From: Gammaproteobacteria bacterium
Lineage (GTDB): Bacteria; Pseudomonadota; Gammaproteobacteria; Steroidobacterales; Woeseiaceae
DNA length: 64,000 bases
Direction of reading: 5' to 3'
NCBI GenBank assembly: GCA_024640305.1
Contig: JAHEFG010000043.1
Location: 186,001 to 250,000, forward strand
The translations under genes were made by a program, and so were the position numbers. Below are positions 1-64,000 of the stretch, piece after piece. How positions within the stretch are numbered: the first letter of the stretch is position 1; every line of letters starts with the position of its first letter. The notes under the pieces were generated by a model. That model was not told the origin of the DNA, searched no databases, and worked only from the letters and a program-made list of their open reading frames with translations.

Positions 1-1
1 G

Positions 2-1459
2 TTCCGCGTAGATGGCATGAACCCGATGTCGGTGCGCGTAGCGACAAACGCCGTATTGCAGCTACTTCGCGAGGGCAAAGGGCCCGCCGTTCTGGAAGCC
101 AATTCATACCGTTATTACCACCATGGTGGTGGCCTTCCGGGCAGCGCATTTGGTTATCGGAGCAAAGAAGAGGAAGCCGCTGCCATGGAACGTGATCCAC
201 TGGCGCAGATGGAAAGGGAAATGTTGTCTCGCGGCTGGCTGGATGAGGATGGGCTCAACACGATTCAGCAAGCGGCCAAGGTCGCTGCTGAGACTGCCTC
301 TGCGAAGTTGACCGAACCAGCGGGAAGCAAGCGTGCAATAGTGAGTTCATTGTGGCCCGACGTCAGTTTCCGGGACCAGGGATTGCGGGGCGACCTGTCG
401 GAATTTGACGGCATAGATTTCGTCGAGCAGGAGTCTTACCAGGGTGAGCTCCAGGAAGTTAAGTTGATAGAGTCGATAGCCTCCGTCATGGTGCGCCGCA
501 TGGAAACAGACGAGCGCTACTTTGTGATGGGTGAAGATATTCACAAGCTGCGCGGCGGTACCAATGGAGCTACCAAAGGTATTCCGGAGCGTTGGCCCGA
601 TCGCTGTATTCCTACGCCTATTGCGGAGCACGGTTTTGTTGGGCTATGCGGTGGCGTTGCTATGGACGGCCACTACCGGCCGGTCGTCGAGTTGATGTAT
701 CCCGATTTTTCACTGGTCGCTGCAGACCAGTTGTTCAACCAGATTGCCAAGGCACGCCATATGTTTGGTGGCGATATAAACGTGCCGTTAGTGTTGCGGA
801 CGAAGGTCGCTCTTGGCTCCGGTTATGGCTCGCAGCATTCGATGGATCCTGCCGGTATGTTTGCGATGTGGCCCGGCTGGCGAATTGTTGCCGCATCAAC
901 GCCGTTCGACTATGTCGGCTTGATGAACAGCGCACTACTTTGCGAGGATCCGGTAATGATGCTTGAGCATGTAGACCTGTATCAAAGCAAAGGTCTCGGA
1001 GCTACTGAAGACTTCGACTATTACATTCCGCTTGGCAAGGCCAGGGTTGCTCGCAGAGGCGGCGCATTTACCGTCCTGACCTACCTCACGATGGTGTCCA
1101 AGGCCATCGAGGTTGCTGATGAAATGGGCATCGACGCGGAAGTTATTGACCTGCGTTCGCTGGATCGTGGCGGCCTTGACTGGGAGACGATCGGTAACAG
1201 CGTTCGCAAGACGCACAACGTCGTAGTGCTCGAGCAGGGTCCTTTGACAACCTCCTATGGGGCGATGGTTACTGATGAGTTGCAGCGGCGGTTCTTCGAT
1301 TACCTGGATCAACCAGTTAAACGCATCCACGGCGGAGAAGCGTCGCCAAGCGTATCCAGGGTTCTGGAACGCTCCGCGTTTGTCGGTGAAGAAGAAATAC
1401 GCAGCGGGTTCGCCAACATGATCGCGGATATGGGCCGGTCATTCGCGGCGGTCAGCTAA
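2..1459 (+). CDS. 2-oxoacid dehydrogenase E1 component, fused alpha-beta type (5' end cut by window)
   Basis: The frame is open from base 2 (FRVDG before the first Met at 17), so the gene starts left of the window. The visible 5' part matches the C-terminal end of an E1 alpha subunit (VLEANSYRYYHHGG). From about codon 145 it continues as an E1 beta subunit (transketolase-like pyrimidine domain with GEDI, then a C-terminal domain with VVVLEQG). This fused architecture is known for ThDP-dependent branched-chain or other 2-oxoacid dehydrogenases, which decarboxylate a 2-oxoacid and pass the acyl group to lipoyl-E2. The E2 gene lies 600 bases downstream. No E3 is in the window, so the housekeeping E3 is presumably shared. 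The substrate cannot be told from sequence; the TRAP and GST neighbours suggest a specialised catabolic rather than pyruvate role. Confidence 0.8.
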   Translation, partial: FRVDGMNPMSVRVATNAVLQLLREGKGPAVLEANSYRYYHHGGGLPGSAFGYRSKEEEAAAMERDPLAQMEREMLSRGWLDEDGLNTIQQAAKVAAETASAKLTEPAGSKRAIVSSLWPDVSFRDQGLRGDLSEFDGIDFVEQESYQGELQEVKLIESIASVMVRRMETDERYFVMGEDIHKLRGGTNGATKGIPERWPDRCIPTPIAEHGFVGLCGGVAMDGHYRPVVELMYPDFSLVAADQLFNQIAKARHMFGGDINVPLVLRTKVALGSGYGSQHSMDPAGMFAMWPGWRIVAASTPFDYVGLMNSALLCEDPVMMLEHVDLYQSKGLGATEDFDYYIPLGKARVARRGGAFTVLTYLTMVSKAIEVADEMGIDAEVIDLRSLDRGGLDWETIGNSVRKTHNVVVLEQGPLTTSYGAMVTDELQRRFFDYLDQPVKRIHGGEASPSVSRVLERSAFVGEEEIRSGFANMIADMGRSFAAVS

Positions 1460-1475
1460 TGACCCATTCAGTCGA

Positions 1476-2033
1476 TTGCGAGTATATGACGTGGCGGTAG
1501 ATAACATCGGCTTACCCGGCTTAAGGGGAACAGACCACATCGGTTTTACGGTACCGAACCTTGAAGAAGCGGTCGACTTCTTTGTAAATGTTATTGGTTG
1601 CGAGAAGTTTTACGAACTGGGCCCGATTAAATCCGATGATGACTGGATGCAGACTCACCTCAATACTCATCCTCGAGCGGTTATGACGAAGCAGTGGTTT
1701 CTGCGCTGCAAGAACGGTTCGAACTTCGAAATCTTCGAGTACGATGCACCAGATCAAAATACAAGCCAGCCAAGCAACAGCGATATTGGTGGCCATCATC
1801 TTGCATTTTATGTCGACGACTTTGATGCAGCACTTGCGTTTCTGAAGAGCAAAGGCGTCAGGATCCTCGGCGAGCCAACCGTACGTACAGTGGGTCCGGT
1901 TGCCGGGCAGACCTGGGTCTATTTCCTTGCACCATGGGGTATGCAACTGGAGTTGGTGAGCTATCCAAACGGCAAGGGTTATGAAAAAGAGACATCAAGG
2001 CGTCTGTGGCACCCGGCAGATCCCGCTAAATAA
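1476..2033 (+). CDS. VOC (glyoxalase/bleomycin resistance) family protein
   Basis: A VOC-fold protein of about 185 residues. It opens with a typical first module (GTDHIGFTVPNLEEAVDFF) and has a second metal-ligand region (GGHHLAFYVDDFDAALAFL) and a C-terminal QLELVSYP strand. His in the first module, His in the second and Glu in QLELV are the expected metal ligands. VOC enzymes include glyoxalases, epimerases, extradiol dioxygenases and fosfomycin-type transferases; this one cannot be assigned to one reaction. The start is either TTG at 1476 or GTG at 1491 (MAVDNIG); neither has a clear ribosome site. It lies between the E1 and E2 genes, so it probably acts in the same pathway. Confidence 0.75.
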   Translation: MRVYDVAVDNIGLPGLRGTDHIGFTVPNLEEAVDFFVNVIGCEKFYELGPIKSDDDWMQTHLNTHPRAVMTKQWFLRCKNGSNFEIFEYDAPDQNTSQPSNSDIGGHHLAFYVDDFDAALAFLKSKGVRILGEPTVRTVGPVAGQTWVYFLAPWGMQLELVSYPNGKGYEKETSRRLWHPADPAK

Positions 2034-2059
2034 GCACGCCCCTGAACAGGACTAAGACA

Positions 2060-3325
2060 TTGCCAAAAACGATATTACTGCCCGTACTCGCAGCCGACTT
2101 TGAAGGCGGCACTATAGAAGAGTGGCTCAAGGAACCTGGTGACACCATTGAGGTCGGGGACGTCATCGCAGAGGTGTCCACAGACAAAGCGGTTGTCGAT
2201 CTGGAGGCGGAGCATGCCGGTATCCTCGGCAAGATCCTCGCGCCTGCGGGAGAGGGCGAGGTCAGTGTCAATACGCCAATCGCTGTACTGTTGCTGGAGG
2301 GGGAAACGCCGGAGGCGTTGGACGGCTTCGATCCTGGTGCGGATGCGGATGTTGTCTCTGACGTAGCGGCTGATGCTCCACAAGCCGCTGCGACGAATGT
2401 CGCGCAGGTTCAGGAAGCGTCCACTGACACCGATAAAGGCGATCGCGTTTTTGCCAGCCCGGTGGCGATTCGTATTGCAGATCAACTGGGCATCGATCTT
2501 GGCACCGTCGAAGGTAGTGGTCCCGATGGCCGTATTGTCCTCGGCGATGTTGAGGCAAGCGCAGCACAGCAGGGTTTGGCGACCAAGCCGACTGGAGCGC
2601 CGACGGTACGACCAGCAGCGGTCGAGTTGCCGCCACCAGGCACCTACGAAAAGATGCCTGTCGACAAGATTCGAAGCGTGATCGCGCGTCGGTTGGGCGA
2701 GGCGAAACGAGAAATTCCGCACTTCTATCTCACGATCGACTGTGAACTCGACAAGCTTCTGGAAGCTCGTAAAGGCTTGAACGACGCGGCAACGGATGGA
2801 CAGAGAGTCTCCGTTAACGACTTCCTGGTTAAAGCCTGTGCATTGGCTTTGCGAGATATGCCGATGGTCAACACCGGTTGGGCTGAAGACACACTACTCA
2901 AGTTTACGAGTGTCAACGTCGCTGTCGCAGTGGCAACGCCGAAGGGGCTCATTACTCCGGTGGTTTTTCAGGCTGACAGTAAAGACCTGGCGACAATATC
3001 TGCTGAGTTGAAAGAGCTCGCGTCCAGGGCGAAAGAAGGAAGACTGAAGCCTGAAGAATACAAGGGTGGTGGTTTTACGCTATCCAATCTCGGCATGTAC
3101 GGTGTTCGCGAGTTTTCTGCCATTATCAATCCACCGCAGTCCTGTATTCTGGCGGTCGGGGTTGGTGAGAAGCGACCCGTTGTCAGGGATGGCGAATTAA
3201 CTGTCGCCACCGTTATGAGTTGCACACTGTCCGTTGACCATCGAGCTGTAGATGGTGCGCTCGGTGCGGAATTTCTGCAGGTCGTAAAAAGATATATTGA
3301 AGAGCCCGAATTGCTGCTAGCTTGA
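2060..3325 (+). CDS. dihydrolipoamide acyltransferase (E2) of 2-oxoacid dehydrogenase complex
   Basis: The protein of 421 residues has the standard E2 order. An N-terminal lipoyl domain carries the lipoyl lysine in STDKAVVD (Lys43). A peripheral subunit-binding domain lies near residues 130-165 (ASPVAIRIADQLGI, GPDGRIVLGDVE). The C-terminal catalytic domain carries the active-site HxxxDG as DHRAVDG. It takes the acyl group from E1 and transfers it to CoA. The start is a TTG codon at 2060 with AGGA upstream. It belongs to the E1-VOC-E2 operon. Only one lipoyl domain is present. The acyl substrate is unknown. Confidence 0.88.
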   Translation: MPKTILLPVLAADFEGGTIEEWLKEPGDTIEVGDVIAEVSTDKAVVDLEAEHAGILGKILAPAGEGEVSVNTPIAVLLLEGETPEALDGFDPGADADVVSDVAADAPQAAATNVAQVQEASTDTDKGDRVFASPVAIRIADQLGIDLGTVEGSGPDGRIVLGDVEASAAQQGLATKPTGAPTVRPAAVELPPPGTYEKMPVDKIRSVIARRLGEAKREIPHFYLTIDCELDKLLEARKGLNDAATDGQRVSVNDFLVKACALALRDMPMVNTGWAEDTLLKFTSVNVAVAVATPKGLITPVVFQADSKDLATISAELKELASRAKEGRLKPEEYKGGGFTLSNLGMYGVREFSAIINPPQSCILAVGVGEKRPVVRDGELTVATVMSCTLSVDHRAVDGALGAEFLQVVKRYIEEPELLLA

Positions 3326-3407
3326 TGGCTGTTCGCGCGAGACATGAATGTGTTGGGGAATAATTAGCGTTTTGACCCAATACGAGCAAGTACATTAAGG
3401 GGATACG

Positions 3408-4439
3408 ATGATTACAAGAAGCCGAAACAGTTTTGCGATCAGCAAGGTCGGGGGTGCGGTATTGCTGTGCGTACTCACGTTATTTCTCGGTTGCAGTAAA
3501 GAGACGACCGATGCTCCTATCCTGATCAAGTTTCCGCATGTAACGGCGCCAGCTACCCCCAAGGGTCAGGCTGCAGAACGTTTTCGACAACTGGTTGAGA
3601 AGCGCCTTGCCGGACGTGTCACTGTCGAGGTATATCCTTCCGGGCAGCTAATGAGCGACGATGACTCCCTGGACGCGCTTGCGTTCGGCGAGGTCCAGAT
3701 GATCGCCATTTCTCTTTCAAAACTTGACCGATTAACGCACAAGTTCCAGATTTTCGATTTGCCGTTTCTGTTCCCTGACTTGCAGACAGTCGAAAAATTC
3801 CAGGCCAGCGACTATGGCAAGGAGTTGTTCAATTCGATCGTCGACCGTAAATTGCTGGGCCTGTCTTTCTGGCACAACGGCATGAAGCAATTTGGTGGTC
3901 CGGTTCCTATGCGCTCTCCGCAAGACGCAGCAGGCCTGAAGTTCAGAATTATGGAATCGGACGTACTGCAGGCACAAATTCTGCAAATCGACGGTAATCC
4001 GCAGAAAATGGCGCTTGGCGAGGTTTATCAGGCGTTGCAGACAGGCGCTGTCGATGCACAGGAGAACACTTGGTCGAACACATATTCGTCGAAGTTTTAC
4101 GAAGTGCAGGACTATATAACCGAGACGAATCATGGCTACATTGGTTATCTCGTCGCGGTCAACCCGGACTTCTGGAATTCACTGCCTGACGACATTCGCT
4201 CGGAGCTGGATGCCATCGTTAAGGAAGTAAGTGTCTGGGCTAACGAGCAGGCCGCGAGCATTAACCTCGCCGGTAAAGAGAAAATCATCGCCTCCGGCCA
4301 GTCCGAGGTGATCGAACTGACTGCAGAGGAAAGGGCTGGCTGGCAGCAGGCTATGCGGCCCGTCTGGGAGAAGTTTTCCGACAATATTGGTGCCGACCTG
4401 ATCAATGCTGCAGAGGCATACGGCAAGCCGGCAGAGTGA
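3408..4439 (+). CDS. TRAP transporter solute-binding protein (DctP family)
   Basis: Periplasmic binding component of a TRAP transporter, about 343 residues. The N-terminus has a hydrophobic signal ending in a lipobox-like LFLGC, so it may be a lipoprotein. The DctP fold is recognisable in FPHVTAPATPKGQAAERF, VEVYPSGQL and DLPFLF. The region GLKFRIMES holds the conserved Arg that normally salt-bridges the carboxylate (or sulfonate) of the ligand, which suggests an acidic organic substrate. An AGGGG ribosome site lies just before the ATG. DctQ and DctM genes follow directly, and the gene sits behind the E1/E2 genes, so the imported acid may feed that dehydrogenase. Confidence 0.88.
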   Translation: MITRSRNSFAISKVGGAVLLCVLTLFLGCSKETTDAPILIKFPHVTAPATPKGQAAERFRQLVEKRLAGRVTVEVYPSGQLMSDDDSLDALAFGEVQMIAISLSKLDRLTHKFQIFDLPFLFPDLQTVEKFQASDYGKELFNSIVDRKLLGLSFWHNGMKQFGGPVPMRSPQDAAGLKFRIMESDVLQAQILQIDGNPQKMALGEVYQALQTGAVDAQENTWSNTYSSKFYEVQDYITETNHGYIGYLVAVNPDFWNSLPDDIRSELDAIVKEVSVWANEQAASINLAGKEKIIASGQSEVIELTAEERAGWQQAMRPVWEKFSDNIGADLINAAEAYGKPAE

Positions 4440-4449
4440 ATCACGAGTT

Positions 4450-4947
4450 ATGCGCAAAATAATTGATCATCTGGAAGAGTGGCTAATGGCGGCGCTGTTG
4501 GCCTTCATGACCGTGCTCACTTTTCTCCAGGTGATAATGCGTTACGTATTCAACACCGGGTGGCTCTGGTCGCTGGAGGCGACGACTTACTCATTTGCGG
4601 CGCTGGTCCTGATCGGCATGTCGTACGGTGTGCGAACAAAATCGCATATCGCGACCGATCTGTTTACCAGGAAATTGTCGGATTCACTTCAGCGGCACGT
4701 CGCAATCGTCGCAATCTTTGCCTGCGTGGTATACGCGCTACTGATGCTTTATGGCTCATCTGTATTGGTAGATCGATTAATGACTCTCGGTAACGCGGCC
4801 AGAGACATTCCGGCACCGAAATGGTTGTTGACTGTGACAATGCCGATTGGCTTCGTGTTGCTTGTGTATCGCCTGTTAGAGGCAGGCTGGAGGCTGATTC
4901 GACCCGCTGAAGAGTTTGTCGAAGACGGCGCGGAGGACGAAACATGA
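4450..4947 (+). CDS. TRAP transporter small permease (DctQ family)
   Basis: Small membrane subunit of the TRAP transporter with four predicted transmembrane helices (for example MAALLAFMTVLTFLQVIMRYVF and later FVLLVYRLLEAGW). The motif RYVFNTGWLWSLE is typical of DctQ. I place the start at the ATG at 4450 (MRKIIDHLEEWL), 10 bases after the dctP stop; an in-frame Met at 4405 would overlap dctP and add a non-membrane tail. The 3' end overlaps the dctM start by 4 bases (ATGA), showing translational coupling. The C-terminus is acidic and cytoplasmic. Confidence 0.85.
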   Translation: MRKIIDHLEEWLMAALLAFMTVLTFLQVIMRYVFNTGWLWSLEATTYSFAALVLIGMSYGVRTKSHIATDLFTRKLSDSLQRHVAIVAIFACVVYALLMLYGSSVLVDRLMTLGNAARDIPAPKWLLTVTMPIGFVLLVYRLLEAGWRLIRPAEEFVEDGAEDET

Positions 4948-6224
4948 CCGCCGCTTTTCTCCTTACGGCGCTGTTCGTATTACTGTTCATTGGTGTGCCG
5001 GTGGCGATCTCACTTGGTCTTGCCAGCGTGCTGACCATGTTGTTGTTCGGCGATCAGACGCTATTGTCTTCAAGTCAAAAGTTCTTCCACACGATGCAGG
5101 TTTATCCGCTGCTGGCCGTACCATTCTTTATTTTGGCCGGTACGTTCATGACCACGGGCGGTGTTGCGCGCCGAATGGTTGCTTTTGCCAATGCACTGGT
5201 TGGGCACTTTCGTGGCGGACTCGCCATGGCAGCGCTTCTGGCCAGCGCATTCTTCGCGGCCGTATCGGGTTCGGCACCGGCAACCGTCGTGGCTGTCGGT
5301 AGTGTCATGATCGTCGGGATGGTGGCGTCAGGCTACACGCGGAATTTCGCAGCAGGTGTAATTTGCAACGCCGGCACATTGGGGATTCTTATTCCACCAT
5401 CTCTCGTAATGGTCGTTTACGGGGCAATTACAGAGTCGTCAATCGGCAGGCTTTTCATCGCCGGAATCCTGCCGGGAATCATCCTGACCGTGGTAATGAT
5501 GGTTACGGTTGCCGTCATCGCTCGAAACCAGGACATGCCGCGACAGGAACGAGCGAGTTTCAAGACCGTCGTTAAGACCTTTCGAGAAGCGCTGTGGGGA
5601 TTGATGTTGGTGGTGATTATTCTGGGCGGAATCTACGCTGGGATATTCACTCCGACCGAGGCAGCGGCGGTATCAGCTGTATACGCATTTTTCATTGCGG
5701 TCTTCGTTTACCGCGATATCACGATGAATGACGTGCCAAAGGTCTTGATCGAAGCATCAAAGATAACCGTCATGCTGATGTTCATCATTGCCAACGCTTT
5801 CATGTTCGCGTTTTTGTTAACTACCGAACAAATCCCGCAAATGGCTTCGGAGCTAATTGTCGGTATGGGGCTTCCGGTATGGGGCTTTCTGCTCGTACTC
5901 AACGTCCTGCTGCTGATCACCGGTAATTTCATGGAGCCAACGTCGGTGGTTCTGATTCTTACGCCGATCGTTTTCCCCATTGCCATGGAAATGGGTATTG
6001 ACCCGACACATCTGGGCGTACTCATGATCGTCAATATGCAAATAGGACTTGTGACGCCCCCTGTGGGTCTAAACCTGTTTGTTACGGCAAGCGTCGCAGA
6101 GTTGTCTCTGGAAGAAACGATTAAAGCGTCCTTTCCATGGTTACTGGTCTTGCTTGGGGTGTTGATGCTGATCACGTACATACCGTGGTTTTCGCTGGTC
6201 ATTCCAAACCTGCTGCTTGACTAG
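4944..6224 (+). CDS. TRAP transporter large permease (DctM family)
   Basis: Main translocation subunit, 426 residues with about 12 hydrophobic segments. Family hallmarks are FIGVPVAISLGLASVL near the N-terminus, PLLAVPFFILAGTFM, SGSAPATVVAVGS, GTLGILIPPSLVMVVYG and the C-terminal GLVTPPVGLNLFV. It moves the DctP-bound solute with sodium. It overlaps the dctQ stop by 4 bases and is followed 39 bases later by a GST gene in the same direction. Complete, with normal family length. Confidence 0.9.
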   Translation: MTAAFLLTALFVLLFIGVPVAISLGLASVLTMLLFGDQTLLSSSQKFFHTMQVYPLLAVPFFILAGTFMTTGGVARRMVAFANALVGHFRGGLAMAALLASAFFAAVSGSAPATVVAVGSVMIVGMVASGYTRNFAAGVICNAGTLGILIPPSLVMVVYGAITESSIGRLFIAGILPGIILTVVMMVTVAVIARNQDMPRQERASFKTVVKTFREALWGLMLVVIILGGIYAGIFTPTEAAAVSAVYAFFIAVFVYRDITMNDVPKVLIEASKITVMLMFIIANAFMFAFLLTTEQIPQMASELIVGMGLPVWGFLLVLNVLLLITGNFMEPTSVVLILTPIVFPIAMEMGIDPTHLGVLMIVNMQIGLVTPPVGLNLFVTASVAELSLEETIKASFPWLLVLLGVLMLITYIPWFSLVIPNLLLD

Positions 6225-6263
6225 ATTGATCAGCAGTTACGTTTTAGATGCTCGGAGGAGTTC

Positions 6264-7010
6264 GTGTCATTCGTTCTTTACAACGCGCCACAGTCTACCT
6301 GTAGTCAGAAAGTAAGAATTTGCCTTTGGGAAAAGGGTCTGGAGTTTTCGGAAATAAAACTGGATCTGTTTAAAGGTGATCAGCTTACAGAGGAATACAA
6401 GCAACTGAACCCCAACGGCGTTGTGCCGACGCTGGTTCATGATGACGAGATAATCATCGACTCTTCCGTCATCATCGAGTATCTGGATGAGCAGTTTCCG
6501 GCGGTTCCGTTAAGCCCAGCGACACCAGCCGGCAGAGCCCACATGCGCGAATGGATGCGCTTCTTCGAAGAGGTACCGGCGCCGGCCGTTCGCGTGCCAT
6601 CTTACAATCGGGTGTTCCTGCGTCATTTTCAGCAGATGAGCGAAGAAGAGTTCATTGCCTTTGGTGAGTCGAAACCGCTGCGTAAGGACTTTTTTCTGAA
6701 GATGGGCCGTAAAGGCTATAGCGATGAAGAGATGCAGCAGGCAGAAAACCGTTTGCGAATGACGATAGAGCGAATGGAGTCGCAGTTGCAGGCTGCCGGG
6801 CCGTGGCTGCTCGGCGAATACAGCCTGGCCGATATTTGTATAGTTCCAGTCATTGTGCGCCTCGATGACATCGGGCTGGGCAGGCTTTGGGCTGACTGCG
6901 AAAAAGTCGGACAGTGGTATGCGCGGTTTCAGGAACGCGACGCGTTGCAGAAAACGTTCTATTTCGGCTCGCTCCTGTCCGAGCAATACGGTGATGTGAA
7001 GATCAGCTGA
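6264..7010 (+). CDS. glutathione S-transferase family protein
   Basis: A 248-residue cytosolic GST. The N-terminal thioredoxin-like domain starts SFVLYNAPQSTCSQKVRICLWEKGL; it has the cis-Pro loop NPNGVVPTLVHD and the glutathione-binding DSSVIIEYL. The C-terminal helical domain carries the GST motif LLGEYSLADICIVPV. The residue in the catalytic position seems to be Cys (STCSQK) rather than Ser or Tyr. This is a feature of GSTs that remove glutathione or halide, such as omega/lambda and PcpC-type enzymes. The start is GTG at 6264 behind a good AGGAG site. It lies after the TRAP genes, so it probably acts on the imported compound. The substrate is unknown. Confidence 0.82.
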   Translation: MSFVLYNAPQSTCSQKVRICLWEKGLEFSEIKLDLFKGDQLTEEYKQLNPNGVVPTLVHDDEIIIDSSVIIEYLDEQFPAVPLSPATPAGRAHMREWMRFFEEVPAPAVRVPSYNRVFLRHFQQMSEEEFIAFGESKPLRKDFFLKMGRKGYSDEEMQQAENRLRMTIERMESQLQAAGPWLLGEYSLADICIVPVIVRLDDIGLGRLWADCEKVGQWYARFQERDALQKTFYFGSLLSEQYGDVKIS

Positions 7011-7062
7011 TAATGATCAGGCTTCCTTATCTGTATCTTCTGTTGGACGACCAGTTAGTGGT

Positions 7063-8091
7063 ATGAAGCGCAAGGCAAAAAGAAAGGTAACAATACGCGA
7101 TGTCGCGGATCTTGTTGATGTCCATCACTCGACCGTGTCGAGAGCCTTAAGCCCGACAAAGCGCGACCAGATATCCCCGGCAGTGGTGCAGAAGGTCGAG
7201 AAGGCGGCCAAAAAACTTGGCTACTATCCGAACATTGTCGCGTCCTCGCTCAAGCAAAATCGCTCCTTTGCAATTGGTGTGCTGATTCCGGACCTGATGA
7301 ACCCCGTGTTTCCACCAATAATTCGAGGTATCCAGGACACAGCTGAAGCGCTCGGTTACACCGTCATCACTGCGAACACCGATGACGAAGAGGTGAAAGA
7401 ACGCGATGCGCTCAGAATGATGCAGGGGCGGTCGATAGAAGGTGTGATTATTGCGACGGCGCGCCGAACGGATCCTGTGGTTAAAGAATGTATCGAAAAC
7501 GATATTCCGTTCGTGCTGGTAAATCGAACTGTTGATGGCGATGGCGTCAATGCCGTCATTGTCGATGAAGATTTCGGTATCCGCTCGGTGCTGGACCATC
7601 TGATGGGTATGAAGCACACCAAAATCGCGCATATAGCCGGGCCGCAACATACGTCGACGGGCTATCACCGTGCAAAAGCTGTAGCTGACTATTTGCGCAT
7701 GCACAATTTGCGAACTGATCTGGTCGAGACAAGCGACAGGTTTACAATTGAAGAAGGTGGGCGCGCATTCAGAAAGCTGCTTGCGCGAGATAATAGTTTT
7801 ACGGCCGTCGTCGCCAGCAATGATCTCTTGGCACTTGGTTGCATGGACGCGATGAAAGAAGTCGGCTTGCTTGTGCCCGAAAACATATCCGTAAGTGGCT
7901 ATGACGACATTCTGTTCCTTGAGCGAATGAACCCGGGGTTGACGACAGTGCTGGTGCCAAAGTACGAAATGGGTTCGCAGGCGACCAAGGCTCTGTTGGA
8001 GATGATAAGCGGTAAAAGCAATGGGCCAGGCGTGCTCAGTATGCAGCCGAGATTGGTGATCCGAAATTCAACGGCAGTGGCCTATCGATAG
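7063..8091 (+). CDS. LacI-family transcriptional regulator
   Basis: 342 residues. The N-terminal helix-turn-helix is VTIRDVADLVDVHHSTVSRAL, followed by a hinge helix (NIVASSLKQNRSFAIGV) and a periplasmic-binding-like ligand domain (PDLMNPVFPPIIRGI, SGYDDILFLERMNPGLTTV). It is very similar to the second LacI regulator of the window (53953-54984): both share HxSTVSR in the recognition helix and NPxFPPIIRxI at the start of the ligand domain. It ends the E1/E2-TRAP-GST block. It is a candidate for binding the TGCAAWCGWTTGCA operators seen in six intergenic regions. The ligand is unknown. Confidence 0.88.
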   Translation: MKRKAKRKVTIRDVADLVDVHHSTVSRALSPTKRDQISPAVVQKVEKAAKKLGYYPNIVASSLKQNRSFAIGVLIPDLMNPVFPPIIRGIQDTAEALGYTVITANTDDEEVKERDALRMMQGRSIEGVIIATARRTDPVVKECIENDIPFVLVNRTVDGDGVNAVIVDEDFGIRSVLDHLMGMKHTKIAHIAGPQHTSTGYHRAKAVADYLRMHNLRTDLVETSDRFTIEEGGRAFRKLLARDNSFTAVVASNDLLALGCMDAMKEVGLLVPENISVSGYDDILFLERMNPGLTTVLVPKYEMGSQATKALLEMISGKSNGPGVLSMQPRLVIRNSTAVAYR

Positions 8092-8096
8092 ACCGA

Positions 8097-8705
8097 CTAT
8101 TCGAGTTTCAGCATTTGATCCGTCGGCCAGGCGTGGCAGGTTACGCACTCGGTCTTTGCCCCGCGCGCCTCGTGGCAGCTTATACAGGTGGCCATAGCTA
8201 AAGTAGCCTTGCTTTCTGATACGGCCTCGACCTGGCTGATATCACCGTGACAGGTCTCGCATTGCGCGCCAGACTCCAGGTGTGCCCGATGGCTCCAGCT
8301 AACGCCTGGCGTGACAGCGTAGACACGAACCCAGGGGATCTTGTTCCCGGATTCCGCGTACTTCTGCAAGTTCACGATCGCAGGCTTGTCCGTCTGAATA
8401 GCGGCGTGGCATGACATGCAGGTTTCGGTCGGCGGATATGTCATCAGGGACCCGGGTTCCGGATTGGTATGGCACATCTGGCATACGAGCCCTACCGCCA
8501 TGTGCGTTTTGTGACTGAATGGCAAAGGTTGAACAGGTGCGGGGTGAGACGCGAGATTTTCCGGGACCGCGAAGTCAGCGCCGGCGTCTGATTGTTGAGC
8601 GTTCCCTGGTGCGACGAACAGGCATGCGAGCAACAACGTGCAGAGCGTCGCCGTGCCCCGGCAAGAGGGCGCCAAAAGCAATTCAAGAGTAACGGGAATT
8701 TTCAT
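8097..8705 (-). CDS. periplasmic pentaheme cytochrome c (c3/c7-like)
   Basis: 202 residues with an N-terminal signal peptide (cleavage probably after PGNAQ) and five CxxCH heme motifs: CQMCH, CMSCH, CETCH, CISCH and CVTCH. Extra His residues (SHKTHMAV, WSHRAHLE) can serve as distal ligands, as in class III and NrfB-like small multiheme cytochromes. It begins 2 bases after the stop of the Tat-exported FAD oxidoreductase gene, so the two are co-translated. It is probably the electron acceptor of that enzyme in the periplasm. The downstream gene 7063-8091 is convergent. Redox partner and heme number beyond the motifs are inferred. Confidence 0.85.
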   Translation of the reverse strand: MKIPVTLELLLAPSCRGTATLCTLLLACLFVAPGNAQQSDAGADFAVPENLASHPAPVQPLPFSHKTHMAVGLVCQMCHTNPEPGSLMTYPPTETCMSCHAAIQTDKPAIVNLQKYAESGNKIPWVRVYAVTPGVSWSHRAHLESGAQCETCHGDISQVEAVSESKATLAMATCISCHEARGAKTECVTCHAWPTDQMLKLE

Positions 8706-8707
8706 TG

Positions 8708-10348
8708 TTATAACTTCATTCCGACGGATTTGCTTATAGCTTCCTCAATGCTGCTGCCATGATCTTTGAGGACGGCAATGGCTGCATCACGACCGGGCTG
8801 GCCTCGTACAGAGCCGCCGGGAGCAGTGCAAGATCCTGTTTGGTACAAGCCGGGAATAGGCATTCGGTATTCTGCCCAGTCCGGAACCGGGCGCATATCG
8901 CCAACCTGTGCAGCACCATATGCGACAGCATGTACGCTGCCACGCCACATAGCCGGGTTCATGCGTTCAATATCAACCGGGCTCTGCAGGAACTTGCCAA
9001 GAATTTTGTCTTCAGTCAGGTTGGGGCAAAACTTCCGAAAACCATCGAATACTTTTGCTGCAACATCTTCCTTGATGTTGTCCCAGTGCCGCGGACCTTC
9101 TTTCAGTTGATACGGCAAATTGCCCAGGATTTTCAGTGTGTGCTTGCCGGCCGGTGCGCGTGTCGGATCCGCGATGCTGGGACAGACTATCTGCAGCGGC
9201 AGGTCATCCAGGTTTAACTCTCCGCTGGCGTGCTCGTAGTCCGCCAGCAGGATTCGCTCCGGGCTGGATAGCAGGGCTGACTCAGTCGGCGCAATGGTAC
9301 TGCCGTCAGCAAGCTCAAACCTGGGCGGCTCTGAAACCGCGTAATGAAAAGCAAACATAGCGTGCTCGGGCTGGAGCAGTCGCACATTCTCCCGGAAGTC
9401 ATCGCCCCACAATTTCTTGGGTGCCATGTCGAGTAAGTGCTTAATATGGATCGTTGAAACCACGCTCTTGCGTGCCCGGTATTGACTGCCATCTGTGCAT
9501 TCGACGCCCACGCACCTGCCTTGCTCAATAATGAGTTGTGCAACCGGCATATTGGTCTGAATCACGCCACCATTGGCTTCGATCACTCTACCCAGGGCGG
9601 TCGGCAGCATTCCGGAACCACCTTTTGGCATGGGGCGGCCTTTGACCTGATGCCGGATTGCCGTAAACAACTGACTACCTGTCTTGGGATGCGCACCGGG
9701 AATACTGCTAAAGCGGCCCTGGGCGAGATGGAAGCTACGGATATACGGGCTCTCGAAGGTCGCATTTACAAGGTCGTAGCCGGACATTGCGAATCTGCGG
9801 CGCCAAACGGCGCTGTTGGGAATACTCGAGCCGCTGCTCTTGGCCGCGTTATAAGCTTTATATTCGTCGACCAGTTGCCTGAATGTGTCTGCATCGGTCC
9901 TGGAGAATTTCGCGTATTCCGCGTAGGTCCGATCGATGTCGTGCCACATGGTGATCGAAGCTTTGTCCGCAAACGAAGTGTGCATGATCGGATCGGGGTC
10001 GATGTATTCGAGCCCGTAATCGAAGAGATCCAACTCATTCTTGCTAATAACCGGGTTGGACTGGATAAACCCGTGCACGGTCGAACAGAGGTCTTCTTTG
10101 AATCCGGGCATGCAAACCTCGGCGGTTTTGCAGCCACCACCGATAGTAGGTCGCCCCTCGAGCACAAGGACGCTGAATCCTGCCTTGGCGAGATAGGCGG
10201 CGGTGATCAGGCTGTTGTGCCCGGCGCCCGCCACGACAAAATCAAAAACGTTCTCAGTTCGCCCCATCTTCGCCGAAGCTACTGAATTAACAGACAAAGA
10301 ACTCAGCGCTGCTCCCTGCAGAAATACTCTTCGTGATAATTTTGTCAT
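8708..10348 (-). CDS. Tat-exported FAD-dependent oxidoreductase (phytoene desaturase/PYROXD2-like)
   Basis: About 546 residues. The start is the ATG at 10348, giving a twin-arginine leader (LSRRVFLQGAA); an upstream in-frame Met at 10375 would overlap the promoter. A Rossmann FAD site follows (VVAGAGHNSLITAAYLAKAG, then VLEGRPTIGG). The C-terminal FAD motif is GLYQTGSCTAPGGSV. The family includes carotenoid desaturases and PYROXD2-like proteins; most are cytoplasmic or membrane-bound, so a Tat leader is notable. The pentaheme cytochrome gene follows after 2 bases, suggesting electrons go to cytochrome c. A LacI-type operator and a promoter lie directly upstream (10375-10404). The substrate is unknown. 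Confidence 0.8.
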   Translation of the reverse strand: MTKLSRRVFLQGAALSSLSVNSVASAKMGRTENVFDFVVAGAGHNSLITAAYLAKAGFSVLVLEGRPTIGGGCKTAEVCMPGFKEDLCSTVHGFIQSNPVISKNELDLFDYGLEYIDPDPIMHTSFADKASITMWHDIDRTYAEYAKFSRTDADTFRQLVDEYKAYNAAKSSGSSIPNSAVWRRRFAMSGYDLVNATFESPYIRSFHLAQGRFSSIPGAHPKTGSQLFTAIRHQVKGRPMPKGGSGMLPTALGRVIEANGGVIQTNMPVAQLIIEQGRCVGVECTDGSQYRARKSVVSTIHIKHLLDMAPKKLWGDDFRENVRLLQPEHAMFAFHYAVSEPPRFELADGSTIAPTESALLSSPERILLADYEHASGELNLDDLPLQIVCPSIADPTRAPAGKHTLKILGNLPYQLKEGPRHWDNIKEDVAAKVFDGFRKFCPNLTEDKILGKFLQSPVDIERMNPAMWRGSVHAVAYGAAQVGDMRPVPDWAEYRMPIPGLYQTGSCTAPGGSVRGQPGRDAAIAVLKDHGSSIEEAISKSVGMKL

Positions 10349-10374
10349 TCGCTTCCCCAGACGAACATGGGCCA

Positions 10375-10404
10375 ACTATACTGCAAACGATTGCAGAGAA
10401 GCAA
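10375..10404 (-). promoter_or_regulatory. probable sigma-70 promoter of the FAD oxidoreductase-cytochrome operon
   Basis: Read on the minus strand, TTGCTT (10404-10399) and TATAGT (10380-10375) are spaced by 18 bases, fitting a sigma-70 promoter. The LacI-type palindrome fills the spacer, so a bound repressor would block RNA polymerase. The transcript would start about 20 bases before the ATG at 10348. Confidence 0.5.
10381..10396. promoter_or_regulatory. LacI-type operator, CTGCAAACGATTGCAG
   Basis: A 16-base inverted repeat with arms CTGCAA/TTGCAG around a central CG, one asymmetric pair. The same core (TGCAAWCGWTTGCA) recurs in five other intergenic regions of the window. The central CG is typical of LacI-family sites. 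It lies between the -35 and -10 of the oxidoreductase operon. Confidence 0.65.
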
Positions 10405-10458
10405 ACTAGTGCGTATTCTCGACCAAACGACGCTGCGAATGCGCGGCGCCCTGGCTAC

Positions 10459-11163
10459 CTAACTAGCAATAGTAAATTCGATTTCGCCTACTTGATCTAT
10501 GCTGCCTGTGATGACATCTCCCGGTTCAACCGGGCCCACACCCGCCGGGGTTCCGGTGTACAGCAAGTCACCTGGCTGCAGGTGGTAGTACTTTGACAAA
10601 TCGGCGATTAATTCAGGCACGTTCCATATGAGGTCGCTAATGTTTCCGTATTGCCTTTGCTCTTCGTTGACTGACAAGCTGATGTCGCCGGAATCGATGA
10701 GCCCCGATTCGCTCACCCTGACAATTTCAGAGATTACCGCTGAATTTTCAAAGTTCTTGCCGAGATCCCAGGGACGGCCTTTGTCGCGGGCTTTGAATTG
10801 AAGATCCCGTCGCGTCATGTCCAGACCACAGGCGTAGCCGTAGATGACCTTCGGTGCGGCCTCTTCAGTGATGCAAAAAGCAGCCTGCCCGATTGCTACG
10901 ACAAGCTCCATCTCATGGTGGAGGTTGCTGGTACCCGGCGCGTATGGAACGGTGGCACCAGATGCAACGATACTGGACGCGCTCTTGATGAAATAGAAAG
11001 GTGCCTCCCGATCAACAGCCATACCCATTTCTTTTGCATGCGCCTCATAATTGCGGCCCACGCAAAAAATACGGTTCACCGGGAACTGCAGGTCGGTTCC
11101 CTTGACAGGCACCGTTGGTAAAGGCGGAGCCGAAAATACTAATGTCGAATGACCACTGTTCAC
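10459..11163 (-). CDS. fumarylacetoacetate hydrolase (FAH) family protein
   Basis: About 234 residues if started at GTG 11163, chosen because AAGGA lies 8-9 bases upstream; an in-frame ATG at 11244 adds a tail without similarity. The FAH fold is clear: IFCVGRNYEAHAKEMG, then HHEMELVVAIG holding the metal ligand Glu residues, GYACGLDMTRRDLQ, and the C-terminal GDLLYTGTPAGVGPV. Members hydrolyse acylpyruvates or isomerise and decarboxylate 2-hydroxyhepta-diene-dioates in aromatic ring-fission pathways, or act as oxaloacetate decarboxylases. It is divergent from the ThDP enzyme gene at 11259. It fits a meta-cleavage or 2-oxoacid route, but the exact reaction is open. Confidence 0.82.
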   Translation of the reverse strand: MNSGHSTLVFSAPPLPTVPVKGTDLQFPVNRIFCVGRNYEAHAKEMGMAVDREAPFYFIKSASSIVASGATVPYAPGTSNLHHEMELVVAIGQAAFCITEEAAPKVIYGYACGLDMTRRDLQFKARDKGRPWDLGKNFENSAVISEIVRVSESGLIDSGDISLSVNEEQRQYGNISDLIWNVPELIADLSKYYHLQPGDLLYTGTPAGVGPVEPGDVITGSIDQVGEIEFTIAS

Positions 11164-11258
11164 TGCTGCTTTCCTTATGGATGTTATAAGCGCGTTAGAT
11201 AATAACTTGATAGTGTGGCTTTGTCCGACTAACTCTGAACCCAAAGGACCTTTGACCG

Positions 11259-12968
11259 ATGTCGCCGAAAAATAAACAAACCGTAGCCGAGGTTATCGTT
11301 GATAGTCTGAAGCGGCATGGAGTGGAGGTGATGTTTTCGCAATCGTTACCTTCAGCGGTCTTGCTGGCGGCGGAGGAGCGAAATATCACGCAATTCATGT
11401 ACCGAACCGAAAATGCCGGTACGGTGATGGCGGATGGCTATGCCCGCACCAGCGGCAAGGTCGGCGTAGTCTCTGCGCAGAACGGGCCTGCAGCGACGCT
11501 GCTCGTGCCAGGTCTGGCCGAGGCACTCAAGGTGTCGGTTCCAATCGTTGCACTTGTTCAGGACGTGGTACGGACACAGGCTGACCGCAATGCTTTCCAG
11601 GAGTTTGATCATATTGCCCTGTTCCAGTCTTGTACGAAGTGGGTGCGCAGGGTAACCGAGGCATCAAGAGTGGTTGACTATATTGATATGGCCTTTGCGA
11701 ATGCGGCGAGTGGGCGGCCAGGCCCGGTCGCATTGATACTTCCCGCGGATCTTCTGCTCGAAGAAATACAGGTTCCTGAATCGCGCTCGAGTAATCTTGG
11801 ATATTTCCCGCTTGATCGCACGGTTGCCGATCCAACCCGGATCGAAGAGGCCGTGGAACTCCTGGCGTCGGCGAGCAAGCCGCTGATCCTGGCTGGCGGT
11901 GGCGTGCATCTCTCGGCGGCAAGCGAAGTCGTGGCGGCATTGCAACGAGATACGCACATTCCGGTGATGACGACCGTGATGGGCAAAGGCGTTGTTGATG
12001 AGCGTCACCCATTATCCGTCGGTGTAACCGGCTACGCGATGGGGAAACTATCGCCGACGCGTTACATGAATGAGATCATTCAGCAGGCCGACGTTATTTT
12101 GCTCGTTGGAACGCGAACCAATCAAAACGGCACCGATTCGTGGGCGCTCTATCCCGAGCACGCACGCTATATTCATATTGATGTCGATGGTGCGGAGATT
12201 GGTCGAAACTACGAAGCATTGCGGCTCAACGGCGATGCCAGGCTTACGCTGGAGGCCATTTACGAAAAGCTCAAAGGACGTCGCGAACCGATACCTGGTA
12301 TCGAAGAACGCATCGCCGAAGCCAGGCAGAAACATGCTGTAGACATCGCAGCACTGGAACAATCGAGCGACAGTCCGATAAGGCCGGAACGAATGGCTGC
12401 TGATATTCGACAGGTGCTAAGCGCGGATATGACGCTTGTTGCCGACGCAAGTTACGCAACGCTTTGGGTGGCTTGTTACCTGCCGTCTCTCAAAGTCGGA
12501 ATGCGTTTTATTACACCGCGCGGCCTGGCTGGGCTTGGCTGGGGGTTGCCACTGGCTATCGGTGCGAAGGTCGCCAACCCGGATAGCCCGGTATTGTGCA
12601 TGGTTGGCGATGGTGGTTTTGCGCATGTCTGGTCCGAACTCGAAACCGCGGCGCGCCGAAAGACACCGGTGGTGCTGACCGTTCTCAATAACAGTTGCCT
12701 GGGGTATCAAAAGGATGCCGAGGATGTGAAGTTCGGGCGCCACAGCACTGCCTGCTATTTTACGCCGGTCGATCATGCGGCGATCGCGCGTGCCAGTGGC
12801 TGCCGCGGTATCCGCATAGAAAAGGCTGATGAATATCTGCCGGCGCTGCGTGAGGCGCTGGAGTGTAACGAAACGACCGTACTGGACGTCGTAACCGACC
12901 CGGCGGCCTATCCACCGGTAACGTTTTTTGACGGACTCGACGATATCCGTGAATCGAAAGCACAATAG
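11259..12968 (+). CDS. thiamine diphosphate-dependent enzyme, acetolactate synthase/benzoylformate decarboxylase superfamily
   Basis: 569 residues with the three-domain arrangement of the POX/ALS family. The N-terminal pyrimidine domain has the catalytic Glu51 in YRTENAGTVMADGYAR. The middle domain contains KPLILAGGG. The C-terminal PP domain has the ThDP motif GDGGFAHVW ending with VLNNSCLGYQ. It would decarboxylate or ligate 2-oxoacids. No regulatory subunit gene is near, so it is unlikely to be the biosynthetic acetolactate synthase. It starts the + block with a crotonase and a hydroxyacid dehydrogenase, which suggests breakdown of a 2-oxoacid intermediate. The precise substrate is unknown. 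Confidence 0.82.
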   Translation: MSPKNKQTVAEVIVDSLKRHGVEVMFSQSLPSAVLLAAEERNITQFMYRTENAGTVMADGYARTSGKVGVVSAQNGPAATLLVPGLAEALKVSVPIVALVQDVVRTQADRNAFQEFDHIALFQSCTKWVRRVTEASRVVDYIDMAFANAASGRPGPVALILPADLLLEEIQVPESRSSNLGYFPLDRTVADPTRIEEAVELLASASKPLILAGGGVHLSAASEVVAALQRDTHIPVMTTVMGKGVVDERHPLSVGVTGYAMGKLSPTRYMNEIIQQADVILLVGTRTNQNGTDSWALYPEHARYIHIDVDGAEIGRNYEALRLNGDARLTLEAIYEKLKGRREPIPGIEERIAEARQKHAVDIAALEQSSDSPIRPERMAADIRQVLSADMTLVADASYATLWVACYLPSLKVGMRFITPRGLAGLGWGLPLAIGAKVANPDSPVLCMVGDGGFAHVWSELETAARRKTPVVLTVLNNSCLGYQKDAEDVKFGRHSTACYFTPVDHAAIARASGCRGIRIEKADEYLPALREALECNETTVLDVVTDPAAYPPVTFFDGLDDIRESKAQ

Positions 12969-13004
12969 CGCGGTGGCCCTGCGGCCCACAGTGAGAATCT
13001 GAAA

Positions 13005-13781
13005 ATGAGCACGAATGTAGACAAGCTTAGAGTTCGATTTGAAGACTACTGCGATAAATACGCGGCGATCAGCATGCGCCGCGAAGACGGCATTCTTGAA
13101 ATCACGCTGGGCACTGATGGCGGGCCACTGCATTGGGGCAGGCTGCCACACGCCGAGCTGGAAGAGGCGTTTCTTAACATTGGGCGCGATCGTCAAAACC
13201 AGGTCGTGATTATGACCGGCACCGGTGATGAATTCTCCGGTCCGGTTGCTGAGGCCGAGTCGAACAGGGCGGCACATAAGCAAACTCCTGATGAATGGGC
13301 GGAATTGGGTTGGGAATCCAACCGTCTGCTCAGCAATCTTCTGGCCATCGACGTACCGATGATAAGTGCCGTTAACGGCCCGGCGGCACGTCATGCCGAA
13401 TTACCGGTGATGTGCGACATCGTGCTTGCTGCGGAGAATGCATCTTTCCAGGATTCTGCTCACTATGCTGGTGGCCTGGTTCCAGGCGATGGCGTGCACG
13501 TCGTTTTCCCGATGATCATGGGCTTGAATCGCGGTCGCTATTTTTTGCTGACCGGACAGGTTCTCGATGCGCATCGTGCAATGGAATATGGCTTGGTGAA
13601 CGAGGTTCTGCCACGGCAAGAACTGCTGCCGCGTGCCTGGGAGCTCGCGCGCCAGTTAATGGAGCAGCCTGAAATGAATCGCCGTTATACGCGACTGCTG
13701 CTAACAGAACAGCTGCGTCGTCAACTAAATGAGCTGCTTCCGTATGGCCTGGCGCTTGAGGGTCTGGCAATTACCCGGTAA
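13005..13781 (+). CDS. enoyl-CoA hydratase/isomerase (crotonase) family protein
   Basis: 258 residues with a crotonase fold: VVIMTGTGDEFSGPV in the first oxyanion-hole segment, NGPAARHAELPVMCDIVLAA in the second, and LTGQVLDAHRAMEYGLVNEVLP. The classical hydratase Glu pair is not evident: the second segment has HYAGGLVPGDG in place of the usual catalytic stretch. It may therefore be a hydrolase, decarboxylase or C-C lyase (6-oxocamphor-hydrolase-like) rather than a hydratase. It lies 36 bases after the ThDP enzyme and 20 bases before the dehydrogenase gene, in one operon. Confidence 0.78.
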   Translation: MSTNVDKLRVRFEDYCDKYAAISMRREDGILEITLGTDGGPLHWGRLPHAELEEAFLNIGRDRQNQVVIMTGTGDEFSGPVAEAESNRAAHKQTPDEWAELGWESNRLLSNLLAIDVPMISAVNGPAARHAELPVMCDIVLAAENASFQDSAHYAGGLVPGDGVHVVFPMIMGLNRGRYFLLTGQVLDAHRAMEYGLVNEVLPRQELLPRAWELARQLMEQPEMNRRYTRLLLTEQLRRQLNELLPYGLALEGLAITR

Positions 13782-13801
13782 ATCCAGGGAAGAGAATATC
13801 G

Positions 13802-14695
13802 ATGGCAAAAATAGCTTTTCTAGGTGCTGGCATGATGGGCCAGCCAATCATTCGCAATTTCCTTCGCGGCGGACATGCAGTTACCGTTTACAACCGAACG
13901 CTGGATAAGGCGCGTCCACTTGAGGCTCTCGGAGCAGTGCTTGCACCGACACCGAAGGAAGCTGCGACCGGGGCCGATGTAATTATCTCGAGCCTGACCA
14001 ACGACGATGCGTCAAAGGTAACCTGGAACGGCCCCGACGGCGCGTTGCAGGCAGAACCAAAACCCGGTGCGTACGCAATCGAGATGTCGACGGTGTCTTT
14101 GACGTGGGTGTCGGAGCTTAATGAGCTCGCAAAAGCCAGGGGTTTGCATTTTCTGGACTGCCCCGTCGCTGGCCGCCCGGACGTTGCAGAAGCAGGTCAA
14201 CTGAAAGTGTTTGCCGGTGGCAGCGCCGCAGACGTGGATGCATTGCGCCCTGTTCTCGATGCCATCAGCAAAAGTGTGATGCATGTTGGCGGCGTCGGCA
14301 GGGGCATTACTTTCAAGCTGATTTACAACGTCATGGGAGCGATCCAGGTTGCAGCGTGTGCGGAAGGCATGCAAGCCTGCGAGGCAGCCGGTATCGACAT
14401 AGCGGTCGCCGCAGAGGGTTTTTCGACCGGCGCTACAGGCAGTCCGCATGTTGCTCGTCATAGCCGATATATGGCTGAGAACAGTCACGAAGATCCGGTG
14501 CAGTTTTCGGGCAGCATGCGCATCAAGGATATGGCGTACGGCATTCAGTTGATCGAAGATGCTGGTGGTCAGTCCGTCATTGGCCATGCGGCCAAGCAAG
14601 TATTCGAACAAATGGTAGAGCTCGGCATGGGTGATCTGAACGATAGTGAATTGATAGATACACTGCGTGTTGTGCACAAAAAGGATCGGGCATGA
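13802..14695 (+). CDS. NAD(P)-dependent beta-hydroxyacid dehydrogenase (3-hydroxyisobutyrate dehydrogenase family)
   Basis: 297 residues. The N-terminal Rossmann motif is AFLGAGMMGQPI. The substrate loop is PVAGRPDVAEAG. The catalytic Lys is probably in GRGITFKLIYN. The C-terminal all-helical domain is complete. Family members oxidise 3-hydroxyacids or reduce semialdehydes (hydroxyisobutyrate, tartronate semialdehyde, succinic semialdehyde). YNRTLDKA after beta-strand 2 has an Arg, which favours NADP. It follows the crotonase gene by 20 bases, so it may act on its product. A second paralogue is at 56025-56963. Confidence 0.85.
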   Translation: MAKIAFLGAGMMGQPIIRNFLRGGHAVTVYNRTLDKARPLEALGAVLAPTPKEAATGADVIISSLTNDDASKVTWNGPDGALQAEPKPGAYAIEMSTVSLTWVSELNELAKARGLHFLDCPVAGRPDVAEAGQLKVFAGGSAADVDALRPVLDAISKSVMHVGGVGRGITFKLIYNVMGAIQVAACAEGMQACEAAGIDIAVAAEGFSTGATGSPHVARHSRYMAENSHEDPVQFSGSMRIKDMAYGIQLIEDAGGQSVIGHAAKQVFEQMVELGMGDLNDSELIDTLRVVHKKDRA

Positions 14696-14740
14696 GATTC
14701 GACCTGGGTTTCTTATCGTGTTTTACCGCGAGGGATTTCG

Positions 14741-15217
14741 ATGGCAATTAAATTGAATGTTAATGACAAAGAAGTGCAGCTGGACATAAAGCCGGACACG
14801 CCGCTTCTGTATGCACTGCGTAACGACCTCGAGTTGAACGGTCCGAAGTTTGGTTGCGGGGTGGCGCAATGTGGCGCATGTGCTGTATTGGTCGACGGCA
14901 AGTCGGTGCGGTCCTGTGTCGTGCCGGTAAATGCCGTCGTCGGCAGTAAAATAGTCACGCTTGAGGGTCTGGGCAGCCCGGAAGCACCGCACCCTCTGCA
15001 GGCTGCATTCGTCAAGGAACAGGCAATGCAATGTGGTTACTGTGCCAATGGCATGGTGATGACTGCGGCAGCGTTTCTGCAGAAAAACAAGAATCCGACA
15101 GATGAACAAATCCGTACCGCACTTAGCAGGAATCTTTGTCGCTGCGGTGCGCATAATCGAATCGTAAGTGCGGTTGGTGAGGCCGCGCGTAGCTATCGGG
15201 AAGGTGAATCGTCATGA
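14741..15217 (+). CDS. molybdenum hydroxylase small subunit, two [2Fe-2S] clusters (IorA/CoxS type)
   Basis: 158 residues. The plant-type ferredoxin domain has GCGVAQCGACAVLVDG and a later Cys in RSC. The second cluster domain has QCGYCANGM and LCRCGAHNRI. This is the iron-sulfur subunit of xanthine-dehydrogenase-family enzymes, closest in layout to isoquinoline 1-oxidoreductase alpha. It passes electrons from the molybdopterin subunit. The ATG has GAGGGA upstream, and the last 4 bases overlap the start of the large subunit, so they are coupled. No FAD-subunit gene is adjacent, which also fits the Ior type, where electrons go on to another carrier. Confidence 0.88.
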   Translation: MAIKLNVNDKEVQLDIKPDTPLLYALRNDLELNGPKFGCGVAQCGACAVLVDGKSVRSCVVPVNAVVGSKIVTLEGLGSPEAPHPLQAAFVKEQAMQCGYCANGMVMTAAAFLQKNKNPTDEQIRTALSRNLCRCGAHNRIVSAVGEAARSYREGESS

Positions 15218-17430
15218 CTACGCGCCGAAGCTTTTTGCAGGGTACCGGAGCCATCGTTTTGTACTTCAACATGGTACCGACGAGTGTGCTCGGACAGCAG
15301 GTCGCCGCAGGTAGTAATTTGCCTGAATCGCTGGTGGCGAACCCGAGCCTTGATACCTGGCTGCGTATCGACGCAGACGGACTCGTTACGTTGTCCCCGG
15401 GCAAGTGCGAGTTGGGTCAGGGCATCCAGACGGCGTTGGCGCAGATAGCAGCTGAAGAGTTGGATGTTGCTTTTGACCGCGTGCGGGTTGCTGCAGTAGA
15501 CACAGCCACGTCACCGAACGAGGCATACACCAACGGCAGTCGCTCTGTCGAAGTGAGCGGTGCGGCAGTACGTGCGGCAGCGGCCGAAGTGCGCGACATC
15601 CTGGTTGGCCTGGCCGCAGATGAACTTGCAGTTGAGCGCAACAAAGTCGGCGTCGCCAATGGTGTGTTCACAGTCGACGGAAGCGCCTCGAAAATAGGTT
15701 ACGGAGCCGTGGTTGCGGACCTGCAGCTCGCTCGAAATGCTACAGGTTCAGCGTCCCCCAAGAGCCAGGACAGCTATCGGCTCGTCGGCCAATCACTGCA
15801 ACGAATAGACATCCCACGCAAAGTGTTTGCCGAGTCAGCCTACATCCAGGATATCCGCATGGATGGCATGCTGCATGCCCGGGTCGTTCGTACGGGAGAT
15901 CGCGAAGCGAAGTTGCTGCCGCCAACAGACTTTAGTGCGGTGTCGCGGTTACCGGGCGTCGTCAAGATCATACGTGATGGATCGTTCCTGGCAGTTGTGG
16001 CGGAGCGAGAGGAGCAGGCGGTCAAGGCTGCAAAAGCGTTGGTGCGTCTGTGCCACTGGGATACTGCAAAGCTCCCGATGCAATCGCCGACAATTAATGA
16101 GTGGCTGAAGAAGGCGCCGGCCGACGTAAGGGTTGTGGCGGAAAGCGGTGCCGTCGGCTCTGCAGAAGTAGCCCGTACGGTCAGCGCAAATTACTCACGG
16201 CCATTTCAAGCGCATGCCTCCATGTCTCCATCGATGTCGATCGCACAAAAATCCGGTGATCAACTTACCGTGTGGAGCCACACACAGGGCGCTTTTCTGA
16301 TGCGCGGAGCAATTGCGAAGCTCGTCGGCCTTGATGAAGAAAACGTTCGCTTGATCATCGCCGAGGCCGCAGGGTGTTATGGCCACAATGGTGCGGACGA
16401 TGCAGCTGCAGACGCCGCTCTGATCGCGATGCATATGCCGGGCAAACCGATACGATTGCAATGGTCACGCGCAGACGAGTTCCTTGGAGAACCCTATGGG
16501 TCGGCTATGACCACGAGGATCAGCGCGGGGCTGGATGCAAACGGGCAAATCGTTGACTGGCAGTACGATGTCTGGAGCGGTACGCATTCAATCAGGCCAG
16601 CCGGTGCGAAACGCGCGGGCCACCTGTTTGCTGCACGGCAAATAGCCCAGCCGTTGCCGGCGGCGCCAGTGGGTAATATTCCTCAGCCGCGTGGTGGCGG
16701 TGACCGCAACGCAGTGCCGCTATATGCGTTTGCAAATCAACGCATCACCAAGCGTCTGATTCCTGACATGCCGGTCAGGGTTTCTGCGCTTCGAGGTTTA
16801 GGTGCTTACATGAACGTGTTTGCGATTGAGTCATTTATGGATGAGCTCGCGCACGCGCAAGGTGAAGACCCAATAAGTTTCAGGATTCGTTACCTGGCTG
16901 ATAAACGTGCGATTGGCGTTCTTGAGAAACTTCGCGAGCAGATGGCGGCTGCCGGTTTCGATGCTGTGGTCGCACCTGCTGGTGTCGGAATCGCTATGGC
17001 CAGGTACAAGAATTCGGGCGCCTACTGTGCTGTTGCGATGCGTGTAGTGGTGGATACCGAAACCGGACAGCTCAAGCTTGATCGCGCACTTTGTGCCGCT
17101 GATATCGGCCTGGTCGTCAATCCGGACGGTGCGATTAATCAGATTGAGGGTGGCGTGATCCAGTCGGCCAGCTGGACGGTCAAGGAACAGGTGCGCCTGG
17201 GCCTTAACGGCGTTACATCAACGGACTGGGCCAGCTACCCGATACTGACCTTTCCCGAAGTGCCGTTGGTTGAGGTGGCGTTGGTAGATCAGTCGAACGA
17301 GCCGTCGCTGGGATCCGGCGAAGCGTCGCAGGGGCCAACCGCAGCGGCTATAGCTAACGCGGTGGCGAACGCAACCGGAAAACGCATTCGTGACCTGCCT
17401 TTGACGGCGGCACGAATAAAGAAATCCTAG
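15214..17430 (+). CDS. molybdopterin-binding large subunit, Tat-exported (IorB-like aldehyde/N-heterocycle oxidoreductase)
   Basis: 738 residues with a twin-arginine leader (TTRRSFLQGTG), so it folds with its cofactor and is exported with the small subunit. It contains the GKCELGQGIQTALAQIAAEEL segment, RVSALRGLG, and the C-terminal GSGEASQGPTAAA with the catalytic Glu. IorB-type enzymes use molybdopterin cytosine dinucleotide to hydroxylate N-heterocycles or oxidise aldehydes. With about 738 residues it is the usual length. No MCD-insertion chaperone (XdhC/MocA type) is in the window. A C-terminal membrane anchor is not seen. The substrate is unknown. Confidence 0.85.
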   Translation: MTTRRSFLQGTGAIVLYFNMVPTSVLGQQVAAGSNLPESLVANPSLDTWLRIDADGLVTLSPGKCELGQGIQTALAQIAAEELDVAFDRVRVAAVDTATSPNEAYTNGSRSVEVSGAAVRAAAAEVRDILVGLAADELAVERNKVGVANGVFTVDGSASKIGYGAVVADLQLARNATGSASPKSQDSYRLVGQSLQRIDIPRKVFAESAYIQDIRMDGMLHARVVRTGDREAKLLPPTDFSAVSRLPGVVKIIRDGSFLAVVAEREEQAVKAAKALVRLCHWDTAKLPMQSPTINEWLKKAPADVRVVAESGAVGSAEVARTVSANYSRPFQAHASMSPSMSIAQKSGDQLTVWSHTQGAFLMRGAIAKLVGLDEENVRLIIAEAAGCYGHNGADDAAADAALIAMHMPGKPIRLQWSRADEFLGEPYGSAMTTRISAGLDANGQIVDWQYDVWSGTHSIRPAGAKRAGHLFAARQIAQPLPAAPVGNIPQPRGGGDRNAVPLYAFANQRITKRLIPDMPVRVSALRGLGAYMNVFAIESFMDELAHAQGEDPISFRIRYLADKRAIGVLEKLREQMAAAGFDAVVAPAGVGIAMARYKNSGAYCAVAMRVVVDTETGQLKLDRALCAADIGLVVNPDGAINQIEGGVIQSASWTVKEQVRLGLNGVTSTDWASYPILTFPEVPLVEVALVDQSNEPSLGSGEASQGPTAAAIANAVANATGKRIRDLPLTAARIKKS

Positions 17431-17445
17431 CCCTTCTGCGAGTAC

Positions 17446-17459
17446 TGCAATCGATTGCA
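17446..17459. promoter_or_regulatory. LacI-type operator, TGCAATCGATTGCA
   Basis: A perfect 14-base palindrome with a central CG, 15 bases past the molybdenum hydroxylase stop and 91 bases before the LVIVD gene. It is followed at once by TATACT (17461-17466), a plausible -10, although I find no good -35. It matches the motif found in five other places in the window. Confidence 0.7.
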
Positions 17460-17550
17460 TTATACTCATTGCATCAGCTAGACTGGATGCTGCCTCGTCC
17501 GGGGCAGGCATATCGGGGTATTGCTCGACAGATCCTAAAGGGGAACCGGA

Positions 17551-19086
17551 ATGACAGTCATTAATATGAAACGCGTATCCGAATTATCGGCATTGCTGTT
17601 GCTGCTGGTCGGCCTTCCTGTAACAGCGTTTGGAAATGCTCACCCACATCCGCGAGCAGATAGCCTGCCATATCTGGATCAGTCGACTTACATACGAAAC
17701 ATGGCAGTTCGTGCCCATATTGGTGGCGACAATCGCCGCTGGAAAATGCAAATGATGTCTCTCGGTGAGCGACGCTTCCTGATTCAGGGAGGGAAACCGA
17801 AAGGCAGTGTCATCGAGGTTACGGATCCGCTGAATCCTGTGGTCATTAACGAAGATGCCTTTGTTGGAAATCAGCTGCAGCTTGGTTACAACGCCGATAT
17901 TGGCAAGTGGATTCTTATGACCGGCGCAGCACCGCCGCTGATCAGGGCGACGACGGAGTTTCCACATGGCAAGTACGATGATCCGGGTGCCGACGCACGG
18001 GTGAAAAACCACGAGGGACTGCGCGGGGTTCGTTTCTACGACGCCACTGATCCATACGACATCAAACTGCTTTCCGAATTCAGTACTGATCTCGGTGACC
18101 CTGCCCGCAAGAAACAGACAGGTGGCGGTACACACCGGGATTATTATGACGGCGGTAAGTACGCCTTTCTCGATGCTGCGCCAGATGACTCATTCACACA
18201 TCAGGAGAGCCCGGTGCGTGTTCATTCTCACGGAGTCATGGTGGTTGATGTTTCTGATCCCGCGGCGCCGAAACATGTTTCCCACTGGTGGTTACCTGGC
18301 CAGCGCGAAGATGAGCAAGAGGAATACAAGGCCTGGCGAGAGCACGGTGATGGTGAGTCATTTACAGGATTGCATGGCGCATTCTATGTGCCGCGCAAAC
18401 TTGAAAATGGCGGCAAACTGAGTTTCAGCCCCTGGGGATCTCTTGGCGTCTTTATTCATGATTTCAGCGACCCCGCCGCACCGAAATTAGTGGGGCGCTT
18501 TCAGGGTCCGTACAAACCCGGTGGGATCGCATTTCACTCCGTGGACGTAGCCAGGGTTGACCGGGGGTTCGTCATAGGCGCACCCGAAACGCTAAATCCG
18601 GATTGCAATGAGCCGTATCACCATAGCTACATCATTGATATAAGCGACCCGGCGAATCCGCAGGAAATATCCACGCTGCCAATACCGCGTCCGCCTGAAG
18701 AAGCGCCATACGATAATTTCTGCCAGAAGCGGGGACGTTTCGGTCCGCACAATCCGCCACACCTCAAAGCGCCGGGTAAGGCTGATCCGGATTTCACTTG
18801 CTACACCTTCTTCAACGCTGGCCTGCAGTGCTATGACATCAGCGAACCTGCGTACCCGCGTATTTCGTCCTACTTCATTCCGCCGCAGGGCGGTGACCTC
18901 GATAAACCAGGCAGCTATACACGTAATACGGATAATGTGTTCATAGAGTGGGATCGCAAACTCATATGGGCCGCGACCGATACAGGGCTTTACCTGCTGA
19001 CTACGCCGGAGCTCGGAGACCCCGTACTCGAACCGCAGCCGATATCCGAGTGGAACCTGCCGGACCTCAACCGGGTTGCTGATTAG
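17551..19086 (+). CDS. exported LVIVD repeat-containing protein
   Basis: 511 residues with a signal peptide (LLLLVGLPVTAFGNA) and several LVIVD-type repeats, visible as VEVTDPLNPVVI, VVDVSDPAAPKHV, IHDFSDPAAPKLV, IIDISDPANPQEI and YDISEPAYPRIS. Such repeats form a beta-propeller of unknown function, usually outside the cytoplasm. Two Cys-containing segments (NPDCNEPYHH, FTCYTFFNAGLQCYD) and several His suggest a metal or disulfide site. The ATG has AAGGGGAA upstream. A perfect LacI-type operator precedes it and the DUF5916 barrel gene follows 12 bases after its stop, so these two form an operon. A catalytic role is possible but cannot be shown. Confidence 0.75.
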   Translation: MTVINMKRVSELSALLLLLVGLPVTAFGNAHPHPRADSLPYLDQSTYIRNMAVRAHIGGDNRRWKMQMMSLGERRFLIQGGKPKGSVIEVTDPLNPVVINEDAFVGNQLQLGYNADIGKWILMTGAAPPLIRATTEFPHGKYDDPGADARVKNHEGLRGVRFYDATDPYDIKLLSEFSTDLGDPARKKQTGGGTHRDYYDGGKYAFLDAAPDDSFTHQESPVRVHSHGVMVVDVSDPAAPKHVSHWWLPGQREDEQEEYKAWREHGDGESFTGLHGAFYVPRKLENGGKLSFSPWGSLGVFIHDFSDPAAPKLVGRFQGPYKPGGIAFHSVDVARVDRGFVIGAPETLNPDCNEPYHHSYIIDISDPANPQEISTLPIPRPPEEAPYDNFCQKRGRFGPHNPPHLKAPGKADPDFTCYTFFNAGLQCYDISEPAYPRISSYFIPPQGGDLDKPGSYTRNTDNVFIEWDRKLIWAATDTGLYLLTTPELGDPVLEPQPISEWNLPDLNRVAD

Positions 19087-19098
19087 CGCCGCCTCCAA

Positions 19099-21288
19099 AT
19101 GCGTTTATCGCGAGGCATCTGGAGAAGCCGTACGGTATTTCTGCTGACGGCTTGTGCCGCCAGCCTTAACGCCACGGCGGCCGACGAACCAGCTGTCGCA
19201 AGCACAGCGGTCAAGACCGTGTGTCTTGAGTATCAGCAACGGAATATTGCACCGGTAATCGATGGTGTACTGGACGATGCTATCTGGGCTCGTGCCACTC
19301 GTATCGATGACCTGCACCAGTTTCAGCCCGTTGACCATGGTGAGCCAACAGAAAAATCGGAATTCTTCATTTCCTATGATGAAGAATTCCTCTATGTCGG
19401 CGCCCGTTTGTACGATAGTGACCCGGCGGCGATAAGTGCGCGCCAGCTGGTGCAGGGTAAAACGCTTAAATTCGACGATGCCATCGAGTTCCTGCTCGAC
19501 CCGTTCGAAACGCGCCGGACGGGCTATTGGTTTCAGCTTAACCCCAACGGTATTCGCAGGGATGGTGTCTATGAAAGTGCAACCGAAATCAATCGTGATT
19601 GGGATGGTATCTGGAACGCACAGGCGAACATTGATGAACTCGGCTGGACTGCAGAGATAGCAATACCGTTCAAAACGTTGAACTTCAATTTAGGTAACAG
19701 CAAATGGGGTTTCACGATCGCGCGTACCATAGCGCGGAAAAAGGAAGAGATAGCCTGGTCGTCATTTGACCGGGCCATAAACCCCGGCTCAGCTGGTTTT
19801 CTGGACTGTATCCGTGACATTCGGCAGGGTCGCGGGCTGGACATCGTACCTTCCGTGGCGCTTAACCAGTCGAAAGACTTCACCGCCGGAAGTACGTCCA
19901 GCGGCATGGAACCATCGCTGGATGCTTATTTCAAAATCACACCGTCGCTGACGGCAGCGCTTACTCTCAACACGGACTTTTCGGCGACCGAGGTCGACGA
20001 TCGGCAAGTCAACCTGACCCGCTTCTCACTTTTTCTTCCCGAAAAGCGACAGTTCTTCAATCAGGACCTGGATATTTTCAGTTTCGGCGGGCTCGAGGAA
20101 AATGGACGACCATTTTTTTCGCGACGGCTTGGCCTGAGCGACTCCGGAGAGCCCGTAGACATTCTGGCTGGAGGAAAACTTTCCGGCCGAATCGGACGAT
20201 GGAACATAGGAGTTCTCGATGTCCTCCAGGATGAATTCGCGGATGTTGATAAAGCTAATGTGTTCGTCGGCAGGGCGGCTGCCAACATTATGCAGGAGTC
20301 CAGCGTGGGGCTCATCTACACGAATGGAAATCCGCAGGCCAACCTGGATAACCAACTATTTGGTGTGGATTTTCGCTACAGGAATACTCGGGCAATCCCG
20401 GGGAACACTATTCAAGGTGTAGCCTGGTATCAACGCTCGGATACTGAGGGCATAAATTCGGATGAAGAGGCTTACGGCTGGCGCGTCGAGTACCCCAACA
20501 GTGAGCGATGGTTTGGCGAGCTGGGACAGTGGACTATCGAGGAGAATTTCAATCCGGCAGTCGGGTTTGTAAACCGCGCCGATATCGTCGGTACCAAAGC
20601 TGAACTGGGTTATACGTTCACGCCGAACGGCAAATTCCTTCGCAACGTTACGTTCAAGTCAATCTTCGAGAATATCGATAACACCGACGGCGCACTCGAA
20701 AGTCGCGAATTCGTCCTGGAACCCTTCAGTGTTGAAACGCAACATGGAGATTTTTTCGAGATACGCCTGAGGCAACTGGACGAAGTTCTTGTTGAGGATT
20801 TCGAGATTAGTCCCGGCATAGTCATAGGCGCAGGTGCCTATACATTTGATCGAGCGCAGTTCGTTCTTGAGTCTGCACTGGAGCGACGCTTCGCGTTGAG
20901 CTTCGATATCGATACTGGTGAGTTCTATGACGGTGATCTGTTCAAAATTGGTGGTGACCTAAGCTGGCGACCAAGCAGGCATCTTTTCTTCCAATTTGGC
21001 TACGAGTTTAATGATGTTGAGTTGCCACAGGGCGCATTTATCACGCGCCTCCTGCGTCTGCGCGCCGATGTGGCCATTAGTGCGAAATGGTCCTGGCTGA
21101 ACGTTCTGCAATATGACAACGTCAGCGAGACGGCGGGCTTTAACAGTCGCTTGCGCTTTAATCCGCAGGCAGGTCAGGACATGTTTATCGTCGTGAACCG
21201 GCAGTTCAACATTGATCCACTGAATAGCCACGCGAGTTCAGCAACCTCCGAAATCGTACTGAAATTTCGCTATACATTTCGTTTCTGA
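19099..21288 (+). CDS. outer-membrane protein with CBM9-like and DUF5916 beta-barrel domains
   Basis: 729 residues. The N-terminal signal region ends near AASLNATAADE. The first 200 residues are a family-9 carbohydrate-binding-like beta-sandwich (IDGVLDDAIWARATRI, EFLYVGARLYDSDP, DAIEFLLDPFETRRTGYWF, GWTAEIAIPFKTL). The rest resembles DUF5916, with alternating amphipathic strands and a C-terminal Phe (FRYTFRF), as expected for an outer-membrane barrel. DUF5916 proteins are of unknown function and often sit near peptidase or hydrolase genes. Here it follows the LVIVD gene by 12 bases and precedes a GST by 7. It may bind or pass the substrate across the outer membrane. Confidence 0.78.
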   Translation: MRLSRGIWRSRTVFLLTACAASLNATAADEPAVASTAVKTVCLEYQQRNIAPVIDGVLDDAIWARATRIDDLHQFQPVDHGEPTEKSEFFISYDEEFLYVGARLYDSDPAAISARQLVQGKTLKFDDAIEFLLDPFETRRTGYWFQLNPNGIRRDGVYESATEINRDWDGIWNAQANIDELGWTAEIAIPFKTLNFNLGNSKWGFTIARTIARKKEEIAWSSFDRAINPGSAGFLDCIRDIRQGRGLDIVPSVALNQSKDFTAGSTSSGMEPSLDAYFKITPSLTAALTLNTDFSATEVDDRQVNLTRFSLFLPEKRQFFNQDLDIFSFGGLEENGRPFFSRRLGLSDSGEPVDILAGGKLSGRIGRWNIGVLDVLQDEFADVDKANVFVGRAAANIMQESSVGLIYTNGNPQANLDNQLFGVDFRYRNTRAIPGNTIQGVAWYQRSDTEGINSDEEAYGWRVEYPNSERWFGELGQWTIEENFNPAVGFVNRADIVGTKAELGYTFTPNGKFLRNVTFKSIFENIDNTDGALESREFVLEPFSVETQHGDFFEIRLRQLDEVLVEDFEISPGIVIGAGAYTFDRAQFVLESALERRFALSFDIDTGEFYDGDLFKIGGDLSWRPSRHLFFQFGYEFNDVELPQGAFITRLLRLRADVAISAKWSWLNVLQYDNVSETAGFNSRLRFNPQAGQDMFIVVNRQFNIDPLNSHASSATSEIVLKFRYTFRF

Positions 21289-21295
21289 AAACGCG

Positions 21296-22066
21296 ATGCC
21301 GAGAATTACTCCTCGTAATAGGGCCGTACGCGAATTAAGGGGCCTGCATCTTTATCATGCGGGCTGGTCCAATTGCTCCATGCGGGTTCGCATGACCCTG
21401 GAGGAAAAAAACCTTCAGTGGGTCAGTCATCATCTCAACACACGTATAGGCGAGCACATTACTCCGGAATACTTCGGCATCAACCCTAATGGGCTGGTCC
21501 CGACGCTGGTGCATGACGGTGAAGTATGGATCGAGTCCTGCGACATCATCCGTTACCTTGATGATCTTTATCCTGAACCTCCACTCACGCCTGCCAACGG
21601 CGAGCAAATTGCGGAACTTGCACAATGGCTGAGTCTCGCATCAGCCATTCACGTTACGGCAGTAAAGACATATATCTATGCTACGCGGCCGCACGACAAG
21701 CGTGGCAAAACTCGAGACGAGCTGGAGCGTTACCGCAGCTTGCAGACGAATGAGGAATTGCTGGCGTTCCATGCAAGGAGTTCCAGTGAAGATGGCATAA
21801 GCGAAGCTGATCGAACCACGGCCGAAAACCTGTTACATGATGCTTTCGAGATGCTCAATACTCGCCTGCGTCAACACCGCTGGCTTGTTGGAGACGATTT
21901 CACACTGGCGGATATCACCTGGGTACCACTTCACTACACCTTGGAGCGGGCCGGGTTTTCGTTTGCTCCGCACGAGCACGTGACGACCTGGGCCGGCAAC
22001 GCTGCCGCTCGCCCGAGTTTTCAAAAAGCTGTGGCGCAGTGGTTTGATGGTCCGCGTGAAGCTTAA
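21296..22066 (+). CDS. glutathione S-transferase family protein, Cys type (PcpC-like N-terminus)
   Basis: 256 residues. The thioredoxin-like domain begins near residue 18 (LHLYHAGWSNCSMRVRMTLEEKNL) and has NPNGLVPTLVHD and ESCDIIRYLDDLYP. The helical C-terminal domain contains LVGDDFTLADITWVPL. The N-terminal CSM(R/K) pattern resembles tetrachlorohydroquinone dehalogenase PcpC, where this Cys forms the mixed disulfide with glutathione. A dehalogenase, ether lyase or glutathione-conjugate reductase role is therefore possible. It follows the DUF5916 barrel by 7 bases, so it is probably in the same operator-controlled transcript. Confidence 0.8.
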   Translation: MPRITPRNRAVRELRGLHLYHAGWSNCSMRVRMTLEEKNLQWVSHHLNTRIGEHITPEYFGINPNGLVPTLVHDGEVWIESCDIIRYLDDLYPEPPLTPANGEQIAELAQWLSLASAIHVTAVKTYIYATRPHDKRGKTRDELERYRSLQTNEELLAFHARSSSEDGISEADRTTAENLLHDAFEMLNTRLRQHRWLVGDDFTLADITWVPLHYTLERAGFSFAPHEHVTTWAGNAAARPSFQKAVAQWFDGPREA

Positions 22067-22122
22067 GCGCGTATCATTGGCGGAACAGGCAAATAGACAC
22101 ATTGTTGTAGGGAAGTGCTGAA

Positions 22123-23736
22123 TTGATTAACCGTAAGCAACTCGCCATTGGCACCGCACTACTTACGGCGTGCCTGGTTATTATCTTCTTCCCGGTCCTT
22201 CGTGACGAGCTTCGCGAGCTGCAGAGCGAACGCGAGCTGTCCCGAGGCCGCGACCTGGCGAGCGCCTACTGCTCAAGCTGCCACCTTGAGCCGTCGCCCG
22301 ATATTTTGCCCGCCAGGAGCTGGGAAGTGGCGCTTGCTTACATGGGCTACATGCTGGGGATCGATAACATCGATTACCTGGCGGGGCATCCTGAATTCGC
22401 ACAGGAAAACGTAAAGTCAAAACAGACCTATCTCGCCAAAGAGAACATGATTCCCGCTGAGCCGCTGCTGAATGAGCAGGACTGGGCCACGCTGCGCCAC
22501 TACTACGTCGAATCTGCCGGAGCGGAGCCGCTTCCCCAGGTTGGCAAGCCGCCACTGCAGTGGGAATTGCCACAGTTCAAGATTGTTCAGTCCGACTATA
22601 AAACGAATCCTGCAGTGACAACGATGGTTCATATCAGGGAGGAAACGGGCGAGGTTTACATTGGTGATTCGCTTGCGCATACGCTGGCCGTTCTTGGCAG
22701 CGATGCACAACTCAAGGCCGCACCGACGCGCTTCGGGCCGGCAATGTCACCGGTCGGAATCGAGTTTGTCGACAATGCAGCTTTTGTTGCTTCCATCGGC
22801 GACATATTCGGAGATCAGACTTCGGCCGATAAGGTTGCAACGATCAGTCGGCTCGCCCTGGTTGATCAAAGCATTGATGCGAGCAGTATCAGCGTTGTCA
22901 TCGACGATCTTTACCGGATGGCGGGCATGGACGTCGCAGATTTCAACGGCGATGGCATCATCGACTTCGTCGCGTGCGGGTTCGGTACTCGGCAGGGCAA
23001 TGTCGCGCTGTACGAGTCGCAAAGCGACGGTAGCTATGTAGAGAATGTACTCATCAGTCGTCCCGGCGCCGTCAGAGCAGAGATTTACGATTTCAATGGC
23101 GATGGCTTTCTAGATATAGCCGTGCTGCTATCGGATGCGCGGGAAGGGTTTTACATCCTGATAAACAATGGTGCGAATCAATTCGAGAGTACAACCGTAT
23201 TCGAAACACACCCATCGTATGGCCACGTGTACTTTGAGCTACATGATTTTAACAACGACGGCCTGATGGATGTCATGACCGTGAACGGGGACAATGTTGA
23301 TTCAGATCCTTACAACACCCTGAAGAATTTTCACGGCATTCGAATCTATTTGAATCGCGGCAACCTGAGTTTTGAGCAGGCGTATTTTTACCCGATGTAC
23401 GGCGCCTTCGGTGCCAGGGCGGCGGACTTCGACAATGATGGTGACCTCGATATCGCGGCAATCTCGTTTTACCCGGACTTCGAGCTGCAGCAGTGGGAGT
23501 CGTTCGCTTACCTGCAAAATAATGGTGACATGAATTTCAGTGCGCACACAGCGCCGGGACTGGTCAATGGCCGCTGGATGACGATTGGCGCCGGTGACCT
23601 CGATGGTGATGCAGATGTTGACATAGTACTGGGCGGAGCCAACATTCCGGTCGGGATGTTTGCACACATGGATACTTATGAAGCACTGGCCAAATCAGCA
23701 CCTTCGGTCCTGATCCTGAAGAACACATCGAACTGA
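22123..23736 (+). CDS. membrane-anchored cytochrome c with FG-GAP/VCBS beta-propeller
   Basis: 537 residues. A hydrophobic N-terminal segment (LAIGTALLTACLVIIFFPVL) is either a membrane anchor or a long signal. A single heme site CSSCH lies near residue 50, followed by a short helical domain. The remainder holds FG-GAP repeats with calcium-binding loops: DFNGDGIIDFV, DFNGDGFLDIAV, DFNNDGLMDVM, DFDNDGDLDIAA and DLDGDADVDIV. The start is TTG at 22123 with AGGGAAG upstream. FG-GAP propellers act in binding, while the heme suggests a redox role; the combination is rare. It closes the + block that begins at 17551 and is convergent with the TctA gene 13 bases on. Confidence 0.75.
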   Translation: MINRKQLAIGTALLTACLVIIFFPVLRDELRELQSERELSRGRDLASAYCSSCHLEPSPDILPARSWEVALAYMGYMLGIDNIDYLAGHPEFAQENVKSKQTYLAKENMIPAEPLLNEQDWATLRHYYVESAGAEPLPQVGKPPLQWELPQFKIVQSDYKTNPAVTTMVHIREETGEVYIGDSLAHTLAVLGSDAQLKAAPTRFGPAMSPVGIEFVDNAAFVASIGDIFGDQTSADKVATISRLALVDQSIDASSISVVIDDLYRMAGMDVADFNGDGIIDFVACGFGTRQGNVALYESQSDGSYVENVLISRPGAVRAEIYDFNGDGFLDIAVLLSDAREGFYILINNGANQFESTTVFETHPSYGHVYFELHDFNNDGLMDVMTVNGDNVDSDPYNTLKNFHGIRIYLNRGNLSFEQAYFYPMYGAFGARAADFDNDGDLDIAAISFYPDFELQQWESFAYLQNNGDMNFSAHTAPGLVNGRWMTIGAGDLDGDADVDIVLGGANIPVGMFAHMDTYEALAKSAPSVLILKNTSN

Positions 23737-23749
23737 GAGCTATCTGTAC

Positions 23750-25774
23750 TTAGAGGAACAACCAGTCTGGAACTGCCGACGGAAGAACCGGCTGGAGCCA
23801 AAGCGCAAGATAAGACGGATGAAACAGCAGGCTCATGACCTGGTCGTAGAAAAACACCAGTATCGCCCACGCGCCAATCGCGTAGGCTGCAGCGATGCGC
23901 TTGCGATAATGCCCCCAACGCACGACGTACACAGCAATGAACAGCGGCAGAGCAATTTTCTGGCCGACAAGCAGTGTCAGTCCGATCATGCCAAAAACGT
24001 AGGCAAAGAAAGGCAGTGCCTCGGCCAGCCACGCATCATTGCTCGCCTGCCGAAGGGTCACGTTCCAGGTTCCCTTCGCCTTCTTTGTCGCAAAGAGATG
24101 TAGCTGGTCCCGAATGATAACGATCAGCGACAGCAGCGCGCCGGGAACGGTGATTAGCAAAGGGAACTGCCGTACCGGCGGCGGCCAATCCAGCGCCGTG
24201 TAGCCAGCCCAGACAAAAACCACGAACAGTATTAATGAAATCGGCAGTGAAACAGCCGGGTTTTTTTCCGACGCTTCACCTGCTGGAACCTTACCGGCCA
24301 GTTTGTCTCTTGCAACGCCGCGGGCGGCGAGAAAGATCGTCGTGATAATTACCAGCAACAAGAAGATAACAATCGGCCGACCGAGCCAACCGGGCCCTTC
24401 GTGGATGCGGGTGCTGATTTGAAATGAACGTTCGAGAATTTCACCGAGAACCAACGCGAGTATGACTGGCGGCCGCGGCCAGCCACCGCGCTTCATAAAG
24501 AAGCCAATGACGCCAAACACGGCACAGCTCAGCCAGTCACCGATAGACGCACCGCCAAGCCATGCGCCCATAAACACAAACAGCAGCACGCCGGGCACGA
24601 CCAGCTGTCCCGGGAGTAACGCGACCTTTGCCACCTGGTTGACGGTTTTGAGCAGCACCAAGGTTGCGACAACACTGGCTATTGCGATCATCCACACGAA
24701 ACTGAAAGTCATGGGTAGCTCGGAACTGAGCATGCTTGGGCCTGGTCGTAGCCCGTGCATGATCAGCGCGCCCATCAAGATTGCGGTGCCGACGCTGCCG
24801 GGAATGCCAAGCGTCAATGTCGGAATCAGTGCGCCACCGCGCAGCGCGTTATTTGCGGCTTCTGGCGCAAGCAGGCCGCGTACGTCGCCTTGTCCGAATT
24901 GCGAATTATCCTTAACGCTTTGCTTGGCATGCGCATACGTAACCCAGCCAACAATCGAAGCGCCCAAACCGGGCAGCATGCCGATATAAGCACCTATGAC
25001 ACTGCAGCGGACAACGAGCCACCAGTTCCTGAACGCGTCACGAACCCCGTCAAGCAACCCCCGCCCGGCGCCGTCGGACTTTCCTGTCCGGGCGATCGAC
25101 ACATCCTTAATGGCGAGTTCCATAAGTTCCGGAATCGCAAACAGCCCCAGCAACACCGGAATCAGTGGCAATTTATCGAGTAGATACAACGTGCCAAACG
25201 TGAAGCGTGGGATGGCCTGTGACTCCGGCAGCCCGATCGTTGCGAGCAGGAGTCCGAACATAGCTGCCGCGACGCCTTTCGCTATCGATTGCCCCGATAG
25301 TGAGCCGACCATTGCGAGCCCCAACAGGCCGAGCATGAATTGTTCCGGAGACTCGAAGGCCAGGATCACGGGGAGAATCAACGGCAGAGAGATGCCAAGT
25401 GCCGCGGCGCCACACACACCGCCAATGGCCGATGAGGTGAACGAAGCCCCAAGCGCGCGGGCTGCTTCACCACGCTTTGCCATGGGGTAGCCATCCAGCA
25501 CGGTCGCCTGGGATGCCGCGGTACTGGGCACGCCGAGTAAAACAGAGGTTATCGCGCCGCTTGTGGATGTCGATGCCCAGGACGACAAGAGCAGGGCGAA
25601 TGCGGCGACAGGTTCCATGCTGAACGTGAACGGCAACAGCAACACGAGCCCGATGGCCCCACCCATGCCTGGCACCGCACCCAACAGGATGCCGATTATG
25701 CAGCCGAGTGCAAAATAGACCAGCACGTGAGCCTGAAAAATAAGGCCAAGACCCTCGACTAGCGCTTCGAACAT
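23750..25774 (-). CDS. tripartite tricarboxylate transporter permease, TctA fused to TctB
   Basis: 674 residues, about 165 longer than a standard TctA. The first 500 residues are TctA: GIILGAVPGMGGAIGLVLLLPFTFSM, STAASQATVLDGYPMAKRGEAARALGASFTSSAIGG, LLPGLGASIVGWVTY, and the ALVLGEILERSFQIS end. The C-terminal part has four more hydrophobic segments with FPLLITVPGALLSLIVIIRD and LPLFIAVYVVRWG, which resembles the small TctB subunit. This explains why no separate tctB gene exists. It transports an organic acid together with the TctC protein encoded just upstream (25818-26966). It is the last gene of a minus-strand operon with two glutathione enzymes. Confidence 0.86.
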   Translation of the reverse strand: MFEALVEGLGLIFQAHVLVYFALGCIIGILLGAVPGMGGAIGLVLLLPFTFSMEPVAAFALLLSSWASTSTSGAITSVLLGVPSTAASQATVLDGYPMAKRGEAARALGASFTSSAIGGVCGAAALGISLPLILPVILAFESPEQFMLGLLGLAMVGSLSGQSIAKGVAAAMFGLLLATIGLPESQAIPRFTFGTLYLLDKLPLIPVLLGLFAIPELMELAIKDVSIARTGKSDGAGRGLLDGVRDAFRNWWLVVRCSVIGAYIGMLPGLGASIVGWVTYAHAKQSVKDNSQFGQGDVRGLLAPEAANNALRGGALIPTLTLGIPGSVGTAILMGALIMHGLRPGPSMLSSELPMTFSFVWMIAIASVVATLVLLKTVNQVAKVALLPGQLVVPGVLLFVFMGAWLGGASIGDWLSCAVFGVIGFFMKRGGWPRPPVILALVLGEILERSFQISTRIHEGPGWLGRPIVIFLLLVIITTIFLAARGVARDKLAGKVPAGEASEKNPAVSLPISLILFVVFVWAGYTALDWPPPVRQFPLLITVPGALLSLIVIIRDQLHLFATKKAKGTWNVTLRQASNDAWLAEALPFFAYVFGMIGLTLLVGQKIALPLFIAVYVVRWGHYRKRIAAAYAIGAWAILVFFYDQVMSLLFHPSYLALWLQPVLPSAVPDWLFL

Positions 25775-25817
25775 TTCAACCTCAAAAATCGTGTGACGCT
25801 TGCAGCGTCAGTCGTTT

Positions 25818-26966
25818 TTAGTAGCGACTGTTTTTCTCTATGTGTGCCTTGATGTGCTCGAGGACTTCTGGTGCAACGTCAGCAGTAGCGCCAAGGATTT
25901 TCGCCTGGCGCTCATGGCCAATAAACCCGGGGACATAACTCAGGATGTGTTGTGCCTCTTCGTGAAACGCGGCAGAGGCCATCGCCTTTTCGAGCCCAAC
26001 ACGAAACGTTTCGGCAGCCGCGGAATCCATCCTGGGCGGGCCAAGAAAGACGTGCTGCATTGTCTGATCCAGCTCCAGCAAAGTCTCAATTGAATCCCAG
26101 ACGACTCCGGATGGCGCTTCTCCGTAAATTGACTCGTACACTTTGGGCAGTGATGGGACATCGGGAACCATCGCATTTTGAATGAGTTCGCCATCGTCAT
26201 TTTGCATCGGCATGCTAAAGATCGGCAGTGCGTGACCCTCGTCCACCAGTACTGGCACGACCTGGCTGAGGTATGCATGCGCGGCATCCGTTGCGGCATT
26301 GACCTCTCCACTAATGATCGCTGCTCGAATGTTACCGCTGCTCGGATAACCCGAGATGTACTTATAGTTGGCTCCGAGCAGATCAAGTCCCATCGAACTG
26401 ACGATCATGCGGCCGTGCTCAGGTGGCATGCCGCCAAACCGGAGCGCTTCGGTCGCAACCAGGTCCTGTGGTTTACTGAAACCGCCCGGTACAGCGTCTG
26501 TTCGCGCATAGACCACCAGGCCGCCAATCTGCACGCCACCGAGAGGAGTAAACTGGCTGTACTTGAATGAAAAGCCCGGCAACTCCAGCAACTCGCCCAG
26601 AGACGAGCGCGGGCCATAATACACAGTTGTGCCGTCATCGGGCGCCCTCAGAAGCACATGCAGATGTGCGTTCAGCCCTGATGCGCCAGGCATGTTATTG
26701 ACGATTACGGTGGGGTTGCCCGCCAGGTTTTCCTCAAGGTGTTTGGCGAGCAAGCGACCGACCGTCGTGCCGCCGGCAGACGCATCCAGCCCTATGACCA
26801 CAGTGATAGTTTCGCCGGCAAACGAGTGCGGACCATCGCCCGAGGCGCTATCGCGGCTGTTCTCGCCTGCATCGCAAGACACGAGAAGCACGCTGACCAT
26901 CAAAGCGAGAAGGCGGCCGGTATTCCTGATTGCGGCATTCAACATCGCATTAACTCCAGTGTTCAT
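25818..26966 (-). CDS. tripartite tricarboxylate transporter substrate-binding lipoprotein (TctC/Bug family)
   Basis: 382 residues. The N-terminal signal ends in a lipobox (VLLVSC), so it is probably lipid-anchored, whereas most Bug proteins are soluble. The family pattern is visible in ITVVIGLDASAGGTTVGRLLAKHLEENLAGNPTVIVNNMPGASG. The ATG at 26966 overlaps the stop of the preceding gene (ATGA), so this start is favoured over the Met at 26945. It delivers a carboxylate-containing ligand to the TctA-TctB fusion encoded 43 bases downstream. A similar lipoprotein is encoded at 35748-36812. Confidence 0.83.
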   Translation of the reverse strand: MNTGVNAMLNAAIRNTGRLLALMVSVLLVSCDAGENSRDSASGDGPHSFAGETITVVIGLDASAGGTTVGRLLAKHLEENLAGNPTVIVNNMPGASGLNAHLHVLLRAPDDGTTVYYGPRSSLGELLELPGFSFKYSQFTPLGGVQIGGLVVYARTDAVPGGFSKPQDLVATEALRFGGMPPEHGRMIVSSMGLDLLGANYKYISGYPSSGNIRAAIISGEVNAATDAAHAYLSQVVPVLVDEGHALPIFSMPMQNDDGELIQNAMVPDVPSLPKVYESIYGEAPSGVVWDSIETLLELDQTMQHVFLGPPRMDSAAAETFRVGLEKAMASAAFHEEAQHILSYVPGFIGHERQAKILGATADVAPEVLEHIKAHIEKNSRY

Positions 26967-27931
26967 GTTGTCGGCTCATTGGAAAAATCAATATCGGGAC
27001 CCAGTGGCACGATCCTGGTTTGTTTGAGCAGTTTGTCGCTCGCGTAGTAATGCGCCTTGATCGACCAGACGTCGATAGTTTCTGCGATGCCAGGCATCTG
27101 GTACAGCTGGCGCACGAACCGCCAAAGATGTGGATAGTCGACGATGCGTCGTTTGTTGCAGCGAAATGCGCCATAGTAAACGTAGTCGAAACGTACGAGT
27201 GTGGTAAATAGTCGCCAGTCGGCTTCGGTCAGTTGTCCGCCAACGAGATACTCCCGGGAGGCCAGTCGCTCCTCGAGCTGCTCCAGGGCATCGAATAATT
27301 TTCTGTAAGCCTTTTCGTAAGCCTCCTGTGATGTAGCGAAGCCGGTACGATAAACGCCATTGTTGACGGCGCCATAAACGAGTTCGTTGACCGCATCGAT
27401 TTCCGCGCGCAGTTGCTCAGGGTAGTAGTCGCCCTCGATTGCACCGATGTCATCAAACGCCGAGTTGAACATCCTGATGATCTCGCTCGACTCGTTGGAA
27501 ACAAGTTTCTTCTGCTGCTTATCCCACAACGTCGGCACCGTCACCTGGCCTGTGTATTTGGAGTCCGAGCGCTGATAAATCTCGTACAGGAATGCCGCTC
27601 CAAATTCCGGGTCGGGGATGACACTGTGCCCTTCTTCGAAAGTCCAGCCGTTCGCGCCTGAGATGGCATTAACCACCGACATACCGATCATGTCTTCAAG
27701 CCCTTTGAGACGACGAAAGATCACGGCCCTGTGTGCCCATGGGCAGGATTCGGCTATGTATAGGTGGTAGCGACCCGCCTCTGCCTTAAAGCCGCCCTCA
27801 CCGGTGGGGCCGGGCTCGCCCGTCGCCGTTACCCAGTTGCGTATCTTGGCATCGGGGCGGATGAAGCTGCCGTCCTTCGCTTCCGTGTTACGCCACTTGT
27901 CGTGCCACTCACCGTCGATCAGGTAACCCAT
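26963..27931 (-). CDS. yqjG: glutathionyl-hydroquinone reductase (YqjG/ECM4 family)
   Basis: 322 residues, the normal length. The catalytic motif is SCPWAHRAVIFRRLKGLED with the CPWA Cys, followed by VTVPTLWDKQQKKLVSNESSEIIRMFN, and the C-terminal xi-class GST domain TEADWRLFTTLVRFDYVYYGAFRCNKRRI. These enzymes remove glutathione from glutathionyl-hydroquinones, giving hydroquinone and GSSG, and repair quinone-glutathione adducts. Together with the upstream GST (27944-28738, 12 bases apart) and the TctC gene (overlapping by 4), it forms an operon. This suggests that the imported substrate or a product is an aromatic or quinone-type compound. Confidence 0.86.
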   Translation of the reverse strand: MGYLIDGEWHDKWRNTEAKDGSFIRPDAKIRNWVTATGEPGPTGEGGFKAEAGRYHLYIAESCPWAHRAVIFRRLKGLEDMIGMSVVNAISGANGWTFEEGHSVIPDPEFGAAFLYEIYQRSDSKYTGQVTVPTLWDKQQKKLVSNESSEIIRMFNSAFDDIGAIEGDYYPEQLRAEIDAVNELVYGAVNNGVYRTGFATSQEAYEKAYRKLFDALEQLEERLASREYLVGGQLTEADWRLFTTLVRFDYVYYGAFRCNKRRIVDYPHLWRFVRQLYQMPGIAETIDVWSIKAHYYASDKLLKQTRIVPLGPDIDFSNEPTT

Positions 27932-27943
27932 ACGAGCCCGCCC

Positions 27944-28738
27944 TTATTCCGCATTCCAGAGTTCGCTGATTTTTTCGAATGATTCGATTCCGTGACTCTG
28001 CCGTTTTGAGGTCGTCTTGTCGCCCCACCTGGTGACTCCCTCCGCATACGATGGTCGGGCGATGAAACGTCCATACCATTCGTTAAGGTGTTCCAGATCG
28101 CTCCATAACGGTGCCATCTGAAAACTCTTCAGTCGCGTTACGTACACGCCCAGCGAGATATCAGCGAGTGAAAACGTGTCACCGGCCAGCCAGGGTGAAT
28201 CGGCGAGGGTTGTGTTCATGTCTTCAAAGACATGCTTGAAGTAGCTAACGGCACGCGGCAACAGCGGAGAGTCCAGGCCTTCCCTGATGTTGATACGGTC
28301 GTTTTCCTTGCGCACAGTCTCCGGCATTTCATTGAGGTACTTCTCCAGTTCTTCGGGGCCTGCCGCGGCTTTTGCGTGTCGCACGACGATGCACATGCCA
28401 ACGACGCGGCTATGCACGTGCAGGCCTTCATCGATTAGCTTTGTCCAGAGGCGCATCATCGCCTTGTCGTAGGCGCTGGCGGGCCGTAACGGTGGTTCCG
28501 GAAAGGCGTCGTCCAGGTATTCGAGGATGACTTGCGACTCGCGAATCGCTTTGCCGTCATGAACCAGCGTTGGAACAATGCCGCGTGGGTTGATTTTCAG
28601 ATACTCCGGCGAAAAGTGTTCGCGTTTCGCTACCGATGTATCGAGATGATGACTTTTCCACTCCAGCTTCTTTTCCGCCAGCGCTATGCGGATTTTCTGG
28701 GCCGCCGTGGAATGGTCGTAGTGATAGAGTTCCAGCAT
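27944..28738 (-). CDS. glutathione S-transferase family protein
   Basis: 264 residues. The N-terminal domain starts LELYHYDHSTAAQKIRIALAEKKLEW and has INPRGIVPTLVHDGKAIRESQVILEYLDDAFPEPPL. The C-terminal domain has LAGDTFSLADISLGVYVTRL. The catalytic position is Ser (HSTAAQK), unlike the Cys in the other two small GSTs. It is the first gene of the minus-strand operon ending in the TctA-TctB gene. It could attach glutathione to a substrate, with the hydroquinone reductase removing it in the next step. It is divergent from the TonB receptor; operators lie in the shared intergenic region. Confidence 0.83.
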   Translation of the reverse strand: MLELYHYDHSTAAQKIRIALAEKKLEWKSHHLDTSVAKREHFSPEYLKINPRGIVPTLVHDGKAIRESQVILEYLDDAFPEPPLRPASAYDKAMMRLWTKLIDEGLHVHSRVVGMCIVVRHAKAAAGPEELEKYLNEMPETVRKENDRINIREGLDSPLLPRAVSYFKHVFEDMNTTLADSPWLAGDTFSLADISLGVYVTRLKSFQMAPLWSDLEHLNEWYGRFIARPSYAEGVTRWGDKTTSKRQSHGIESFEKISELWNAE

Positions 28739-28874
28739 TATGTTAGTTCGAGTCCTTCAGGTTTTGTGGTTTACAGGCGGTTGCACACGGCGACACAGGA
28801 ATTTGATCCCCAATTAATAGTTTATCGGAGATCAAGCGGTTGCCCTGAGGGTGCAATCCTGATGAAACACGCCC

Positions 28875-28904
28875 TTGCAGTGCGCGAATCTCATATGCTA
28901 TGTT
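28875..28904 (+). promoter_or_regulatory. probable promoter of the TonB receptor gene
   Basis: TTGCAG (28875-28880) and TATGTT (28899-28904) are spaced by 18 bases. The perfect LacI-type palindrome starts 11 bases after the -10, which places it over the expected transcription start, a usual repressor position. Confidence 0.45.
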
Positions 28905-28914
28905 ACCAGAAGCC

Positions 28915-28928
28915 TGCAAACGTTTGCA
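28915..28928. promoter_or_regulatory. LacI-type operator, TGCAAACGTTTGCA
   Basis: A perfect 14-base palindrome between the divergent GST operon and TonB receptor gene. Its sequence equals the consensus of the six related sites. A weaker copy follows with centres 21 bases apart. Confidence 0.72.
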
Positions 28929-28935
28929 CGGAATA

Positions 28936-28949
28936 TACAAACGTCTGCA
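28936..28949. promoter_or_regulatory. degenerate second LacI-type operator copy
   Basis: TACAAACGTCTGCA matches TGCAAACGTTTGCA at 12 of 14 positions. The centre-to-centre distance to the perfect site is 21 bases, two helical turns, so two dimers could bind on the same face. A further short inverted repeat, CTGTT/AACAG, lies at 28951-28965. Confidence 0.45.
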
Positions 28950-29019
28950 GCTGTTTGTACAACAGAAACATCGACAAGCTAAAGATGTCTGTACTCACTT
29001 TTATCGGGGGCAAGAAGTA

Positions 29020-31602
29020 ATGAATAGTGACTTGAGATTATATTCAAGGGTAACGCGGGCAGTGTGGACAGCGGGGGCGCTCATCGGCAGCCTTGCGCTG
29101 TTTTGGTCTGCATCCGCCGTTGCACAGGATCAGGGCGGCGCGAGAAGCTCTTCGGCTGACACCCTGTTGGACGAAATTACCGTATCGGCTCGCCGTCGCG
29201 AAGAGCGACTGCTCGATCAGCCGATGTCGATCGCGGCTATCACCAATGAGCAGATGCAGGTGCAGGGTATTTACAGCATCGACCAGGCCAGTAAATTTGT
29301 GCCGAACGTCACGCTGACTAACGATGATCGCGCCAACAATACTCGCGTTGTGATTCGTGGTATCGGTGGTGGCTTTCCGGATCCTGTATTCGTCTTTGGT
29401 TCCGGTATGTATATCGACGGGCACTATGTACCAACCTCGCTGGGCGGCTATATGAGCACAGTCGATGTTGAACGCATCGAGTTATTGCGTGGTCCGCAGG
29501 GAACCCTGTTCGGTAAGAACGTAACGGGTGGCCTCGTGAATATCGTATCTACCAAGCCGCAGCCGGAGTTTGACTCCAAGCTTACAGTGCGCCTGGCGGA
29601 AGATGGCGAGCAAGCTATCCGCGGCATGGTTAACGTGCCATTCAGCGATACGGTATTCGGTCGCTTCAGCGTGGCGTCGGAACAGTTTGACGGCTATTAC
29701 TACAACCAGAACCTGAACATTGATTCCGGATTTAAGGACTCAACATCAGCGCGCGCCGCAATCAGGGTTCAGCCAAATAATAACTGGACGGTAGATGCGA
29801 CTGTCGCTATCTCCCGCAAAGAAGACGACAACCTGGGCGGGCAGTGTCAGAACACGGCTCGTGATGCTCCGCAGTGGGGTGGTGGCGCTGGCAACCTTGA
29901 ACGTCGGCTATACGTGGGTGCCAGGGAAGATTTCTGGGCTATTTGCGATGCAGACGTTGCGGCAGGAGACTTCGTGCACTCCTCGGACAAAATTCAATTC
30001 TCGGATGTCGATGAAGAAATAGTCACGCTTGCAGTGGACTGGGATTCAGACGGCGCCTTTGGCCAGATGGATAATGCGACCGCCAGTTTCAAGGCTTCCT
30101 ATCGCGACATGCAGTACACCTATTTTGCTGACCGCGATTACAGTTCATGGCCGATTGACTCAATCGGCACCGGTTCGACAAAGGGTCAGAATAACGAGAC
30201 CATGGGCTTCGAGCTGTTGTTCGAAGGTCAGGCAAGTGATCGCCTGCACTTTACCGTGGGCATGAACTATTTTGACGAAACGGCGTTCAATGGTTCGAAT
30301 ACCTGTTACGACCTGTTCGTGAATAACGGCGCAGTCGATGAGGTTACCTGCCTTGATACCGGTCTGCATTTCGAGCTGGTGCCGGATAATCCTAATGGCG
30401 TCTTCATAGATCCTGCGCAGGACGCCGGTTTGTGGCCGAATGCACCGAGAATTAATGGCGGCGGTCCGGGCCCTTTCGGTGGCGAAGTTAGTGTATGGAA
30501 CAAGTCCACAGGCATATTTGGCCATGTCACCTATGACATCAATGACCAGTGGACACTCGACGCCGGTGCTCGCTGGACTGAGGATGACCGGGAATTCCAC
30601 AACTTCGAGTTTGCCAGCACGGGATGCGACATCAGTGCCGATCCGCGCAACATGTGTGCGTACACACTGCCGGTCGATATAGCTCACGTTAACGATACCG
30701 GGTTCTTTAACCAGGCAGCAGACACATTCTCGGAAATCACGCCGATGTTGAGCCTGACTCGAAACCTGGATCCCAGCGACAAGCTGCACAGCGGCATGTT
30801 CTACTTCCTCTATTCGGAAGGTTTTCTCACCGGAGGTTTCAACACCGAGGTGAATGCCAACATTCCTGCAGGTGGACCGGATCTCGCCTACGGACCGGAA
30901 CAGGTAAGAAATTACGAGATCGGTTTTAAAGGTCAGTTCATGGATGGCAATGTGCAGATTATGGCCGATGTGTTCTTTATGGATTACACCGACCAGCAGA
31001 AGTCTTACGAGCTATCCAATCCTGATGGCATATACGGCAGTGAGGATCCGGTTGAACTCGTCAGTAATATTGCTAAATCAAGTATCAGTGGTTTCGAGCT
31101 GGAGTTGCGCGGCGCCTTCTGGGATGGCGGCTATGTCTCGCTTGATTGGGGATATATCAAGAACCAATACGACGACTACAGCTATGAAGATCCGGCAAAC
31201 CCGGGCAACATCATTGACAGGACGCAGTACCTCATCAATGACTTTACTCCGGACATGACAATCAACCTTGCGGTTGAGCATGAGTTCCGGCTTGGTTCGG
31301 GCGCTACGCTAACGCCACGTCTGAATATTAACTGGCAGGATGAGTATGAATGGGCAGCAGAAACAGGCGACTGGCCTAAGAATGCGCCACCGTCAGGTTG
31401 TCACCAGGATGCCTTCTCGACCGTCGATGCACGTTTGACGTACAAGCCGGCAGATGGAGATTGGCACGTCGCGGCCTTTGGCGGAAATATCACAGACGAA
31501 CGCTACATCGAGTTCTGTGAAGCTGACCGCAATGTGTGGCTCTGGAGACTTGGACGCCCGGCTTGGTACGGTCTCGAGTTCTCTGCGCACTTTGGCAGAT
31601 AA
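29020..31602 (+). CDS. TonB-dependent receptor
   Basis: About 860 residues. The start is the ATG at 29020 (MNSDLRLYSRV), which gives a signal peptide ending at ASAVAQD; the longer frame from 28900 covers the operators. A TonB-box-like segment (DEITVSARRREERL) is followed by a plug domain (IAAITNEQMQVQG, RGIGGGFPDPVFVFG, VERIELLRGPQGTLFGKNVTGGLVNI) and a 22-strand-type barrel ending in an aromatic-rich C-terminus (YGLEFSAHFGR). Such receptors import large or scarce ligands across the outer membrane using TonB energy. The order of plug motifs is typical of the sphingomonad-like catabolic receptors rather than siderophore receptors. A strong terminator follows. The LacI operators upstream tie it to the regulon. 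Confidence 0.9.
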   Translation: MNSDLRLYSRVTRAVWTAGALIGSLALFWSASAVAQDQGGARSSSADTLLDEITVSARRREERLLDQPMSIAAITNEQMQVQGIYSIDQASKFVPNVTLTNDDRANNTRVVIRGIGGGFPDPVFVFGSGMYIDGHYVPTSLGGYMSTVDVERIELLRGPQGTLFGKNVTGGLVNIVSTKPQPEFDSKLTVRLAEDGEQAIRGMVNVPFSDTVFGRFSVASEQFDGYYYNQNLNIDSGFKDSTSARAAIRVQPNNNWTVDATVAISRKEDDNLGGQCQNTARDAPQWGGGAGNLERRLYVGAREDFWAICDADVAAGDFVHSSDKIQFSDVDEEIVTLAVDWDSDGAFGQMDNATASFKASYRDMQYTYFADRDYSSWPIDSIGTGSTKGQNNETMGFELLFEGQASDRLHFTVGMNYFDETAFNGSNTCYDLFVNNGAVDEVTCLDTGLHFELVPDNPNGVFIDPAQDAGLWPNAPRINGGGPGPFGGEVSVWNKSTGIFGHVTYDINDQWTLDAGARWTEDDREFHNFEFASTGCDISADPRNMCAYTLPVDIAHVNDTGFFNQAADTFSEITPMLSLTRNLDPSDKLHSGMFYFLYSEGFLTGGFNTEVNANIPAGGPDLAYGPEQVRNYEIGFKGQFMDGNVQIMADVFFMDYTDQQKSYELSNPDGIYGSEDPVELVSNIAKSSISGFELELRGAFWDGGYVSLDWGYIKNQYDDYSYEDPANPGNIIDRTQYLINDFTPDMTINLAVEHEFRLGSGATLTPRLNINWQDEYEWAAETGDWPKNAPPSGCHQDAFSTVDARLTYKPADGDWHVAAFGGNITDERYIEFCEADRNVWLWRLGRPAWYGLEFSAHFGR

Positions 31603-31637
31603 GTACGGTACCAACTGTAGTTGATACAGATAAGGAG

Positions 31638-31669
31638 CGCGGCACCTCGCAAGAGGTGCCGCGTTTTTT
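31638..31669 (+). terminator. rho-independent terminator after the TonB receptor gene
   Basis: An 11-base perfect stem, CGCGGCACCTC with GAGGTGCCGCG, closed by a GCAA tetraloop and followed by six T. It lies 36 bases past the receptor stop and just before the convergent GntR gene. Confidence 0.93.
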
Positions 31670-31677
31670 ATTGGGGT

Positions 31678-32385
31678 TTAATCAGAATCCTGTTCGGCGG
31701 CGATCAGGCGCATTACTTCTTCGGCCGCCCTGCTGACTTCCTTGCGCGTAATCTGCTCAGCAAGATCCCCGTCTCCGCTCTCGATGGCCGAGACAAGTAG
31801 TGTCAGGTTGCTGACACTTTCACTCAGGCGCTCATGCGCCCGGTTTGGGTGCGTAAGACCGACGGCACGCCACCGCCAGATCCGCGCTTGAACCATTCCG
31901 AGAAGTGACGCCAGCGTTTCGCTCGAACCGCCGCCGTAAAGAACGTCGTAAAAGCGGGTTTTTGCCGCGAGCGCAAGTTCCCCATCGGTTCCCTGGTAGG
32001 CCAGACGCACTGCCTCCAGTGCCTCCTGCAGCCTGCGCACAGCCTCCCTGTCAGCGTTCTCGGCAAAAAAACGCGCCGCCAGCCCTTCAAGGACGGCGCG
32101 AATTCGGTACAGATCTTCGGCTTCGCTGGCGCTTAGTTTGCGCACGACGGGGCCCTTGTTGGGGATGATCTCGATCAGCCCCTCCGCCTCGAGTTGCCGC
32201 AAGGATTCGCGAATCACGGTTCGTGACACGCCTGTCATTTCGATGAGCTCGCGTTCAATCAGCCGTTGTCCAGGCGCCAAACGGCCCGCAACGATGGAGC
32301 CGCGCAGCGCTTCGAGCACCTGTTGGCGTAGCGGCGCAGCATGCTTCTTGATCCTTGTTATTTCGGGGCTTTTCGACGACATCAT
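31678..32385 (-). CDS. GntR-family transcriptional regulator, FadR/FCD type
   Basis: 235 residues. The N-terminal winged helix has QQVLEALRGSIVAGRLAPGQRLIERELIEMTGVSRTVIRESLRQLEAEGLIEI. The C-terminal FCD domain has LYRIRAVLEGLAARFFAENAD and later helices with His/Asp ligands for a metal or organic acid (LTHPNRAHERLSES). It is divergent from the Gfo/Idh operon at 32460. A palindrome in the shared region (32396-32408) is the likely operator. It probably represses the operon until a pathway metabolite binds. Confidence 0.87.
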   Translation of the reverse strand: MMSSKSPEITRIKKHAAPLRQQVLEALRGSIVAGRLAPGQRLIERELIEMTGVSRTVIRESLRQLEAEGLIEIIPNKGPVVRKLSASEAEDLYRIRAVLEGLAARFFAENADREAVRRLQEALEAVRLAYQGTDGELALAAKTRFYDVLYGGGSSETLASLLGMVQARIWRWRAVGLTHPNRAHERLSESVSNLTLLVSAIESGDGDLAEQITRKEVSRAAEEVMRLIAAEQDSD

Positions 32386-32395
32386 TTGTGGATTG

Positions 32396-32408
32396 TATTA
32401 CGGTAATA
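32396..32408. promoter_or_regulatory. candidate GntR operator, TATTACGGTAATA
   Basis: A perfect 13-base inverted repeat (TATTAC, central G, GTAATA) in the 74-base gap between the divergent GntR gene and the Gfo/Idh gene. A possible -10 (TATGAT, 32412-32417) for the + operon is 4 bases downstream. FCD-type GntR proteins commonly bind such short palindromes beside their own gene. Confidence 0.55.
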
Positions 32409-32459
32409 TCGTATGATCAAACTCCCGGAAACGATGGTTAATAACAGGAGAACGACACA

Positions 32460-33536
32460 GTGAGTTCAGATCCAGTAAAAGTCGGCATCATCGGCCTCGG
32501 CCGTTGGGCGAGAGTGCTAACTCGCGCCGCCAAGAAATCCGAGAAATTCGAAATTGTGGCCGGTTTCAGTCGCTCGGAAGAAAAGCGCCTGGCATTTGAG
32601 CAGGACACTGGCATCCCCAGCGCCGCCAGCATGGAAGCCTTACTGGCCAACCCCGATATTAAGGGTGTAATTCTGACTGTACCTAACGAACAGCACCTGC
32701 CCGTCGCTGAGCAGGTCGCCAAGGCCGGAAAACATATTTATACAGAAAAGCCGATCGCCAACACGCTCGAGAACGGTCTGCAAATAGAGGCCTTGCAGAG
32801 TCAATATGGCGTCCAGGTAATGGTTGGCCATAGTGCCCGACTGCTGAAGGGAACGCGGATGATCAAAGACGCGATTAACAGTGGCGAACTCGGCCGGGTT
32901 TCACTGATCGAGGCGAACTTCTCAAATGAGAGAGCGCTTGAGCTTACGCCTGAGACGTGGCGCTGGTACCGCGACAAGGCACCGGGCGGACCACTGTCGC
33001 AACTCGCGACACATCAGTTTGATGCGCTGCATTTTCTGGGTGGCGAGATTGAGGAAGTTGCATCGATGGCGGCCAAGTTATCGCCTGTCGGCGCAGAGGT
33101 GGACGACCAATCGCTCACGCTGATGAGATTTACAAGCGGCGCCGTCGCTTACATAGGGTCGTGCTGGACGTCACCTGGTATCTATTCCATTCGAGTCTTC
33201 GGACAAAAGGGACTGATGCACTATGAACTCGACTTCAGTACCTGGGATACGCCAGACCAACTTCACGAGACCTCCGAGCTGTATATCCAGCGCGGCAAAG
33301 ATGGCTTCAGCAAGCGCGAAGTGCTTACGATTCCTCCCGGAGATATGTTTCAGGACGAACTCGAAATGTTCGCCGAGGTATGCTCCACAGGAGACTCTTG
33401 CGAACTCAGTGCAAGCAGCGGCAACGTTGCGATAGCAGTTGTATATGCAGCGCTTCGTTCGATTGACAACAACGGCGCATGCGTGAAAATGAAAGACATA
33501 TTCGATGCAGCCCGTGCCAACATTGCAGCATCTTAG
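32460..33536 (+). CDS. Gfo/Idh/MocA family oxidoreductase
   Basis: 358 residues. The N-terminal Rossmann motif is VGIIGLGRWARVL; the cofactor/catalytic motif EKP appears in YTEKPIANTLENG; a C-terminal alpha/beta domain follows. The family oxidises or reduces sugars, inositols and cyclic diols using NAD(P); phthalate dihydrodiol dehydrogenases belong to it too. The start is GTG at 32460 with AGGAG upstream. It is the first gene of an operon running to 41265, regulated in all likelihood by the divergent GntR. Substrate unknown. Confidence 0.85.
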   Translation: MSSDPVKVGIIGLGRWARVLTRAAKKSEKFEIVAGFSRSEEKRLAFEQDTGIPSAASMEALLANPDIKGVILTVPNEQHLPVAEQVAKAGKHIYTEKPIANTLENGLQIEALQSQYGVQVMVGHSARLLKGTRMIKDAINSGELGRVSLIEANFSNERALELTPETWRWYRDKAPGGPLSQLATHQFDALHFLGGEIEEVASMAAKLSPVGAEVDDQSLTLMRFTSGAVAYIGSCWTSPGIYSIRVFGQKGLMHYELDFSTWDTPDQLHETSELYIQRGKDGFSKREVLTIPPGDMFQDELEMFAEVCSTGDSCELSASSGNVAIAVVYAALRSIDNNGACVKMKDIFDAARANIAAS

Positions 33537-33547
33537 GTAGTTTCCAA

Positions 33548-34357
33548 ATGACAACATTATCCAGTCGTTATTTCATCGATCTCACGCAGCCGGAGATCGC
33601 GGCGCAATTGCAGGACAACCCACTCGTGATTCTGCCAGCCGGGAGCGTCGAGCAGCATGGGCCTCACCTGCCAACAGGAACCGACATCTATGCCGCAAAC
33701 GTGATCAGTCACGCAGTAGCGGAGCGCATGAACGGGTTGGTTTTGCCCGGCGGACCACTAGGCGTTACACCGATGCACATGCCTTTTGAGGGCACGATCA
33801 CGCTAACGCCGGAAACATACATGCGTGTTGTAAAGGAGACCTGCGTTTCAACGGCTCGTCATGGGGCGAAGTATCTGCTGATCCTGAACTGGCATGAGGG
33901 CAATAGCGCTTCGCTCTCCATTGCTGCCGAAGAGCTGCATCGTGAGCACGGCATGACGGTTCTGACCGTGCACGCCTGTTACGTTGCGGCAGAACTGTGG
34001 GGGCATGACTGCGGTGGCCTGACTCATGGCGGAGAGATAGAGGCGCTGGCGGTGTTAGCCCACCAGCCGGACCTGGTGCATCTCGATCGCATCGACTATT
34101 CATCAGATCACAAGCACGGACTGGTGATGGATAAATTGCGCCGTACTCGCAGTTACCAGCCTGTGCTTACGGACATCCGATCAATCGCGCCGACCGGATG
34201 GTACGGAAGCCCGGAACATGCGACTGCCGAAAAGGGCCTGCGGATGCTGGACGATATTGCGGATGCGATTACGGCTGAGGCGACCACGACCTTCGAGAGC
34301 CTCGACGAACTCTTGCCGGGTGTCGCCGAGATTAGACACCTGCGGGGCGTTGGCTAA
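33548..34357 (+). CDS. creatininase family protein
   Basis: 269 residues from the ATG at 33548 (MTTLSSRYFIDLTQPEIA); the frame is open upstream but would run into the previous gene. Family motifs with metal ligands are clear: GSVEQHGPHLPTGTDIY, NWHEGNSASL and THGGEIEAL. Members are binuclear-metal amidohydrolases acting on creatinine, formylated pterins or other cyclic amides and lactone-like rings. The usual NGHGGN is NWHEGN here, which may mark a different substrate. It lies 11 bases after the Gfo/Idh gene, so it could open the ring of the oxidised product. Confidence 0.82.
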   Translation: MTTLSSRYFIDLTQPEIAAQLQDNPLVILPAGSVEQHGPHLPTGTDIYAANVISHAVAERMNGLVLPGGPLGVTPMHMPFEGTITLTPETYMRVVKETCVSTARHGAKYLLILNWHEGNSASLSIAAEELHREHGMTVLTVHACYVAAELWGHDCGGLTHGGEIEALAVLAHQPDLVHLDRIDYSSDHKHGLVMDKLRRTRSYQPVLTDIRSIAPTGWYGSPEHATAEKGLRMLDDIADAITAEATTTFESLDELLPGVAEIRHLRGVG

Positions 34358-34373
34358 CAGGCACGATCCGAAC

Positions 34374-34733
34374 ATGGTGAAAATAATTCATCCAGGTGAT
34401 GCCACGGATCTCAATCTGCCCGGGCGAAAGTCACTCGAAATCATATCGCAACAGGTTGGCTCGGCCGAGGTAACGCTGCGACTCGTAGAAATACCGGTTG
34501 CGGTACCCGGCGAAACGCCACGCAAGCCGCACCGTCATGCAGACTTTGAAGAGTGCATGTACGTCTTGTCGGGTCAGGGCATGACGCGCACATCAAATGG
34601 TGAATCCGAAGTTTCTGCCGGAGACACCATCCTGGTATCTGCGGGTGAACCGCACGTTACGCGAAATATCGGTAGCGAACCTTTGCGGATGTTGTGCTTT
34701 TTCCCAACCGCTAACTGTAGTGAGCAAAAATAG
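34374..34733 (+). CDS. cupin-domain protein
   Basis: 119 residues from the ATG at 34374 (MVKIIHPGDATDLN). A single small cupin barrel: motif 1 is KPHRHADFEECMYVLSGQG, motif 2 is AGDTILVSAGEPHVTRNIG. The two His, the Glu and the C-terminal His form a metal site. Such proteins act as isomerases, dioxygenases or sensing domains. The last base of its TAG stop is the first base of the next GTG start, so the genes are tightly coupled. Confidence 0.8.
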   Translation: MVKIIHPGDATDLNLPGRKSLEIISQQVGSAEVTLRLVEIPVAVPGETPRKPHRHADFEECMYVLSGQGMTRTSNGESEVSAGDTILVSAGEPHVTRNIGSEPLRMLCFFPTANCSEQK

Positions 34734-35713
34734 TGAGTATTGATGTCGTCTGTCTGCGTCCGAAGGACGATTTTCTCAACATAGGCGTTACGCCACCTGA
34801 GACCTTGTCGATTCGATACATGTCGCCGACCGACAGCGAGTTGGCACAACACCTCGCTGCGGCACGGGCGCTGGTGATTCCCGCGGTCGGGCCAAAGCTG
34901 CCTGCCGAGTTGTTTGACGGGAGCCGCATCGAGCTGATCCAGGTGACCGGTGCTGGCATTGATCGGCTTGATGCAGATGCGATGAAAGCCAGGGGGATCG
35001 CAATTGCGAATGTTCCGGGCGGATCAAGTACAGCGATCGCTGAATATGCAGTGTCGAGCGCATTGGCATTGCTGCGGCGAACATTTTGGGCGGATGGTGA
35101 ATTGCGCAAGGGCCATTACGTCGATGCACGCCAACGCATGGTGTCAGAAAACCTTGCCGGGCTCGAAGGCCTGACGGTAGGAGTGGTTGGCCTTGGTGTT
35201 ATTGGCATGACTGTGGCACAAACATTCCACGGTCTCGGGAGTCGCATTGTCTTTCATGATCCGGCTCCTCGGGACGCGGACGCAGTCGGCCGGATTGGCG
35301 CAGTAGCAGTGCCTCTTGACGAACTGCTTGCGGCCGCCGATATCGTTACTCTGCATGTGCCATTACTGCCGTCGACCGCGTCCATGCTTGGTGCGAGTGA
35401 GTTGGCCCGGATGAAACCCGGGGCGATACTGATTAATGCCGCCCGCGGCGGCATAGTTGATGAGGCGGCCCTGGTTCAATGCCTGGCCAATGGCCATCTG
35501 GGAGGAGCTGCGGTAGACGTCTATTCAAGCGAGCCGCCGGCCGAGGATAACCCGCTGTTAACCGCAAGCGATGAAGTAGGTCGCCGTTTACTGTTAACGC
35601 CACATATTGCCGGCGTCACGCGGCAAGCCTGGGCAAATCTGTTTGGCTCTGCGTGGGACAATGTAGAAAGGCTTTTGCTGCACAATGAGCCGCCTGTAAA
35701 TCGGGTAATCTAG
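34733..35713 (+). CDS. D-2-hydroxyacid dehydrogenase family protein
   Basis: 326 residues. The NAD-binding motif is VGVVGLGVIGMTVAQTF; the catalytic Arg lies in INAARGGIVDEAAL, the Glu follows, and the catalytic His is in TPHIAGVTRQA. The family interconverts 2-oxoacids and D-2-hydroxyacids (glyoxylate, hydroxypyruvate, phosphoglycerate and others). Start GTG at 34733, overlapping the cupin stop. In this operon it may reduce or oxidise a hydroxyacid released by the hydrolases. Confidence 0.86.
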   Translation: MSIDVVCLRPKDDFLNIGVTPPETLSIRYMSPTDSELAQHLAAARALVIPAVGPKLPAELFDGSRIELIQVTGAGIDRLDADAMKARGIAIANVPGGSSTAIAEYAVSSALALLRRTFWADGELRKGHYVDARQRMVSENLAGLEGLTVGVVGLGVIGMTVAQTFHGLGSRIVFHDPAPRDADAVGRIGAVAVPLDELLAAADIVTLHVPLLPSTASMLGASELARMKPGAILINAARGGIVDEAALVQCLANGHLGGAAVDVYSSEPPAEDNPLLTASDEVGRRLLLTPHIAGVTRQAWANLFGSAWDNVERLLLHNEPPVNRVI

Positions 35714-35747
35714 AGCCACGCTCTCGTTGAAGATGGAACCGAAACTG

Positions 35748-36812
35748 ATGATACGTAGTTTGTTTATCGCCTTGATACTTGCCACTACCTTATTGACAGC
35801 GTGTGGGGAAACGGAAGACAAGGAATTCTATTCGGGTAAAACCATTTCCGTTTATGTCGGGCGTCCACCGGGCAGTGGTGCTGATCTTGCGGTACGTTCC
35901 TTCGTCCGTTTCTGGCAGGAGCACATCCCGGGACGGCCGACTATGGTAGTGAAGAACGTGCCAGGAGGTGCTGGATCCAGGGTCTGGAATCTCGCCTGGG
36001 ACGAAAAAAACCCCAACGACCTCGAGGTTTTCTTTTCCCCGGTTTCCGGTACGGCAGTAATCGTACGTGAAGAAGGCCTGCGCGCCGACTTGTCAAAGCT
36101 GCCACTGCTCGGTGCGTTGACCAGCCCCAATATGACGTATGCGCGTACCGAGCGATTGGAGAGTGCTGATGATTTGCCGAATGTAAAAGGACTGACATTT
36201 GGTGGTCAGGGGCCGGCGCATCGTTTCAGCGTGCTGGGACGCCTGACACTCGACATTTTGGGTGTCGACTACAATAGCGTTACGGGATTTTCGGGATCCA
36301 GCGAGGTCTTTAACGCATTGCGGCGCAAGGAAGTGGACATCCAGACAGCGCCGCTGAATTTCTATCGCTTCACAGTTGAGCCCAGCGTCGTTGAGACTGG
36401 CGAAGTAATTCCTCTTTGGTATAACCCGATTATCAACGCCAACGGTGAAATCATGCCGCTGGAAGCAGCCGGCGATATTCCCAGTTTTATCGACTATTAC
36501 GAGTCCGTGAAAGGCGAAGCGCCTGCCGGAGAACTTTTCGAGATGTACAAATGGCTGTTGCCGAACATCAATGGCATCGTATACGCAGCTTTCCTGCCGC
36601 GCGGCTCGACCGCTGAAGCCACGCAAATTTTGAGCGAAAGCTTCGCGCGCGTGACGCAGGATGAAGCATACAGGGCAGAAGAGGAGCGCATGTTTGGCTT
36701 CAATCTTCCGGTGGTCAGTTCCACAGACGGAGCTAAAATTCTTGATGACATGGCGAATGCCCCTGACGCCGTGCGTCGTCTCCTCAATGAATACATTCAG
36801 GAAGCCCGCTGA
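35748..36812 (+). CDS. TctC-family substrate-binding lipoprotein
   Basis: About 354 residues from the ATG at 35748 (MIRSLFIALILATTLLTAC), which gives a compact lipoprotein signal with lipobox LLTAC; earlier in-frame starts at 35733 and 35727 are possible. The family signature is SVYVGRPPGSGADLAVRSFVRFWQEHIPGRPTMVVKNVPGGAGS. It is the binding component for the TctA-TctB fusion encoded 100 bases downstream. It is a lipoprotein like the paralogue at 25818-26966, which suggests a shared sub-type of transporter. Confidence 0.83.
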   Translation: MIRSLFIALILATTLLTACGETEDKEFYSGKTISVYVGRPPGSGADLAVRSFVRFWQEHIPGRPTMVVKNVPGGAGSRVWNLAWDEKNPNDLEVFFSPVSGTAVIVREEGLRADLSKLPLLGALTSPNMTYARTERLESADDLPNVKGLTFGGQGPAHRFSVLGRLTLDILGVDYNSVTGFSGSSEVFNALRRKEVDIQTAPLNFYRFTVEPSVVETGEVIPLWYNPIINANGEIMPLEAAGDIPSFIDYYESVKGEAPAGELFEMYKWLLPNINGIVYAAFLPRGSTAEATQILSESFARVTQDEAYRAEEERMFGFNLPVVSSTDGAKILDDMANAPDAVRRLLNEYIQEAR

Positions 36813-36912
36813 TCCGGAGATGCTGTGAGGTCGAAAAACAAGGGCTTGGATTACATCAGACGGCTGCAATCATATCGCTCTGCGGGGATGCCTCTTACGT
36901 GGTTGAATCGAC

Positions 36913-38898
36913 GTGATTGACGGTATGCTGGCCGGCCTGGCCCTGGTACTTAGTTGGCCGACGTTTGGTTATTTGCTGCTTGGCGTCTTTATTGGCATGT
37001 GGATTGGCGCCGTGCCCGGTCTTGGCGGAGTGGTGGGTCTCGTACTGCTCTTGCCGTTTACTTTTAGCATGGATCCGGTGCCGGCGTTTGCCCTGCTTAT
37101 GGGTCTGTATGCAGTGACATCTACGAGCGATACGATCTCGGCGATTCTCCTTGGTATTCCTGGCAGCGTTGCTTCTCAGGCGACAATTCTTGACGGCTAC
37201 CCGCTGGCAAAAAAAGGCCATGCCGGCAGAGCATTTGGTGCGGCCTATACCGTCTCCGCATTCGGTGGAGTATTCGGTGCTCTGCTCATGGCTGCCTCAC
37301 TGCCGTTTATTCTGCCGGTCATTTTTGCGTTTGGAATCCCGGAGTTTCTGATGCTGGGACTCCTCGGGCTGACCATGGTCGGGGTGTTGTCCGGGGGCGC
37401 TGTTGGCAAGGGTCTGATCGTCGGCTTGCTTGGCTTGTTGCTCACTACAATCGGCTATGCGGAAGCAACAGGTGTACCCAGGTTTAATCTGCACACCGAG
37501 TACCTGCTCGACGGGCTTCCTATTATTCCGATCGCGCTGGGATTGTTCGGCATACCCGAATTGCTCGAAATGGCAGTCAAAAATACCTCGATCTCCCGTG
37601 TCAAAATGGCAGATGAAAGTCGCGGCGGTATGTTGCGCGGTATCAAGGACGTGCTTAAACATCGCTGGCTGACAATACGTTCTGCACTGGTTGGTACCTA
37701 TGTCGGCGTCCTGCCCGGTCTTGGCGGTTCTATTGTCGACTGGATTGCTTACGGGCACGCGGTGCAGAGCGCCAAGGATAAATCGCAGTTTGGCGAGGGC
37801 GACATTCGTGGCGTTATTGCACCGGAGTCTGCCAACAATGCATCGAGAGCCGGTGCGCTGATTCCTACAGTAGCCTTTGGCATACCGGGGAGCCTTGGCG
37901 CTGCAATCTTGCTCAGCGCCCTGGTAATAAAGGGACTTCAGCCAGGCCCGGATATGCTCACGGTAAACCTGGGGCTGACTTTCAGCATGATCTGGGATAT
38001 CGCGATTGCCAATATCCTGGCGGCTGGATTGCTGATGTTGCTTAGCCGTCAGATTGCGAAGATCGCGTTTTTGCCGGCTCACTCGGTCGTGCCAGGCGTC
38101 ATGGTTGTATTGCTCATGGGGGCCTGGGTTGCAACCAGCTCCATGGGCGACTGGTGGACTTGCCTTTGCATGGCCGCGCTGGGTTACGTCATGAAACAGG
38201 GCGGCTGGCCGCGGTCCCCGTTAATCCTGGCGCTTGTTCTCGGAACGCTGATTGAAAATAACTATCAGCTGACGATGCAGCTGCATGATGGCCTCAGCTG
38301 GATGTACCAGAGACCCATTGTGGTCATTATTGAAGTTGCCATTCTCGTAACGATTTTTCTCGCGGCTCGCGGTCTCACGCGGCCGAAATCGGTACGGGCG
38401 AGAAAAAAGAAAGATATACCCAGCCCATCGCAATCGCTGATGTCGTTTTTGCTTTCGGCCATGCTATTGGCGGTCTTTGTCTGGGCATTCCTGAATGCGA
38501 AGGGTTTCGAAGACGCGGCAACCGGTGAGTTTCCGCTCGCCGTGCTTACGCTCGCAATTCCGTTGACACTGTTTGTCCTTATCCGGGACGTGCGCGCTTG
38601 TCGCGGCGGCATCAAGCAGGCGGGTGGAACAGCACCAGCAATTACCGCCGCCAGCCTGGAATGGCAGCTGCCCGCCAGCATGAGGTTCTTTGGCTACCTG
38701 TTGGTAATGTTGGCGACCACGTATCTCGCCGGTCAACTTGTGTCCCTGCCGTTATTTGTCGCCTTATATGCGCGTCGCTGGGGTAATTTCAGCTGGACGA
38801 TGAGCCTGGTGTATGCGGCGGCCAGCCTTTTGCTGGTTTGGGGGCTCTACGCCCAGGTAATGAACCTGCGTCTTTATCCATCACTGCTATTTGACTGA
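36913..38898 (+). CDS. tripartite tricarboxylate transporter permease, TctA fused to TctB
   Basis: 661 residues with GTG start. The TctA part has IGAVPGLGGVVGLVLLLPFTFSMDPVPAFALL, GSVASQATILDGYPLAKKGHAGRAFGAAY and LPGLGGSIVDWIAYGHAVQ. After residue 500 there is a charged linker (RARKKKDIPS) and a TctB-like four-helix section (FPLAVLTLAIPLTLFVLIRD, LPLFVALYARRWG). It is closely similar throughout to the fusion at 23750-25774, including the linker position, so the two are paralogues. It imports an organic acid bound by the lipoprotein encoded upstream. Confidence 0.86.
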   Translation: MIDGMLAGLALVLSWPTFGYLLLGVFIGMWIGAVPGLGGVVGLVLLLPFTFSMDPVPAFALLMGLYAVTSTSDTISAILLGIPGSVASQATILDGYPLAKKGHAGRAFGAAYTVSAFGGVFGALLMAASLPFILPVIFAFGIPEFLMLGLLGLTMVGVLSGGAVGKGLIVGLLGLLLTTIGYAEATGVPRFNLHTEYLLDGLPIIPIALGLFGIPELLEMAVKNTSISRVKMADESRGGMLRGIKDVLKHRWLTIRSALVGTYVGVLPGLGGSIVDWIAYGHAVQSAKDKSQFGEGDIRGVIAPESANNASRAGALIPTVAFGIPGSLGAAILLSALVIKGLQPGPDMLTVNLGLTFSMIWDIAIANILAAGLLMLLSRQIAKIAFLPAHSVVPGVMVVLLMGAWVATSSMGDWWTCLCMAALGYVMKQGGWPRSPLILALVLGTLIENNYQLTMQLHDGLSWMYQRPIVVIIEVAILVTIFLAARGLTRPKSVRARKKKDIPSPSQSLMSFLLSAMLLAVFVWAFLNAKGFEDAATGEFPLAVLTLAIPLTLFVLIRDVRACRGGIKQAGGTAPAITAASLEWQLPASMRFFGYLLVMLATTYLAGQLVSLPLFVALYARRWGNFSWTMSLVYAAASLLLVWGLYAQVMNLRLYPSLLFD

Positions 38899-38945
38899 CT
38901 GTTAAACCAGTCCCTGCCATTCGGCTAATCTCGGGAGTAATTATC

Positions 38946-39983
38946 GTGACTAATAGACACCTACTGCTAACAATGCGAGCTGCGACTATTTGCATTGCAG
39001 CGATTGGCATCACCGCATGCCAGCCTAAAGAGGAAGCGGCACAGGCACCGTCGCCCGCGCCCGCAGAAACCCCGGCATTAGATTCAACGCGGGTTGTCAT
39101 CACGGAGGCCGTGGATGGATCGGAATTCCCTGTCCATCTTGCCTATGTTGAGGTTGTTGACGGGCTTTACACCCCGATCGGTATACGCAAACCCGAAGGT
39201 GATGGTCCGTTTCCAATCGTATTATTTGCCTCCGGAAATGGCGGCGGTGGTATGAACTGGGTTCGAGACGCAACTCAGAATACGAGTTGGACCCAGGAGC
39301 AATTCGTCAAAGCTGGTTATGCGGTGGCCTGGACACGCTATCGGGCTGAAGTGGAACTGGCGTATGCCAAATACGGCAAGCTGGTCGAAGACACACGCCA
39401 GGGGCGGCAGCTGCTGAACCGCGGCCCCCTTGAGTATGAAGATCTAATTTCGATTATCGAGTACGTGAAGACGCTGCCCTATGTTGACTCGAACAGGGTC
39501 GGTTACATGGGCATGAGCCATGGTGGAGAAATGGCCTTCAAAATCACCTCGGAATACGATGGACTCACAGCGGCGATCGCCAGTGAACCGGCGAATCACG
39601 AGTTCCTCGCACTGACACCTGATGACACGGCACACGTGAATCCCGAAAGCGGCCTGATGGATATCGAGAGCATGCTGATGCGGGAAACCGATAAGGTTCG
39701 CAGGCGTATCGATATGGATGTCGCACAAAAGCGTATCAGTACGATTAATACGCCGATCTTTGTTCAGGGTCGAAACACTGACGAACTGCAAGGCATCTTC
39801 AGGGTTGGCTACGACCTGCTGCAGGAAGCGGGTAAAGAGTCCGAGTGGAAAAGCTACGAACACGACGTCCATGGCTTCGTCTATGTGCAGCGAAATGACG
39901 CGGGCGTCTATGCTCCTGACGAGGTGCAACTGGAAGCGGTCAATGACAGCCTCGCATTTTTTGACCGGCACATGAAACCCTGA
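38946..39983 (+). CDS. exported lipoprotein hydrolase, dienelactone hydrolase/alpha-beta hydrolase family
   Basis: 345 residues. Start GTG at 38946; the signal ends in lipobox ITAC followed by a Pro/Ala-rich linker. The alpha/beta hydrolase core has the nucleophile elbow GMSHGGEMAF and a C-terminal catalytic His region (YEHDVHGFVYVQ). It probably cleaves an ester or lactone outside the cytoplasm. It follows the transporter gene by 47 bases, in the same direction, so it may prepare the compound for uptake. Confidence 0.78.
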   Translation: MTNRHLLLTMRAATICIAAIGITACQPKEEAAQAPSPAPAETPALDSTRVVITEAVDGSEFPVHLAYVEVVDGLYTPIGIRKPEGDGPFPIVLFASGNGGGGMNWVRDATQNTSWTQEQFVKAGYAVAWTRYRAEVELAYAKYGKLVEDTRQGRQLLNRGPLEYEDLISIIEYVKTLPYVDSNRVGYMGMSHGGEMAFKITSEYDGLTAAIASEPANHEFLALTPDDTAHVNPESGLMDIESMLMRETDKVRRRIDMDVAQKRISTINTPIFVQGRNTDELQGIFRVGYDLLQEAGKESEWKSYEHDVHGFVYVQRNDAGVYAPDEVQLEAVNDSLAFFDRHMKP

Positions 39984-40056
39984 GCGAAAACGCGATCGCA
40001 AGAAAAACGGCTTTGACTCGATCATTGCCGGGCGTCGGTGACAAAAGGGCAGATTC

Positions 40057-41265
40057 GTGAGCGAGGAAACCGGGCTGGAGATAGCGCAAGCGAGGTCGGT
40101 ATACCGTCGCCTGCTGCTGAGCATTTACGTCCCAACGCTGCTTAGTTCGGTAAGTCTGCAGGCGTTGCTGGTGTTGCTGCCGCTGTACGTGCTCGAGCGG
40201 GGCGCCGGCGCAGCGTTTGCCGCTTTGCTAATAGGCTTGCGCGGCCTTGGCATGCTTCTTTTTGATCTTCCGGTCGGCGTATTGCTGGCGCGCCTGGGCG
40301 ACAAACCTGTTCTGTTAGTCGGAGTTGTCGCAATGACAGTCAGCACGGCGCTGTTCGCGCTGTCCGACAATCTTTGGCTGATGGGCGGTGCGGCAATCGT
40401 CTCGGGCATGGGCTTTACCGCCTGGATGATTGGGCGCCAGTCCTACATTACCGATAATTGCGAGATTGGCGAACGCGGGCGCGCGATGGCTGCCATGGCC
40501 GGGATTATGCGCGTGGGCGGCTTTATCGGGCCGGCGGTGGGCGCCGTTGTTGCCGAGGCATTCGGTTTCGGCCCTGCTTTTATTATTCTGTCCGCAGGCT
40601 CGGGCGCCGCCTTATTTTTCGTGATGTCTTTCTCTCGCAATGTGCCTCCTGAGGTGCAGCCCGGCAATGCTCATCTTGCGAACATAAAGGAGATCGTAAC
40701 GGCCAATGCTCGCGTACTGAGTACGGGTGGCGCGGCATCGGTAGGGCTTCAGCTGATGCGCTCCGCTCGCATATTACTGATACCGTTGTTTGGCCACTTC
40801 CTGGGCCTGAATATCACGGCTATCGGCATGATCATCTCTCTCGCCGCAGTGCTCGATGCGGCCATGTTTGTTCCCGCTGGCGTGATCATGGATCGCTTCG
40901 GCCGGAAATGGGCAAGTGTCCCTTGCCTGGTGTTTTTCGCCGCGTCCCTTGCACTGTTGCCATGGGCGCAGGGCTATTACTCACTGCTTGCAGTGACGCT
41001 GCTGGCTGGGTTTGCCAATGGCCTGGGAACCGGAGCTTTGCTTACGCTTGGCTCGGACCTGGCGCCGGCAAAAGGCCGCAAGGAGTTTCTCGGCATTTGG
41101 CGCTTCGTCGGCGATATCGGCCATGCAGGTGGTCCGCTGATTATTGGCGCGTTGATTAACCTGGCAACGCTTGGTACGGCGGCAATAGTGACGGCAGGAA
41201 TCGGTATGTTCAGCGCGGCCGTCATGTACTGGTTCGTCGACGAGACGCTCCGTCCGCACAAATAG
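40057..41265 (+). CDS. MFS transporter
   Basis: 402 residues with about 12 transmembrane helices and a GTG start. Major-facilitator features include GVLLARLGDKP between helices 2 and 3, ERGRAMAAMAGIMRVGGFIGPAVGAVV, and MDRFGRKWASVPCLV between helices 8 and 9. It is similar in layout to drug or metabolite exporters. It closes the GntR-controlled operon. Direction and substrate cannot be told. A short hairpin without a T-run (41278-41290) follows. Confidence 0.82.
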   Translation: MSEETGLEIAQARSVYRRLLLSIYVPTLLSSVSLQALLVLLPLYVLERGAGAAFAALLIGLRGLGMLLFDLPVGVLLARLGDKPVLLVGVVAMTVSTALFALSDNLWLMGGAAIVSGMGFTAWMIGRQSYITDNCEIGERGRAMAAMAGIMRVGGFIGPAVGAVVAEAFGFGPAFIILSAGSGAALFFVMSFSRNVPPEVQPGNAHLANIKEIVTANARVLSTGGAASVGLQLMRSARILLIPLFGHFLGLNITAIGMIISLAAVLDAAMFVPAGVIMDRFGRKWASVPCLVFFAASLALLPWAQGYYSLLAVTLLAGFANGLGTGALLTLGSDLAPAKGRKEFLGIWRFVGDIGHAGGPLIIGALINLATLGTAAIVTAGIGMFSAAVMYWFVDETLRPHK

Positions 41266-41311
41266 CTGGGTCAGTGCACCTGTCGCAGGTCTGTTGACGG
41301 GCCTGTTGCGA

Positions 41312-42646
41312 TTAAGCGCCGCTGCGTTCGTCGATGATGCGCCGCAACTCCTTCTGTCGCTTACGGTCGATTGGATACTTCCACATCAGGAGTAATACCA
41401 GCAGGTACGCTGCGATAGGCGTAAATACGATCAGGTAACGAACATTCTCGATCATCTCCTGAGAGTTTTCCGCACCGGCATCGGGGTCAAAACCGATCCA
41501 GGACAGCGCCATGTAAATTCCGCTGGCCATCAAACCTGCAGCCAGTTTGCTACTCAGTTGCAGCAGCGCATAGTACAAACCCATACGTTCCGAGCCACTC
41601 GCCGCTTGATCGTGATCGCAGACATCCGCCATCATCGTTCGTGGCAGCATTTCATGCGCGGACGTAATTGCACCGACGAACAAGAAGGCCAGCGCGGTCA
41701 GCCAAAGTTGTCCTGGCGGCAGAAAGAACATGAGCGCAGGTACTACCATGCCGTAGAGTACCGCCAGCTGCATGGTGGCGTGTTTGGTGAAATGCTGGGC
41801 CAACTTGACCCATACAGGGATAAATACCATACCGCCAATCATCAGGAAGAACAGTGTAAAGCCGGTTCGGTCGCCGAGCATCAGCGTGTAGGTCACGAAA
41901 AATACGAACAATGACTGCACTACCGCATAGGCAGCCGTAATAGCAGCATTTGCCGCGAGCAGCCGTAGTAGCGCCCAGTTACCGGCCACGATTGCCAACG
42001 CACGCCGAAAGCCAATGTGTGTCGGGGGAGGTGATGTTGGTTCCGGGAGGCTGCGCAGGCAGACAAATACCGCAATCGGTAGCAGGACAACCAGCATCCA
42101 ACCTACGGCAGCGACTTTGTCGGCGTGCGTGGGTGTGCCAAATTGCTCCATCAGTGCGGGCATCAGCGCTACGGACATCATGCCGATCATTGCTGCCACC
42201 TGCAGCCAGCCGGTGATGTCGGTACGCTGATCATAGTCAGACGAGAGCTCCAGTGCCCAGGCCGTGTGGCTGACTGTGGTCAATGTCCAGCCGATGTAAA
42301 CAACGACCAGCCAGCCAAAAAGGTAGCCTGAACCAACCTGCCCGGTGGGAATAAACAGCATGTAGATTGCAAGAACGAGGATAGCCGTACCCAGGACCAA
42401 CCAGGGCCGGCGGCGTCCCCAGGGCGTTTCATATCGGTCTGACAGGATGCCGAATACGGGGTCAGTCACGACGTCGAACATTTTCGTTGTAAAGAAAATG
42501 CCTGCGATTGCCTTTGCATCGAGCCCCATCGTGATCGCATACAAGGGCATCAGGAGGATGTACTTGGATTGCAAAAAACCGGCCAGTGGCATGGCGGGAA
42601 ACGAGAACCCGACCATGGAGCGTTTGCTTGCCTTGAATAGCGTCAT
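41312..42646 (-). CDS. MFS transporter of the GPH (glycoside-pentoside-hexuronide:cation) family
   Basis: 444 residues with 12 helices. The MelB-type signature is clear: TTKMFDVVTDPVFGILSDRYETPWGRRRPWLVLG. The Asp residues in helix II are the sodium/cation site of MelB. The family brings in glycosides or uronides by cation symport; recent members also carry other compounds. It is downstream of the PQQ dehydrogenase gene (42695-44626) by 48 bases in the same direction. A role in moving the product of periplasmic oxidation is possible. Confidence 0.85.
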   Translation of the reverse strand: MTLFKASKRSMVGFSFPAMPLAGFLQSKYILLMPLYAITMGLDAKAIAGIFFTTKMFDVVTDPVFGILSDRYETPWGRRRPWLVLGTAILVLAIYMLFIPTGQVGSGYLFGWLVVVYIGWTLTTVSHTAWALELSSDYDQRTDITGWLQVAAMIGMMSVALMPALMEQFGTPTHADKVAAVGWMLVVLLPIAVFVCLRSLPEPTSPPPTHIGFRRALAIVAGNWALLRLLAANAAITAAYAVVQSLFVFFVTYTLMLGDRTGFTLFFLMIGGMVFIPVWVKLAQHFTKHATMQLAVLYGMVVPALMFFLPPGQLWLTALAFLFVGAITSAHEMLPRTMMADVCDHDQAASGSERMGLYYALLQLSSKLAAGLMASGIYMALSWIGFDPDAGAENSQEMIENVRYLIVFTPIAAYLLVLLLMWKYPIDRKRQKELRRIIDERSGA

Positions 42647-42694
42647 TGAATTTCCTGTTGCAATTGTCGGGTTATAGCAGCGTCGATTGCCGCT

Positions 42695-44626
42695 TTATTC
42701 TTCTGTCAGCGTATAGGCGACAATCGCGTCGCCTTCTTCCGTAAAGGCTCGGCGGTTTCCGCCCGCCGCTATCACGATGAATTGCTTGCCATCTGCCATG
42801 TAGGTCATCGGCACAGCCATGCCGGCGTAAGGCAATTTGTCCTGCCACAGCTCGGCACCAGTATTGATATCCAGTACGCGAAGTTTCTTGTCCATGGAGG
42901 CCGCCATGATGATGATTCCACCGGCGGTAACAATCGGGCCACCGATAATCACCGAGCCCCATGATTCGGGAAAGGTCATACCGTAGCGCCGGCTCTGGCC
43001 GAACGGCCGGTGCCACTGAACCCTGCCAGAATCCATGTCGATCGCAGTCAATGTGCCCCACGGCGGCGGAGTGCAGGGTACTCCGCTGGGAGCCTGAAAG
43101 TTTTCCGTCTTTGTGGAATAGCGCGTGCCCGGCATCGGGTCGCCGGTGCCATCCCGGTAGCTACTTCCAGGAACCTCATCCTCGCCGCCCGCTGTCGGCA
43201 GTGGCGTAATTTCGCCATTCTCGTTCGGAATCAGCCAGTGCTGCGTGCCGACGGTCATTGATTTGATGATGAGCAGGTTGGAGTTCGGATCAAACGCAGC
43301 ACCGCCCCAGTTGCCACCGCCGCCAAAGCCGGGGAAATGCAAGGTGCCGGCTTCGCTGGGCGGGGTGAACATGCCGTCATATCGTAATTCGTCAAAACGC
43401 TTCTGACACCACGAGCGACCCATAAAGGTCATGCCGAACATGTCGTCACGGGTGAGTGTGGTGCGCGTAAAAGGTTCGGGTAGCAGCGGGAATGGTTGCG
43501 TGGCTGACGTCTGCTCACCTGGTACATCCGACGTTGGTACAGGACGTTCCTCGATCGGAAAAACGGGTTCACCATTGTCACGATCAAACACGAATACATA
43601 GCCTGCCTTGGTTTGCTGGATGGCAACTTCGCGCGGCTCGCCACTTTTATTGATCGTCACCAGCAGCGGATGGCCGGGCAGGTCGTAGTCGTAGACGTCG
43701 TGATGAACGATTTGGTAGTGCCATGCGGGCTCGCCTGTACTGGCGGATAGCGCGACCGTCGCAGTGGCATACGGAATATCGAACTTGCGGGTACCGCCAT
43801 AAAAATCCGATGAGGGACTGGTGGTTGGCAGAAATACGAGACCACGTTCCAGGTCGGCGCTGAGTGTAGACCAAACGTTGGCGGCGCCAGTGTCATGCAC
43901 ATGCTCGGGAGGAATCGGGTTGAACTCCCAGCGAAGTTCGCCTGTGCGCACGTCAAAGGCGCGGACGAAACCGTCGCTTGCATCGACGGGGCTGTCCTCA
44001 ACACCGACTGCGGCAATGACCAGGTCATCGACCACTATGGGCCCCGACGTCGAGTGGCGCGGTCCCGGGCCATTGCCTTCGTAGTCCCAGTGGCTGGCGT
44101 AACCAGGGTGACCATCTTTGGCGCCAAAATCGCGGCAGGACTTACCGGTGTCGGCATCGATCGCATAAACATTGCCATTGATGTCGGCTTTGAATACGCG
44201 CCGCTCACAAGGAGTCCCGGGCTTCGGATGCGCTGCCTCCCAGTAGGCGACACTGCGACACCTGACCGCCTGGCGTGGCTGGTCGATGAGGCCTTCCCCG
44301 CCTTCGCTTTTGTGCGGATCAAAACGCCAGCGCTCAGCACCGGTCACCGGATCGAGCGCGATGACACGATTCATAGGGGTGCAGTAATAAAGTGAATTGT
44401 TGGCGTGGATTGGCGTCGCCTGCAGCCAGGCCTTATCGCCGGAGAAGTGCGTCCACGCAACCTCGAGGCGACCTGCGTTGGACGCGTTGACCTGATCGAG
44501 CGCGGAATACTGGCCGCCACCGGAGTCGCCACCAAAGGTGGGCCAGTCGGCGCTGGATTGCGCCATCGCGCAGTCGCCAAGCAGGTTGGCGAGGACAAGC
44601 GGCAACAGCAAACGTGACACCCACAT
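42695..44626 (-). CDS. periplasmic PQQ-dependent dehydrogenase (membrane glucose dehydrogenase-like, without membrane domain)
   Basis: 643 residues with a signal peptide (cleavage near AMAQSSADW). The beta-propeller has the repeated W-motifs of quinoproteins: WTHFSGDKAWLQATPI, GELRWEFNP, GRVQWHRPFG, GAELWQDKLP. The segment IVHHDVYDYDLPGHP matches the active-site stretch of glucose/quinate dehydrogenases. It lacks the N-terminal membrane helices of Gcd and any cytochrome domain, so it needs a separate electron acceptor. Its divergent neighbour is a flavocytochrome, and a LacI-type operator (44691) lies between them. Its substrate is likely an alcohol, polyol or aldehyde. Confidence 0.85.
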   Translation of the reverse strand: MWVSRLLLPLVLANLLGDCAMAQSSADWPTFGGDSGGGQYSALDQVNASNAGRLEVAWTHFSGDKAWLQATPIHANNSLYYCTPMNRVIALDPVTGAERWRFDPHKSEGGEGLIDQPRQAVRCRSVAYWEAAHPKPGTPCERRVFKADINGNVYAIDADTGKSCRDFGAKDGHPGYASHWDYEGNGPGPRHSTSGPIVVDDLVIAAVGVEDSPVDASDGFVRAFDVRTGELRWEFNPIPPEHVHDTGAANVWSTLSADLERGLVFLPTTSPSSDFYGGTRKFDIPYATATVALSASTGEPAWHYQIVHHDVYDYDLPGHPLLVTINKSGEPREVAIQQTKAGYVFVFDRDNGEPVFPIEERPVPTSDVPGEQTSATQPFPLLPEPFTRTTLTRDDMFGMTFMGRSWCQKRFDELRYDGMFTPPSEAGTLHFPGFGGGGNWGGAAFDPNSNLLIIKSMTVGTQHWLIPNENGEITPLPTAGGEDEVPGSSYRDGTGDPMPGTRYSTKTENFQAPSGVPCTPPPWGTLTAIDMDSGRVQWHRPFGQSRRYGMTFPESWGSVIIGGPIVTAGGIIIMAASMDKKLRVLDINTGAELWQDKLPYAGMAVPMTYMADGKQFIVIAAGGNRRAFTEEGDAIVAYTLTEE

Positions 44627-44690
44627 AGCCCGTGCTCCTTGGATTGATCGGCAGGTCAGCGGTCCACCTTAACGCTTATCCGCAACTGCT

Positions 44691-44704
44691 TGCAATCGTG
44701 TGCA
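44691..44704. promoter_or_regulatory. LacI-type operator, TGCAATCGTGTGCA (imperfect)
   Basis: It matches the consensus TGCAAWCGWTTGCA at 13 of 14 positions; as a palindrome it is imperfect. It sits 65 bases before the PQQ dehydrogenase start and 52 before the flavocytochrome start, so it could control both directions. No other intergenic bases here stand out. Confidence 0.55.
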
Positions 44705-44755
44705 TGAAACTGGCAGCATAACCTATCAAGCGACGAAATAGGGGTGGGGCACGAT

Positions 44756-46525
44756 ATGGCGCGAAAGATTTTTCACCGTGTTTGGCGTGTTGTCGCTTGC
44801 CTTGCTGCCGGTGCTGCGCTGTTGCTGAGCGCCTCATGCGGGCAACAGAAAGCGGTCGAGTTGGACGCGCAGGTGATCGTTATCGGTGCCGGCTTGTCAG
44901 GGCTGTCCGCGGCCGTGGAAATGGGTCGCAGTGGCCTGAATGTGCTGGTGGTCGACATGAATTCCGTTGCCGGTGGTCACACGATGTTGGCAGGCGGTGT
45001 CGCCATGGCTGTTACGCCACTGCAGGAGCGTCTCGGCATCGAGGATTCAGCTGAGCTGGCCTACGCTGACTGGATGGCCTGGACCAAAGATGGCGACGCC
45101 GAGTGGACCCGGTTTTACGCCAGCAATTCACGCCCGATGGTCTATGACTGGGTTACCGAAATGGGCGTCGAATTTGTCCGCGTGGCACCCAGCCATGGCA
45201 ACAGTGTGCCTCGTTTCCATTTTACCCGGGGTCGCGCAGCGCACCTGGTCTTGCCGATTTATCGAACTGCACTTGGTATGTCGAACATATCGTTTCAGTG
45301 GAGTGCCCAAGCGGAGGAGCTGCTCCTCTCGGACGGACGCGTTACGGGTGTCGTGGTGAAGGATCTGCGCAGTGGCAAGGTGCGTCGCTTGACGGCGGAC
45401 AACGTGGTGCTTGCCACCGGAGGTTTTGAATCTGACGTCGAGCGCGTGCTCGCTAACTGGATTCCAGGCTTGCCGCGGCCCGATCGCCTCCTGATTGGTT
45501 CCGCTATCAGCGCGACGGGCTCCGGACATGATATGGCGACTGGCGCCGGAGCTGCGCTGGACAAGATTAACCGACATTTCATCTATGTGAATGGTGTTGT
45601 CGACCCGCGCGATCGGCAGCAGAGCCATGCTTTGACCGCGGGTAATGATCAATCGTTATGGGTAAATGCCAGCGGTCAGCGCTTCACCAATGAGGCGGGC
45701 TTCGAAAAGGATGTCCTTGCCGACCTGGTGCAACAGAAGCCATCCACGTACTGGATGGTTTTCGATGCCGCAACTCGTGACAGTTTCGGCGTGCGTGGCG
45801 CCGCCTGGCTGAACAATTCGTCAGAAGAGCATCCGATATTGGACAATCCCAATGCGACAAAGCGCGCACAGAGTTTGCCCGAGTTGGCAGCAATGTCCGG
45901 GCTGCCGCCCGACGCTCTTGTGCAAAGCGTGGAGGAATACAATGCAGCAATCGATGCTGGCGAAGACACGGCATTTGGTCGCTTTGCGCACGGCGAAAAT
46001 GTGCCGCCAAAAATTCAACAGCCACCGTTCTACGCGGTCCAGGTGTTTCCTGTAACGCGTAAAAATATGGGTGGTGTCGCCATCGACAGGCAAGCGCGCG
46101 CACTAGATAAGTCAGGTCAGGTTTTGCCTGGTTTGTATGCGGTTGGAGAACTGAACGGCAGTCTCGGTATCAATGGCATGTTTGGCCTCGACGGCATGTT
46201 TCTCGGTCCGGCAATTCTAAGTGGTCGAGTTGCCGCGCAAAGTATCGTTGCGGCAACTACGGCGAGGACGAACGTACCCGAAATTGCGCCCGTCGAGCCT
46301 TCGCGTAACGTTGGCGAGTGGCAGCCGACACTGACTTCCGAAGGCCTGGAAGCGATGCTCGCAATGCAACGCGATGGCTACTGGCACTTTCAGGTATCGC
46401 ACCAGTTGGTCCTGGAACGAAACTACGAATGCACTGATTGCCATTCGGCGCAGCTTCCGTTCGCACCCGTAAACGATCATGCAAGTCGCCTGTTGCAGGC
46501 AGAGGTCTGTGCGACCTGTCACTGA
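44756..46525 (+). CDS. lipoprotein flavocytochrome c: fumarate reductase-type flavoprotein with C-terminal diheme tail
   Basis: 589 residues. The N-terminal signal ends with lipobox LLSASC. The FAD domain begins QVIVIGAGLSGLSAAVEMGRSGL; the fumarate-reductase-type flavoprotein fold continues with GGHTMLAGG, LATGGFESD and the C-terminal LYAVGELNGSLGINGMFGLDGMFLGPAILSGRVAAQS. Two heme c motifs follow at the very end: CTDCH and CATCH, the latter ending with the last residue. Known soluble flavocytochromes c of Shewanella carry hemes at the N-terminus, so this order is unusual. Start ATG 44756 has GGGGTGGGG upstream; GTG 44744 is also possible. It probably reduces or oxidises a periplasmic organic acid or keto compound. 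Confidence 0.85.
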   Translation: MARKIFHRVWRVVACLAAGAALLLSASCGQQKAVELDAQVIVIGAGLSGLSAAVEMGRSGLNVLVVDMNSVAGGHTMLAGGVAMAVTPLQERLGIEDSAELAYADWMAWTKDGDAEWTRFYASNSRPMVYDWVTEMGVEFVRVAPSHGNSVPRFHFTRGRAAHLVLPIYRTALGMSNISFQWSAQAEELLLSDGRVTGVVVKDLRSGKVRRLTADNVVLATGGFESDVERVLANWIPGLPRPDRLLIGSAISATGSGHDMATGAGAALDKINRHFIYVNGVVDPRDRQQSHALTAGNDQSLWVNASGQRFTNEAGFEKDVLADLVQQKPSTYWMVFDAATRDSFGVRGAAWLNNSSEEHPILDNPNATKRAQSLPELAAMSGLPPDALVQSVEEYNAAIDAGEDTAFGRFAHGENVPPKIQQPPFYAVQVFPVTRKNMGGVAIDRQARALDKSGQVLPGLYAVGELNGSLGINGMFGLDGMFLGPAILSGRVAAQSIVAATTARTNVPEIAPVEPSRNVGEWQPTLTSEGLEAMLAMQRDGYWHFQVSHQLVLERNYECTDCHSAQLPFAPVNDHASRLLQAEVCATCH

Positions 46526-46581
46526 CGCGTAGTGCGAAATATCACGCACCCGTCATTATTTCCAGGTCTATGGCCCGGTGT

Positions 46582-47643
46582 TCAGCTGATCTGCAATAGT
46601 TTCAGCAGGTTGCCCCCGAGGATTGCTTCCTTCTCGGCATCGCTGAGATAGGAGGCATTGAGTATGAGGTCCAGTGTATCGGGCCAGCTGAACGGCAGGT
46701 CGGTACCGTAGACCACCTGGCCGGCACCCATCTCCGCCACCAGGTGCCGCAGACCCTCGTCCGTGAAGACCATCGAATCAGCGAGAATTTGCGACTTCAG
46801 GTATTCGGACGGGCGTTTCTGGTTGGCGCAGTTGGCATTGCCCCTCACGTCGCAGGCGACCTCGGTGCGACCCAGGTAGGAAGGCAGGTAACCACCGCCG
46901 TGCGCCGCACAGACTTTTAACTGCGGGAAGCGATCGAAGACTCCGTCGAAAATCATGTGGGAAAGAAACGTTGTGGTCTCGAGCGGGTTGCCAATGATAT
47001 TGCCAAGATCGCCGCGACCGTCGAACCCACCCTCTTTGACAAGGTACTCGGCGCTGCTTGGGTGCATGAACACCGGAACCTCCAACTCCTCGGCCTTGGC
47101 CCAGAATGGGTCGAAGCGCTCGGATGACGGCGGCACGCCGTTGACGTGCCCACCAATCGAAGCACCGCGATGGCCCAGTTTGGTGACGGCGTATTCGAGT
47201 TGTTCGGCGGCCAGGTCGGGATGCTGCAGTGATACCGTGCTCAAAGCCACGAAGCGATCGGGATGATCCGCGCACCATTCGGCAAGACCCTCGTCCTGGG
47301 TGCGGGTAATGCGCCGCGCCAGGTCGGCATCGGCAGCGTACCACCAGTACTCATTAATACTGAGCGCCTGAATGTCGACGCCGAGTTTGTCCATCCGCTC
47401 GAGGCGCCTGGGCCCCAGCAGTCGGATGCCGCCGACCGTCATCTCCAGCGGCGTGCCACTGACTATTTTTTCGACCGCCGGAATACCGCAGTGCGCGTGG
47501 ATGTCGACGACTTGCACTCGATGGCCACCGATCGATATCTTCCGCCGGGCTGGCTGCCCTGCAGAAACCGAGTAAGGGCCGAGGGCAAGTCCTGCAGCTC
47601 CTGCATAGGCTACGGTCTTCAAAAATGTTCTACGGTCCGGCAT
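46582..47643 (-). CDS. Tat-exported amidohydrolase, ACMSD family (amidohydrolase 2)
   Basis: 353 residues with a twin-arginine leader (PDRRTFLKTVAYAGAAG). The metal motif HxH is in VVDIHAHCGIP; a further His is in GHRGASIGGH, the next in VCAAHGGGYLPS, and the final Asp in VYGTDLPFSWPD. ACMSD-type enzymes decarboxylate or hydrolyse aromatic and cyclic acids (aminocarboxymuconate semialdehyde, hydroxybenzoates, LigJ-type hydratase) and are normally cytoplasmic. A Tat leader is unusual for them. It is divergent from the CocE hydrolase gene, with a promoter and LacI-type operator between. Confidence 0.84.
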   Translation of the reverse strand: MPDRRTFLKTVAYAGAAGLALGPYSVSAGQPARRKISIGGHRVQVVDIHAHCGIPAVEKIVSGTPLEMTVGGIRLLGPRRLERMDKLGVDIQALSINEYWWYAADADLARRITRTQDEGLAEWCADHPDRFVALSTVSLQHPDLAAEQLEYAVTKLGHRGASIGGHVNGVPPSSERFDPFWAKAEELEVPVFMHPSSAEYLVKEGGFDGRGDLGNIIGNPLETTTFLSHMIFDGVFDRFPQLKVCAAHGGGYLPSYLGRTEVACDVRGNANCANQKRPSEYLKSQILADSMVFTDEGLRHLVAEMGAGQVVYGTDLPFSWPDTLDLILNASYLSDAEKEAILGGNLLKLLQIS

Positions 47644-47700
47644 GAATCAGTCTCCTTTTAATGCGGATATCGTCTTCGGCAGCAAGGCCCTGACAGCCAA

Positions 47701-47729
47701 TTGACAGGGCTTGGGGGCCATGATTTACT
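47701..47729 (+). promoter_or_regulatory. probable promoter of the CocE-type hydrolase gene
   Basis: A consensus TTGACA (47701-47706) is followed after 17 bases by TTTACT (47724-47729). The LacI-type operator begins at the last base of the -10, covering the start site. Confidence 0.55.
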
Positions 47730-47742
47730 GCAATCGTTTGCA
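47729..47742. promoter_or_regulatory. LacI-type operator, TGCAATCGTTTGCA
   Basis: A 14-base site with arms TGCAA/TTGCA and central CG, one asymmetric pair, in the gap between the divergent amidohydrolase and CocE-type hydrolase genes. Same motif as five other intergenic sites. Confidence 0.68.
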
Positions 47743-47815
47743 CAGACATTACTATAACCGAAAAGAAACGGATTCGCTCGATACTTCGCCCCCATTTCGA
47801 GCAAGGCGGGAAAAA

Positions 47816-49519
47816 ATGACAATCAAATCACCAACAAATGTCGTGCTGCGTCTTCTTGCTGCAGCGGGCCTGCTCATCGCATTGCAGCCGGTGGCAGCCA
47901 CCGCCGACGAGGCCCTGTCACAGCCCGAATATGGCGTCGTCTTCGAAAAAGACGTTGCGATCCCGGTACGTGACGGAACGGTATTGAGGGCCGACGTGTA
48001 TCGTCCCGATGTCCCGAATGCGGCTGCTGCTGATGCCAGGTTTCCGGTTCTCGTCAGCCTGAGCGCGTATCAAAAGAGCATGGACCGTGTCTTGCCGCAT
48101 GTCAGGCCGTTTACCCATGTAGAACGGCCCGAGCCTGACTGGTGGGTAGCTCGCGGCTATGTGCTGGTGTTCATCGACACTCGTGGCACCGGGACGTCAC
48201 CAGGCAAGGCCGACATCTGGTCGATGCAGGAAACTCGTGACTATTACGACGCGATCGAGTGGGCAGCGCGGCAGGACTGGAGTACCGGCAAAGTAGGGCT
48301 GTCCGGCGTGTCCTATTACGCGATCACGCAATGGAATGTTGCCAGTTTGCAGCCGCCGTCGCTGACAACGATCGTGCCATGGGAGGGTTGGGCCGATCTG
48401 TACCGGGACTCGGTGTTTCACGGTGGTGTTCTCAACCAGGCGTTTTACGGGCGCTGGTGGATCGATGTCGTCGGCAAGCAGTTGCTCGAGTTTACTCGCG
48501 CTGATAACTCGGCTGCCTTCGACGAAAACCTGATGTGGAATTTCATGACCCATCACACGGATAGCGCCTGGTGGGACGAGGTGAAATCCCGGGCACAGTT
48601 CGACAAGATCACCGTGCCGCTCTACAGTTCCGGCAACTGGGGTGGTTGGAACCACCATCTGCGCGGCAACATTGACGCTTATGTGCGCTCGGCGTCGAAG
48701 AACAAAAAATTGCAGGTACATATCGGCGGGCACACCGACGCTTTCTACTCGGATGAAGGCAAGACAGAGATGCTGCGCTGGTATGACTACTGGCTGAAGG
48801 GCAGGGACACCGGCATCATGGACGAACCGCCGGTAAAAATCTGTGTGCGCGTCAGTGTTGACGAGTGCAGCTGGCGATTCGAAGATGAATGGCCGCTCGC
48901 GCGAACGCGTTACACCAAGTATTACCTGAGTGCGGAGACCGCAGGCGTCGTCGACGATGCAATGCACGATCTTCGTCTGGTCGCTACACCGCCTGTGAGA
49001 AAGGACGAGATCACGTTTCCGTCCGGGCCGGAGGCATACAGGCGCGGCGTCAATGGGCAACCTATGGTGTCGTTCGTGACCGAGCCCATGACCGAGGACG
49101 TCGAGGTCACCGGTCACATTAACCTCAAGATGTGGGTGTCCTCCGAAACGGATGATATGGACGTGTTCGCCTATTTGCGCAACGTGGCACCTGACGGCAG
49201 CGTCGAGACGGCTACGCGCGGCATTCTGAAAGTGTCACATCGCAAACTCGATCGGGAGCTGTCCACGTCCTACCGGCCATATCACACCCACGACGAGGAA
49301 TGGAAACTGATGCCGGGCGAGATCGTACCGATCGAGGTCGAGATCTGGGCGACCAGCATGGTATTCAGGAAGGGACACCGCATACGCCTGGACGTTCAGC
49401 CACACGATGGCGATCACTACTTCGCTGCGTATAAGCTCAAGGACAACAGTATTTATGTCGGGCCGGACCACGCGTCCCACGTATTGCTGCCGATCGTGCC
49501 GCGGCGGGAGCAAGACTGA
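47816..49519 (+). CDS. exported CocE/NonD family hydrolase (X-Pro dipeptidyl-peptidase-like)
   Basis: About 567 residues from the ATG at 47816 (MTIKSPTNVVLRLL), which gives a signal peptide ending at AATADEA; the longer frame from 47711 reads through the operator. The N-terminal alpha/beta hydrolase core has VPVRDGT, the oxyanion strand FIDTRGTGTSPG and the nucleophile elbow GLSGVSYYA. A C-terminal jelly-roll domain (LKMWVSSETDDMDVFAYLR, GHRIRLDVQPHD) is typical of CocE. Members cleave esters, amides or glutaryl acyl groups. It is exported here. The Abhydrolase_10-type gene convergent at 49538 may work with it. Confidence 0.86.
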   Translation: MTIKSPTNVVLRLLAAAGLLIALQPVAATADEALSQPEYGVVFEKDVAIPVRDGTVLRADVYRPDVPNAAAADARFPVLVSLSAYQKSMDRVLPHVRPFTHVERPEPDWWVARGYVLVFIDTRGTGTSPGKADIWSMQETRDYYDAIEWAARQDWSTGKVGLSGVSYYAITQWNVASLQPPSLTTIVPWEGWADLYRDSVFHGGVLNQAFYGRWWIDVVGKQLLEFTRADNSAAFDENLMWNFMTHHTDSAWWDEVKSRAQFDKITVPLYSSGNWGGWNHHLRGNIDAYVRSASKNKKLQVHIGGHTDAFYSDEGKTEMLRWYDYWLKGRDTGIMDEPPVKICVRVSVDECSWRFEDEWPLARTRYTKYYLSAETAGVVDDAMHDLRLVATPPVRKDEITFPSGPEAYRRGVNGQPMVSFVTEPMTEDVEVTGHINLKMWVSSETDDMDVFAYLRNVAPDGSVETATRGILKVSHRKLDRELSTSYRPYHTHDEEWKLMPGEIVPIEVEIWATSMVFRKGHRIRLDVQPHDGDHYFAAYKLKDNSIYVGPDHASHVLLPIVPRREQD

Positions 49520-49537
49520 CCGGAAATTCAGGTCGGA

Positions 49538-51631
49538 TCAGAAGCCGCAATCCTTGCCCATTCTTGCAATGGTGCAAGGTTCAGCCTTATTTGTGTTGCC
49601 ATCCGTGCCCTGCCCCGAAATTCGATAGTCCCAGTGCATAGCGGCGCGCTGCAGGATACTGGCCAGGTCCTCGTTTAGAAGAAAGCCTTCATCGATCAGT
49701 TGCATAGCCGACTCTGCGACCAGCCCAAGGTACTGCGCCCGGTCTGCATAACGCTCCAGTATCGAGGGCCGTGGGTCACCGCTGGCCTCGCGTTCTTCGA
49801 CAGTATTCGCGAAAGGGATATACGACCCCGACATGTGGGCGAGCTCATTAACAGGGCCGTATTCGGGGCTGTAAAGGTTCCAGCCGGTGTAAGTTGCCAG
49901 CGGCACTGCGACACCAGGCATTCTAAGTCCGCCGGTCTCATTGCCATCGACATTCACTTGCGGGACAAGTATTGGAAACGCCGAACCAACATCCGGTGGC
50001 TGCTTGCTGATAATCCCGCGGCTTTCGAATTCGGGGCCATAGTCAACCCGGTAGGCTTTGTGCGGTTGCGTCGGAATATTAACGCCAGGCAGATCCGGAA
50101 AGTTGAATTGGGCAAGCTCGACAAGAGTGCCGTCGTCAATTCTGGGGTAGCGGCTCGGCGGCGGTGGTGTGCCGTCCGTAATCCAGCGGTTCATCGCCAG
50201 CAGCAGTGACCGCATCGCCCAGGAATAATCATTGGGGTTATTCAGTTGCTGACCGTTTTTGTATTTTGGAGGAAATTTGTCCGGCAGATGCTGGCCACCA
50301 GTGAAGTGGTAAATACGGGCATTAGGCAGCATTGGCGCATCTTTCTTGCCATCGACGGTGGTATGCAACAACGAAGCGGCCCTGCCCCAGTATTCGTAAG
50401 AGGAGTTGGTCTGGAAAAACTTCGGCATGAACTTCGGTTCAACAGCAGCAAGTAATCCGCCCGTCTGACCGGTTACCGGGTCGGTTTGCTCTACGTCGGT
50501 GAACGGAAAAATATCGGTGGGATAAAAGAAATTCAGGTACGCATGTGCGTCCCTGGAAGCTTGCCCGAAGCGCAGGTTGAAGCTGCCTCTGCCGGCGCCG
50601 GCGATATGAGCCATGACGCCGTCAAAAACCCTGCGCTCATTTTCGTCGCCGTTAAAACCTGCGTAGACAAAACTGCGCAGGAATCTCCCCGGCTGAGAGA
50701 GGCCAAAGCCAATCGTACGTTCGATTGCCCCGGCTGGAATCAACATATCGTCTGCAACGCCGTATTTCAGTAACGAAACAACGTCCCGTATGGCCGCCGG
50801 TCCGAGCCCTATAATTGTCGGATTACTTGCCTTGTAAACGACCTCGTATATTTTCCCGGGCTTGAATCCTGACGCCAGATAGACGCGCGTCAGGTCAGCA
50901 ACGACCTCGTCGCCAACCGCTCGAGCAAACCTCCACTGTTCTCGCGGAATGACCTGTCGAGTGTCTTCTACGGAGTTGCGAACTGTCAGGATGTTTTGTG
51001 GATCTCCGGGATCGGCAACGGGATAGGCAATGTGATTACGATCGCCCAGCGTGAAATCAAATACCGTCTCGGTAACAACGAAATCACTTCGTGCGAATCC
51101 TGAGATTGGACCGTCGTCAGCAACTGTGGCCGGAAGATAGGCGCGCAGATTTTCCCCGTTCATTGGCGGGTCGAACTGCCAGCCGACCCATAGCATCGTG
51201 AACCCATTGCGCATCAGAAAGCCGTCACCAAGGTTGGTTTCGTTCTCGGGGACCGGTGCGTCCCATTTACGGCCTTCCGCAGATGCGTGATTGAAGAAAG
51301 TCAGCAGCCTCTTGCTGCCGCGGTTCGACGTGCCGAACAGCAACGTGCCGTTACCACGTTGCATATCTTTGGGCTTCAGCAAATAAAAGTCTGCAGAGAA
51401 CTCTACCTTCCCTGCTGCGTTCAAAGGCGCGTGATTGATGTCGACGATAATCTGATTGGCGGGATTACCGGGGTCGATTTCATAATAGATCTTGCCGGAA
51501 ATTCTCTCGTACGCGCCGGCCAGCCCGTATTGTGCGTTGCCGGGCAGGTCGCCATGTGACGTCACATCAATACGCGTTACTTCGGCGGATGCCGCTGACG
51601 CAAGAAGCAGCAGGAGCGCAAAGGCCCGCAT
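49538..51631 (-). CDS. exported alpha/beta-hydrolase domain protein (Abhydrolase_10 type)
   Basis: About 697 residues from the ATG at 51631 (MRAFALLLLLASAASAEVTRIDV), with a signal peptide cleaved after SAE or nearby. The longer frame to 51688 overlaps the regulator. The region RSFVYAGFNGDENERRVFDGVMAHIAGAG and HAYLNFFYPTDIFPF resembles PF20091-type alpha/beta hydrolases, poorly characterised and probably esterases. The ATG overlaps the stop of the HutC-type regulator gene by one base, so both are translated together. The regulator is therefore likely to control this hydrolase as well as the divergent suyAB-like genes. Confidence 0.75.
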   Translation of the reverse strand: MRAFALLLLLASAASAEVTRIDVTSHGDLPGNAQYGLAGAYERISGKIYYEIDPGNPANQIIVDINHAPLNAAGKVEFSADFYLLKPKDMQRGNGTLLFGTSNRGSKRLLTFFNHASAEGRKWDAPVPENETNLGDGFLMRNGFTMLWVGWQFDPPMNGENLRAYLPATVADDGPISGFARSDFVVTETVFDFTLGDRNHIAYPVADPGDPQNILTVRNSVEDTRQVIPREQWRFARAVGDEVVADLTRVYLASGFKPGKIYEVVYKASNPTIIGLGPAAIRDVVSLLKYGVADDMLIPAGAIERTIGFGLSQPGRFLRSFVYAGFNGDENERRVFDGVMAHIAGAGRGSFNLRFGQASRDAHAYLNFFYPTDIFPFTDVEQTDPVTGQTGGLLAAVEPKFMPKFFQTNSSYEYWGRAASLLHTTVDGKKDAPMLPNARIYHFTGGQHLPDKFPPKYKNGQQLNNPNDYSWAMRSLLLAMNRWITDGTPPPPSRYPRIDDGTLVELAQFNFPDLPGVNIPTQPHKAYRVDYGPEFESRGIISKQPPDVGSAFPILVPQVNVDGNETGGLRMPGVAVPLATYTGWNLYSPEYGPVNELAHMSGSYIPFANTVEEREASGDPRPSILERYADRAQYLGLVAESAMQLIDEGFLLNEDLASILQRAAMHWDYRISGQGTDGNTNKAEPCTIARMGKDCGF

Positions 51632-52362
51632 CAGTTTACGTCCACCGCGTAGACAATATCCCGCGTATCGCAACGGCTGACCCTCCATTCGACCGGCTGT
51701 CCGTCCAGCGCTACTGCGATACGGTCTATCTGCAATAGTGGTGTGCCCGGCTCAATACGCAGTTCCCTTGCATCGCCCTTATTGGCCAGAACGGCTCGCA
51801 ACTCCTCTTTCGCAACGGCAATGCTCACTCCATATACTCCCTGGTAGAGGGAGTAGAGCGTATTCGGTAATGCCTGCTGCCTGTCAATGCCCGGGAAAAG
51901 GCTGAGCGGCAAGATGATCTTTTCAAGAACCTTGGGAGCACCGTCGATCAGACGCGTCCGCCGAAGCTCTGCAACCTGAGCGTTCTTCCTCAGCTCAAGC
52001 CGGGATTTTTCAGTTTCGTTGGCTGGTCGACGCCTGATTTTTTCTTCGCCCAGTTGTGGGGTGATGCGCTCGCGGCTGGGCGCCGGTCTCGCGAGGCGAA
52101 AGAAACGGAACAATGCGTGCTCCTGCGTGTGCTCTGCAACGTAGCTGCCCTTACCCTGCTGGCGCAGAATCAGGTTCTCGGCCGCCAGTGCATCCATCGC
52201 TTTGCGCACGGTTCCCTGGCTGACACCCAGCTCACTTGCCAGCGCCTGTTCACTCGGCAATGCCTGTGCCGGACGCCAGGCGCCCTCCGCAATGCGTTGC
52301 ACGAGCAGGGCATAGACCTGCTTATAAAGCGGTTGAAAGTCCGGTATCGATGCTACAGGCAT
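51631..52362 (-). CDS. GntR-family regulator, HutC type with UTRA domain
   Basis: 243 residues. The winged-helix domain has QVYALLVQRIAEGAWRPAQALPSEQALASELGVSQGTVRKAMDALAAENLI. The UTRA domain has VAELRRTRLIDGAPKVLEKIILPLSLFPGI and ends TPLLQIDRIAVALDGQPVEWRVSRCDT. UTRA domains bind small sugar-, amino- or organic-acid effectors. It is divergent from the SuyA-like gene (52467). Palindromes over that promoter are the probable operator. Its stop overlaps the next gene's ATG by one base. Confidence 0.87.
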   Translation of the reverse strand: MPVASIPDFQPLYKQVYALLVQRIAEGAWRPAQALPSEQALASELGVSQGTVRKAMDALAAENLILRQQGKGSYVAEHTQEHALFRFFRLARPAPSRERITPQLGEEKIRRRPANETEKSRLELRKNAQVAELRRTRLIDGAPKVLEKIILPLSLFPGIDRQQALPNTLYSLYQGVYGVSIAVAKEELRAVLANKGDARELRIEPGTPLLQIDRIAVALDGQPVEWRVSRCDTRDIVYAVDVN

Positions 52363-52401
52363 TCCGCCTCCACAGTCTGATTGTTAATTCACTTTTCAGC
52401 A

Positions 52402-52430
52402 TTGCCCCTAAGGTCGATATATCGTATCTT
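52402..52430 (+). promoter_or_regulatory. probable promoter of the suyAB-like operon
   Basis: TTGCCC (52402-52407) and TATCTT (52425-52430) with exactly 17 bases between. The spacer ends with the palindrome CGATATATCG (52415-52424), and a second palindrome overlaps the -10. Confidence 0.5.
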
Positions 52431-52438
52431 ATATAAGA
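52427..52438. promoter_or_regulatory. candidate HutC-type GntR operator, TCTTATATAAGA
   Basis: A perfect 12-base palindrome overlapping the -10 of the SuyA-like gene and lying 65 bases before the divergent GntR start. HutC-type regulators typically bind AT-rich inverted repeats of this kind. A second perfect palindrome, CGATATATCG, lies 3 bases upstream (52415-52424). Confidence 0.6.
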
Positions 52439-52466
52439 CATAAAAACTATGTGAAGGATCGGGAAG

Positions 52467-52754
52467 ATGGCTATTCCACAATTGCTGGTACACGATAAAA
52501 GCGACAACGTCGGGGTTGTCGTTGTTGAAAACCTCAAGGCAGGCGACGAGATGTTTTGCGTTGTCACGGAGGACAACTCTGACTTTACAATGGTCGCGCG
52601 CCAGGACGTACCTATCGGGCACAAGGTTGCGCTGGCAGATCTCAAGGAAGGAGACACGATCGTAAAGTACGGTGAGGACATCGGCCGGGTGATCGCGCCG
52701 CTCGCAACTGGCGATCATGTTCATGTACACAACTTAAAGACCAAGCGCTGGTAA
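52467..52754 (+). CDS. suyA: UxaA-family small (SAF domain) subunit, SuyA-like sulfolactate sulfo-lyase alpha
   Basis: 95 residues, a lone SAF domain of the altronate dehydratase family: [52 protein letters not shown] and the C-terminal [12 protein letters not shown]. In altronate dehydratase this domain is fused to the large part; separate small and large subunits are a mark of (2R)-sulfolactate sulfo-lyase SuyAB, and the sequence looks SuyA-like to me from memory. The next gene is the large subunit, 14 bases on. A TauE/SafE exporter two genes away supports sulfite release. The alternative is another split UxaA-type hydratase. Confidence 0.65.
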
Positions 52755-52768
52755 GGGAGCTGACAACG

Positions 52769-53941
52769 ATGTCAACGCAACAAACATTTATGGGATATCG
52801 GCGTGAGAATGGTCGTGTCGGTGTACGCAACTACGTAGCAATCCTGCCGTTGGATGACATATCAAATGCGGCCTGCGAGGCCGTCGCGAATAATATTCAG
52901 GGTACTATCGGGCTACCGCATGCCTATGGTCGACTGCAATTTGGTGAAGACCTGGATCTGCATTTTCGTACCATGATAGGTACCGGATCCAACCCCAATG
53001 TCGCGGCATGTGTCGTCATTGGTATAGAACCAATCTGGACACAAAAGGTTGTTGATGGCATTGCCGCGACCGGCAAGCCCGTTGCCGGATTCGCCATCGA
53101 AAAAAACGGCGACATATCGACAATTGCCGAAGCCTCCCGCAAAGCCAAGGAGTTCGTGCACTGGGCCACGGAGCAGCAGCGCGAGGAGTGTGACATTTCT
53201 GATCTTTGGATCTCTACCAAGTGCGGCGAGTCCGATACAACTTCAGGCATAGGTTCCAACCCGACCGTCGGCAATATGTACGACAAGCTGATCCCCAAGG
53301 GCATCTGTGGCGTATTCGGTGAGACATCAGAACTGACCGGTGCGGAACATCTGTGTGCAAAGCGCGCAATAAGCCCGGAGATTGGCGAGAAGTTCATGAA
53401 GACGTTTCAGGCCTATCAGGATGACGTTATCGAGGCGCACAAGACTACGGATCTTTCCGACAGCCAGCCAACGAAAGGAAATATCGAGGGCGGCCTTTCC
53501 ACAATCGAGGAAAAGGCATTTGGCAACCTGGAGAAAATCGGCAAAAACGTTTCGTTTATAGATGTTCTAGGCCCGGCTGAGGAGCCGGAAAAAGGGCCGG
53601 GGCTCTATTTCATGGACTCGTCATCGGCGGCAGCTGAGTGCGTGACCCTGATGGCAGCCGGAGGGTTTGTCGTGCACGCTTTTCCGACCGGGCAGGGCAA
53701 TATCATTGGTAACCCTATCCTGCCTGTAGTGAAGATTACGGCGAACCCACGGACCATGCGCACCATGTCCGAACATATCGATGTGGACGTCACCGGCATT
53801 CTCACACGAGAACTGACAATGGATCAGGCCGGCGACAAGCTGATCGACATGATCATCAAGACGTCAAATGGTCGCATGACCGCTGCGGAAGCACTTGGTC
53901 ACAAAGAGTTCGTAATGACCAAGCTGTATCGCAGTGCGTAG
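52769..53941 (+). CDS. suyB: UxaA-family large subunit, SuyB-like sulfolactate sulfo-lyase beta
   Basis: 390 residues: [71 protein letters not shown], and [22 protein letters not shown]. These are the marks of the altronate/galactarate dehydratase large domain, with Cys residues that can bind iron. SuyAB cleaves (2R)-sulfolactate to pyruvate and sulfite. The short length, the separate SAF subunit and the nearby sulfite exporter favour SuyB over altronate dehydratase. It ends 11 bases before the convergent LacI gene. Activity cannot be proved from sequence. Confidence 0.65.
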
Positions 53942-53952
53942 TTACCGGGCAG

Positions 53953-54984
53953 CTATTTCCTGGATTTAGGTGGGGCCGTCGACGCTCGGATTATCAATTC
54001 GGGTAGCAGGTTGACGGTTCTCACCTTGGAGTCCACATCATTGATTCTTTCCAGCAGTAGTGCTGCGGCCTGCTTGCCTATCTCGTCATGCGGGATGCGC
54101 AGTGATGTGAGTGGGGGAGACAGCCGGTTCATGAACGGCATGTCATTGAAGCCTGTGACCGATATATCTGCAGGGCAACTCAGACCGCGTTCGGCCATCG
54201 CGTCATAGCAACCAAGTGCGAGGAGATCGTTGGCGGCGATTACGGCCGTGAATTTCCGGCGCTTTTCGAGAATCGACACGAAACCTCTGTGGCCCTCTGC
54301 CTCGGTGAATGCTTTGCAATTCAGGATGAGATCGTTATGCGACTTGAATGAACCCTCGCGCATTAACTTCTTGAATGCCAGGAAGCGGTCATGTCCGGTC
54401 GAGGTATCCTGCGGACCACCAAGATAGGCAATCGACTTGTGACCAAGGCCGACGAGATGGGAGACGGCGAGTTCAATGCCATGTTCATCATCATTGATCA
54501 CAGCAGTCACTGAATGTGTATCTATGGTTCGGTTAACCAGCACCAGTGGCACGTGGTCTTCGACAATGGTGCTAACGACGGCGTCCAGTCGATGTGCGGT
54601 GGCGAGAATCAGGCCGTCCACATTGCGTGACATTAGCGACTGCACAATTGCAGTTTCATTTTTCTGGTTGTTATCGGAATCGGCAAGTATGGCGATATAT
54701 CCCCGGTCGGCCAGCGTTTTCTCTATTTGTCGAATGATTGGGGGAAAAAGCGGGTTGGTTAAATCAGGTATGACAACGCCAATCGTATGTGTGCGCCCGG
54801 TTCGGAGTCCGTAAGCGAGCGAGCTGCGCGCATACCCCATTTCGGCCGCAATTCGGGTAACCCGATCAGCAACCGGGCCGGAAACCATCGACCGAGTCTC
54901 CGGGTTGAGAACTCGGGAGACCGTGGATGGATGAACCTTCGCCTTGGCAGCGACATCCTTGATATTGACGTTTCTTTTCGCCAT
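53953..54984 (-). CDS. LacI-family transcriptional regulator
   Basis: 343 residues. The helix-turn-helix is VNIKDVAAKAKVHPSTVSRVLNPE, the hinge helix SSLAYGLRTGRTHTIGV, and the effector domain begins PDLTNPLFPPIIRQIEKTLADRGY and ends with MNRLSPPLTSLRIPHDEIG. It resembles the regulator at 7063-8091 over its whole length. It lies between the SuyAB-like genes (convergent) and the TauE/SafE gene (same direction, 94 bases apart). The TGCAAACGATTGCA site at 55973 is within 1 kb, so it is a good candidate to bind that family of sites. Ligand unknown. Confidence 0.88.
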   Translation of the reverse strand: MAKRNVNIKDVAAKAKVHPSTVSRVLNPETRSMVSGPVADRVTRIAAEMGYARSSLAYGLRTGRTHTIGVVIPDLTNPLFPPIIRQIEKTLADRGYIAILADSDNNQKNETAIVQSLMSRNVDGLILATAHRLDAVVSTIVEDHVPLVLVNRTIDTHSVTAVINDDEHGIELAVSHLVGLGHKSIAYLGGPQDTSTGHDRFLAFKKLMREGSFKSHNDLILNCKAFTEAEGHRGFVSILEKRRKFTAVIAANDLLALGCYDAMAERGLSCPADISVTGFNDMPFMNRLSPPLTSLRIPHDEIGKQAAALLLERINDVDSKVRTVNLLPELIIRASTAPPKSRK

Positions 54985-55078
54985 ATAAATTTAGTGGTCT
55001 ACCGGCTGCACCCTCATTTTGAAAACAAGAATCCGAATCTACAGGTCACACAGCCTGACAGCAATGAGCAGCTGTGCG

Positions 55079-55843
55079 TTACGTCGGTATAGAACGCACA
55101 ATATCGATGACGAGTTTGAGCTCCATCGCAATGAAGAGCGCTACCAGGATATTGTGAAACGCTTTTTCGCTGATGCTCCGTGACCAGCGGATCCCGAGCT
55201 GCGTGAACAGCAGTGTTGGCACAACGACAATAAGCCCGATTGTCAGTCTCTCCGGCGTGAATAGCTGCAGTTCGAACATTGCAACAATCTGCGCAACACT
55301 GAATATCAGGAATGTAAATGCGGTCGCAAACGCATAGGTTTCCCTGACCAGGCCAGATGCGTGAAAGTACGGCGCAACAATGGGCGCAGATATTCCGCTG
55401 GCCCCCTGTATGGTGCCGGCGGCGATACCCAGAATGGAACCGAAGCCGCCGCTGCCGCTGAAATATCGGTCATATGATCGCCTGGAGAAGTACTGCAACA
55501 GGTAAACGCCCAGCCAGATGGCAAGTATCAACTTCAACCAGTGATCGTCGAGAACCGACAAAAGCCAGGTTCCCAGCACGCCGCCCACCAGCCCAAGCAC
55601 CAGGAACCCTTTATGTTCCCGCAGTATTGCCCACTTTCTGTGAGTAGCGACAAGCCAGCCGTTCGCAGCAAAACCCGGCAGCACCATAAGCACGACGGCT
55701 TCTTCGACGCTCGTGAATGACGCCAGCACTGGTACAGCCAATATCGGCAAGCCGACCCCGGTTATGCCCTTGGCGAATGCCCCCAGGCCTATGGTCACCA
55801 TGGCTAACACCAACAAGCCTAAGCTGATCGAACTCATGTCCAT
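55079..55843 (-). CDS. TauE/SafE family membrane protein (sulfite/organosulfonate exporter type)
   Basis: 254 residues with eight hydrophobic segments. The TauE/SafE repeats are recognisable: GLGAFAKGITGVGLPILAVPVLASF near the N-terminus and GSILGIAAGTIQGASGISAPIVAPYF in the second half. Members export sulfite or sulfoacetate, or import other anions (CuyZ, SafE, TauE). Its place next to the SuyAB-like genes fits the export of sulfite. It is transcribed away from the dehydrogenase gene at 56025, and a LacI-type operator lies between. Confidence 0.82.
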   Translation of the reverse strand: MDMSSISLGLLVLAMVTIGLGAFAKGITGVGLPILAVPVLASFTSVEEAVVLMVLPGFAANGWLVATHRKWAILREHKGFLVLGLVGGVLGTWLLSVLDDHWLKLILAIWLGVYLLQYFSRRSYDRYFSGSGGFGSILGIAAGTIQGASGISAPIVAPYFHASGLVRETYAFATAFTFLIFSVAQIVAMFELQLFTPERLTIGLIVVVPTLLFTQLGIRWSRSISEKAFHNILVALFIAMELKLVIDIVRSIPT

Positions 55844-55940
55844 AGGTTGATCCTCTTGCTTTTCGACGCCTGAGCCACCGGCATCGGTCAGCTGGCGTCA
55901 GGCCTGTGCATGCCCGGGGTGCTTAGGGCGCCGCTCAAAC

Positions 55941-55968
55941 TTGCTTAAAGTTGATGACACTTTATAAT
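55941..55968 (+). promoter_or_regulatory. probable promoter of the hydroxyacid dehydrogenase gene (56025)
   Basis: TTGCTT (55941-55946) and a consensus TATAAT (55963-55968) are spaced by 16 bases. The LacI-type operator starts 5 bases after the -10, covering the transcription start. Confidence 0.6.
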
Positions 55969-55972
55969 GGCG

Positions 55973-55986
55973 TGCAAACGATTGCA
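55973..55986. promoter_or_regulatory. LacI-type operator, TGCAAACGATTGCA
   Basis: A 14-base site with arms TGCAA/TTGCA and central CG, identical to the core of the 10381 site. It lies 39 bases before the dehydrogenase ATG and in the shared region with the TauE/SafE gene. Confidence 0.7.
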
Positions 55987-56024
55987 TTAATCTTACACTA
56001 TTTAGATCGAAAAGCAGGTATCAA

Positions 56025-56963
56025 ATGAATAATGAAAAAAATAACCTGTCACACAGTCTGGGCTGGATAGGCGCGGGTCGCATGGGTTTTGCCATGGCAA
56101 AGCGGCTGCTTGAGGCTGGTGGTGATGTAACGGTCTACAACCGCACGCGCGCCAAAGCGGAACCGCTGGAGTCCTTTGGGGCGCGGATTGTTGATACGCC
56201 GGCTGAGCTTGCTGATCGCGATGTGGTTTTTACCATGGTATCCAGTGCGGATGACCTCTACAGCGTCGTTTGCGGGGAAAATGGCCTTTTGAGCGGATCC
56301 GGCGCACCGAAGCTGCTTATCGATTGCTCAAGCGTTTCCGAGGAAGGCTCTACCCGGGTCAGAGAGGCTTTGCGGGAGCGTGGTTGCGAGATGCTATCCG
56401 CACCGGTCAGCGGCAATGCGAAGGTAATCAAGGCAGGCCTGCTTACTATTGTCGCGTCCGGGCCGGAGTCCGCTTTCGCGATGGCCGAGCCATACCTGCA
56501 AGCCATTGGTGTAGGCGTCACCTATGTGGGTAAGGGCGAACTGGCGCGCATGGTCAAGATCTGCCACAACGTTTTGCTCGGCGTTGTGACGCAAAGCCTG
56601 GCAGAAATCACTGTGCTTGCAGAGAAAGGCGGCGTCTCACGGCATGCTCTGCTGGATTTTATTAACGGCAGCGTTATGGGGTCGATGTTCACGCGCTACA
56701 AGTCACCAGCATTTGTAAATCTGGACTGGACGCCGACGTTTACGGCGCCGTTGCTGCGCAAGGATATGGACCTTGGGCTGTCCGCCGGAGAAAAGCTTGG
56801 CGTACCTTTGCCTGTTGCTGCGGCCACTCGCGAAATCGTGCAGCAGGCGATCGATGCAGGTGAGACAGAACGTGACTTTGGTATTTTGCTGGAGCTTCAG
56901 GCGGAAGCCTCGGGCATGAAACTGACTCCGGAAAATGTCGATGTGGATGACGGACTAAGCTAG
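56025..56963 (+). CDS. NAD(P)-dependent beta-hydroxyacid dehydrogenase (3-hydroxyisobutyrate dehydrogenase family)
   Basis: 312 residues. The Rossmann motif is GWIGAGRMGFAMAKRLLEAGG, the substrate loop is SAPVSGNAKVIKAG, and the catalytic Lys is in ELARMVKICHNVLLG. YNRTRAKA suggests NADP use. The family reduces or oxidises small beta-hydroxyacids and semialdehydes. It lacks the GRT loop that I recall for YihU-type sulfolactaldehyde reductase, so a sulfonate role is not shown by motif. It has its own promoter with a LacI-type operator and is convergent with an aldehyde dehydrogenase gene. Confidence 0.86.
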   Translation: MNNEKNNLSHSLGWIGAGRMGFAMAKRLLEAGGDVTVYNRTRAKAEPLESFGARIVDTPAELADRDVVFTMVSSADDLYSVVCGENGLLSGSGAPKLLIDCSSVSEEGSTRVREALRERGCEMLSAPVSGNAKVIKAGLLTIVASGPESAFAMAEPYLQAIGVGVTYVGKGELARMVKICHNVLLGVVTQSLAEITVLAEKGGVSRHALLDFINGSVMGSMFTRYKSPAFVNLDWTPTFTAPLLRKDMDLGLSAGEKLGVPLPVAAATREIVQQAIDAGETERDFGILLELQAEASGMKLTPENVDVDDGLS

Positions 56964-57018
56964 ACAAGCGCAAAACCTGGTGGTGCTGCGTGTCGGCACC
57001 CACACGTAAGGCAACAAT

Positions 57019-58605
57019 CTATTTCAATGGCGGAACCGACCAGTTCTCGGGCAACGAGCCCTGGTCGAAGATGATTTCCCGGTGCCCACTCCACGTTGCA
57101 ATAATCGCTTCGGGAGTGCCGATGCCGGCAGCTCTCGGATCCCCGCTCGGGCCGAACCAATGGTTCTGTGGTGCGCCGGTTGTCCTGGCCCGCATGCCGC
57201 AATAGGTCGTGCCGTTTACCGTGGCGCCGAGCACCTTGTTTTGAAATTCGGCGTTTGCGCTGACAACGGCCGCCGTCAGGTGATGTGACATTTTCTCGAA
57301 CAGGCTCAGTACCGTGCCGAGCTCATCATCGTTGTAGCTCGCGATAATCTGGAACGGACCGAAAAGCTCAGTCGTCAACAGATCGAAGTGACCGTTGCTG
57401 AGTTGTGACAGCGGAACCCTGATGGCGGTCGGTTCATAGGCACCGTAGCAGTCGGGTATCTCGTGGCCGGTCAATGGCGCGCCGCCAAACAAGAGCTCCG
57501 ATCCGTCAACGGCCAGCACCGCGTCTACGTGCGACTGAATTTGCTTGTTCGTCCATGACAGAACCGGCCCAACGGTCAGGTCTGCCAGATTGCGCCTGCT
57601 TGCGAGTGTTTCCAGTTTTGGCAACAGGTCATCGACCCAGTTATCGTGAACGAACAAGATGCTTTGAGCCGAACACTTTTGCCCGGCCGCGTTGTAGGCA
57701 TCTTCATCTGATTGCCAGGCAACGTAGCCGGCCCATCGCTCGTCGAAATCGGGGCCAATAATCTTCCAGTCAAAACCTGCATCTTCGAGTCGAACTCGAC
57801 CGTTAACGGTGGCCGACACACTTTCTGCAACTGAGCTGGATCCTGTGAACTGGACCAATCGTATCTTGTCGGGTGCGGAGCTGATCAGTTCGCCCATGCG
57901 CTCGCCGCGGCAGTGAAGGAGGTCAATGTCGTTTGGATCAAGGCCGCAGTGAATGAGTAGTCTCAAGAACTGCTCGAAGACTACGCTGACTTTTGAGTCA
58001 ACTTTGACCAATGGACGGTTGCCCATGAACAGCGCGCCCATTGCCTGTAAGGCCGGTATTTCGAGAGGGAAGTTGAAAGGCGCGACGACAATCACGGGGC
58101 CAAAGGGCCAGCGGTAGCCGCGAGATTCCTGGCCCGTGTGGTCGCCCGGGTTTGAGAACCCGCGCCCCAGGAATCGAACACCGTCGCCCGCGAAGTTCTC
58201 AAGGAAGACGCGAGTGACGACGACTTCATTCAGGCACTGTTGCCAGCTCTTCGGCATTACTCGCTGTGTCAGCTTCACAAAAAAAGACTCAACGTCCGGT
58301 GTGGCAAGCAGCGCCGCGGCCTTTGCACACACGCGACCGAGATGGACGTAGCGATCGACGTTCTTCATCGGATTGTGCAAGCCGGTTTTGGGACAAGCGG
58401 CAATACCGTCCATGAAAGGTGCCGTGTTGCTTGTGTCAGGTACTTCAAGAAACTGGCCGCCGGTCAAAGGGTCAACAATGTCGTCCCGAATACTCGACTC
58501 GGATAACCATTTTCCCGCAACGAGGTTCTGAACGTGTCCCGGGGACTGCGTTGTCATTCCCTCGAAAGGGTCAACGGTTGCGAAATCGACTTGTTTGTTT
58601 GACAT
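57019..58605 (-). CDS. aldehyde dehydrogenase family protein
   Basis: About 528 residues from the ATG at 58605 (MSNKQVDFATVDPFEGM), which has GGAG 8 bases upstream; a Met at 58656 would extend it with an unmatched tail. ALDH features are FGPVIVVAPFNFPLEIPALQAMGALFMGNRPLVKVDS, VQFTGSSSVAESV and the catalytic Cys in AAGQKCSAQSILF. The layout resembles the 1-pyrroline-5-carboxylate dehydrogenase branch. It would oxidise an aldehyde or semialdehyde to the acid. Near a sulfo-lyase it could act on sulfolactaldehyde, but that is only an inference from position. Confidence 0.82.
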   Translation of the reverse strand: MSNKQVDFATVDPFEGMTTQSPGHVQNLVAGKWLSESSIRDDIVDPLTGGQFLEVPDTSNTAPFMDGIAACPKTGLHNPMKNVDRYVHLGRVCAKAAALLATPDVESFFVKLTQRVMPKSWQQCLNEVVVTRVFLENFAGDGVRFLGRGFSNPGDHTGQESRGYRWPFGPVIVVAPFNFPLEIPALQAMGALFMGNRPLVKVDSKVSVVFEQFLRLLIHCGLDPNDIDLLHCRGERMGELISSAPDKIRLVQFTGSSSVAESVSATVNGRVRLEDAGFDWKIIGPDFDERWAGYVAWQSDEDAYNAAGQKCSAQSILFVHDNWVDDLLPKLETLASRRNLADLTVGPVLSWTNKQIQSHVDAVLAVDGSELLFGGAPLTGHEIPDCYGAYEPTAIRVPLSQLSNGHFDLLTTELFGPFQIIASYNDDELGTVLSLFEKMSHHLTAAVVSANAEFQNKVLGATVNGTTYCGMRARTTGAPQNHWFGPSGDPRAAGIGTPEAIIATWSGHREIIFDQGSLPENWSVPPLK

Positions 58606-58691
58606 TTCCTGGCTCCAATTCTGGGTTCGCGAGGCGCCATGCTCTAGGCGATTCAAAAGCGCGCAGATGCGATCCTATCATTGTGTAGCAC

Positions 58692-58721
58692 AAGAAAAAG
58701 GCGCCTCAACTGAGGCGCCTT
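58692..58721 (-). terminator. rho-independent terminator after the acidic secreted protein gene
   Basis: On the minus strand a stem AAGGCGCCTC/GAGGCGCCTT (10 base pairs, four-base loop) is followed by TTTTTC. It lies 42 bases beyond the stop of the gene at 58763-59878, before the aldehyde dehydrogenase start. Confidence 0.85.
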
Positions 58722-58762
58722 CCCTTTCCCTGCTAAATGCCTTCAGAGACAGACTCGGGGGG

Positions 58763-59878
58763 TTAGTCGTCCTCGCCATCCGCGCAAAATGCGTCGGGCG
58801 ACAATTTGCATAGTTGTTCAAGCAGGGCTTCAGGGTCGTCGATTTCACACTGCGGCTCGCTCAATATGTCGAGCGAATCGCCAACGCAAATCAGCTCTTC
58901 CCGTTCTCCGGTGATTTCTTCGTCTTCCATAGCGACGGCCAGCACGAAGCCTGTTCCCGGCAGGTAGTACTTGTATTCTGTCGACTCGGGATCAACCGGA
59001 GCAAAGTCGAAGGTTTGCAGGCATCCGCCAGCGCACGGGAATTTTTCATTTTCCTCGCTGGGGCTAGCTGCAAGACTGACGTATTGAACGATGTCCTCGG
59101 CTTCTCCGGGGGAGAATTCCTGTCTGTGCGCCTCGCCAGGTACGGGGAAAGCCTGGACAAGAGTACCCGCTTTTGCGTAATCAATGCCGGCTTCAAATGA
59201 ACCGTCGATGTCGCGAAGCACGCCGTCTTCATAGTTGCGCGATACTTCCCCACAATAGTAGACGTTGCCAACGGCGTCCTGGGCAAACCAGTCATCGGTG
59301 GCTTCGACAGCTTCATACTCAACTCCGTCACCTTCGTCTGACACTTCTACAACGATGTCGACAACCACACGGCACAGTACGCCGAGGATTTCACGAGACT
59401 CGTCAGTGACGTGAACAACAACAGTCTCCTCTTCCTCTTCACCGGCACGCAGTACATAAGTGTGGCCTGCCTGGACGGATACGAATGGATTGACGCTATA
59501 CAAGTCCGGCACATCATCGGGATCGATGAATTCGATACCTGGATCGAGCAGGGGGTCCGGGTCGTAGCGATCTTCGTCCAGAACTTCGCAGGCATCTACT
59601 CGCGCCTCGTGGACATCCCCGCACTCTTCCAGATCTTCAGCTCGAGCGGTGTTGGCATCGACGTAACAGGACCATCGATCAGCCTGGTCAGAAATGTGCT
59701 GGCAGCTGGCTACCGTCGTGTTCAAGTCATCGCGAGCGTCATAACGACACGCGCGAAGCATCGAACCAGCAGACTTTTCACAATTTGATGGGCTGTCATG
59801 GCGGCCCCACGCCTGTGCGGGTGGCATTGAAAATGCCGTTGCCAGTACCGCCACGTAAATAACTCTCTTTATCCACAT
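58763..59878 (-). CDS. acidic, Cys-containing secreted protein of unknown function
   Basis: About 371 residues from the ATG at 59878, with AGGGGAA upstream and a signal peptide ending PPAQAWG. I do not recognise the family. The mature protein is strongly acidic with many Asp and Glu. It has 13 or so Cys, including clusters near the N-terminus (NCEKSAGSMLRACRYDARDD, ASCQHI, WSCYVD, EECGDVHEARVDACE) that suggest disulfides. Later parts are rich in beta-strand-like segments. No transmembrane segment follows the signal. A strong terminator ends the gene, so it is a single transcription unit. Its function is not inferable from the neighbours. Confidence 0.7.
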   Translation of the reverse strand: MWIKRVIYVAVLATAFSMPPAQAWGRHDSPSNCEKSAGSMLRACRYDARDDLNTTVASCQHISDQADRWSCYVDANTARAEDLEECGDVHEARVDACEVLDEDRYDPDPLLDPGIEFIDPDDVPDLYSVNPFVSVQAGHTYVLRAGEEEEETVVVHVTDESREILGVLCRVVVDIVVEVSDEGDGVEYEAVEATDDWFAQDAVGNVYYCGEVSRNYEDGVLRDIDGSFEAGIDYAKAGTLVQAFPVPGEAHRQEFSPGEAEDIVQYVSLAASPSEENEKFPCAGGCLQTFDFAPVDPESTEYKYYLPGTGFVLAVAMEDEEITGEREELICVGDSLDILSEPQCEIDDPEALLEQLCKLSPDAFCADGEDD

Positions 59879-59969
59879 AATATTCCCCTTGCTCAGTTCG
59901 TCGCTCTTCATGTTTCGCTGTGTACTTAGATGGGAATAGAGGCAAAAACCGGTCGCTCATGCCGTATAC

Positions 59970-59991
59970 GCCCTTTTGTTTGTAAAAGGGC
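59970..59991. other. perfect hairpin upstream of the SstT gene
   Basis: GCCCTTTT and AAAAGGGC form an 8-base perfect stem with a six-base loop (GTTTGT). No T-run follows on either side. It lies in the gap between the divergent secreted-protein and SstT genes, and could be a regulatory hairpin in the SstT leader. No known riboswitch is evident. Confidence 0.3.
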
Positions 59992-60029
59992 CCTTGCCAG
60001 GAGTGCGATTTGAGGCTCGACACGTAATA

Positions 60030-61241
60030 ATGGGTCGCATGCAAAGACAATCACTAATAAGTCGAATAATGTCGGGCAGCCTCGTGCTGCAGATTTCAGC
60101 CGGCCTGGTCGCCGGTATTGCCTTGTCGCTGCTCGCGCCGGACGCGGCAAAAGCCTCGATGCTTCTCGGTACCCTGTTTGTCCAGGCACTCAAGGCCGTG
60201 GCACCGATTCTCGTGTTGGTGCTGGTCGCATCGGCAATCGCGAACCGCCGCACGAGTCACACCTCGCAGTTACGGCCAATTGTGTTGATGTACCTGGCAG
60301 GCACAGTGGCAGCAGCACTCCTGGCCGTGACCATGAGCAGCCTGTTCCCGACGACGCTTGCGTTGCAGATGACCGATGTAGATGCGAACGCGCCGCAGGG
60401 TATTACCGAGGTCCTCGGCGGGTTACTGCAAAAACTCGTCGACAACCCGATTAGTGCGATTCAGGACGGCAACTTCATCGGCATTCTTGTCTGGGGTGTA
60501 TTGCTAGGCATATTCTTGCATCACGCCGCTGATTCCACGCGGCAAATGCTTGCCGATATCGCGGACGCCGTTACGCACATCGTGCGTATCGTTATTCGTC
60601 TTGCACCAATCGGAATTTTCGGACTCGTCGCCGGTAACCTTGCGGAGTCCGGGTTTTCGGCGCTCGGAGGCTACGCACGCATCCTGTCCGTATTGCTCGG
60701 CAGCATGCTAATCATGGCGCTGCTTATTAACCCGTTACTCGTCTGGATCAAGACACGAAGAAATCCCTACCCGATTGTGTTCGCGGCGCTCCGGGAAAGC
60801 GGCGTTACCGCATTCTTCACTCGCAGTTCGGCGGCAAATATTCCGGTTAACCTCGCACTGTGCGAACGCCTCGATCTGGAAAAGGATACCTACGCGGTGT
60901 CTATACCGCTTGGAGCCACAATTAATATGGGCGGGGCGGCCATCACTATAACGGTGCTCACGCTCGCTGCGGCACATACTTTGGGTATCACTGTGGACCT
61001 GCCCACGGCGTTGTTGCTAAGTGTTGTGGCAGCGTTGTCTGCTTGTGGTGCATCAGGCGTAGCCGGTGGGTCGCTGTTGCTCATCCCATTGAGTTGCAGC
61101 CTGTTCGGCATATCCAATGACATAGCGATGCAGGTCGTTGCTGTCGGTTTTGTTATCAGCATTTTGCAGGATTCAGCAGAGACCGCGCTTAACAGCTCAA
61201 CTGATGTCGTGTTCACGGCTGCTTTCGCCGCCAAGGATTGA
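60030..61241 (+). CDS. sstT: serine/threonine:sodium symporter, SstT (DAACS family)
   Basis: About 403 residues; the ATG at 60030 or 60039 begins a short cytoplasmic tail ([19 protein letters not shown]). Family marks are the re-entrant [48 protein letters not shown] and the C-terminal [22 protein letters not shown]. These match SstT more closely than the dicarboxylate carriers. It imports serine and threonine with sodium. It is not evidently tied to the catabolic regulon; no LacI-type operator precedes it. Confidence 0.86.
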
Positions 61242-61278
61242 CCCAATTTCTGGCGCGACACCCCTGGCAGGATTTAAT

Positions 61279-61998
61279 TTGGGTCGAATATTTCGATATA
61301 CGATATTAATTTTCGCTGTGGTCGGGGCTTCTTCGGTCAGTGCGCAGGAGAACGCGCGGCCGAATGCGACGATCGACTTCAGTCTCTACCCGTATCAACG
61401 CACAGTCGAAGATGATGTGGACTTCTCAGTGACTATGAATGCTTCGCTGCCCGGACGTTTTTCGTATTTTGGCTACGTTAACATGCAGGGCGTCGCTACA
61501 AGCGGATCCACATCGTTCGCGCGCTCCGAGCAAAATCTTCGCTACACAATGTCCGATAAGCTGCCGGTCGATCTGAACATCCAGGGGGTGTTTGCTGGCG
61601 GGGCCGGTGACGACTTTTATCAGCTTGGATTTAGCTGGCGCGTTCACGACACAGCTCCGTGGCGAGACTTTTTTGCCCGCATCAATCTGATCTATCGGAT
61701 GAATTTTCATCTAAAGCGTTATTCGGTTGACGATGCAGGCGCCTGGCAGATGGAACACTTTTTTAAAATGACATTCCCGTCACTGTCAGAACGTCTATAC
61801 CTTAGCGGCTTTGTTGACCAGACTTTCAATCAGGAGCTGCCCGAAACGCTGCCTGACAGCCCGATTATTGCCGAGGTTCAGCTCGGCGTGAGAATGTTTG
61901 ATCACTTCTACGCGATTACTGAATATCGTGTTAATCAACGCCGGGTGGGTGACGAAAAAAACCTCGCCATCGGCATCGAATACAAGGTTCGCTGGTAG
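61279..61998 (+). CDS. small outer-membrane beta-barrel protein, function unknown
   Basis: About 239 residues from a TTG at 61279 with AGGA 8-9 bases upstream (NLGRIFRYTILIFAVVGASSVSAQE); the open frame from 61138 overlaps sstT. A signal peptide is cleaved near VSAQEN. The rest has alternating amphipathic strands (FSYFGYVNMQG, YQLGFSWRV, RMNFHLKRYSV, YAITEYRVNQRR, AIGIEYKVRW) and ends in Trp, as outer-membrane barrels do. I do not recognise a family. Its 3' end lies 3 bases from the convergent aminotransferase gene. Confidence 0.6.
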   Translation: MGRIFRYTILIFAVVGASSVSAQENARPNATIDFSLYPYQRTVEDDVDFSVTMNASLPGRFSYFGYVNMQGVATSGSTSFARSEQNLRYTMSDKLPVDLNIQGVFAGGAGDDFYQLGFSWRVHDTAPWRDFFARINLIYRMNFHLKRYSVDDAGAWQMEHFFKMTFPSLSERLYLSGFVDQTFNQELPETLPDSPIIAEVQLGVRMFDHFYAITEYRVNQRRVGDEKNLAIGIEYKVRW

Positions 61999-62001
61999 CG
62001 T

Positions 62002-63111
62002 TTATCCGACGGCAATTGAAATTAAAGCATCGGCAATATAATCAGCCCTGGCGACGGTAGCATTCTCTCCCATCAGACCGATGCGCCAGGCTTTGCCCGC
62101 GAACTTGCCCAGACCGCCACCTAGTTCGATATTGTGCTCGTCCAGCAAACCACCCCGAACCGCCGCGTCATCCACACCTTCAGGTATGCGCACCAGTGTC
62201 AGAGGTGATAAGCGGTGTTCTGGCGCAACGACCATCTCGAGTCCGGCAGCTTCAAGCCGCGAGTACAGTTGACTCGCAGCATCACGATGACGATCCCAAC
62301 GAGCCTGCAACGATTCGTCTACAACAAGCCGCAACGCCTCGTTCATCGCATACAGTGAATTAACCGGGGCCGTATGATGATAGGCGCGGGTTTTTTCTCC
62401 CGACTCGTAGTAACTCATTAGCAGGCTGATATCACAGAACCAACTTTGAACACGCGATTTGCGTTGCTTTATCTTATCGACAGCTTGCTGCGAGAAAGTA
62501 ATCGGCGACAGGCCGGGGACGCACGATAAGCACTTCTGGCTTCCCGAATAGACGATGTCGAGCCCCCAGTCATCGACCAGCAGTTCCACACCTGCCAATG
62601 ACGTGACACAGTCCGCCACGACAAGGCAGCCGTGGCTCTTCGCAACTTCAGCAATTGCTTTTGCATCGGAGCGAACACCTGTGCTTGTTTCCGCATGAAC
62701 AAACGCGACGGCAGTTACGTCGCTATTCGCATCCAGCGCTTGTCGCAGGTCGTCCAGATCAACGGGAGTACCCCAGTCATTTTCGACCGCGATTACCTCT
62801 GCACCAACACGCTCGCAGATGTCTCGCATGCGGCCGCCGAACACTCCGTTGATGCAAATAACGATTTTGTCGCCAGGCTCGAGCAGATTGACGAAGCTTG
62901 CCTCCATGCCGATTGAACCCGGCGCGGATAGAACAAAGGTCAGTGCGTTCTGCGTTTGGAAGCAATACCGCAGTCGCTCGCCAACTTCATCCATTATCCC
63001 CAGAAATGCCGGGTCAAGATGTCCTATTGTCGGCTGTGCAAGTGCCTGCAAGACACTCGCAGGAACGTTCGTGGGTCCAGGCCCAAATAGATCGCGTTTG
63101 ATGGTCTGCAT
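62002..63111 (-). CDS. class V aminotransferase, alanine-glyoxylate aminotransferase-like
   Basis: 369 residues. GPGPTNVPASVLQALAQPTIGHLDPAFLGIMDEVG at the N-terminus, SAPGSIGMEASFVNLLEPGD and the PLP-lysine motif YSGSQKCLSCVPGLSPI are typical of AGXT/serine-pyruvate transaminases. It transfers amino groups between alanine or serine and glyoxylate. It is transcribed away from its neighbour SDR gene but in the same direction, 66 bases apart. The related 2-aminoethylphosphonate transaminase has other loop features, so AGXT is the better fit. Confidence 0.85.
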   Translation of the reverse strand: MQTIKRDLFGPGPTNVPASVLQALAQPTIGHLDPAFLGIMDEVGERLRYCFQTQNALTFVLSAPGSIGMEASFVNLLEPGDKIVICINGVFGGRMRDICERVGAEVIAVENDWGTPVDLDDLRQALDANSDVTAVAFVHAETSTGVRSDAKAIAEVAKSHGCLVVADCVTSLAGVELLVDDWGLDIVYSGSQKCLSCVPGLSPITFSQQAVDKIKQRKSRVQSWFCDISLLMSYYESGEKTRAYHHTAPVNSLYAMNEALRLVVDESLQARWDRHRDAASQLYSRLEAAGLEMVVAPEHRLSPLTLVRIPEGVDDAAVRGGLLDEHNIELGGGLGKFAGKAWRIGLMGENATVARADYIADALISIAVG

Positions 63112-63177
63112 AGTCCGGAAATTGTAACCAAACTTAAAGACTGTGTCCGAATATAGTCCATTGCGGTCGTTGTCGTT

Positions 63178-63801
63178 TCAGACGCGTCCGGTTACCGGAA
63201 TCAGGGCGCCCGTTATGCCGCTAGCCTTGTCTGATAATAGAAACGCGATGACATCCGCCAGTTCCCGAGTTGTAACCCAGGAATCGAAGTCCGCATCGGG
63301 CATATCGCTGCGGTTGGCCGGTGTGTCGATAATCGAGGGTAGAACGGCATTGACTCGTATCGCTTGCGGTTTGAGTTCTTCGGCCAACGATTCGGTCAGT
63401 CGGGCAACACCGGATTTGGCCGCAGCATAAGCACCCTTGCCGAATTCAGCCTGCGCCGCGGCGGCGGAACCGATGTTTACGATGCTGCCGTGCCCGGCTT
63501 CGAGAAAAGGAACCGTTGCGCGGCAAGCATTAAGCGCAGTCTTCACATTCATCGCCCACATGCGATCCCACGTGGACATATCACCATCCATGATGGTTTC
63601 CCATGCGAAGCCGCCGGCTACATTGACGAGCCCCTGAATCGGGCTGTTGCTCTCCGCGATTTCGCTGATCGCCTTTTGTGCCTGGTCTTCGTCGGCAAGG
63701 TCGACACCGCGGATGGGTGCGACCTCCAGCCCGTTTTCGATTAGAACCTTACAAACGTCCTGTCCCAGCGCGCCAGAAGCGCCTGTCACGATGATGCTCA
63801 T
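63178..63801 (-). CDS. short-chain dehydrogenase/reductase (SDR) family protein
   Basis: 207 residues. The NAD-binding motif is IIVTGASGALGQDV, then NVAGGF (NNAG variant), NIGSAAAAQ and the catalytic YAAAKSG. The C-terminal part is short but complete. The Asp in RGVDLADEDQ favours NAD. The gene starts 3 bases after the stop of the pterin dehydratase gene, so the two form an operon; a role in pterin chemistry such as dihydropteridine reductase is possible (quinonoid DHPR is a short SDR). Confidence 0.8.
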   Translation of the reverse strand: MSIIVTGASGALGQDVCKVLIENGLEVAPIRGVDLADEDQAQKAISEIAESNSPIQGLVNVAGGFAWETIMDGDMSTWDRMWAMNVKTALNACRATVPFLEAGHGSIVNIGSAAAAQAEFGKGAYAAAKSGVARLTESLAEELKPQAIRVNAVLPSIIDTPANRSDMPDADFDSWVTTRELADVIAFLLSDKASGITGALIPVTGRV

Positions 63802-63804
63802 CGC

Positions 63805-64000
63805 TTACTGCCGCCGCCGCTGTAGCGATTCGGAAATTCGTTTTGCAAGCGCAACATCGCGTTCTGTCAGACCACTGGCATCGTGTGTTGTAAGCGTAAT
63901 CGCGACACGGTTATACACGTTGCTCCACTCGGGGTGGTGGTTGAGCTTCTCGGCTTCGATAGCGATTTCACTCATGAAGCCCCAGGCTTCGACGAAGTCT
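63805..64000 (-). CDS. phhB: pterin-4a-carbinolamine dehydratase (5' end cut by window)
   Basis: The minus-strand frame enters from the right edge and stops at 63805. It reads about 65 residues: [24 protein letters not shown], then [23 protein letters not shown] and a helical end. The NHHPEW stretch and LTTHD are the active-site motifs of PCD/DCoH. The enzyme recycles 4a-hydroxytetrahydrobiopterin made by aromatic amino acid hydroxylases. The SDR gene begins 3 bases after its stop, which supports a shared pterin-recycling unit. The start and about a third of the gene are outside the window. Confidence 0.85.

Follow-up and report, generated by a model that had tools for sequence, protein, structure and literature searches.

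Does a short palindrome that recurs between scattered catabolic genes mark a regulon, and if so, which protein reads it? The question arises in a 64,000-nucleotide stretch of a gammaproteobacterial genome, here called the window, in which an earlier note had seen six copies of one LacI-type operator under a shared regulator. The 14-mer TGCAAWCGWTTGCA occurs in five exact copies within the window, at 10382-10395, 17446-17459, 28915-28928, 47729-47742 and 55973-55986. A sixth intergenic region carries TGCAATCGTGTGCA at 44691-44704, one mismatch from the consensus. The list of six sites in the earlier note therefore stands, except that its first site was given as 10381-10396 and that the mismatch at 44691 has to be added. 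The two perfect palindromes it mentioned are the sites at 17446 and 28915, and its weak second copy at 28936-28949 is present with two mismatches. In total, seven sites with at most two mismatches are found in the window, while the mean of 100 shuffles is 1.38 and the largest count 5 (0/100 reach 7).

The scan of the genome, a 2.81-Mb draft of an uncultivated bacterium (46 contigs, 78% complete), agrees with the shuffles. All five exact copies of TGCAAWCGWTTGCA in the draft are inside the window, and the reversed-pattern control gives 0. If one mismatch is allowed, the genome has ten sites, eight of them in one 65-kb island (C13:176562-241986) that begins 9.4 kb upstream of the window; two of the eight, L016:10562 and L016:16351, are upstream of the window. 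At up to two mismatches there are 47 sites vs 16 for the control, so the 2-mismatch sites are largely background. The two 1-mismatch sites outside the island could suggest that the motif has no regulatory role and recurs by chance or as a structural repeat; one (C13:365256) is within a mechanical 143-aa ORF, the other (C22:94932) amid short mechanical ORFs, and both look like chance matches. Against such a repeat stand the genome-wide confinement and the conservation in orthologous gaps described below, which rule it out for all practical purposes. Matches elsewhere in this 78%-complete draft thus leave the regulon reading intact. The sites are even palindromes with a central CG and lie upstream of their targets, as in LacI-family regulons; the base composition of the operator is partly circular, as the sites were picked by consensus (G001, G006, G057, G058, G071 and G105 were dropped). 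The 14-mer is best read as the operator of a real LacI regulon, and it is strongly supported that this regulon is centred on one catabolic island. The shared system of 46 kb proposed earlier holds as a LacI-family regulon, and it is larger, with eight promoter regions over about 65 kb.

The island encodes two LacI-type proteins, both above the cut-off for PF00356 and PF13377. LacI A (7063-8091, plus strand) ends a gene run M24-ALDH-E1-glyoxalase-E2-DctPQM-GST-LacI A, the distal part of which is at 17-8091 (plus); the operator of this run is of the variant A type discussed below and lies at L016:16351, 3.6 kb upstream of the window. LacI B (53953-54984, minus) adjoins a TauE/SafE exporter (55079-55843, minus), with which it is, by position, presumably co-transcribed. 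The site at 10382 lies upstream of a FAD oxidoreductase and a multihaem cytochrome (8097-10375, minus), and that at 17446 between a Mo-oxidoreductase and the LVIVD, DUF5916, GST and FG-GAP genes (17551-23736, plus). The site at 28915 separates TctA, an ORF without Pfam match and two GSTs (23750-28738, minus) from a TonB-dependent receptor (29020-31602, plus, start inferred). At 44691 the hybrid operator lies between a unit of MFS transporter and PQQ dehydrogenase (41312-44626, minus) and a flavocytochrome c (44744-46525, plus), while the site at 47729 is flanked by an ACMSD/LigW-like Amidohydro_2 protein (46582-47643, minus) and a CocE/NonD hydrolase (47816-49519, plus, start inferred). The last site, 55973, is between TauE-LacI B and a HIBADH-family dehydrogenase, HIBADH2 (56025-56963, plus).

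The GST at 27944-28738 has LigF as its nearest PDB sequence. The pointers to a substrate diverge (LigF-like GST, ACMSD/LigW-like amidohydrolase, UxaA-like dehydratase by a short ORF, DddP-like M24) and, since they go in different directions, we claim no substrate. A sulfonate pathway was considered from TauE and the split dehydratase, whose sole match is galactarate dehydratase, below cut-off.

Three operators (28915, 47729 and L016:10562) fall inside mechanically longest ORFs, and the start of FrsA is unsettled. In-frame ATGs are present downstream of the operator at 29020 for TonB and 47816 for CocE, and the orthologue alignments start downstream of it for TonB in G003, G063, G010 and G076 and for CocE in G003. 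Alignments cross the operator in G077 (TonB and CocE) and G045 (TonB), because the query started upstream.

Conservation of the sites was followed gap by gap. The 55973-type site is found in 12/12 gaps before HIBADH2 of at least 70% identity, eleven exact and one with a single mismatch (G003); eleven of these gaps come from the genomes with LacI B, and the twelfth (G045) was fetched for its site. The 14-mer at 28915 is identical before TonB in 7/7 genomes, window included, with a fetched TonB of at least 60% identity, some of these stretches having been fetched because the site was present. Its weak neighbour at 28936 has a similar copy in G077 and none at that place in five other genomes, and is not counted as a core operator, as it recurs in G077 alone. 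Corresponding gaps contain a site for 17446 in G077, G003, G076 and G091, for 10382 in G077 and G003, and for 47729, before CocE, in G077 and G003. In G077, and on the opposite strand in G003, the hybrid TGCAATCGTGTGCA again precedes flavocytochrome c. When gaps of relatives are compared, the operator is the top 14-mer at the TauE/HIBADH2 gap (1/168 windows of this size, 10 relatives), before TonB (1/261, 5 relatives) and before M24 (1/242, 11 relatives), and it is tied for top at the MoCo/LVIVD gap (3 relatives). G077 was left out of this comparison as too close, and for the M24 gap 11 relatives out of the 15 that have M24 were compared; the later-found G011, G049, G070 and G092 have 2-mismatch sites. 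The conserved-gap counts are partly selected, because many stretches were fetched for holding the site or a LacI gene; the M24 set and the LacI sets were chosen independently of the site.

In 8 of the 12 gaps a TATAAT facing HIBADH2 precedes the site by 4-5 nt; the distance is 9 and 11 nt in two others, and the last two lack the element. A promoter scan, with hexamer matrices of textbook values, places 8/8 operators between -45 and +18 of the best predicted start, a placement that is biased because the operator's own TTGCA can act as -35, and the general scan of 44000-57000 gives no excess (8 vs 7.1 expected). The promoter evidence used here is therefore the TATAAT spacing in orthologues only; this element faces HIBADH2, not TauE, for which a promoter facing that gene is presumed.

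Which of the two proteins reads TGCAAWCGWTTGCA? We propose LacI B as the best-fitting reader. Its orthologue (at least 63% identity) occurs in 11 of 107 genomes, and an exact site is present in 11/11 of these vs 11/96 without LacI B (p 2.3e-9, relatedness ignored). TauE-LacI B adjoins the site in 9/9 relatives that have all three on one fetched stretch, so that, counting the window, LacI B has an operator before its own unit throughout, as in autoregulation; in L025 a site lies 260 nt before LacI B. An assignment to the GntR-FCD (31678) or the GntR-UTRA (51631) protein, both encoded within the island, is very improbable: the stretches of G048, G050 and G073 contain LacI B and two sites, while neither GntR finds a match there, and LacI operators usually take the form of an even palindrome centred on CG in the accessible part of PMC4052901.

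LacI A and LacI B are sister paralogues in the tree, which holds 10 of the 11 intact A rows (the A of G076 is split across two stretches), and LacI A probably reads the variant TGCANACGTNTGCA. Ten TGCANACGTNTGCA sites are found in four genomes with A and no detected B (reversed control 1), and none in four genomes with B and no detected A (control 2). These scans cover four of the six genomes of the first kind (G045 and G076 left out) and four of the five of the second (G052 left out); G066, with a broken A, is in neither. Across the full set of 16 genomes that have a close M24, its promoter has an A-type site in 12 and a B-type site in 4, and it is A-type in 9/9 genomes with an intact LacI A. 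Of the 15 genomes that have LacI A or LacI B, 13 have an M24 site whose spelling agrees with the resident paralogue, and G052 and G066 are the exceptions (LacI A vs site type, p 0.011); the broken A of G066 is counted as A in the conservation and co-occurrence test, not in this one. In G000, G003, G045, G047, G076 and G066 (broken A) the M24 run, preceded by its A-type site, has LacI A as its last gene on the same contig. This is not so in G011, G049 and G070. LacI A is 1.2 Mb away from the M24 site, or on a different contig, in G011 and G070, and in G049 the gap in front of LacI A contains CGCACACGTTTGCA, which is close to the A type. The recognition helix starts with HH in LacI A vs HP in LacI B (HA in G066), a correlation only.

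From these associations, two paralogous repressors probably run the regulon. Our main reading, with a probability of about 0.65 and resting on sequence comparison, is that LacI B reads TGCAAWCGWTTGCA and LacI A reads TGCANACGTNTGCA over the ~65-kb catabolic island. A LacI B dimer on TGCAAWCGWTTGCA, over or beside the promoters, would hold the genes off, its own TauE-LacI B unit included, and its release from the operator would need an inducer, which is probably an intermediate of the pathway. For LacI A the target would be TGCANACGTNTGCA, placed ahead of M24 and, in the genome that contains the window, also ahead of the FrsA-like gene and the gene beside it; the LacI A gene itself lies last in the M24 run. 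At position 2, counted from the centre, LacI B would accept A or T and LacI A would require A; at position 3 LacI B would require A and LacI A would accept other bases as well. The TonB promoter site TGCAAACGTTTGCA would then suit both, and LacI B is expected to favour TGCAATCGATTGCA and TGCAAACGTTTGCA, LacI A TGCAAACGTTTGCA and TGCACACGTTTGCA. In the window the sites at 10382, 17446, 47729 and 55973 are of the B type, that at 28915 is compatible with both codes, and the hybrid site at 44691 matches neither.

Several genomes do not fit such a division. Where A was found and B was not, G045 and G076 have one and two B-type sites; two A-type sites occur in G052, where A was not found, one in G066 and one before M24 in G092, where neither repressor was found. 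Exact TGCACACGWTTGCA is also seen twice in G016 and once in G101, at places with no close match to an island gene nearby. In G045 and G011 the unassigned ORF of the FrsA pair has neither type of site in front of it, and none precedes FADox in G076 or its 59% homologue in G063; the 59% FADox homologue in G070 does have an A-type site. As the M24 proteins of the four B-type genomes form a separate group (68-69% identity), the M24 swap may be one event. In the A-only genomes HIBADH2 is 54-57% and FADox 59% identical, and these two swaps are weak because the homologues may be paralogues. Genes without sites, and the weak orthology on which two of three promoter swaps depend, lower our confidence in the two-paralogue reading. 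The single shared regulator of the earlier note is kept as to its LacI type; as to its number, the evidence favours two paralogues with different operator preferences, although the genomes just listed speak against this.

It is unlikely, though the best of the alternatives, that each paralogue binds every site with hardly any discrimination and that the spelling is lineage drift. The TonB site satisfies both codes and is carried by G047, which has A and no detected B (from a site listing that takes in G076 in part and is without G077), B-type sites occur in G045 and G076 without a detected B, and the M24 groups differ by lineage; the agreement between M24 spelling and resident paralogue speaks against it. 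Less probable still is that LacI B alone reads all sites, the A-type being weaker B sites, and that LacI A controls something else. The two spellings do differ at few positions and co-occur in genomes with both genes, but A-type sites are present where only A was found and missing from the four scanned genomes where only B was found.

Related loci also exist in other phyla. Fourteen actinobacterial loci (L026-L039) contain 28 near-exact sites, control 0; these are in nine loci, and five have no site. L040 (Bacteroidota, 26% identity) and the partial L041, both outside this count, have one 1-mismatch site each. The mycobacterial homologues retain related genes and near-identical sites. A tentative extension of the two-repressor reading, rather doubtful as a whole, is that an undescribed pathway crossing phyla (its core an M24-fold protein, a HIBADH-type dehydrogenase, a Mo-oxidoreductase and an LVIVD protein) could be under a duplicated LacI switch in which the strictly read position moved (3 from the centre in B, 2 in A), two intermediates might be sensed and TonB uptake might answer to both. 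The operators offer a way into a large, uncharacterised catabolic island through its regulation, as genes with shared operators can be treated as one system. The environmental Mycolicibacterium genomes with related loci offer cultured species for a substrate search, and genomes that seemingly keep one paralogue allow the division of operators between duplicated LacI repressors to be studied as a natural experiment.

The operator core GCAAACGTTTGC is what we take to be the PurR core, and PurR is the best solved sequence relative of LacI B. However, the island's targets look catabolic, unlike the purine genes of PurR, and against the PurR equivalog LacI A scores 170 and LacI B 192 bits, below the cut-off of 501. 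The RbsR models give 223 (A) and 233 (B) vs 382, and 164 and 196 vs 531. PurR and RbsR are themselves described, in the accessible part of PMC4052901, as paralogues with a changed motif or ligand. No paper on the island is among the matches listed for the organism group and for LacI regulons and paralogues, a search with subscription literature mostly outside. AraQ and MalR1 of Bifidobacterium, in what is accessible of PMC6882875, are likewise two LacI-type proteins in one metabolic area, although in a different phylum and pathway. The local LacI regulons in the accessible text of Ravcheev et al. (2014, PMC4052901) share with the island the CG-centred even palindrome, the upstream positions, autoregulation and a regulator near its targets. 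However, they mostly comprise one or two operons of sugar pathways, while the island has eight promoter regions and no obvious sugar pathway. A global LacI regulator is there one with more than 15 genes and at least 7 operons in several pathways and, if its gene runs are operons, the island would have the size of such a regulon.

The repeated motif described in the earlier note is borne out: TGCAAWCGWTTGCA, the operator spelling proposed for LacI B, has five exact copies in the window, at 10382, 17446, 28915, 47729 and 55973, and a copy with one mismatch at 44691, and the site at 28936 has two. The genome-wide motif scan that the same note had called for covered the 2.81 Mb draft genome (46 contigs, 78% complete) and found exact copies in the window only, against none for the reversed control. 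With up to one mismatch there are ten sites, eight of them within C13:176562-241986 (binomial chance of at least 8/10 3.7e-12, which is optimistic because the span is itself defined by the sites), and allowing two mismatches gives 47, with 16 for the control. Of the eight sites of this catabolic island, two lie upstream of the window; one precedes an FrsA-like/unassigned gene pair, the other an M24-family gene.

By position, the eight operator-bearing regions serve, in order, FrsA and the unassigned ORF with cupredoxin/cytochrome and WD40-like genes; M24-ALDH-E1-glyoxalase-E2-DctPQM-GST-LacI A; FAD oxidoreductase-cytochrome; LVIVD-DUF5916-GST-FG-GAP; GST-GST-TctA and the TonB receptor, on divergent sides of one gap; MFS-PQQ dehydrogenase and flavocytochrome c; amidohydrolase and CocE; and TauE-LacI B and the HIBADH dehydrogenase (HIBADH2, 56025-56963, + strand). 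Four GST genes were identified in the window (6264, 21296, 26963, 27944), and the best PDB sequence match of the one at 27944-28738 is LigF (E 4.5e-23), a lignin beta-etherase. At 52468-53941 a galactarate/altronate-dehydratase C-terminal protein comes directly after a short ORF of presumed identity, and the pair looks like a split two-subunit dehydratase. In the molybdopterin-binding subunit at 15214-17430 (best solved relative 8gy3_C) the family models match in shuffled order, as residues 31-167 match a later part of the model than residues 260-459. The nearest solved relatives of the M24-family protein upstream of the window (L016:16455-17759) are 4s01/4rzy, presumably the DMSP lyase DddP; it scores 114 bits against the DddP equivalog, far under the 600-bit cut-off, and some aspartates presumed to be metal ligands appear from the alignment to be replaced.

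The operator is the best-conserved 14-mer of the TauE/HIBADH2 gap (rank 1/168, 10 relatives) and of the gaps before TonB (1/261, 5 relatives) and before M24 (1/242, 11 relatives), and is tied first in the Mo-oxidoreductase/LVIVD gap (3 relatives). The flavocytochrome c and FAD oxidoreductase gaps, where it is tied top, and the CocE gap, where a longer stretch is equally conserved, say little, with one relative each. At TauE/HIBADH2, TATAAT precedes the operator by 4-5 nt in 8/12 genomes; two more have it at distances of 9 and 11 nt, and no such box was found in the other two. Judged from sequence, this box faces HIBADH2 and would place the operator over the transcription start, as suits a repressor; for TauE-LacI B, a promoter is predicted solely by a scan that is biased.

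The family is probably Woeseiaceae, the label of two close relatives (L021, L022). Exact TGCAAWCGWTTGCA is present in 22/107 of its genomes, and a LacI of the A/B type (E 1e-60 or better) in 17/107. At a threshold of at least 60% identity the orthologues form two groups, LacI B (53953-54984, - strand) in 11 genomes and LacI A (7063-8091, + strand) in 11 intact plus one broken. Each is one clade (support 100/100), and the two are sisters (97/94) with actinobacterial homologues outside; the tree is midpoint-rooted on a long branch, and B was the sole query used to find the homologues. Of the 16 genomes that have a close M24, all surveyed at the promoter of that gene, 12 carry TGCACACGTNTGCA; the four with TGCAAWCGWTTGCA have B, and A was not detected in them. 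Intact A is present in 9/12 TGCACACGTNTGCA genomes, the others being G052 (76% complete), where A was not found and the contig ends at the gene preceding A elsewhere, G092 (64% complete), where neither A nor B was found, and G066. There LacI A matches as three pieces (L091:2031-3041), apparently broken, and the A-type site before M24 persists. A second site, with 2-3 mismatches, lies 109-231 nt further upstream in 7/12 TGCACACGTNTGCA genomes and might permit looping.

Four genomes in which A but not B was detected together have 10 copies of TGCANACGTNTGCA (reversed control 1), beside LacI A, M24 or the FAD oxidoreductase or on the island contig of G047; it is absent from four in which B but not A was detected (control 2). 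The M24 sites of G011 and G070 are separated from LacI A by 1.2 Mb or lie on a different contig, so neighbourhood alone does not explain the link of A to spelling. Fisher tests give 1.2e-8 for A (broken copy counted) against the exact variant, 2.3e-9 for B against exact TGCAAWCGWTTGCA and 0.011 for intact A against site type at the M24 promoter, although all three overstate independence because the genomes are related.

The FAD oxidoreductase has B-type sites in G000 (the window's genome), G077 and G003, its 59% homologue in G070 has an A-type site, and neither type was found at the gene in G076 or at the 59% homologue in G063. HIBADH2 homologues of 54-57%, which may be paralogues, are found opposite M24 in G011, G049, G070, G047 and G076, in each case with A-type sites. 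For the unassigned ORF of the FrsA pair, A-type sites are present in G000, G003, G052 and G077, and there is none in G045 or G011; in G049 the gap between this ORF and LacI A contains an A-type site with one mismatch.

Several observations speak against an assignment of one spelling to each paralogue. Exact TGCAAWCGWTTGCA occurs in 11/96 genomes without B; G045 and G076 have B-type sites and no detected B, and in G076, unlike G045, the contig with TauE breaks off at the expected place of B. Neither rule accounts for the 44691 site. G003 and G010 carry additional sites close to TctA/alpha-beta hydrolase genes absent from the window's genome, and TGCACACGTTTGCA is found in G016 and G101, which have no close island genes. 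The small genome G016 has two A-type 14-mers about 11 kb apart (L169:4943 and 15876) and no LacI A or B at 1e-60; the same stretch encodes a LacI homologue of 27% as well as distant matches to TonB, ThDP, ALDH and MFS.

Outside the family, the comparison took in 14 loci from actinobacteria that encode a homologue of LacI B (43-48% identity). In 13, homologues of HIBADH2, M24, Mo-oxidoreductase, LVIVD, FAD oxidoreductase or E1/E2 are nearby, the FAD oxidoreductase and LVIVD matches being weak (24-38%); the remaining one, L027, has an SDR alone. Allowing up to one mismatch, nine loci together have 28 sites (reversed control 0 in 272 kb) and five have none; all nine are labelled Mycobacteriaceae, are closely related and count as few events. 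In Bacteroidota, a one-mismatch site (L040:9911) precedes a distant LacI homologue (26%) by about 90 nt.

The sites are almost certainly real and regulatory, and LacI B is well supported as the proposed reader of TGCAAWCGWTTGCA. The shared-regulator reading suggested earlier holds in part: two paralogous repressors are probable, LacI A being supported, with exceptions, as the putative reader of the variant. No description of the island or of the paralogue split was found among the papers listed in literature searches on the organism group and on LacI regulons and paralogues; the kind of system, a LacI-family regulon, is already known.
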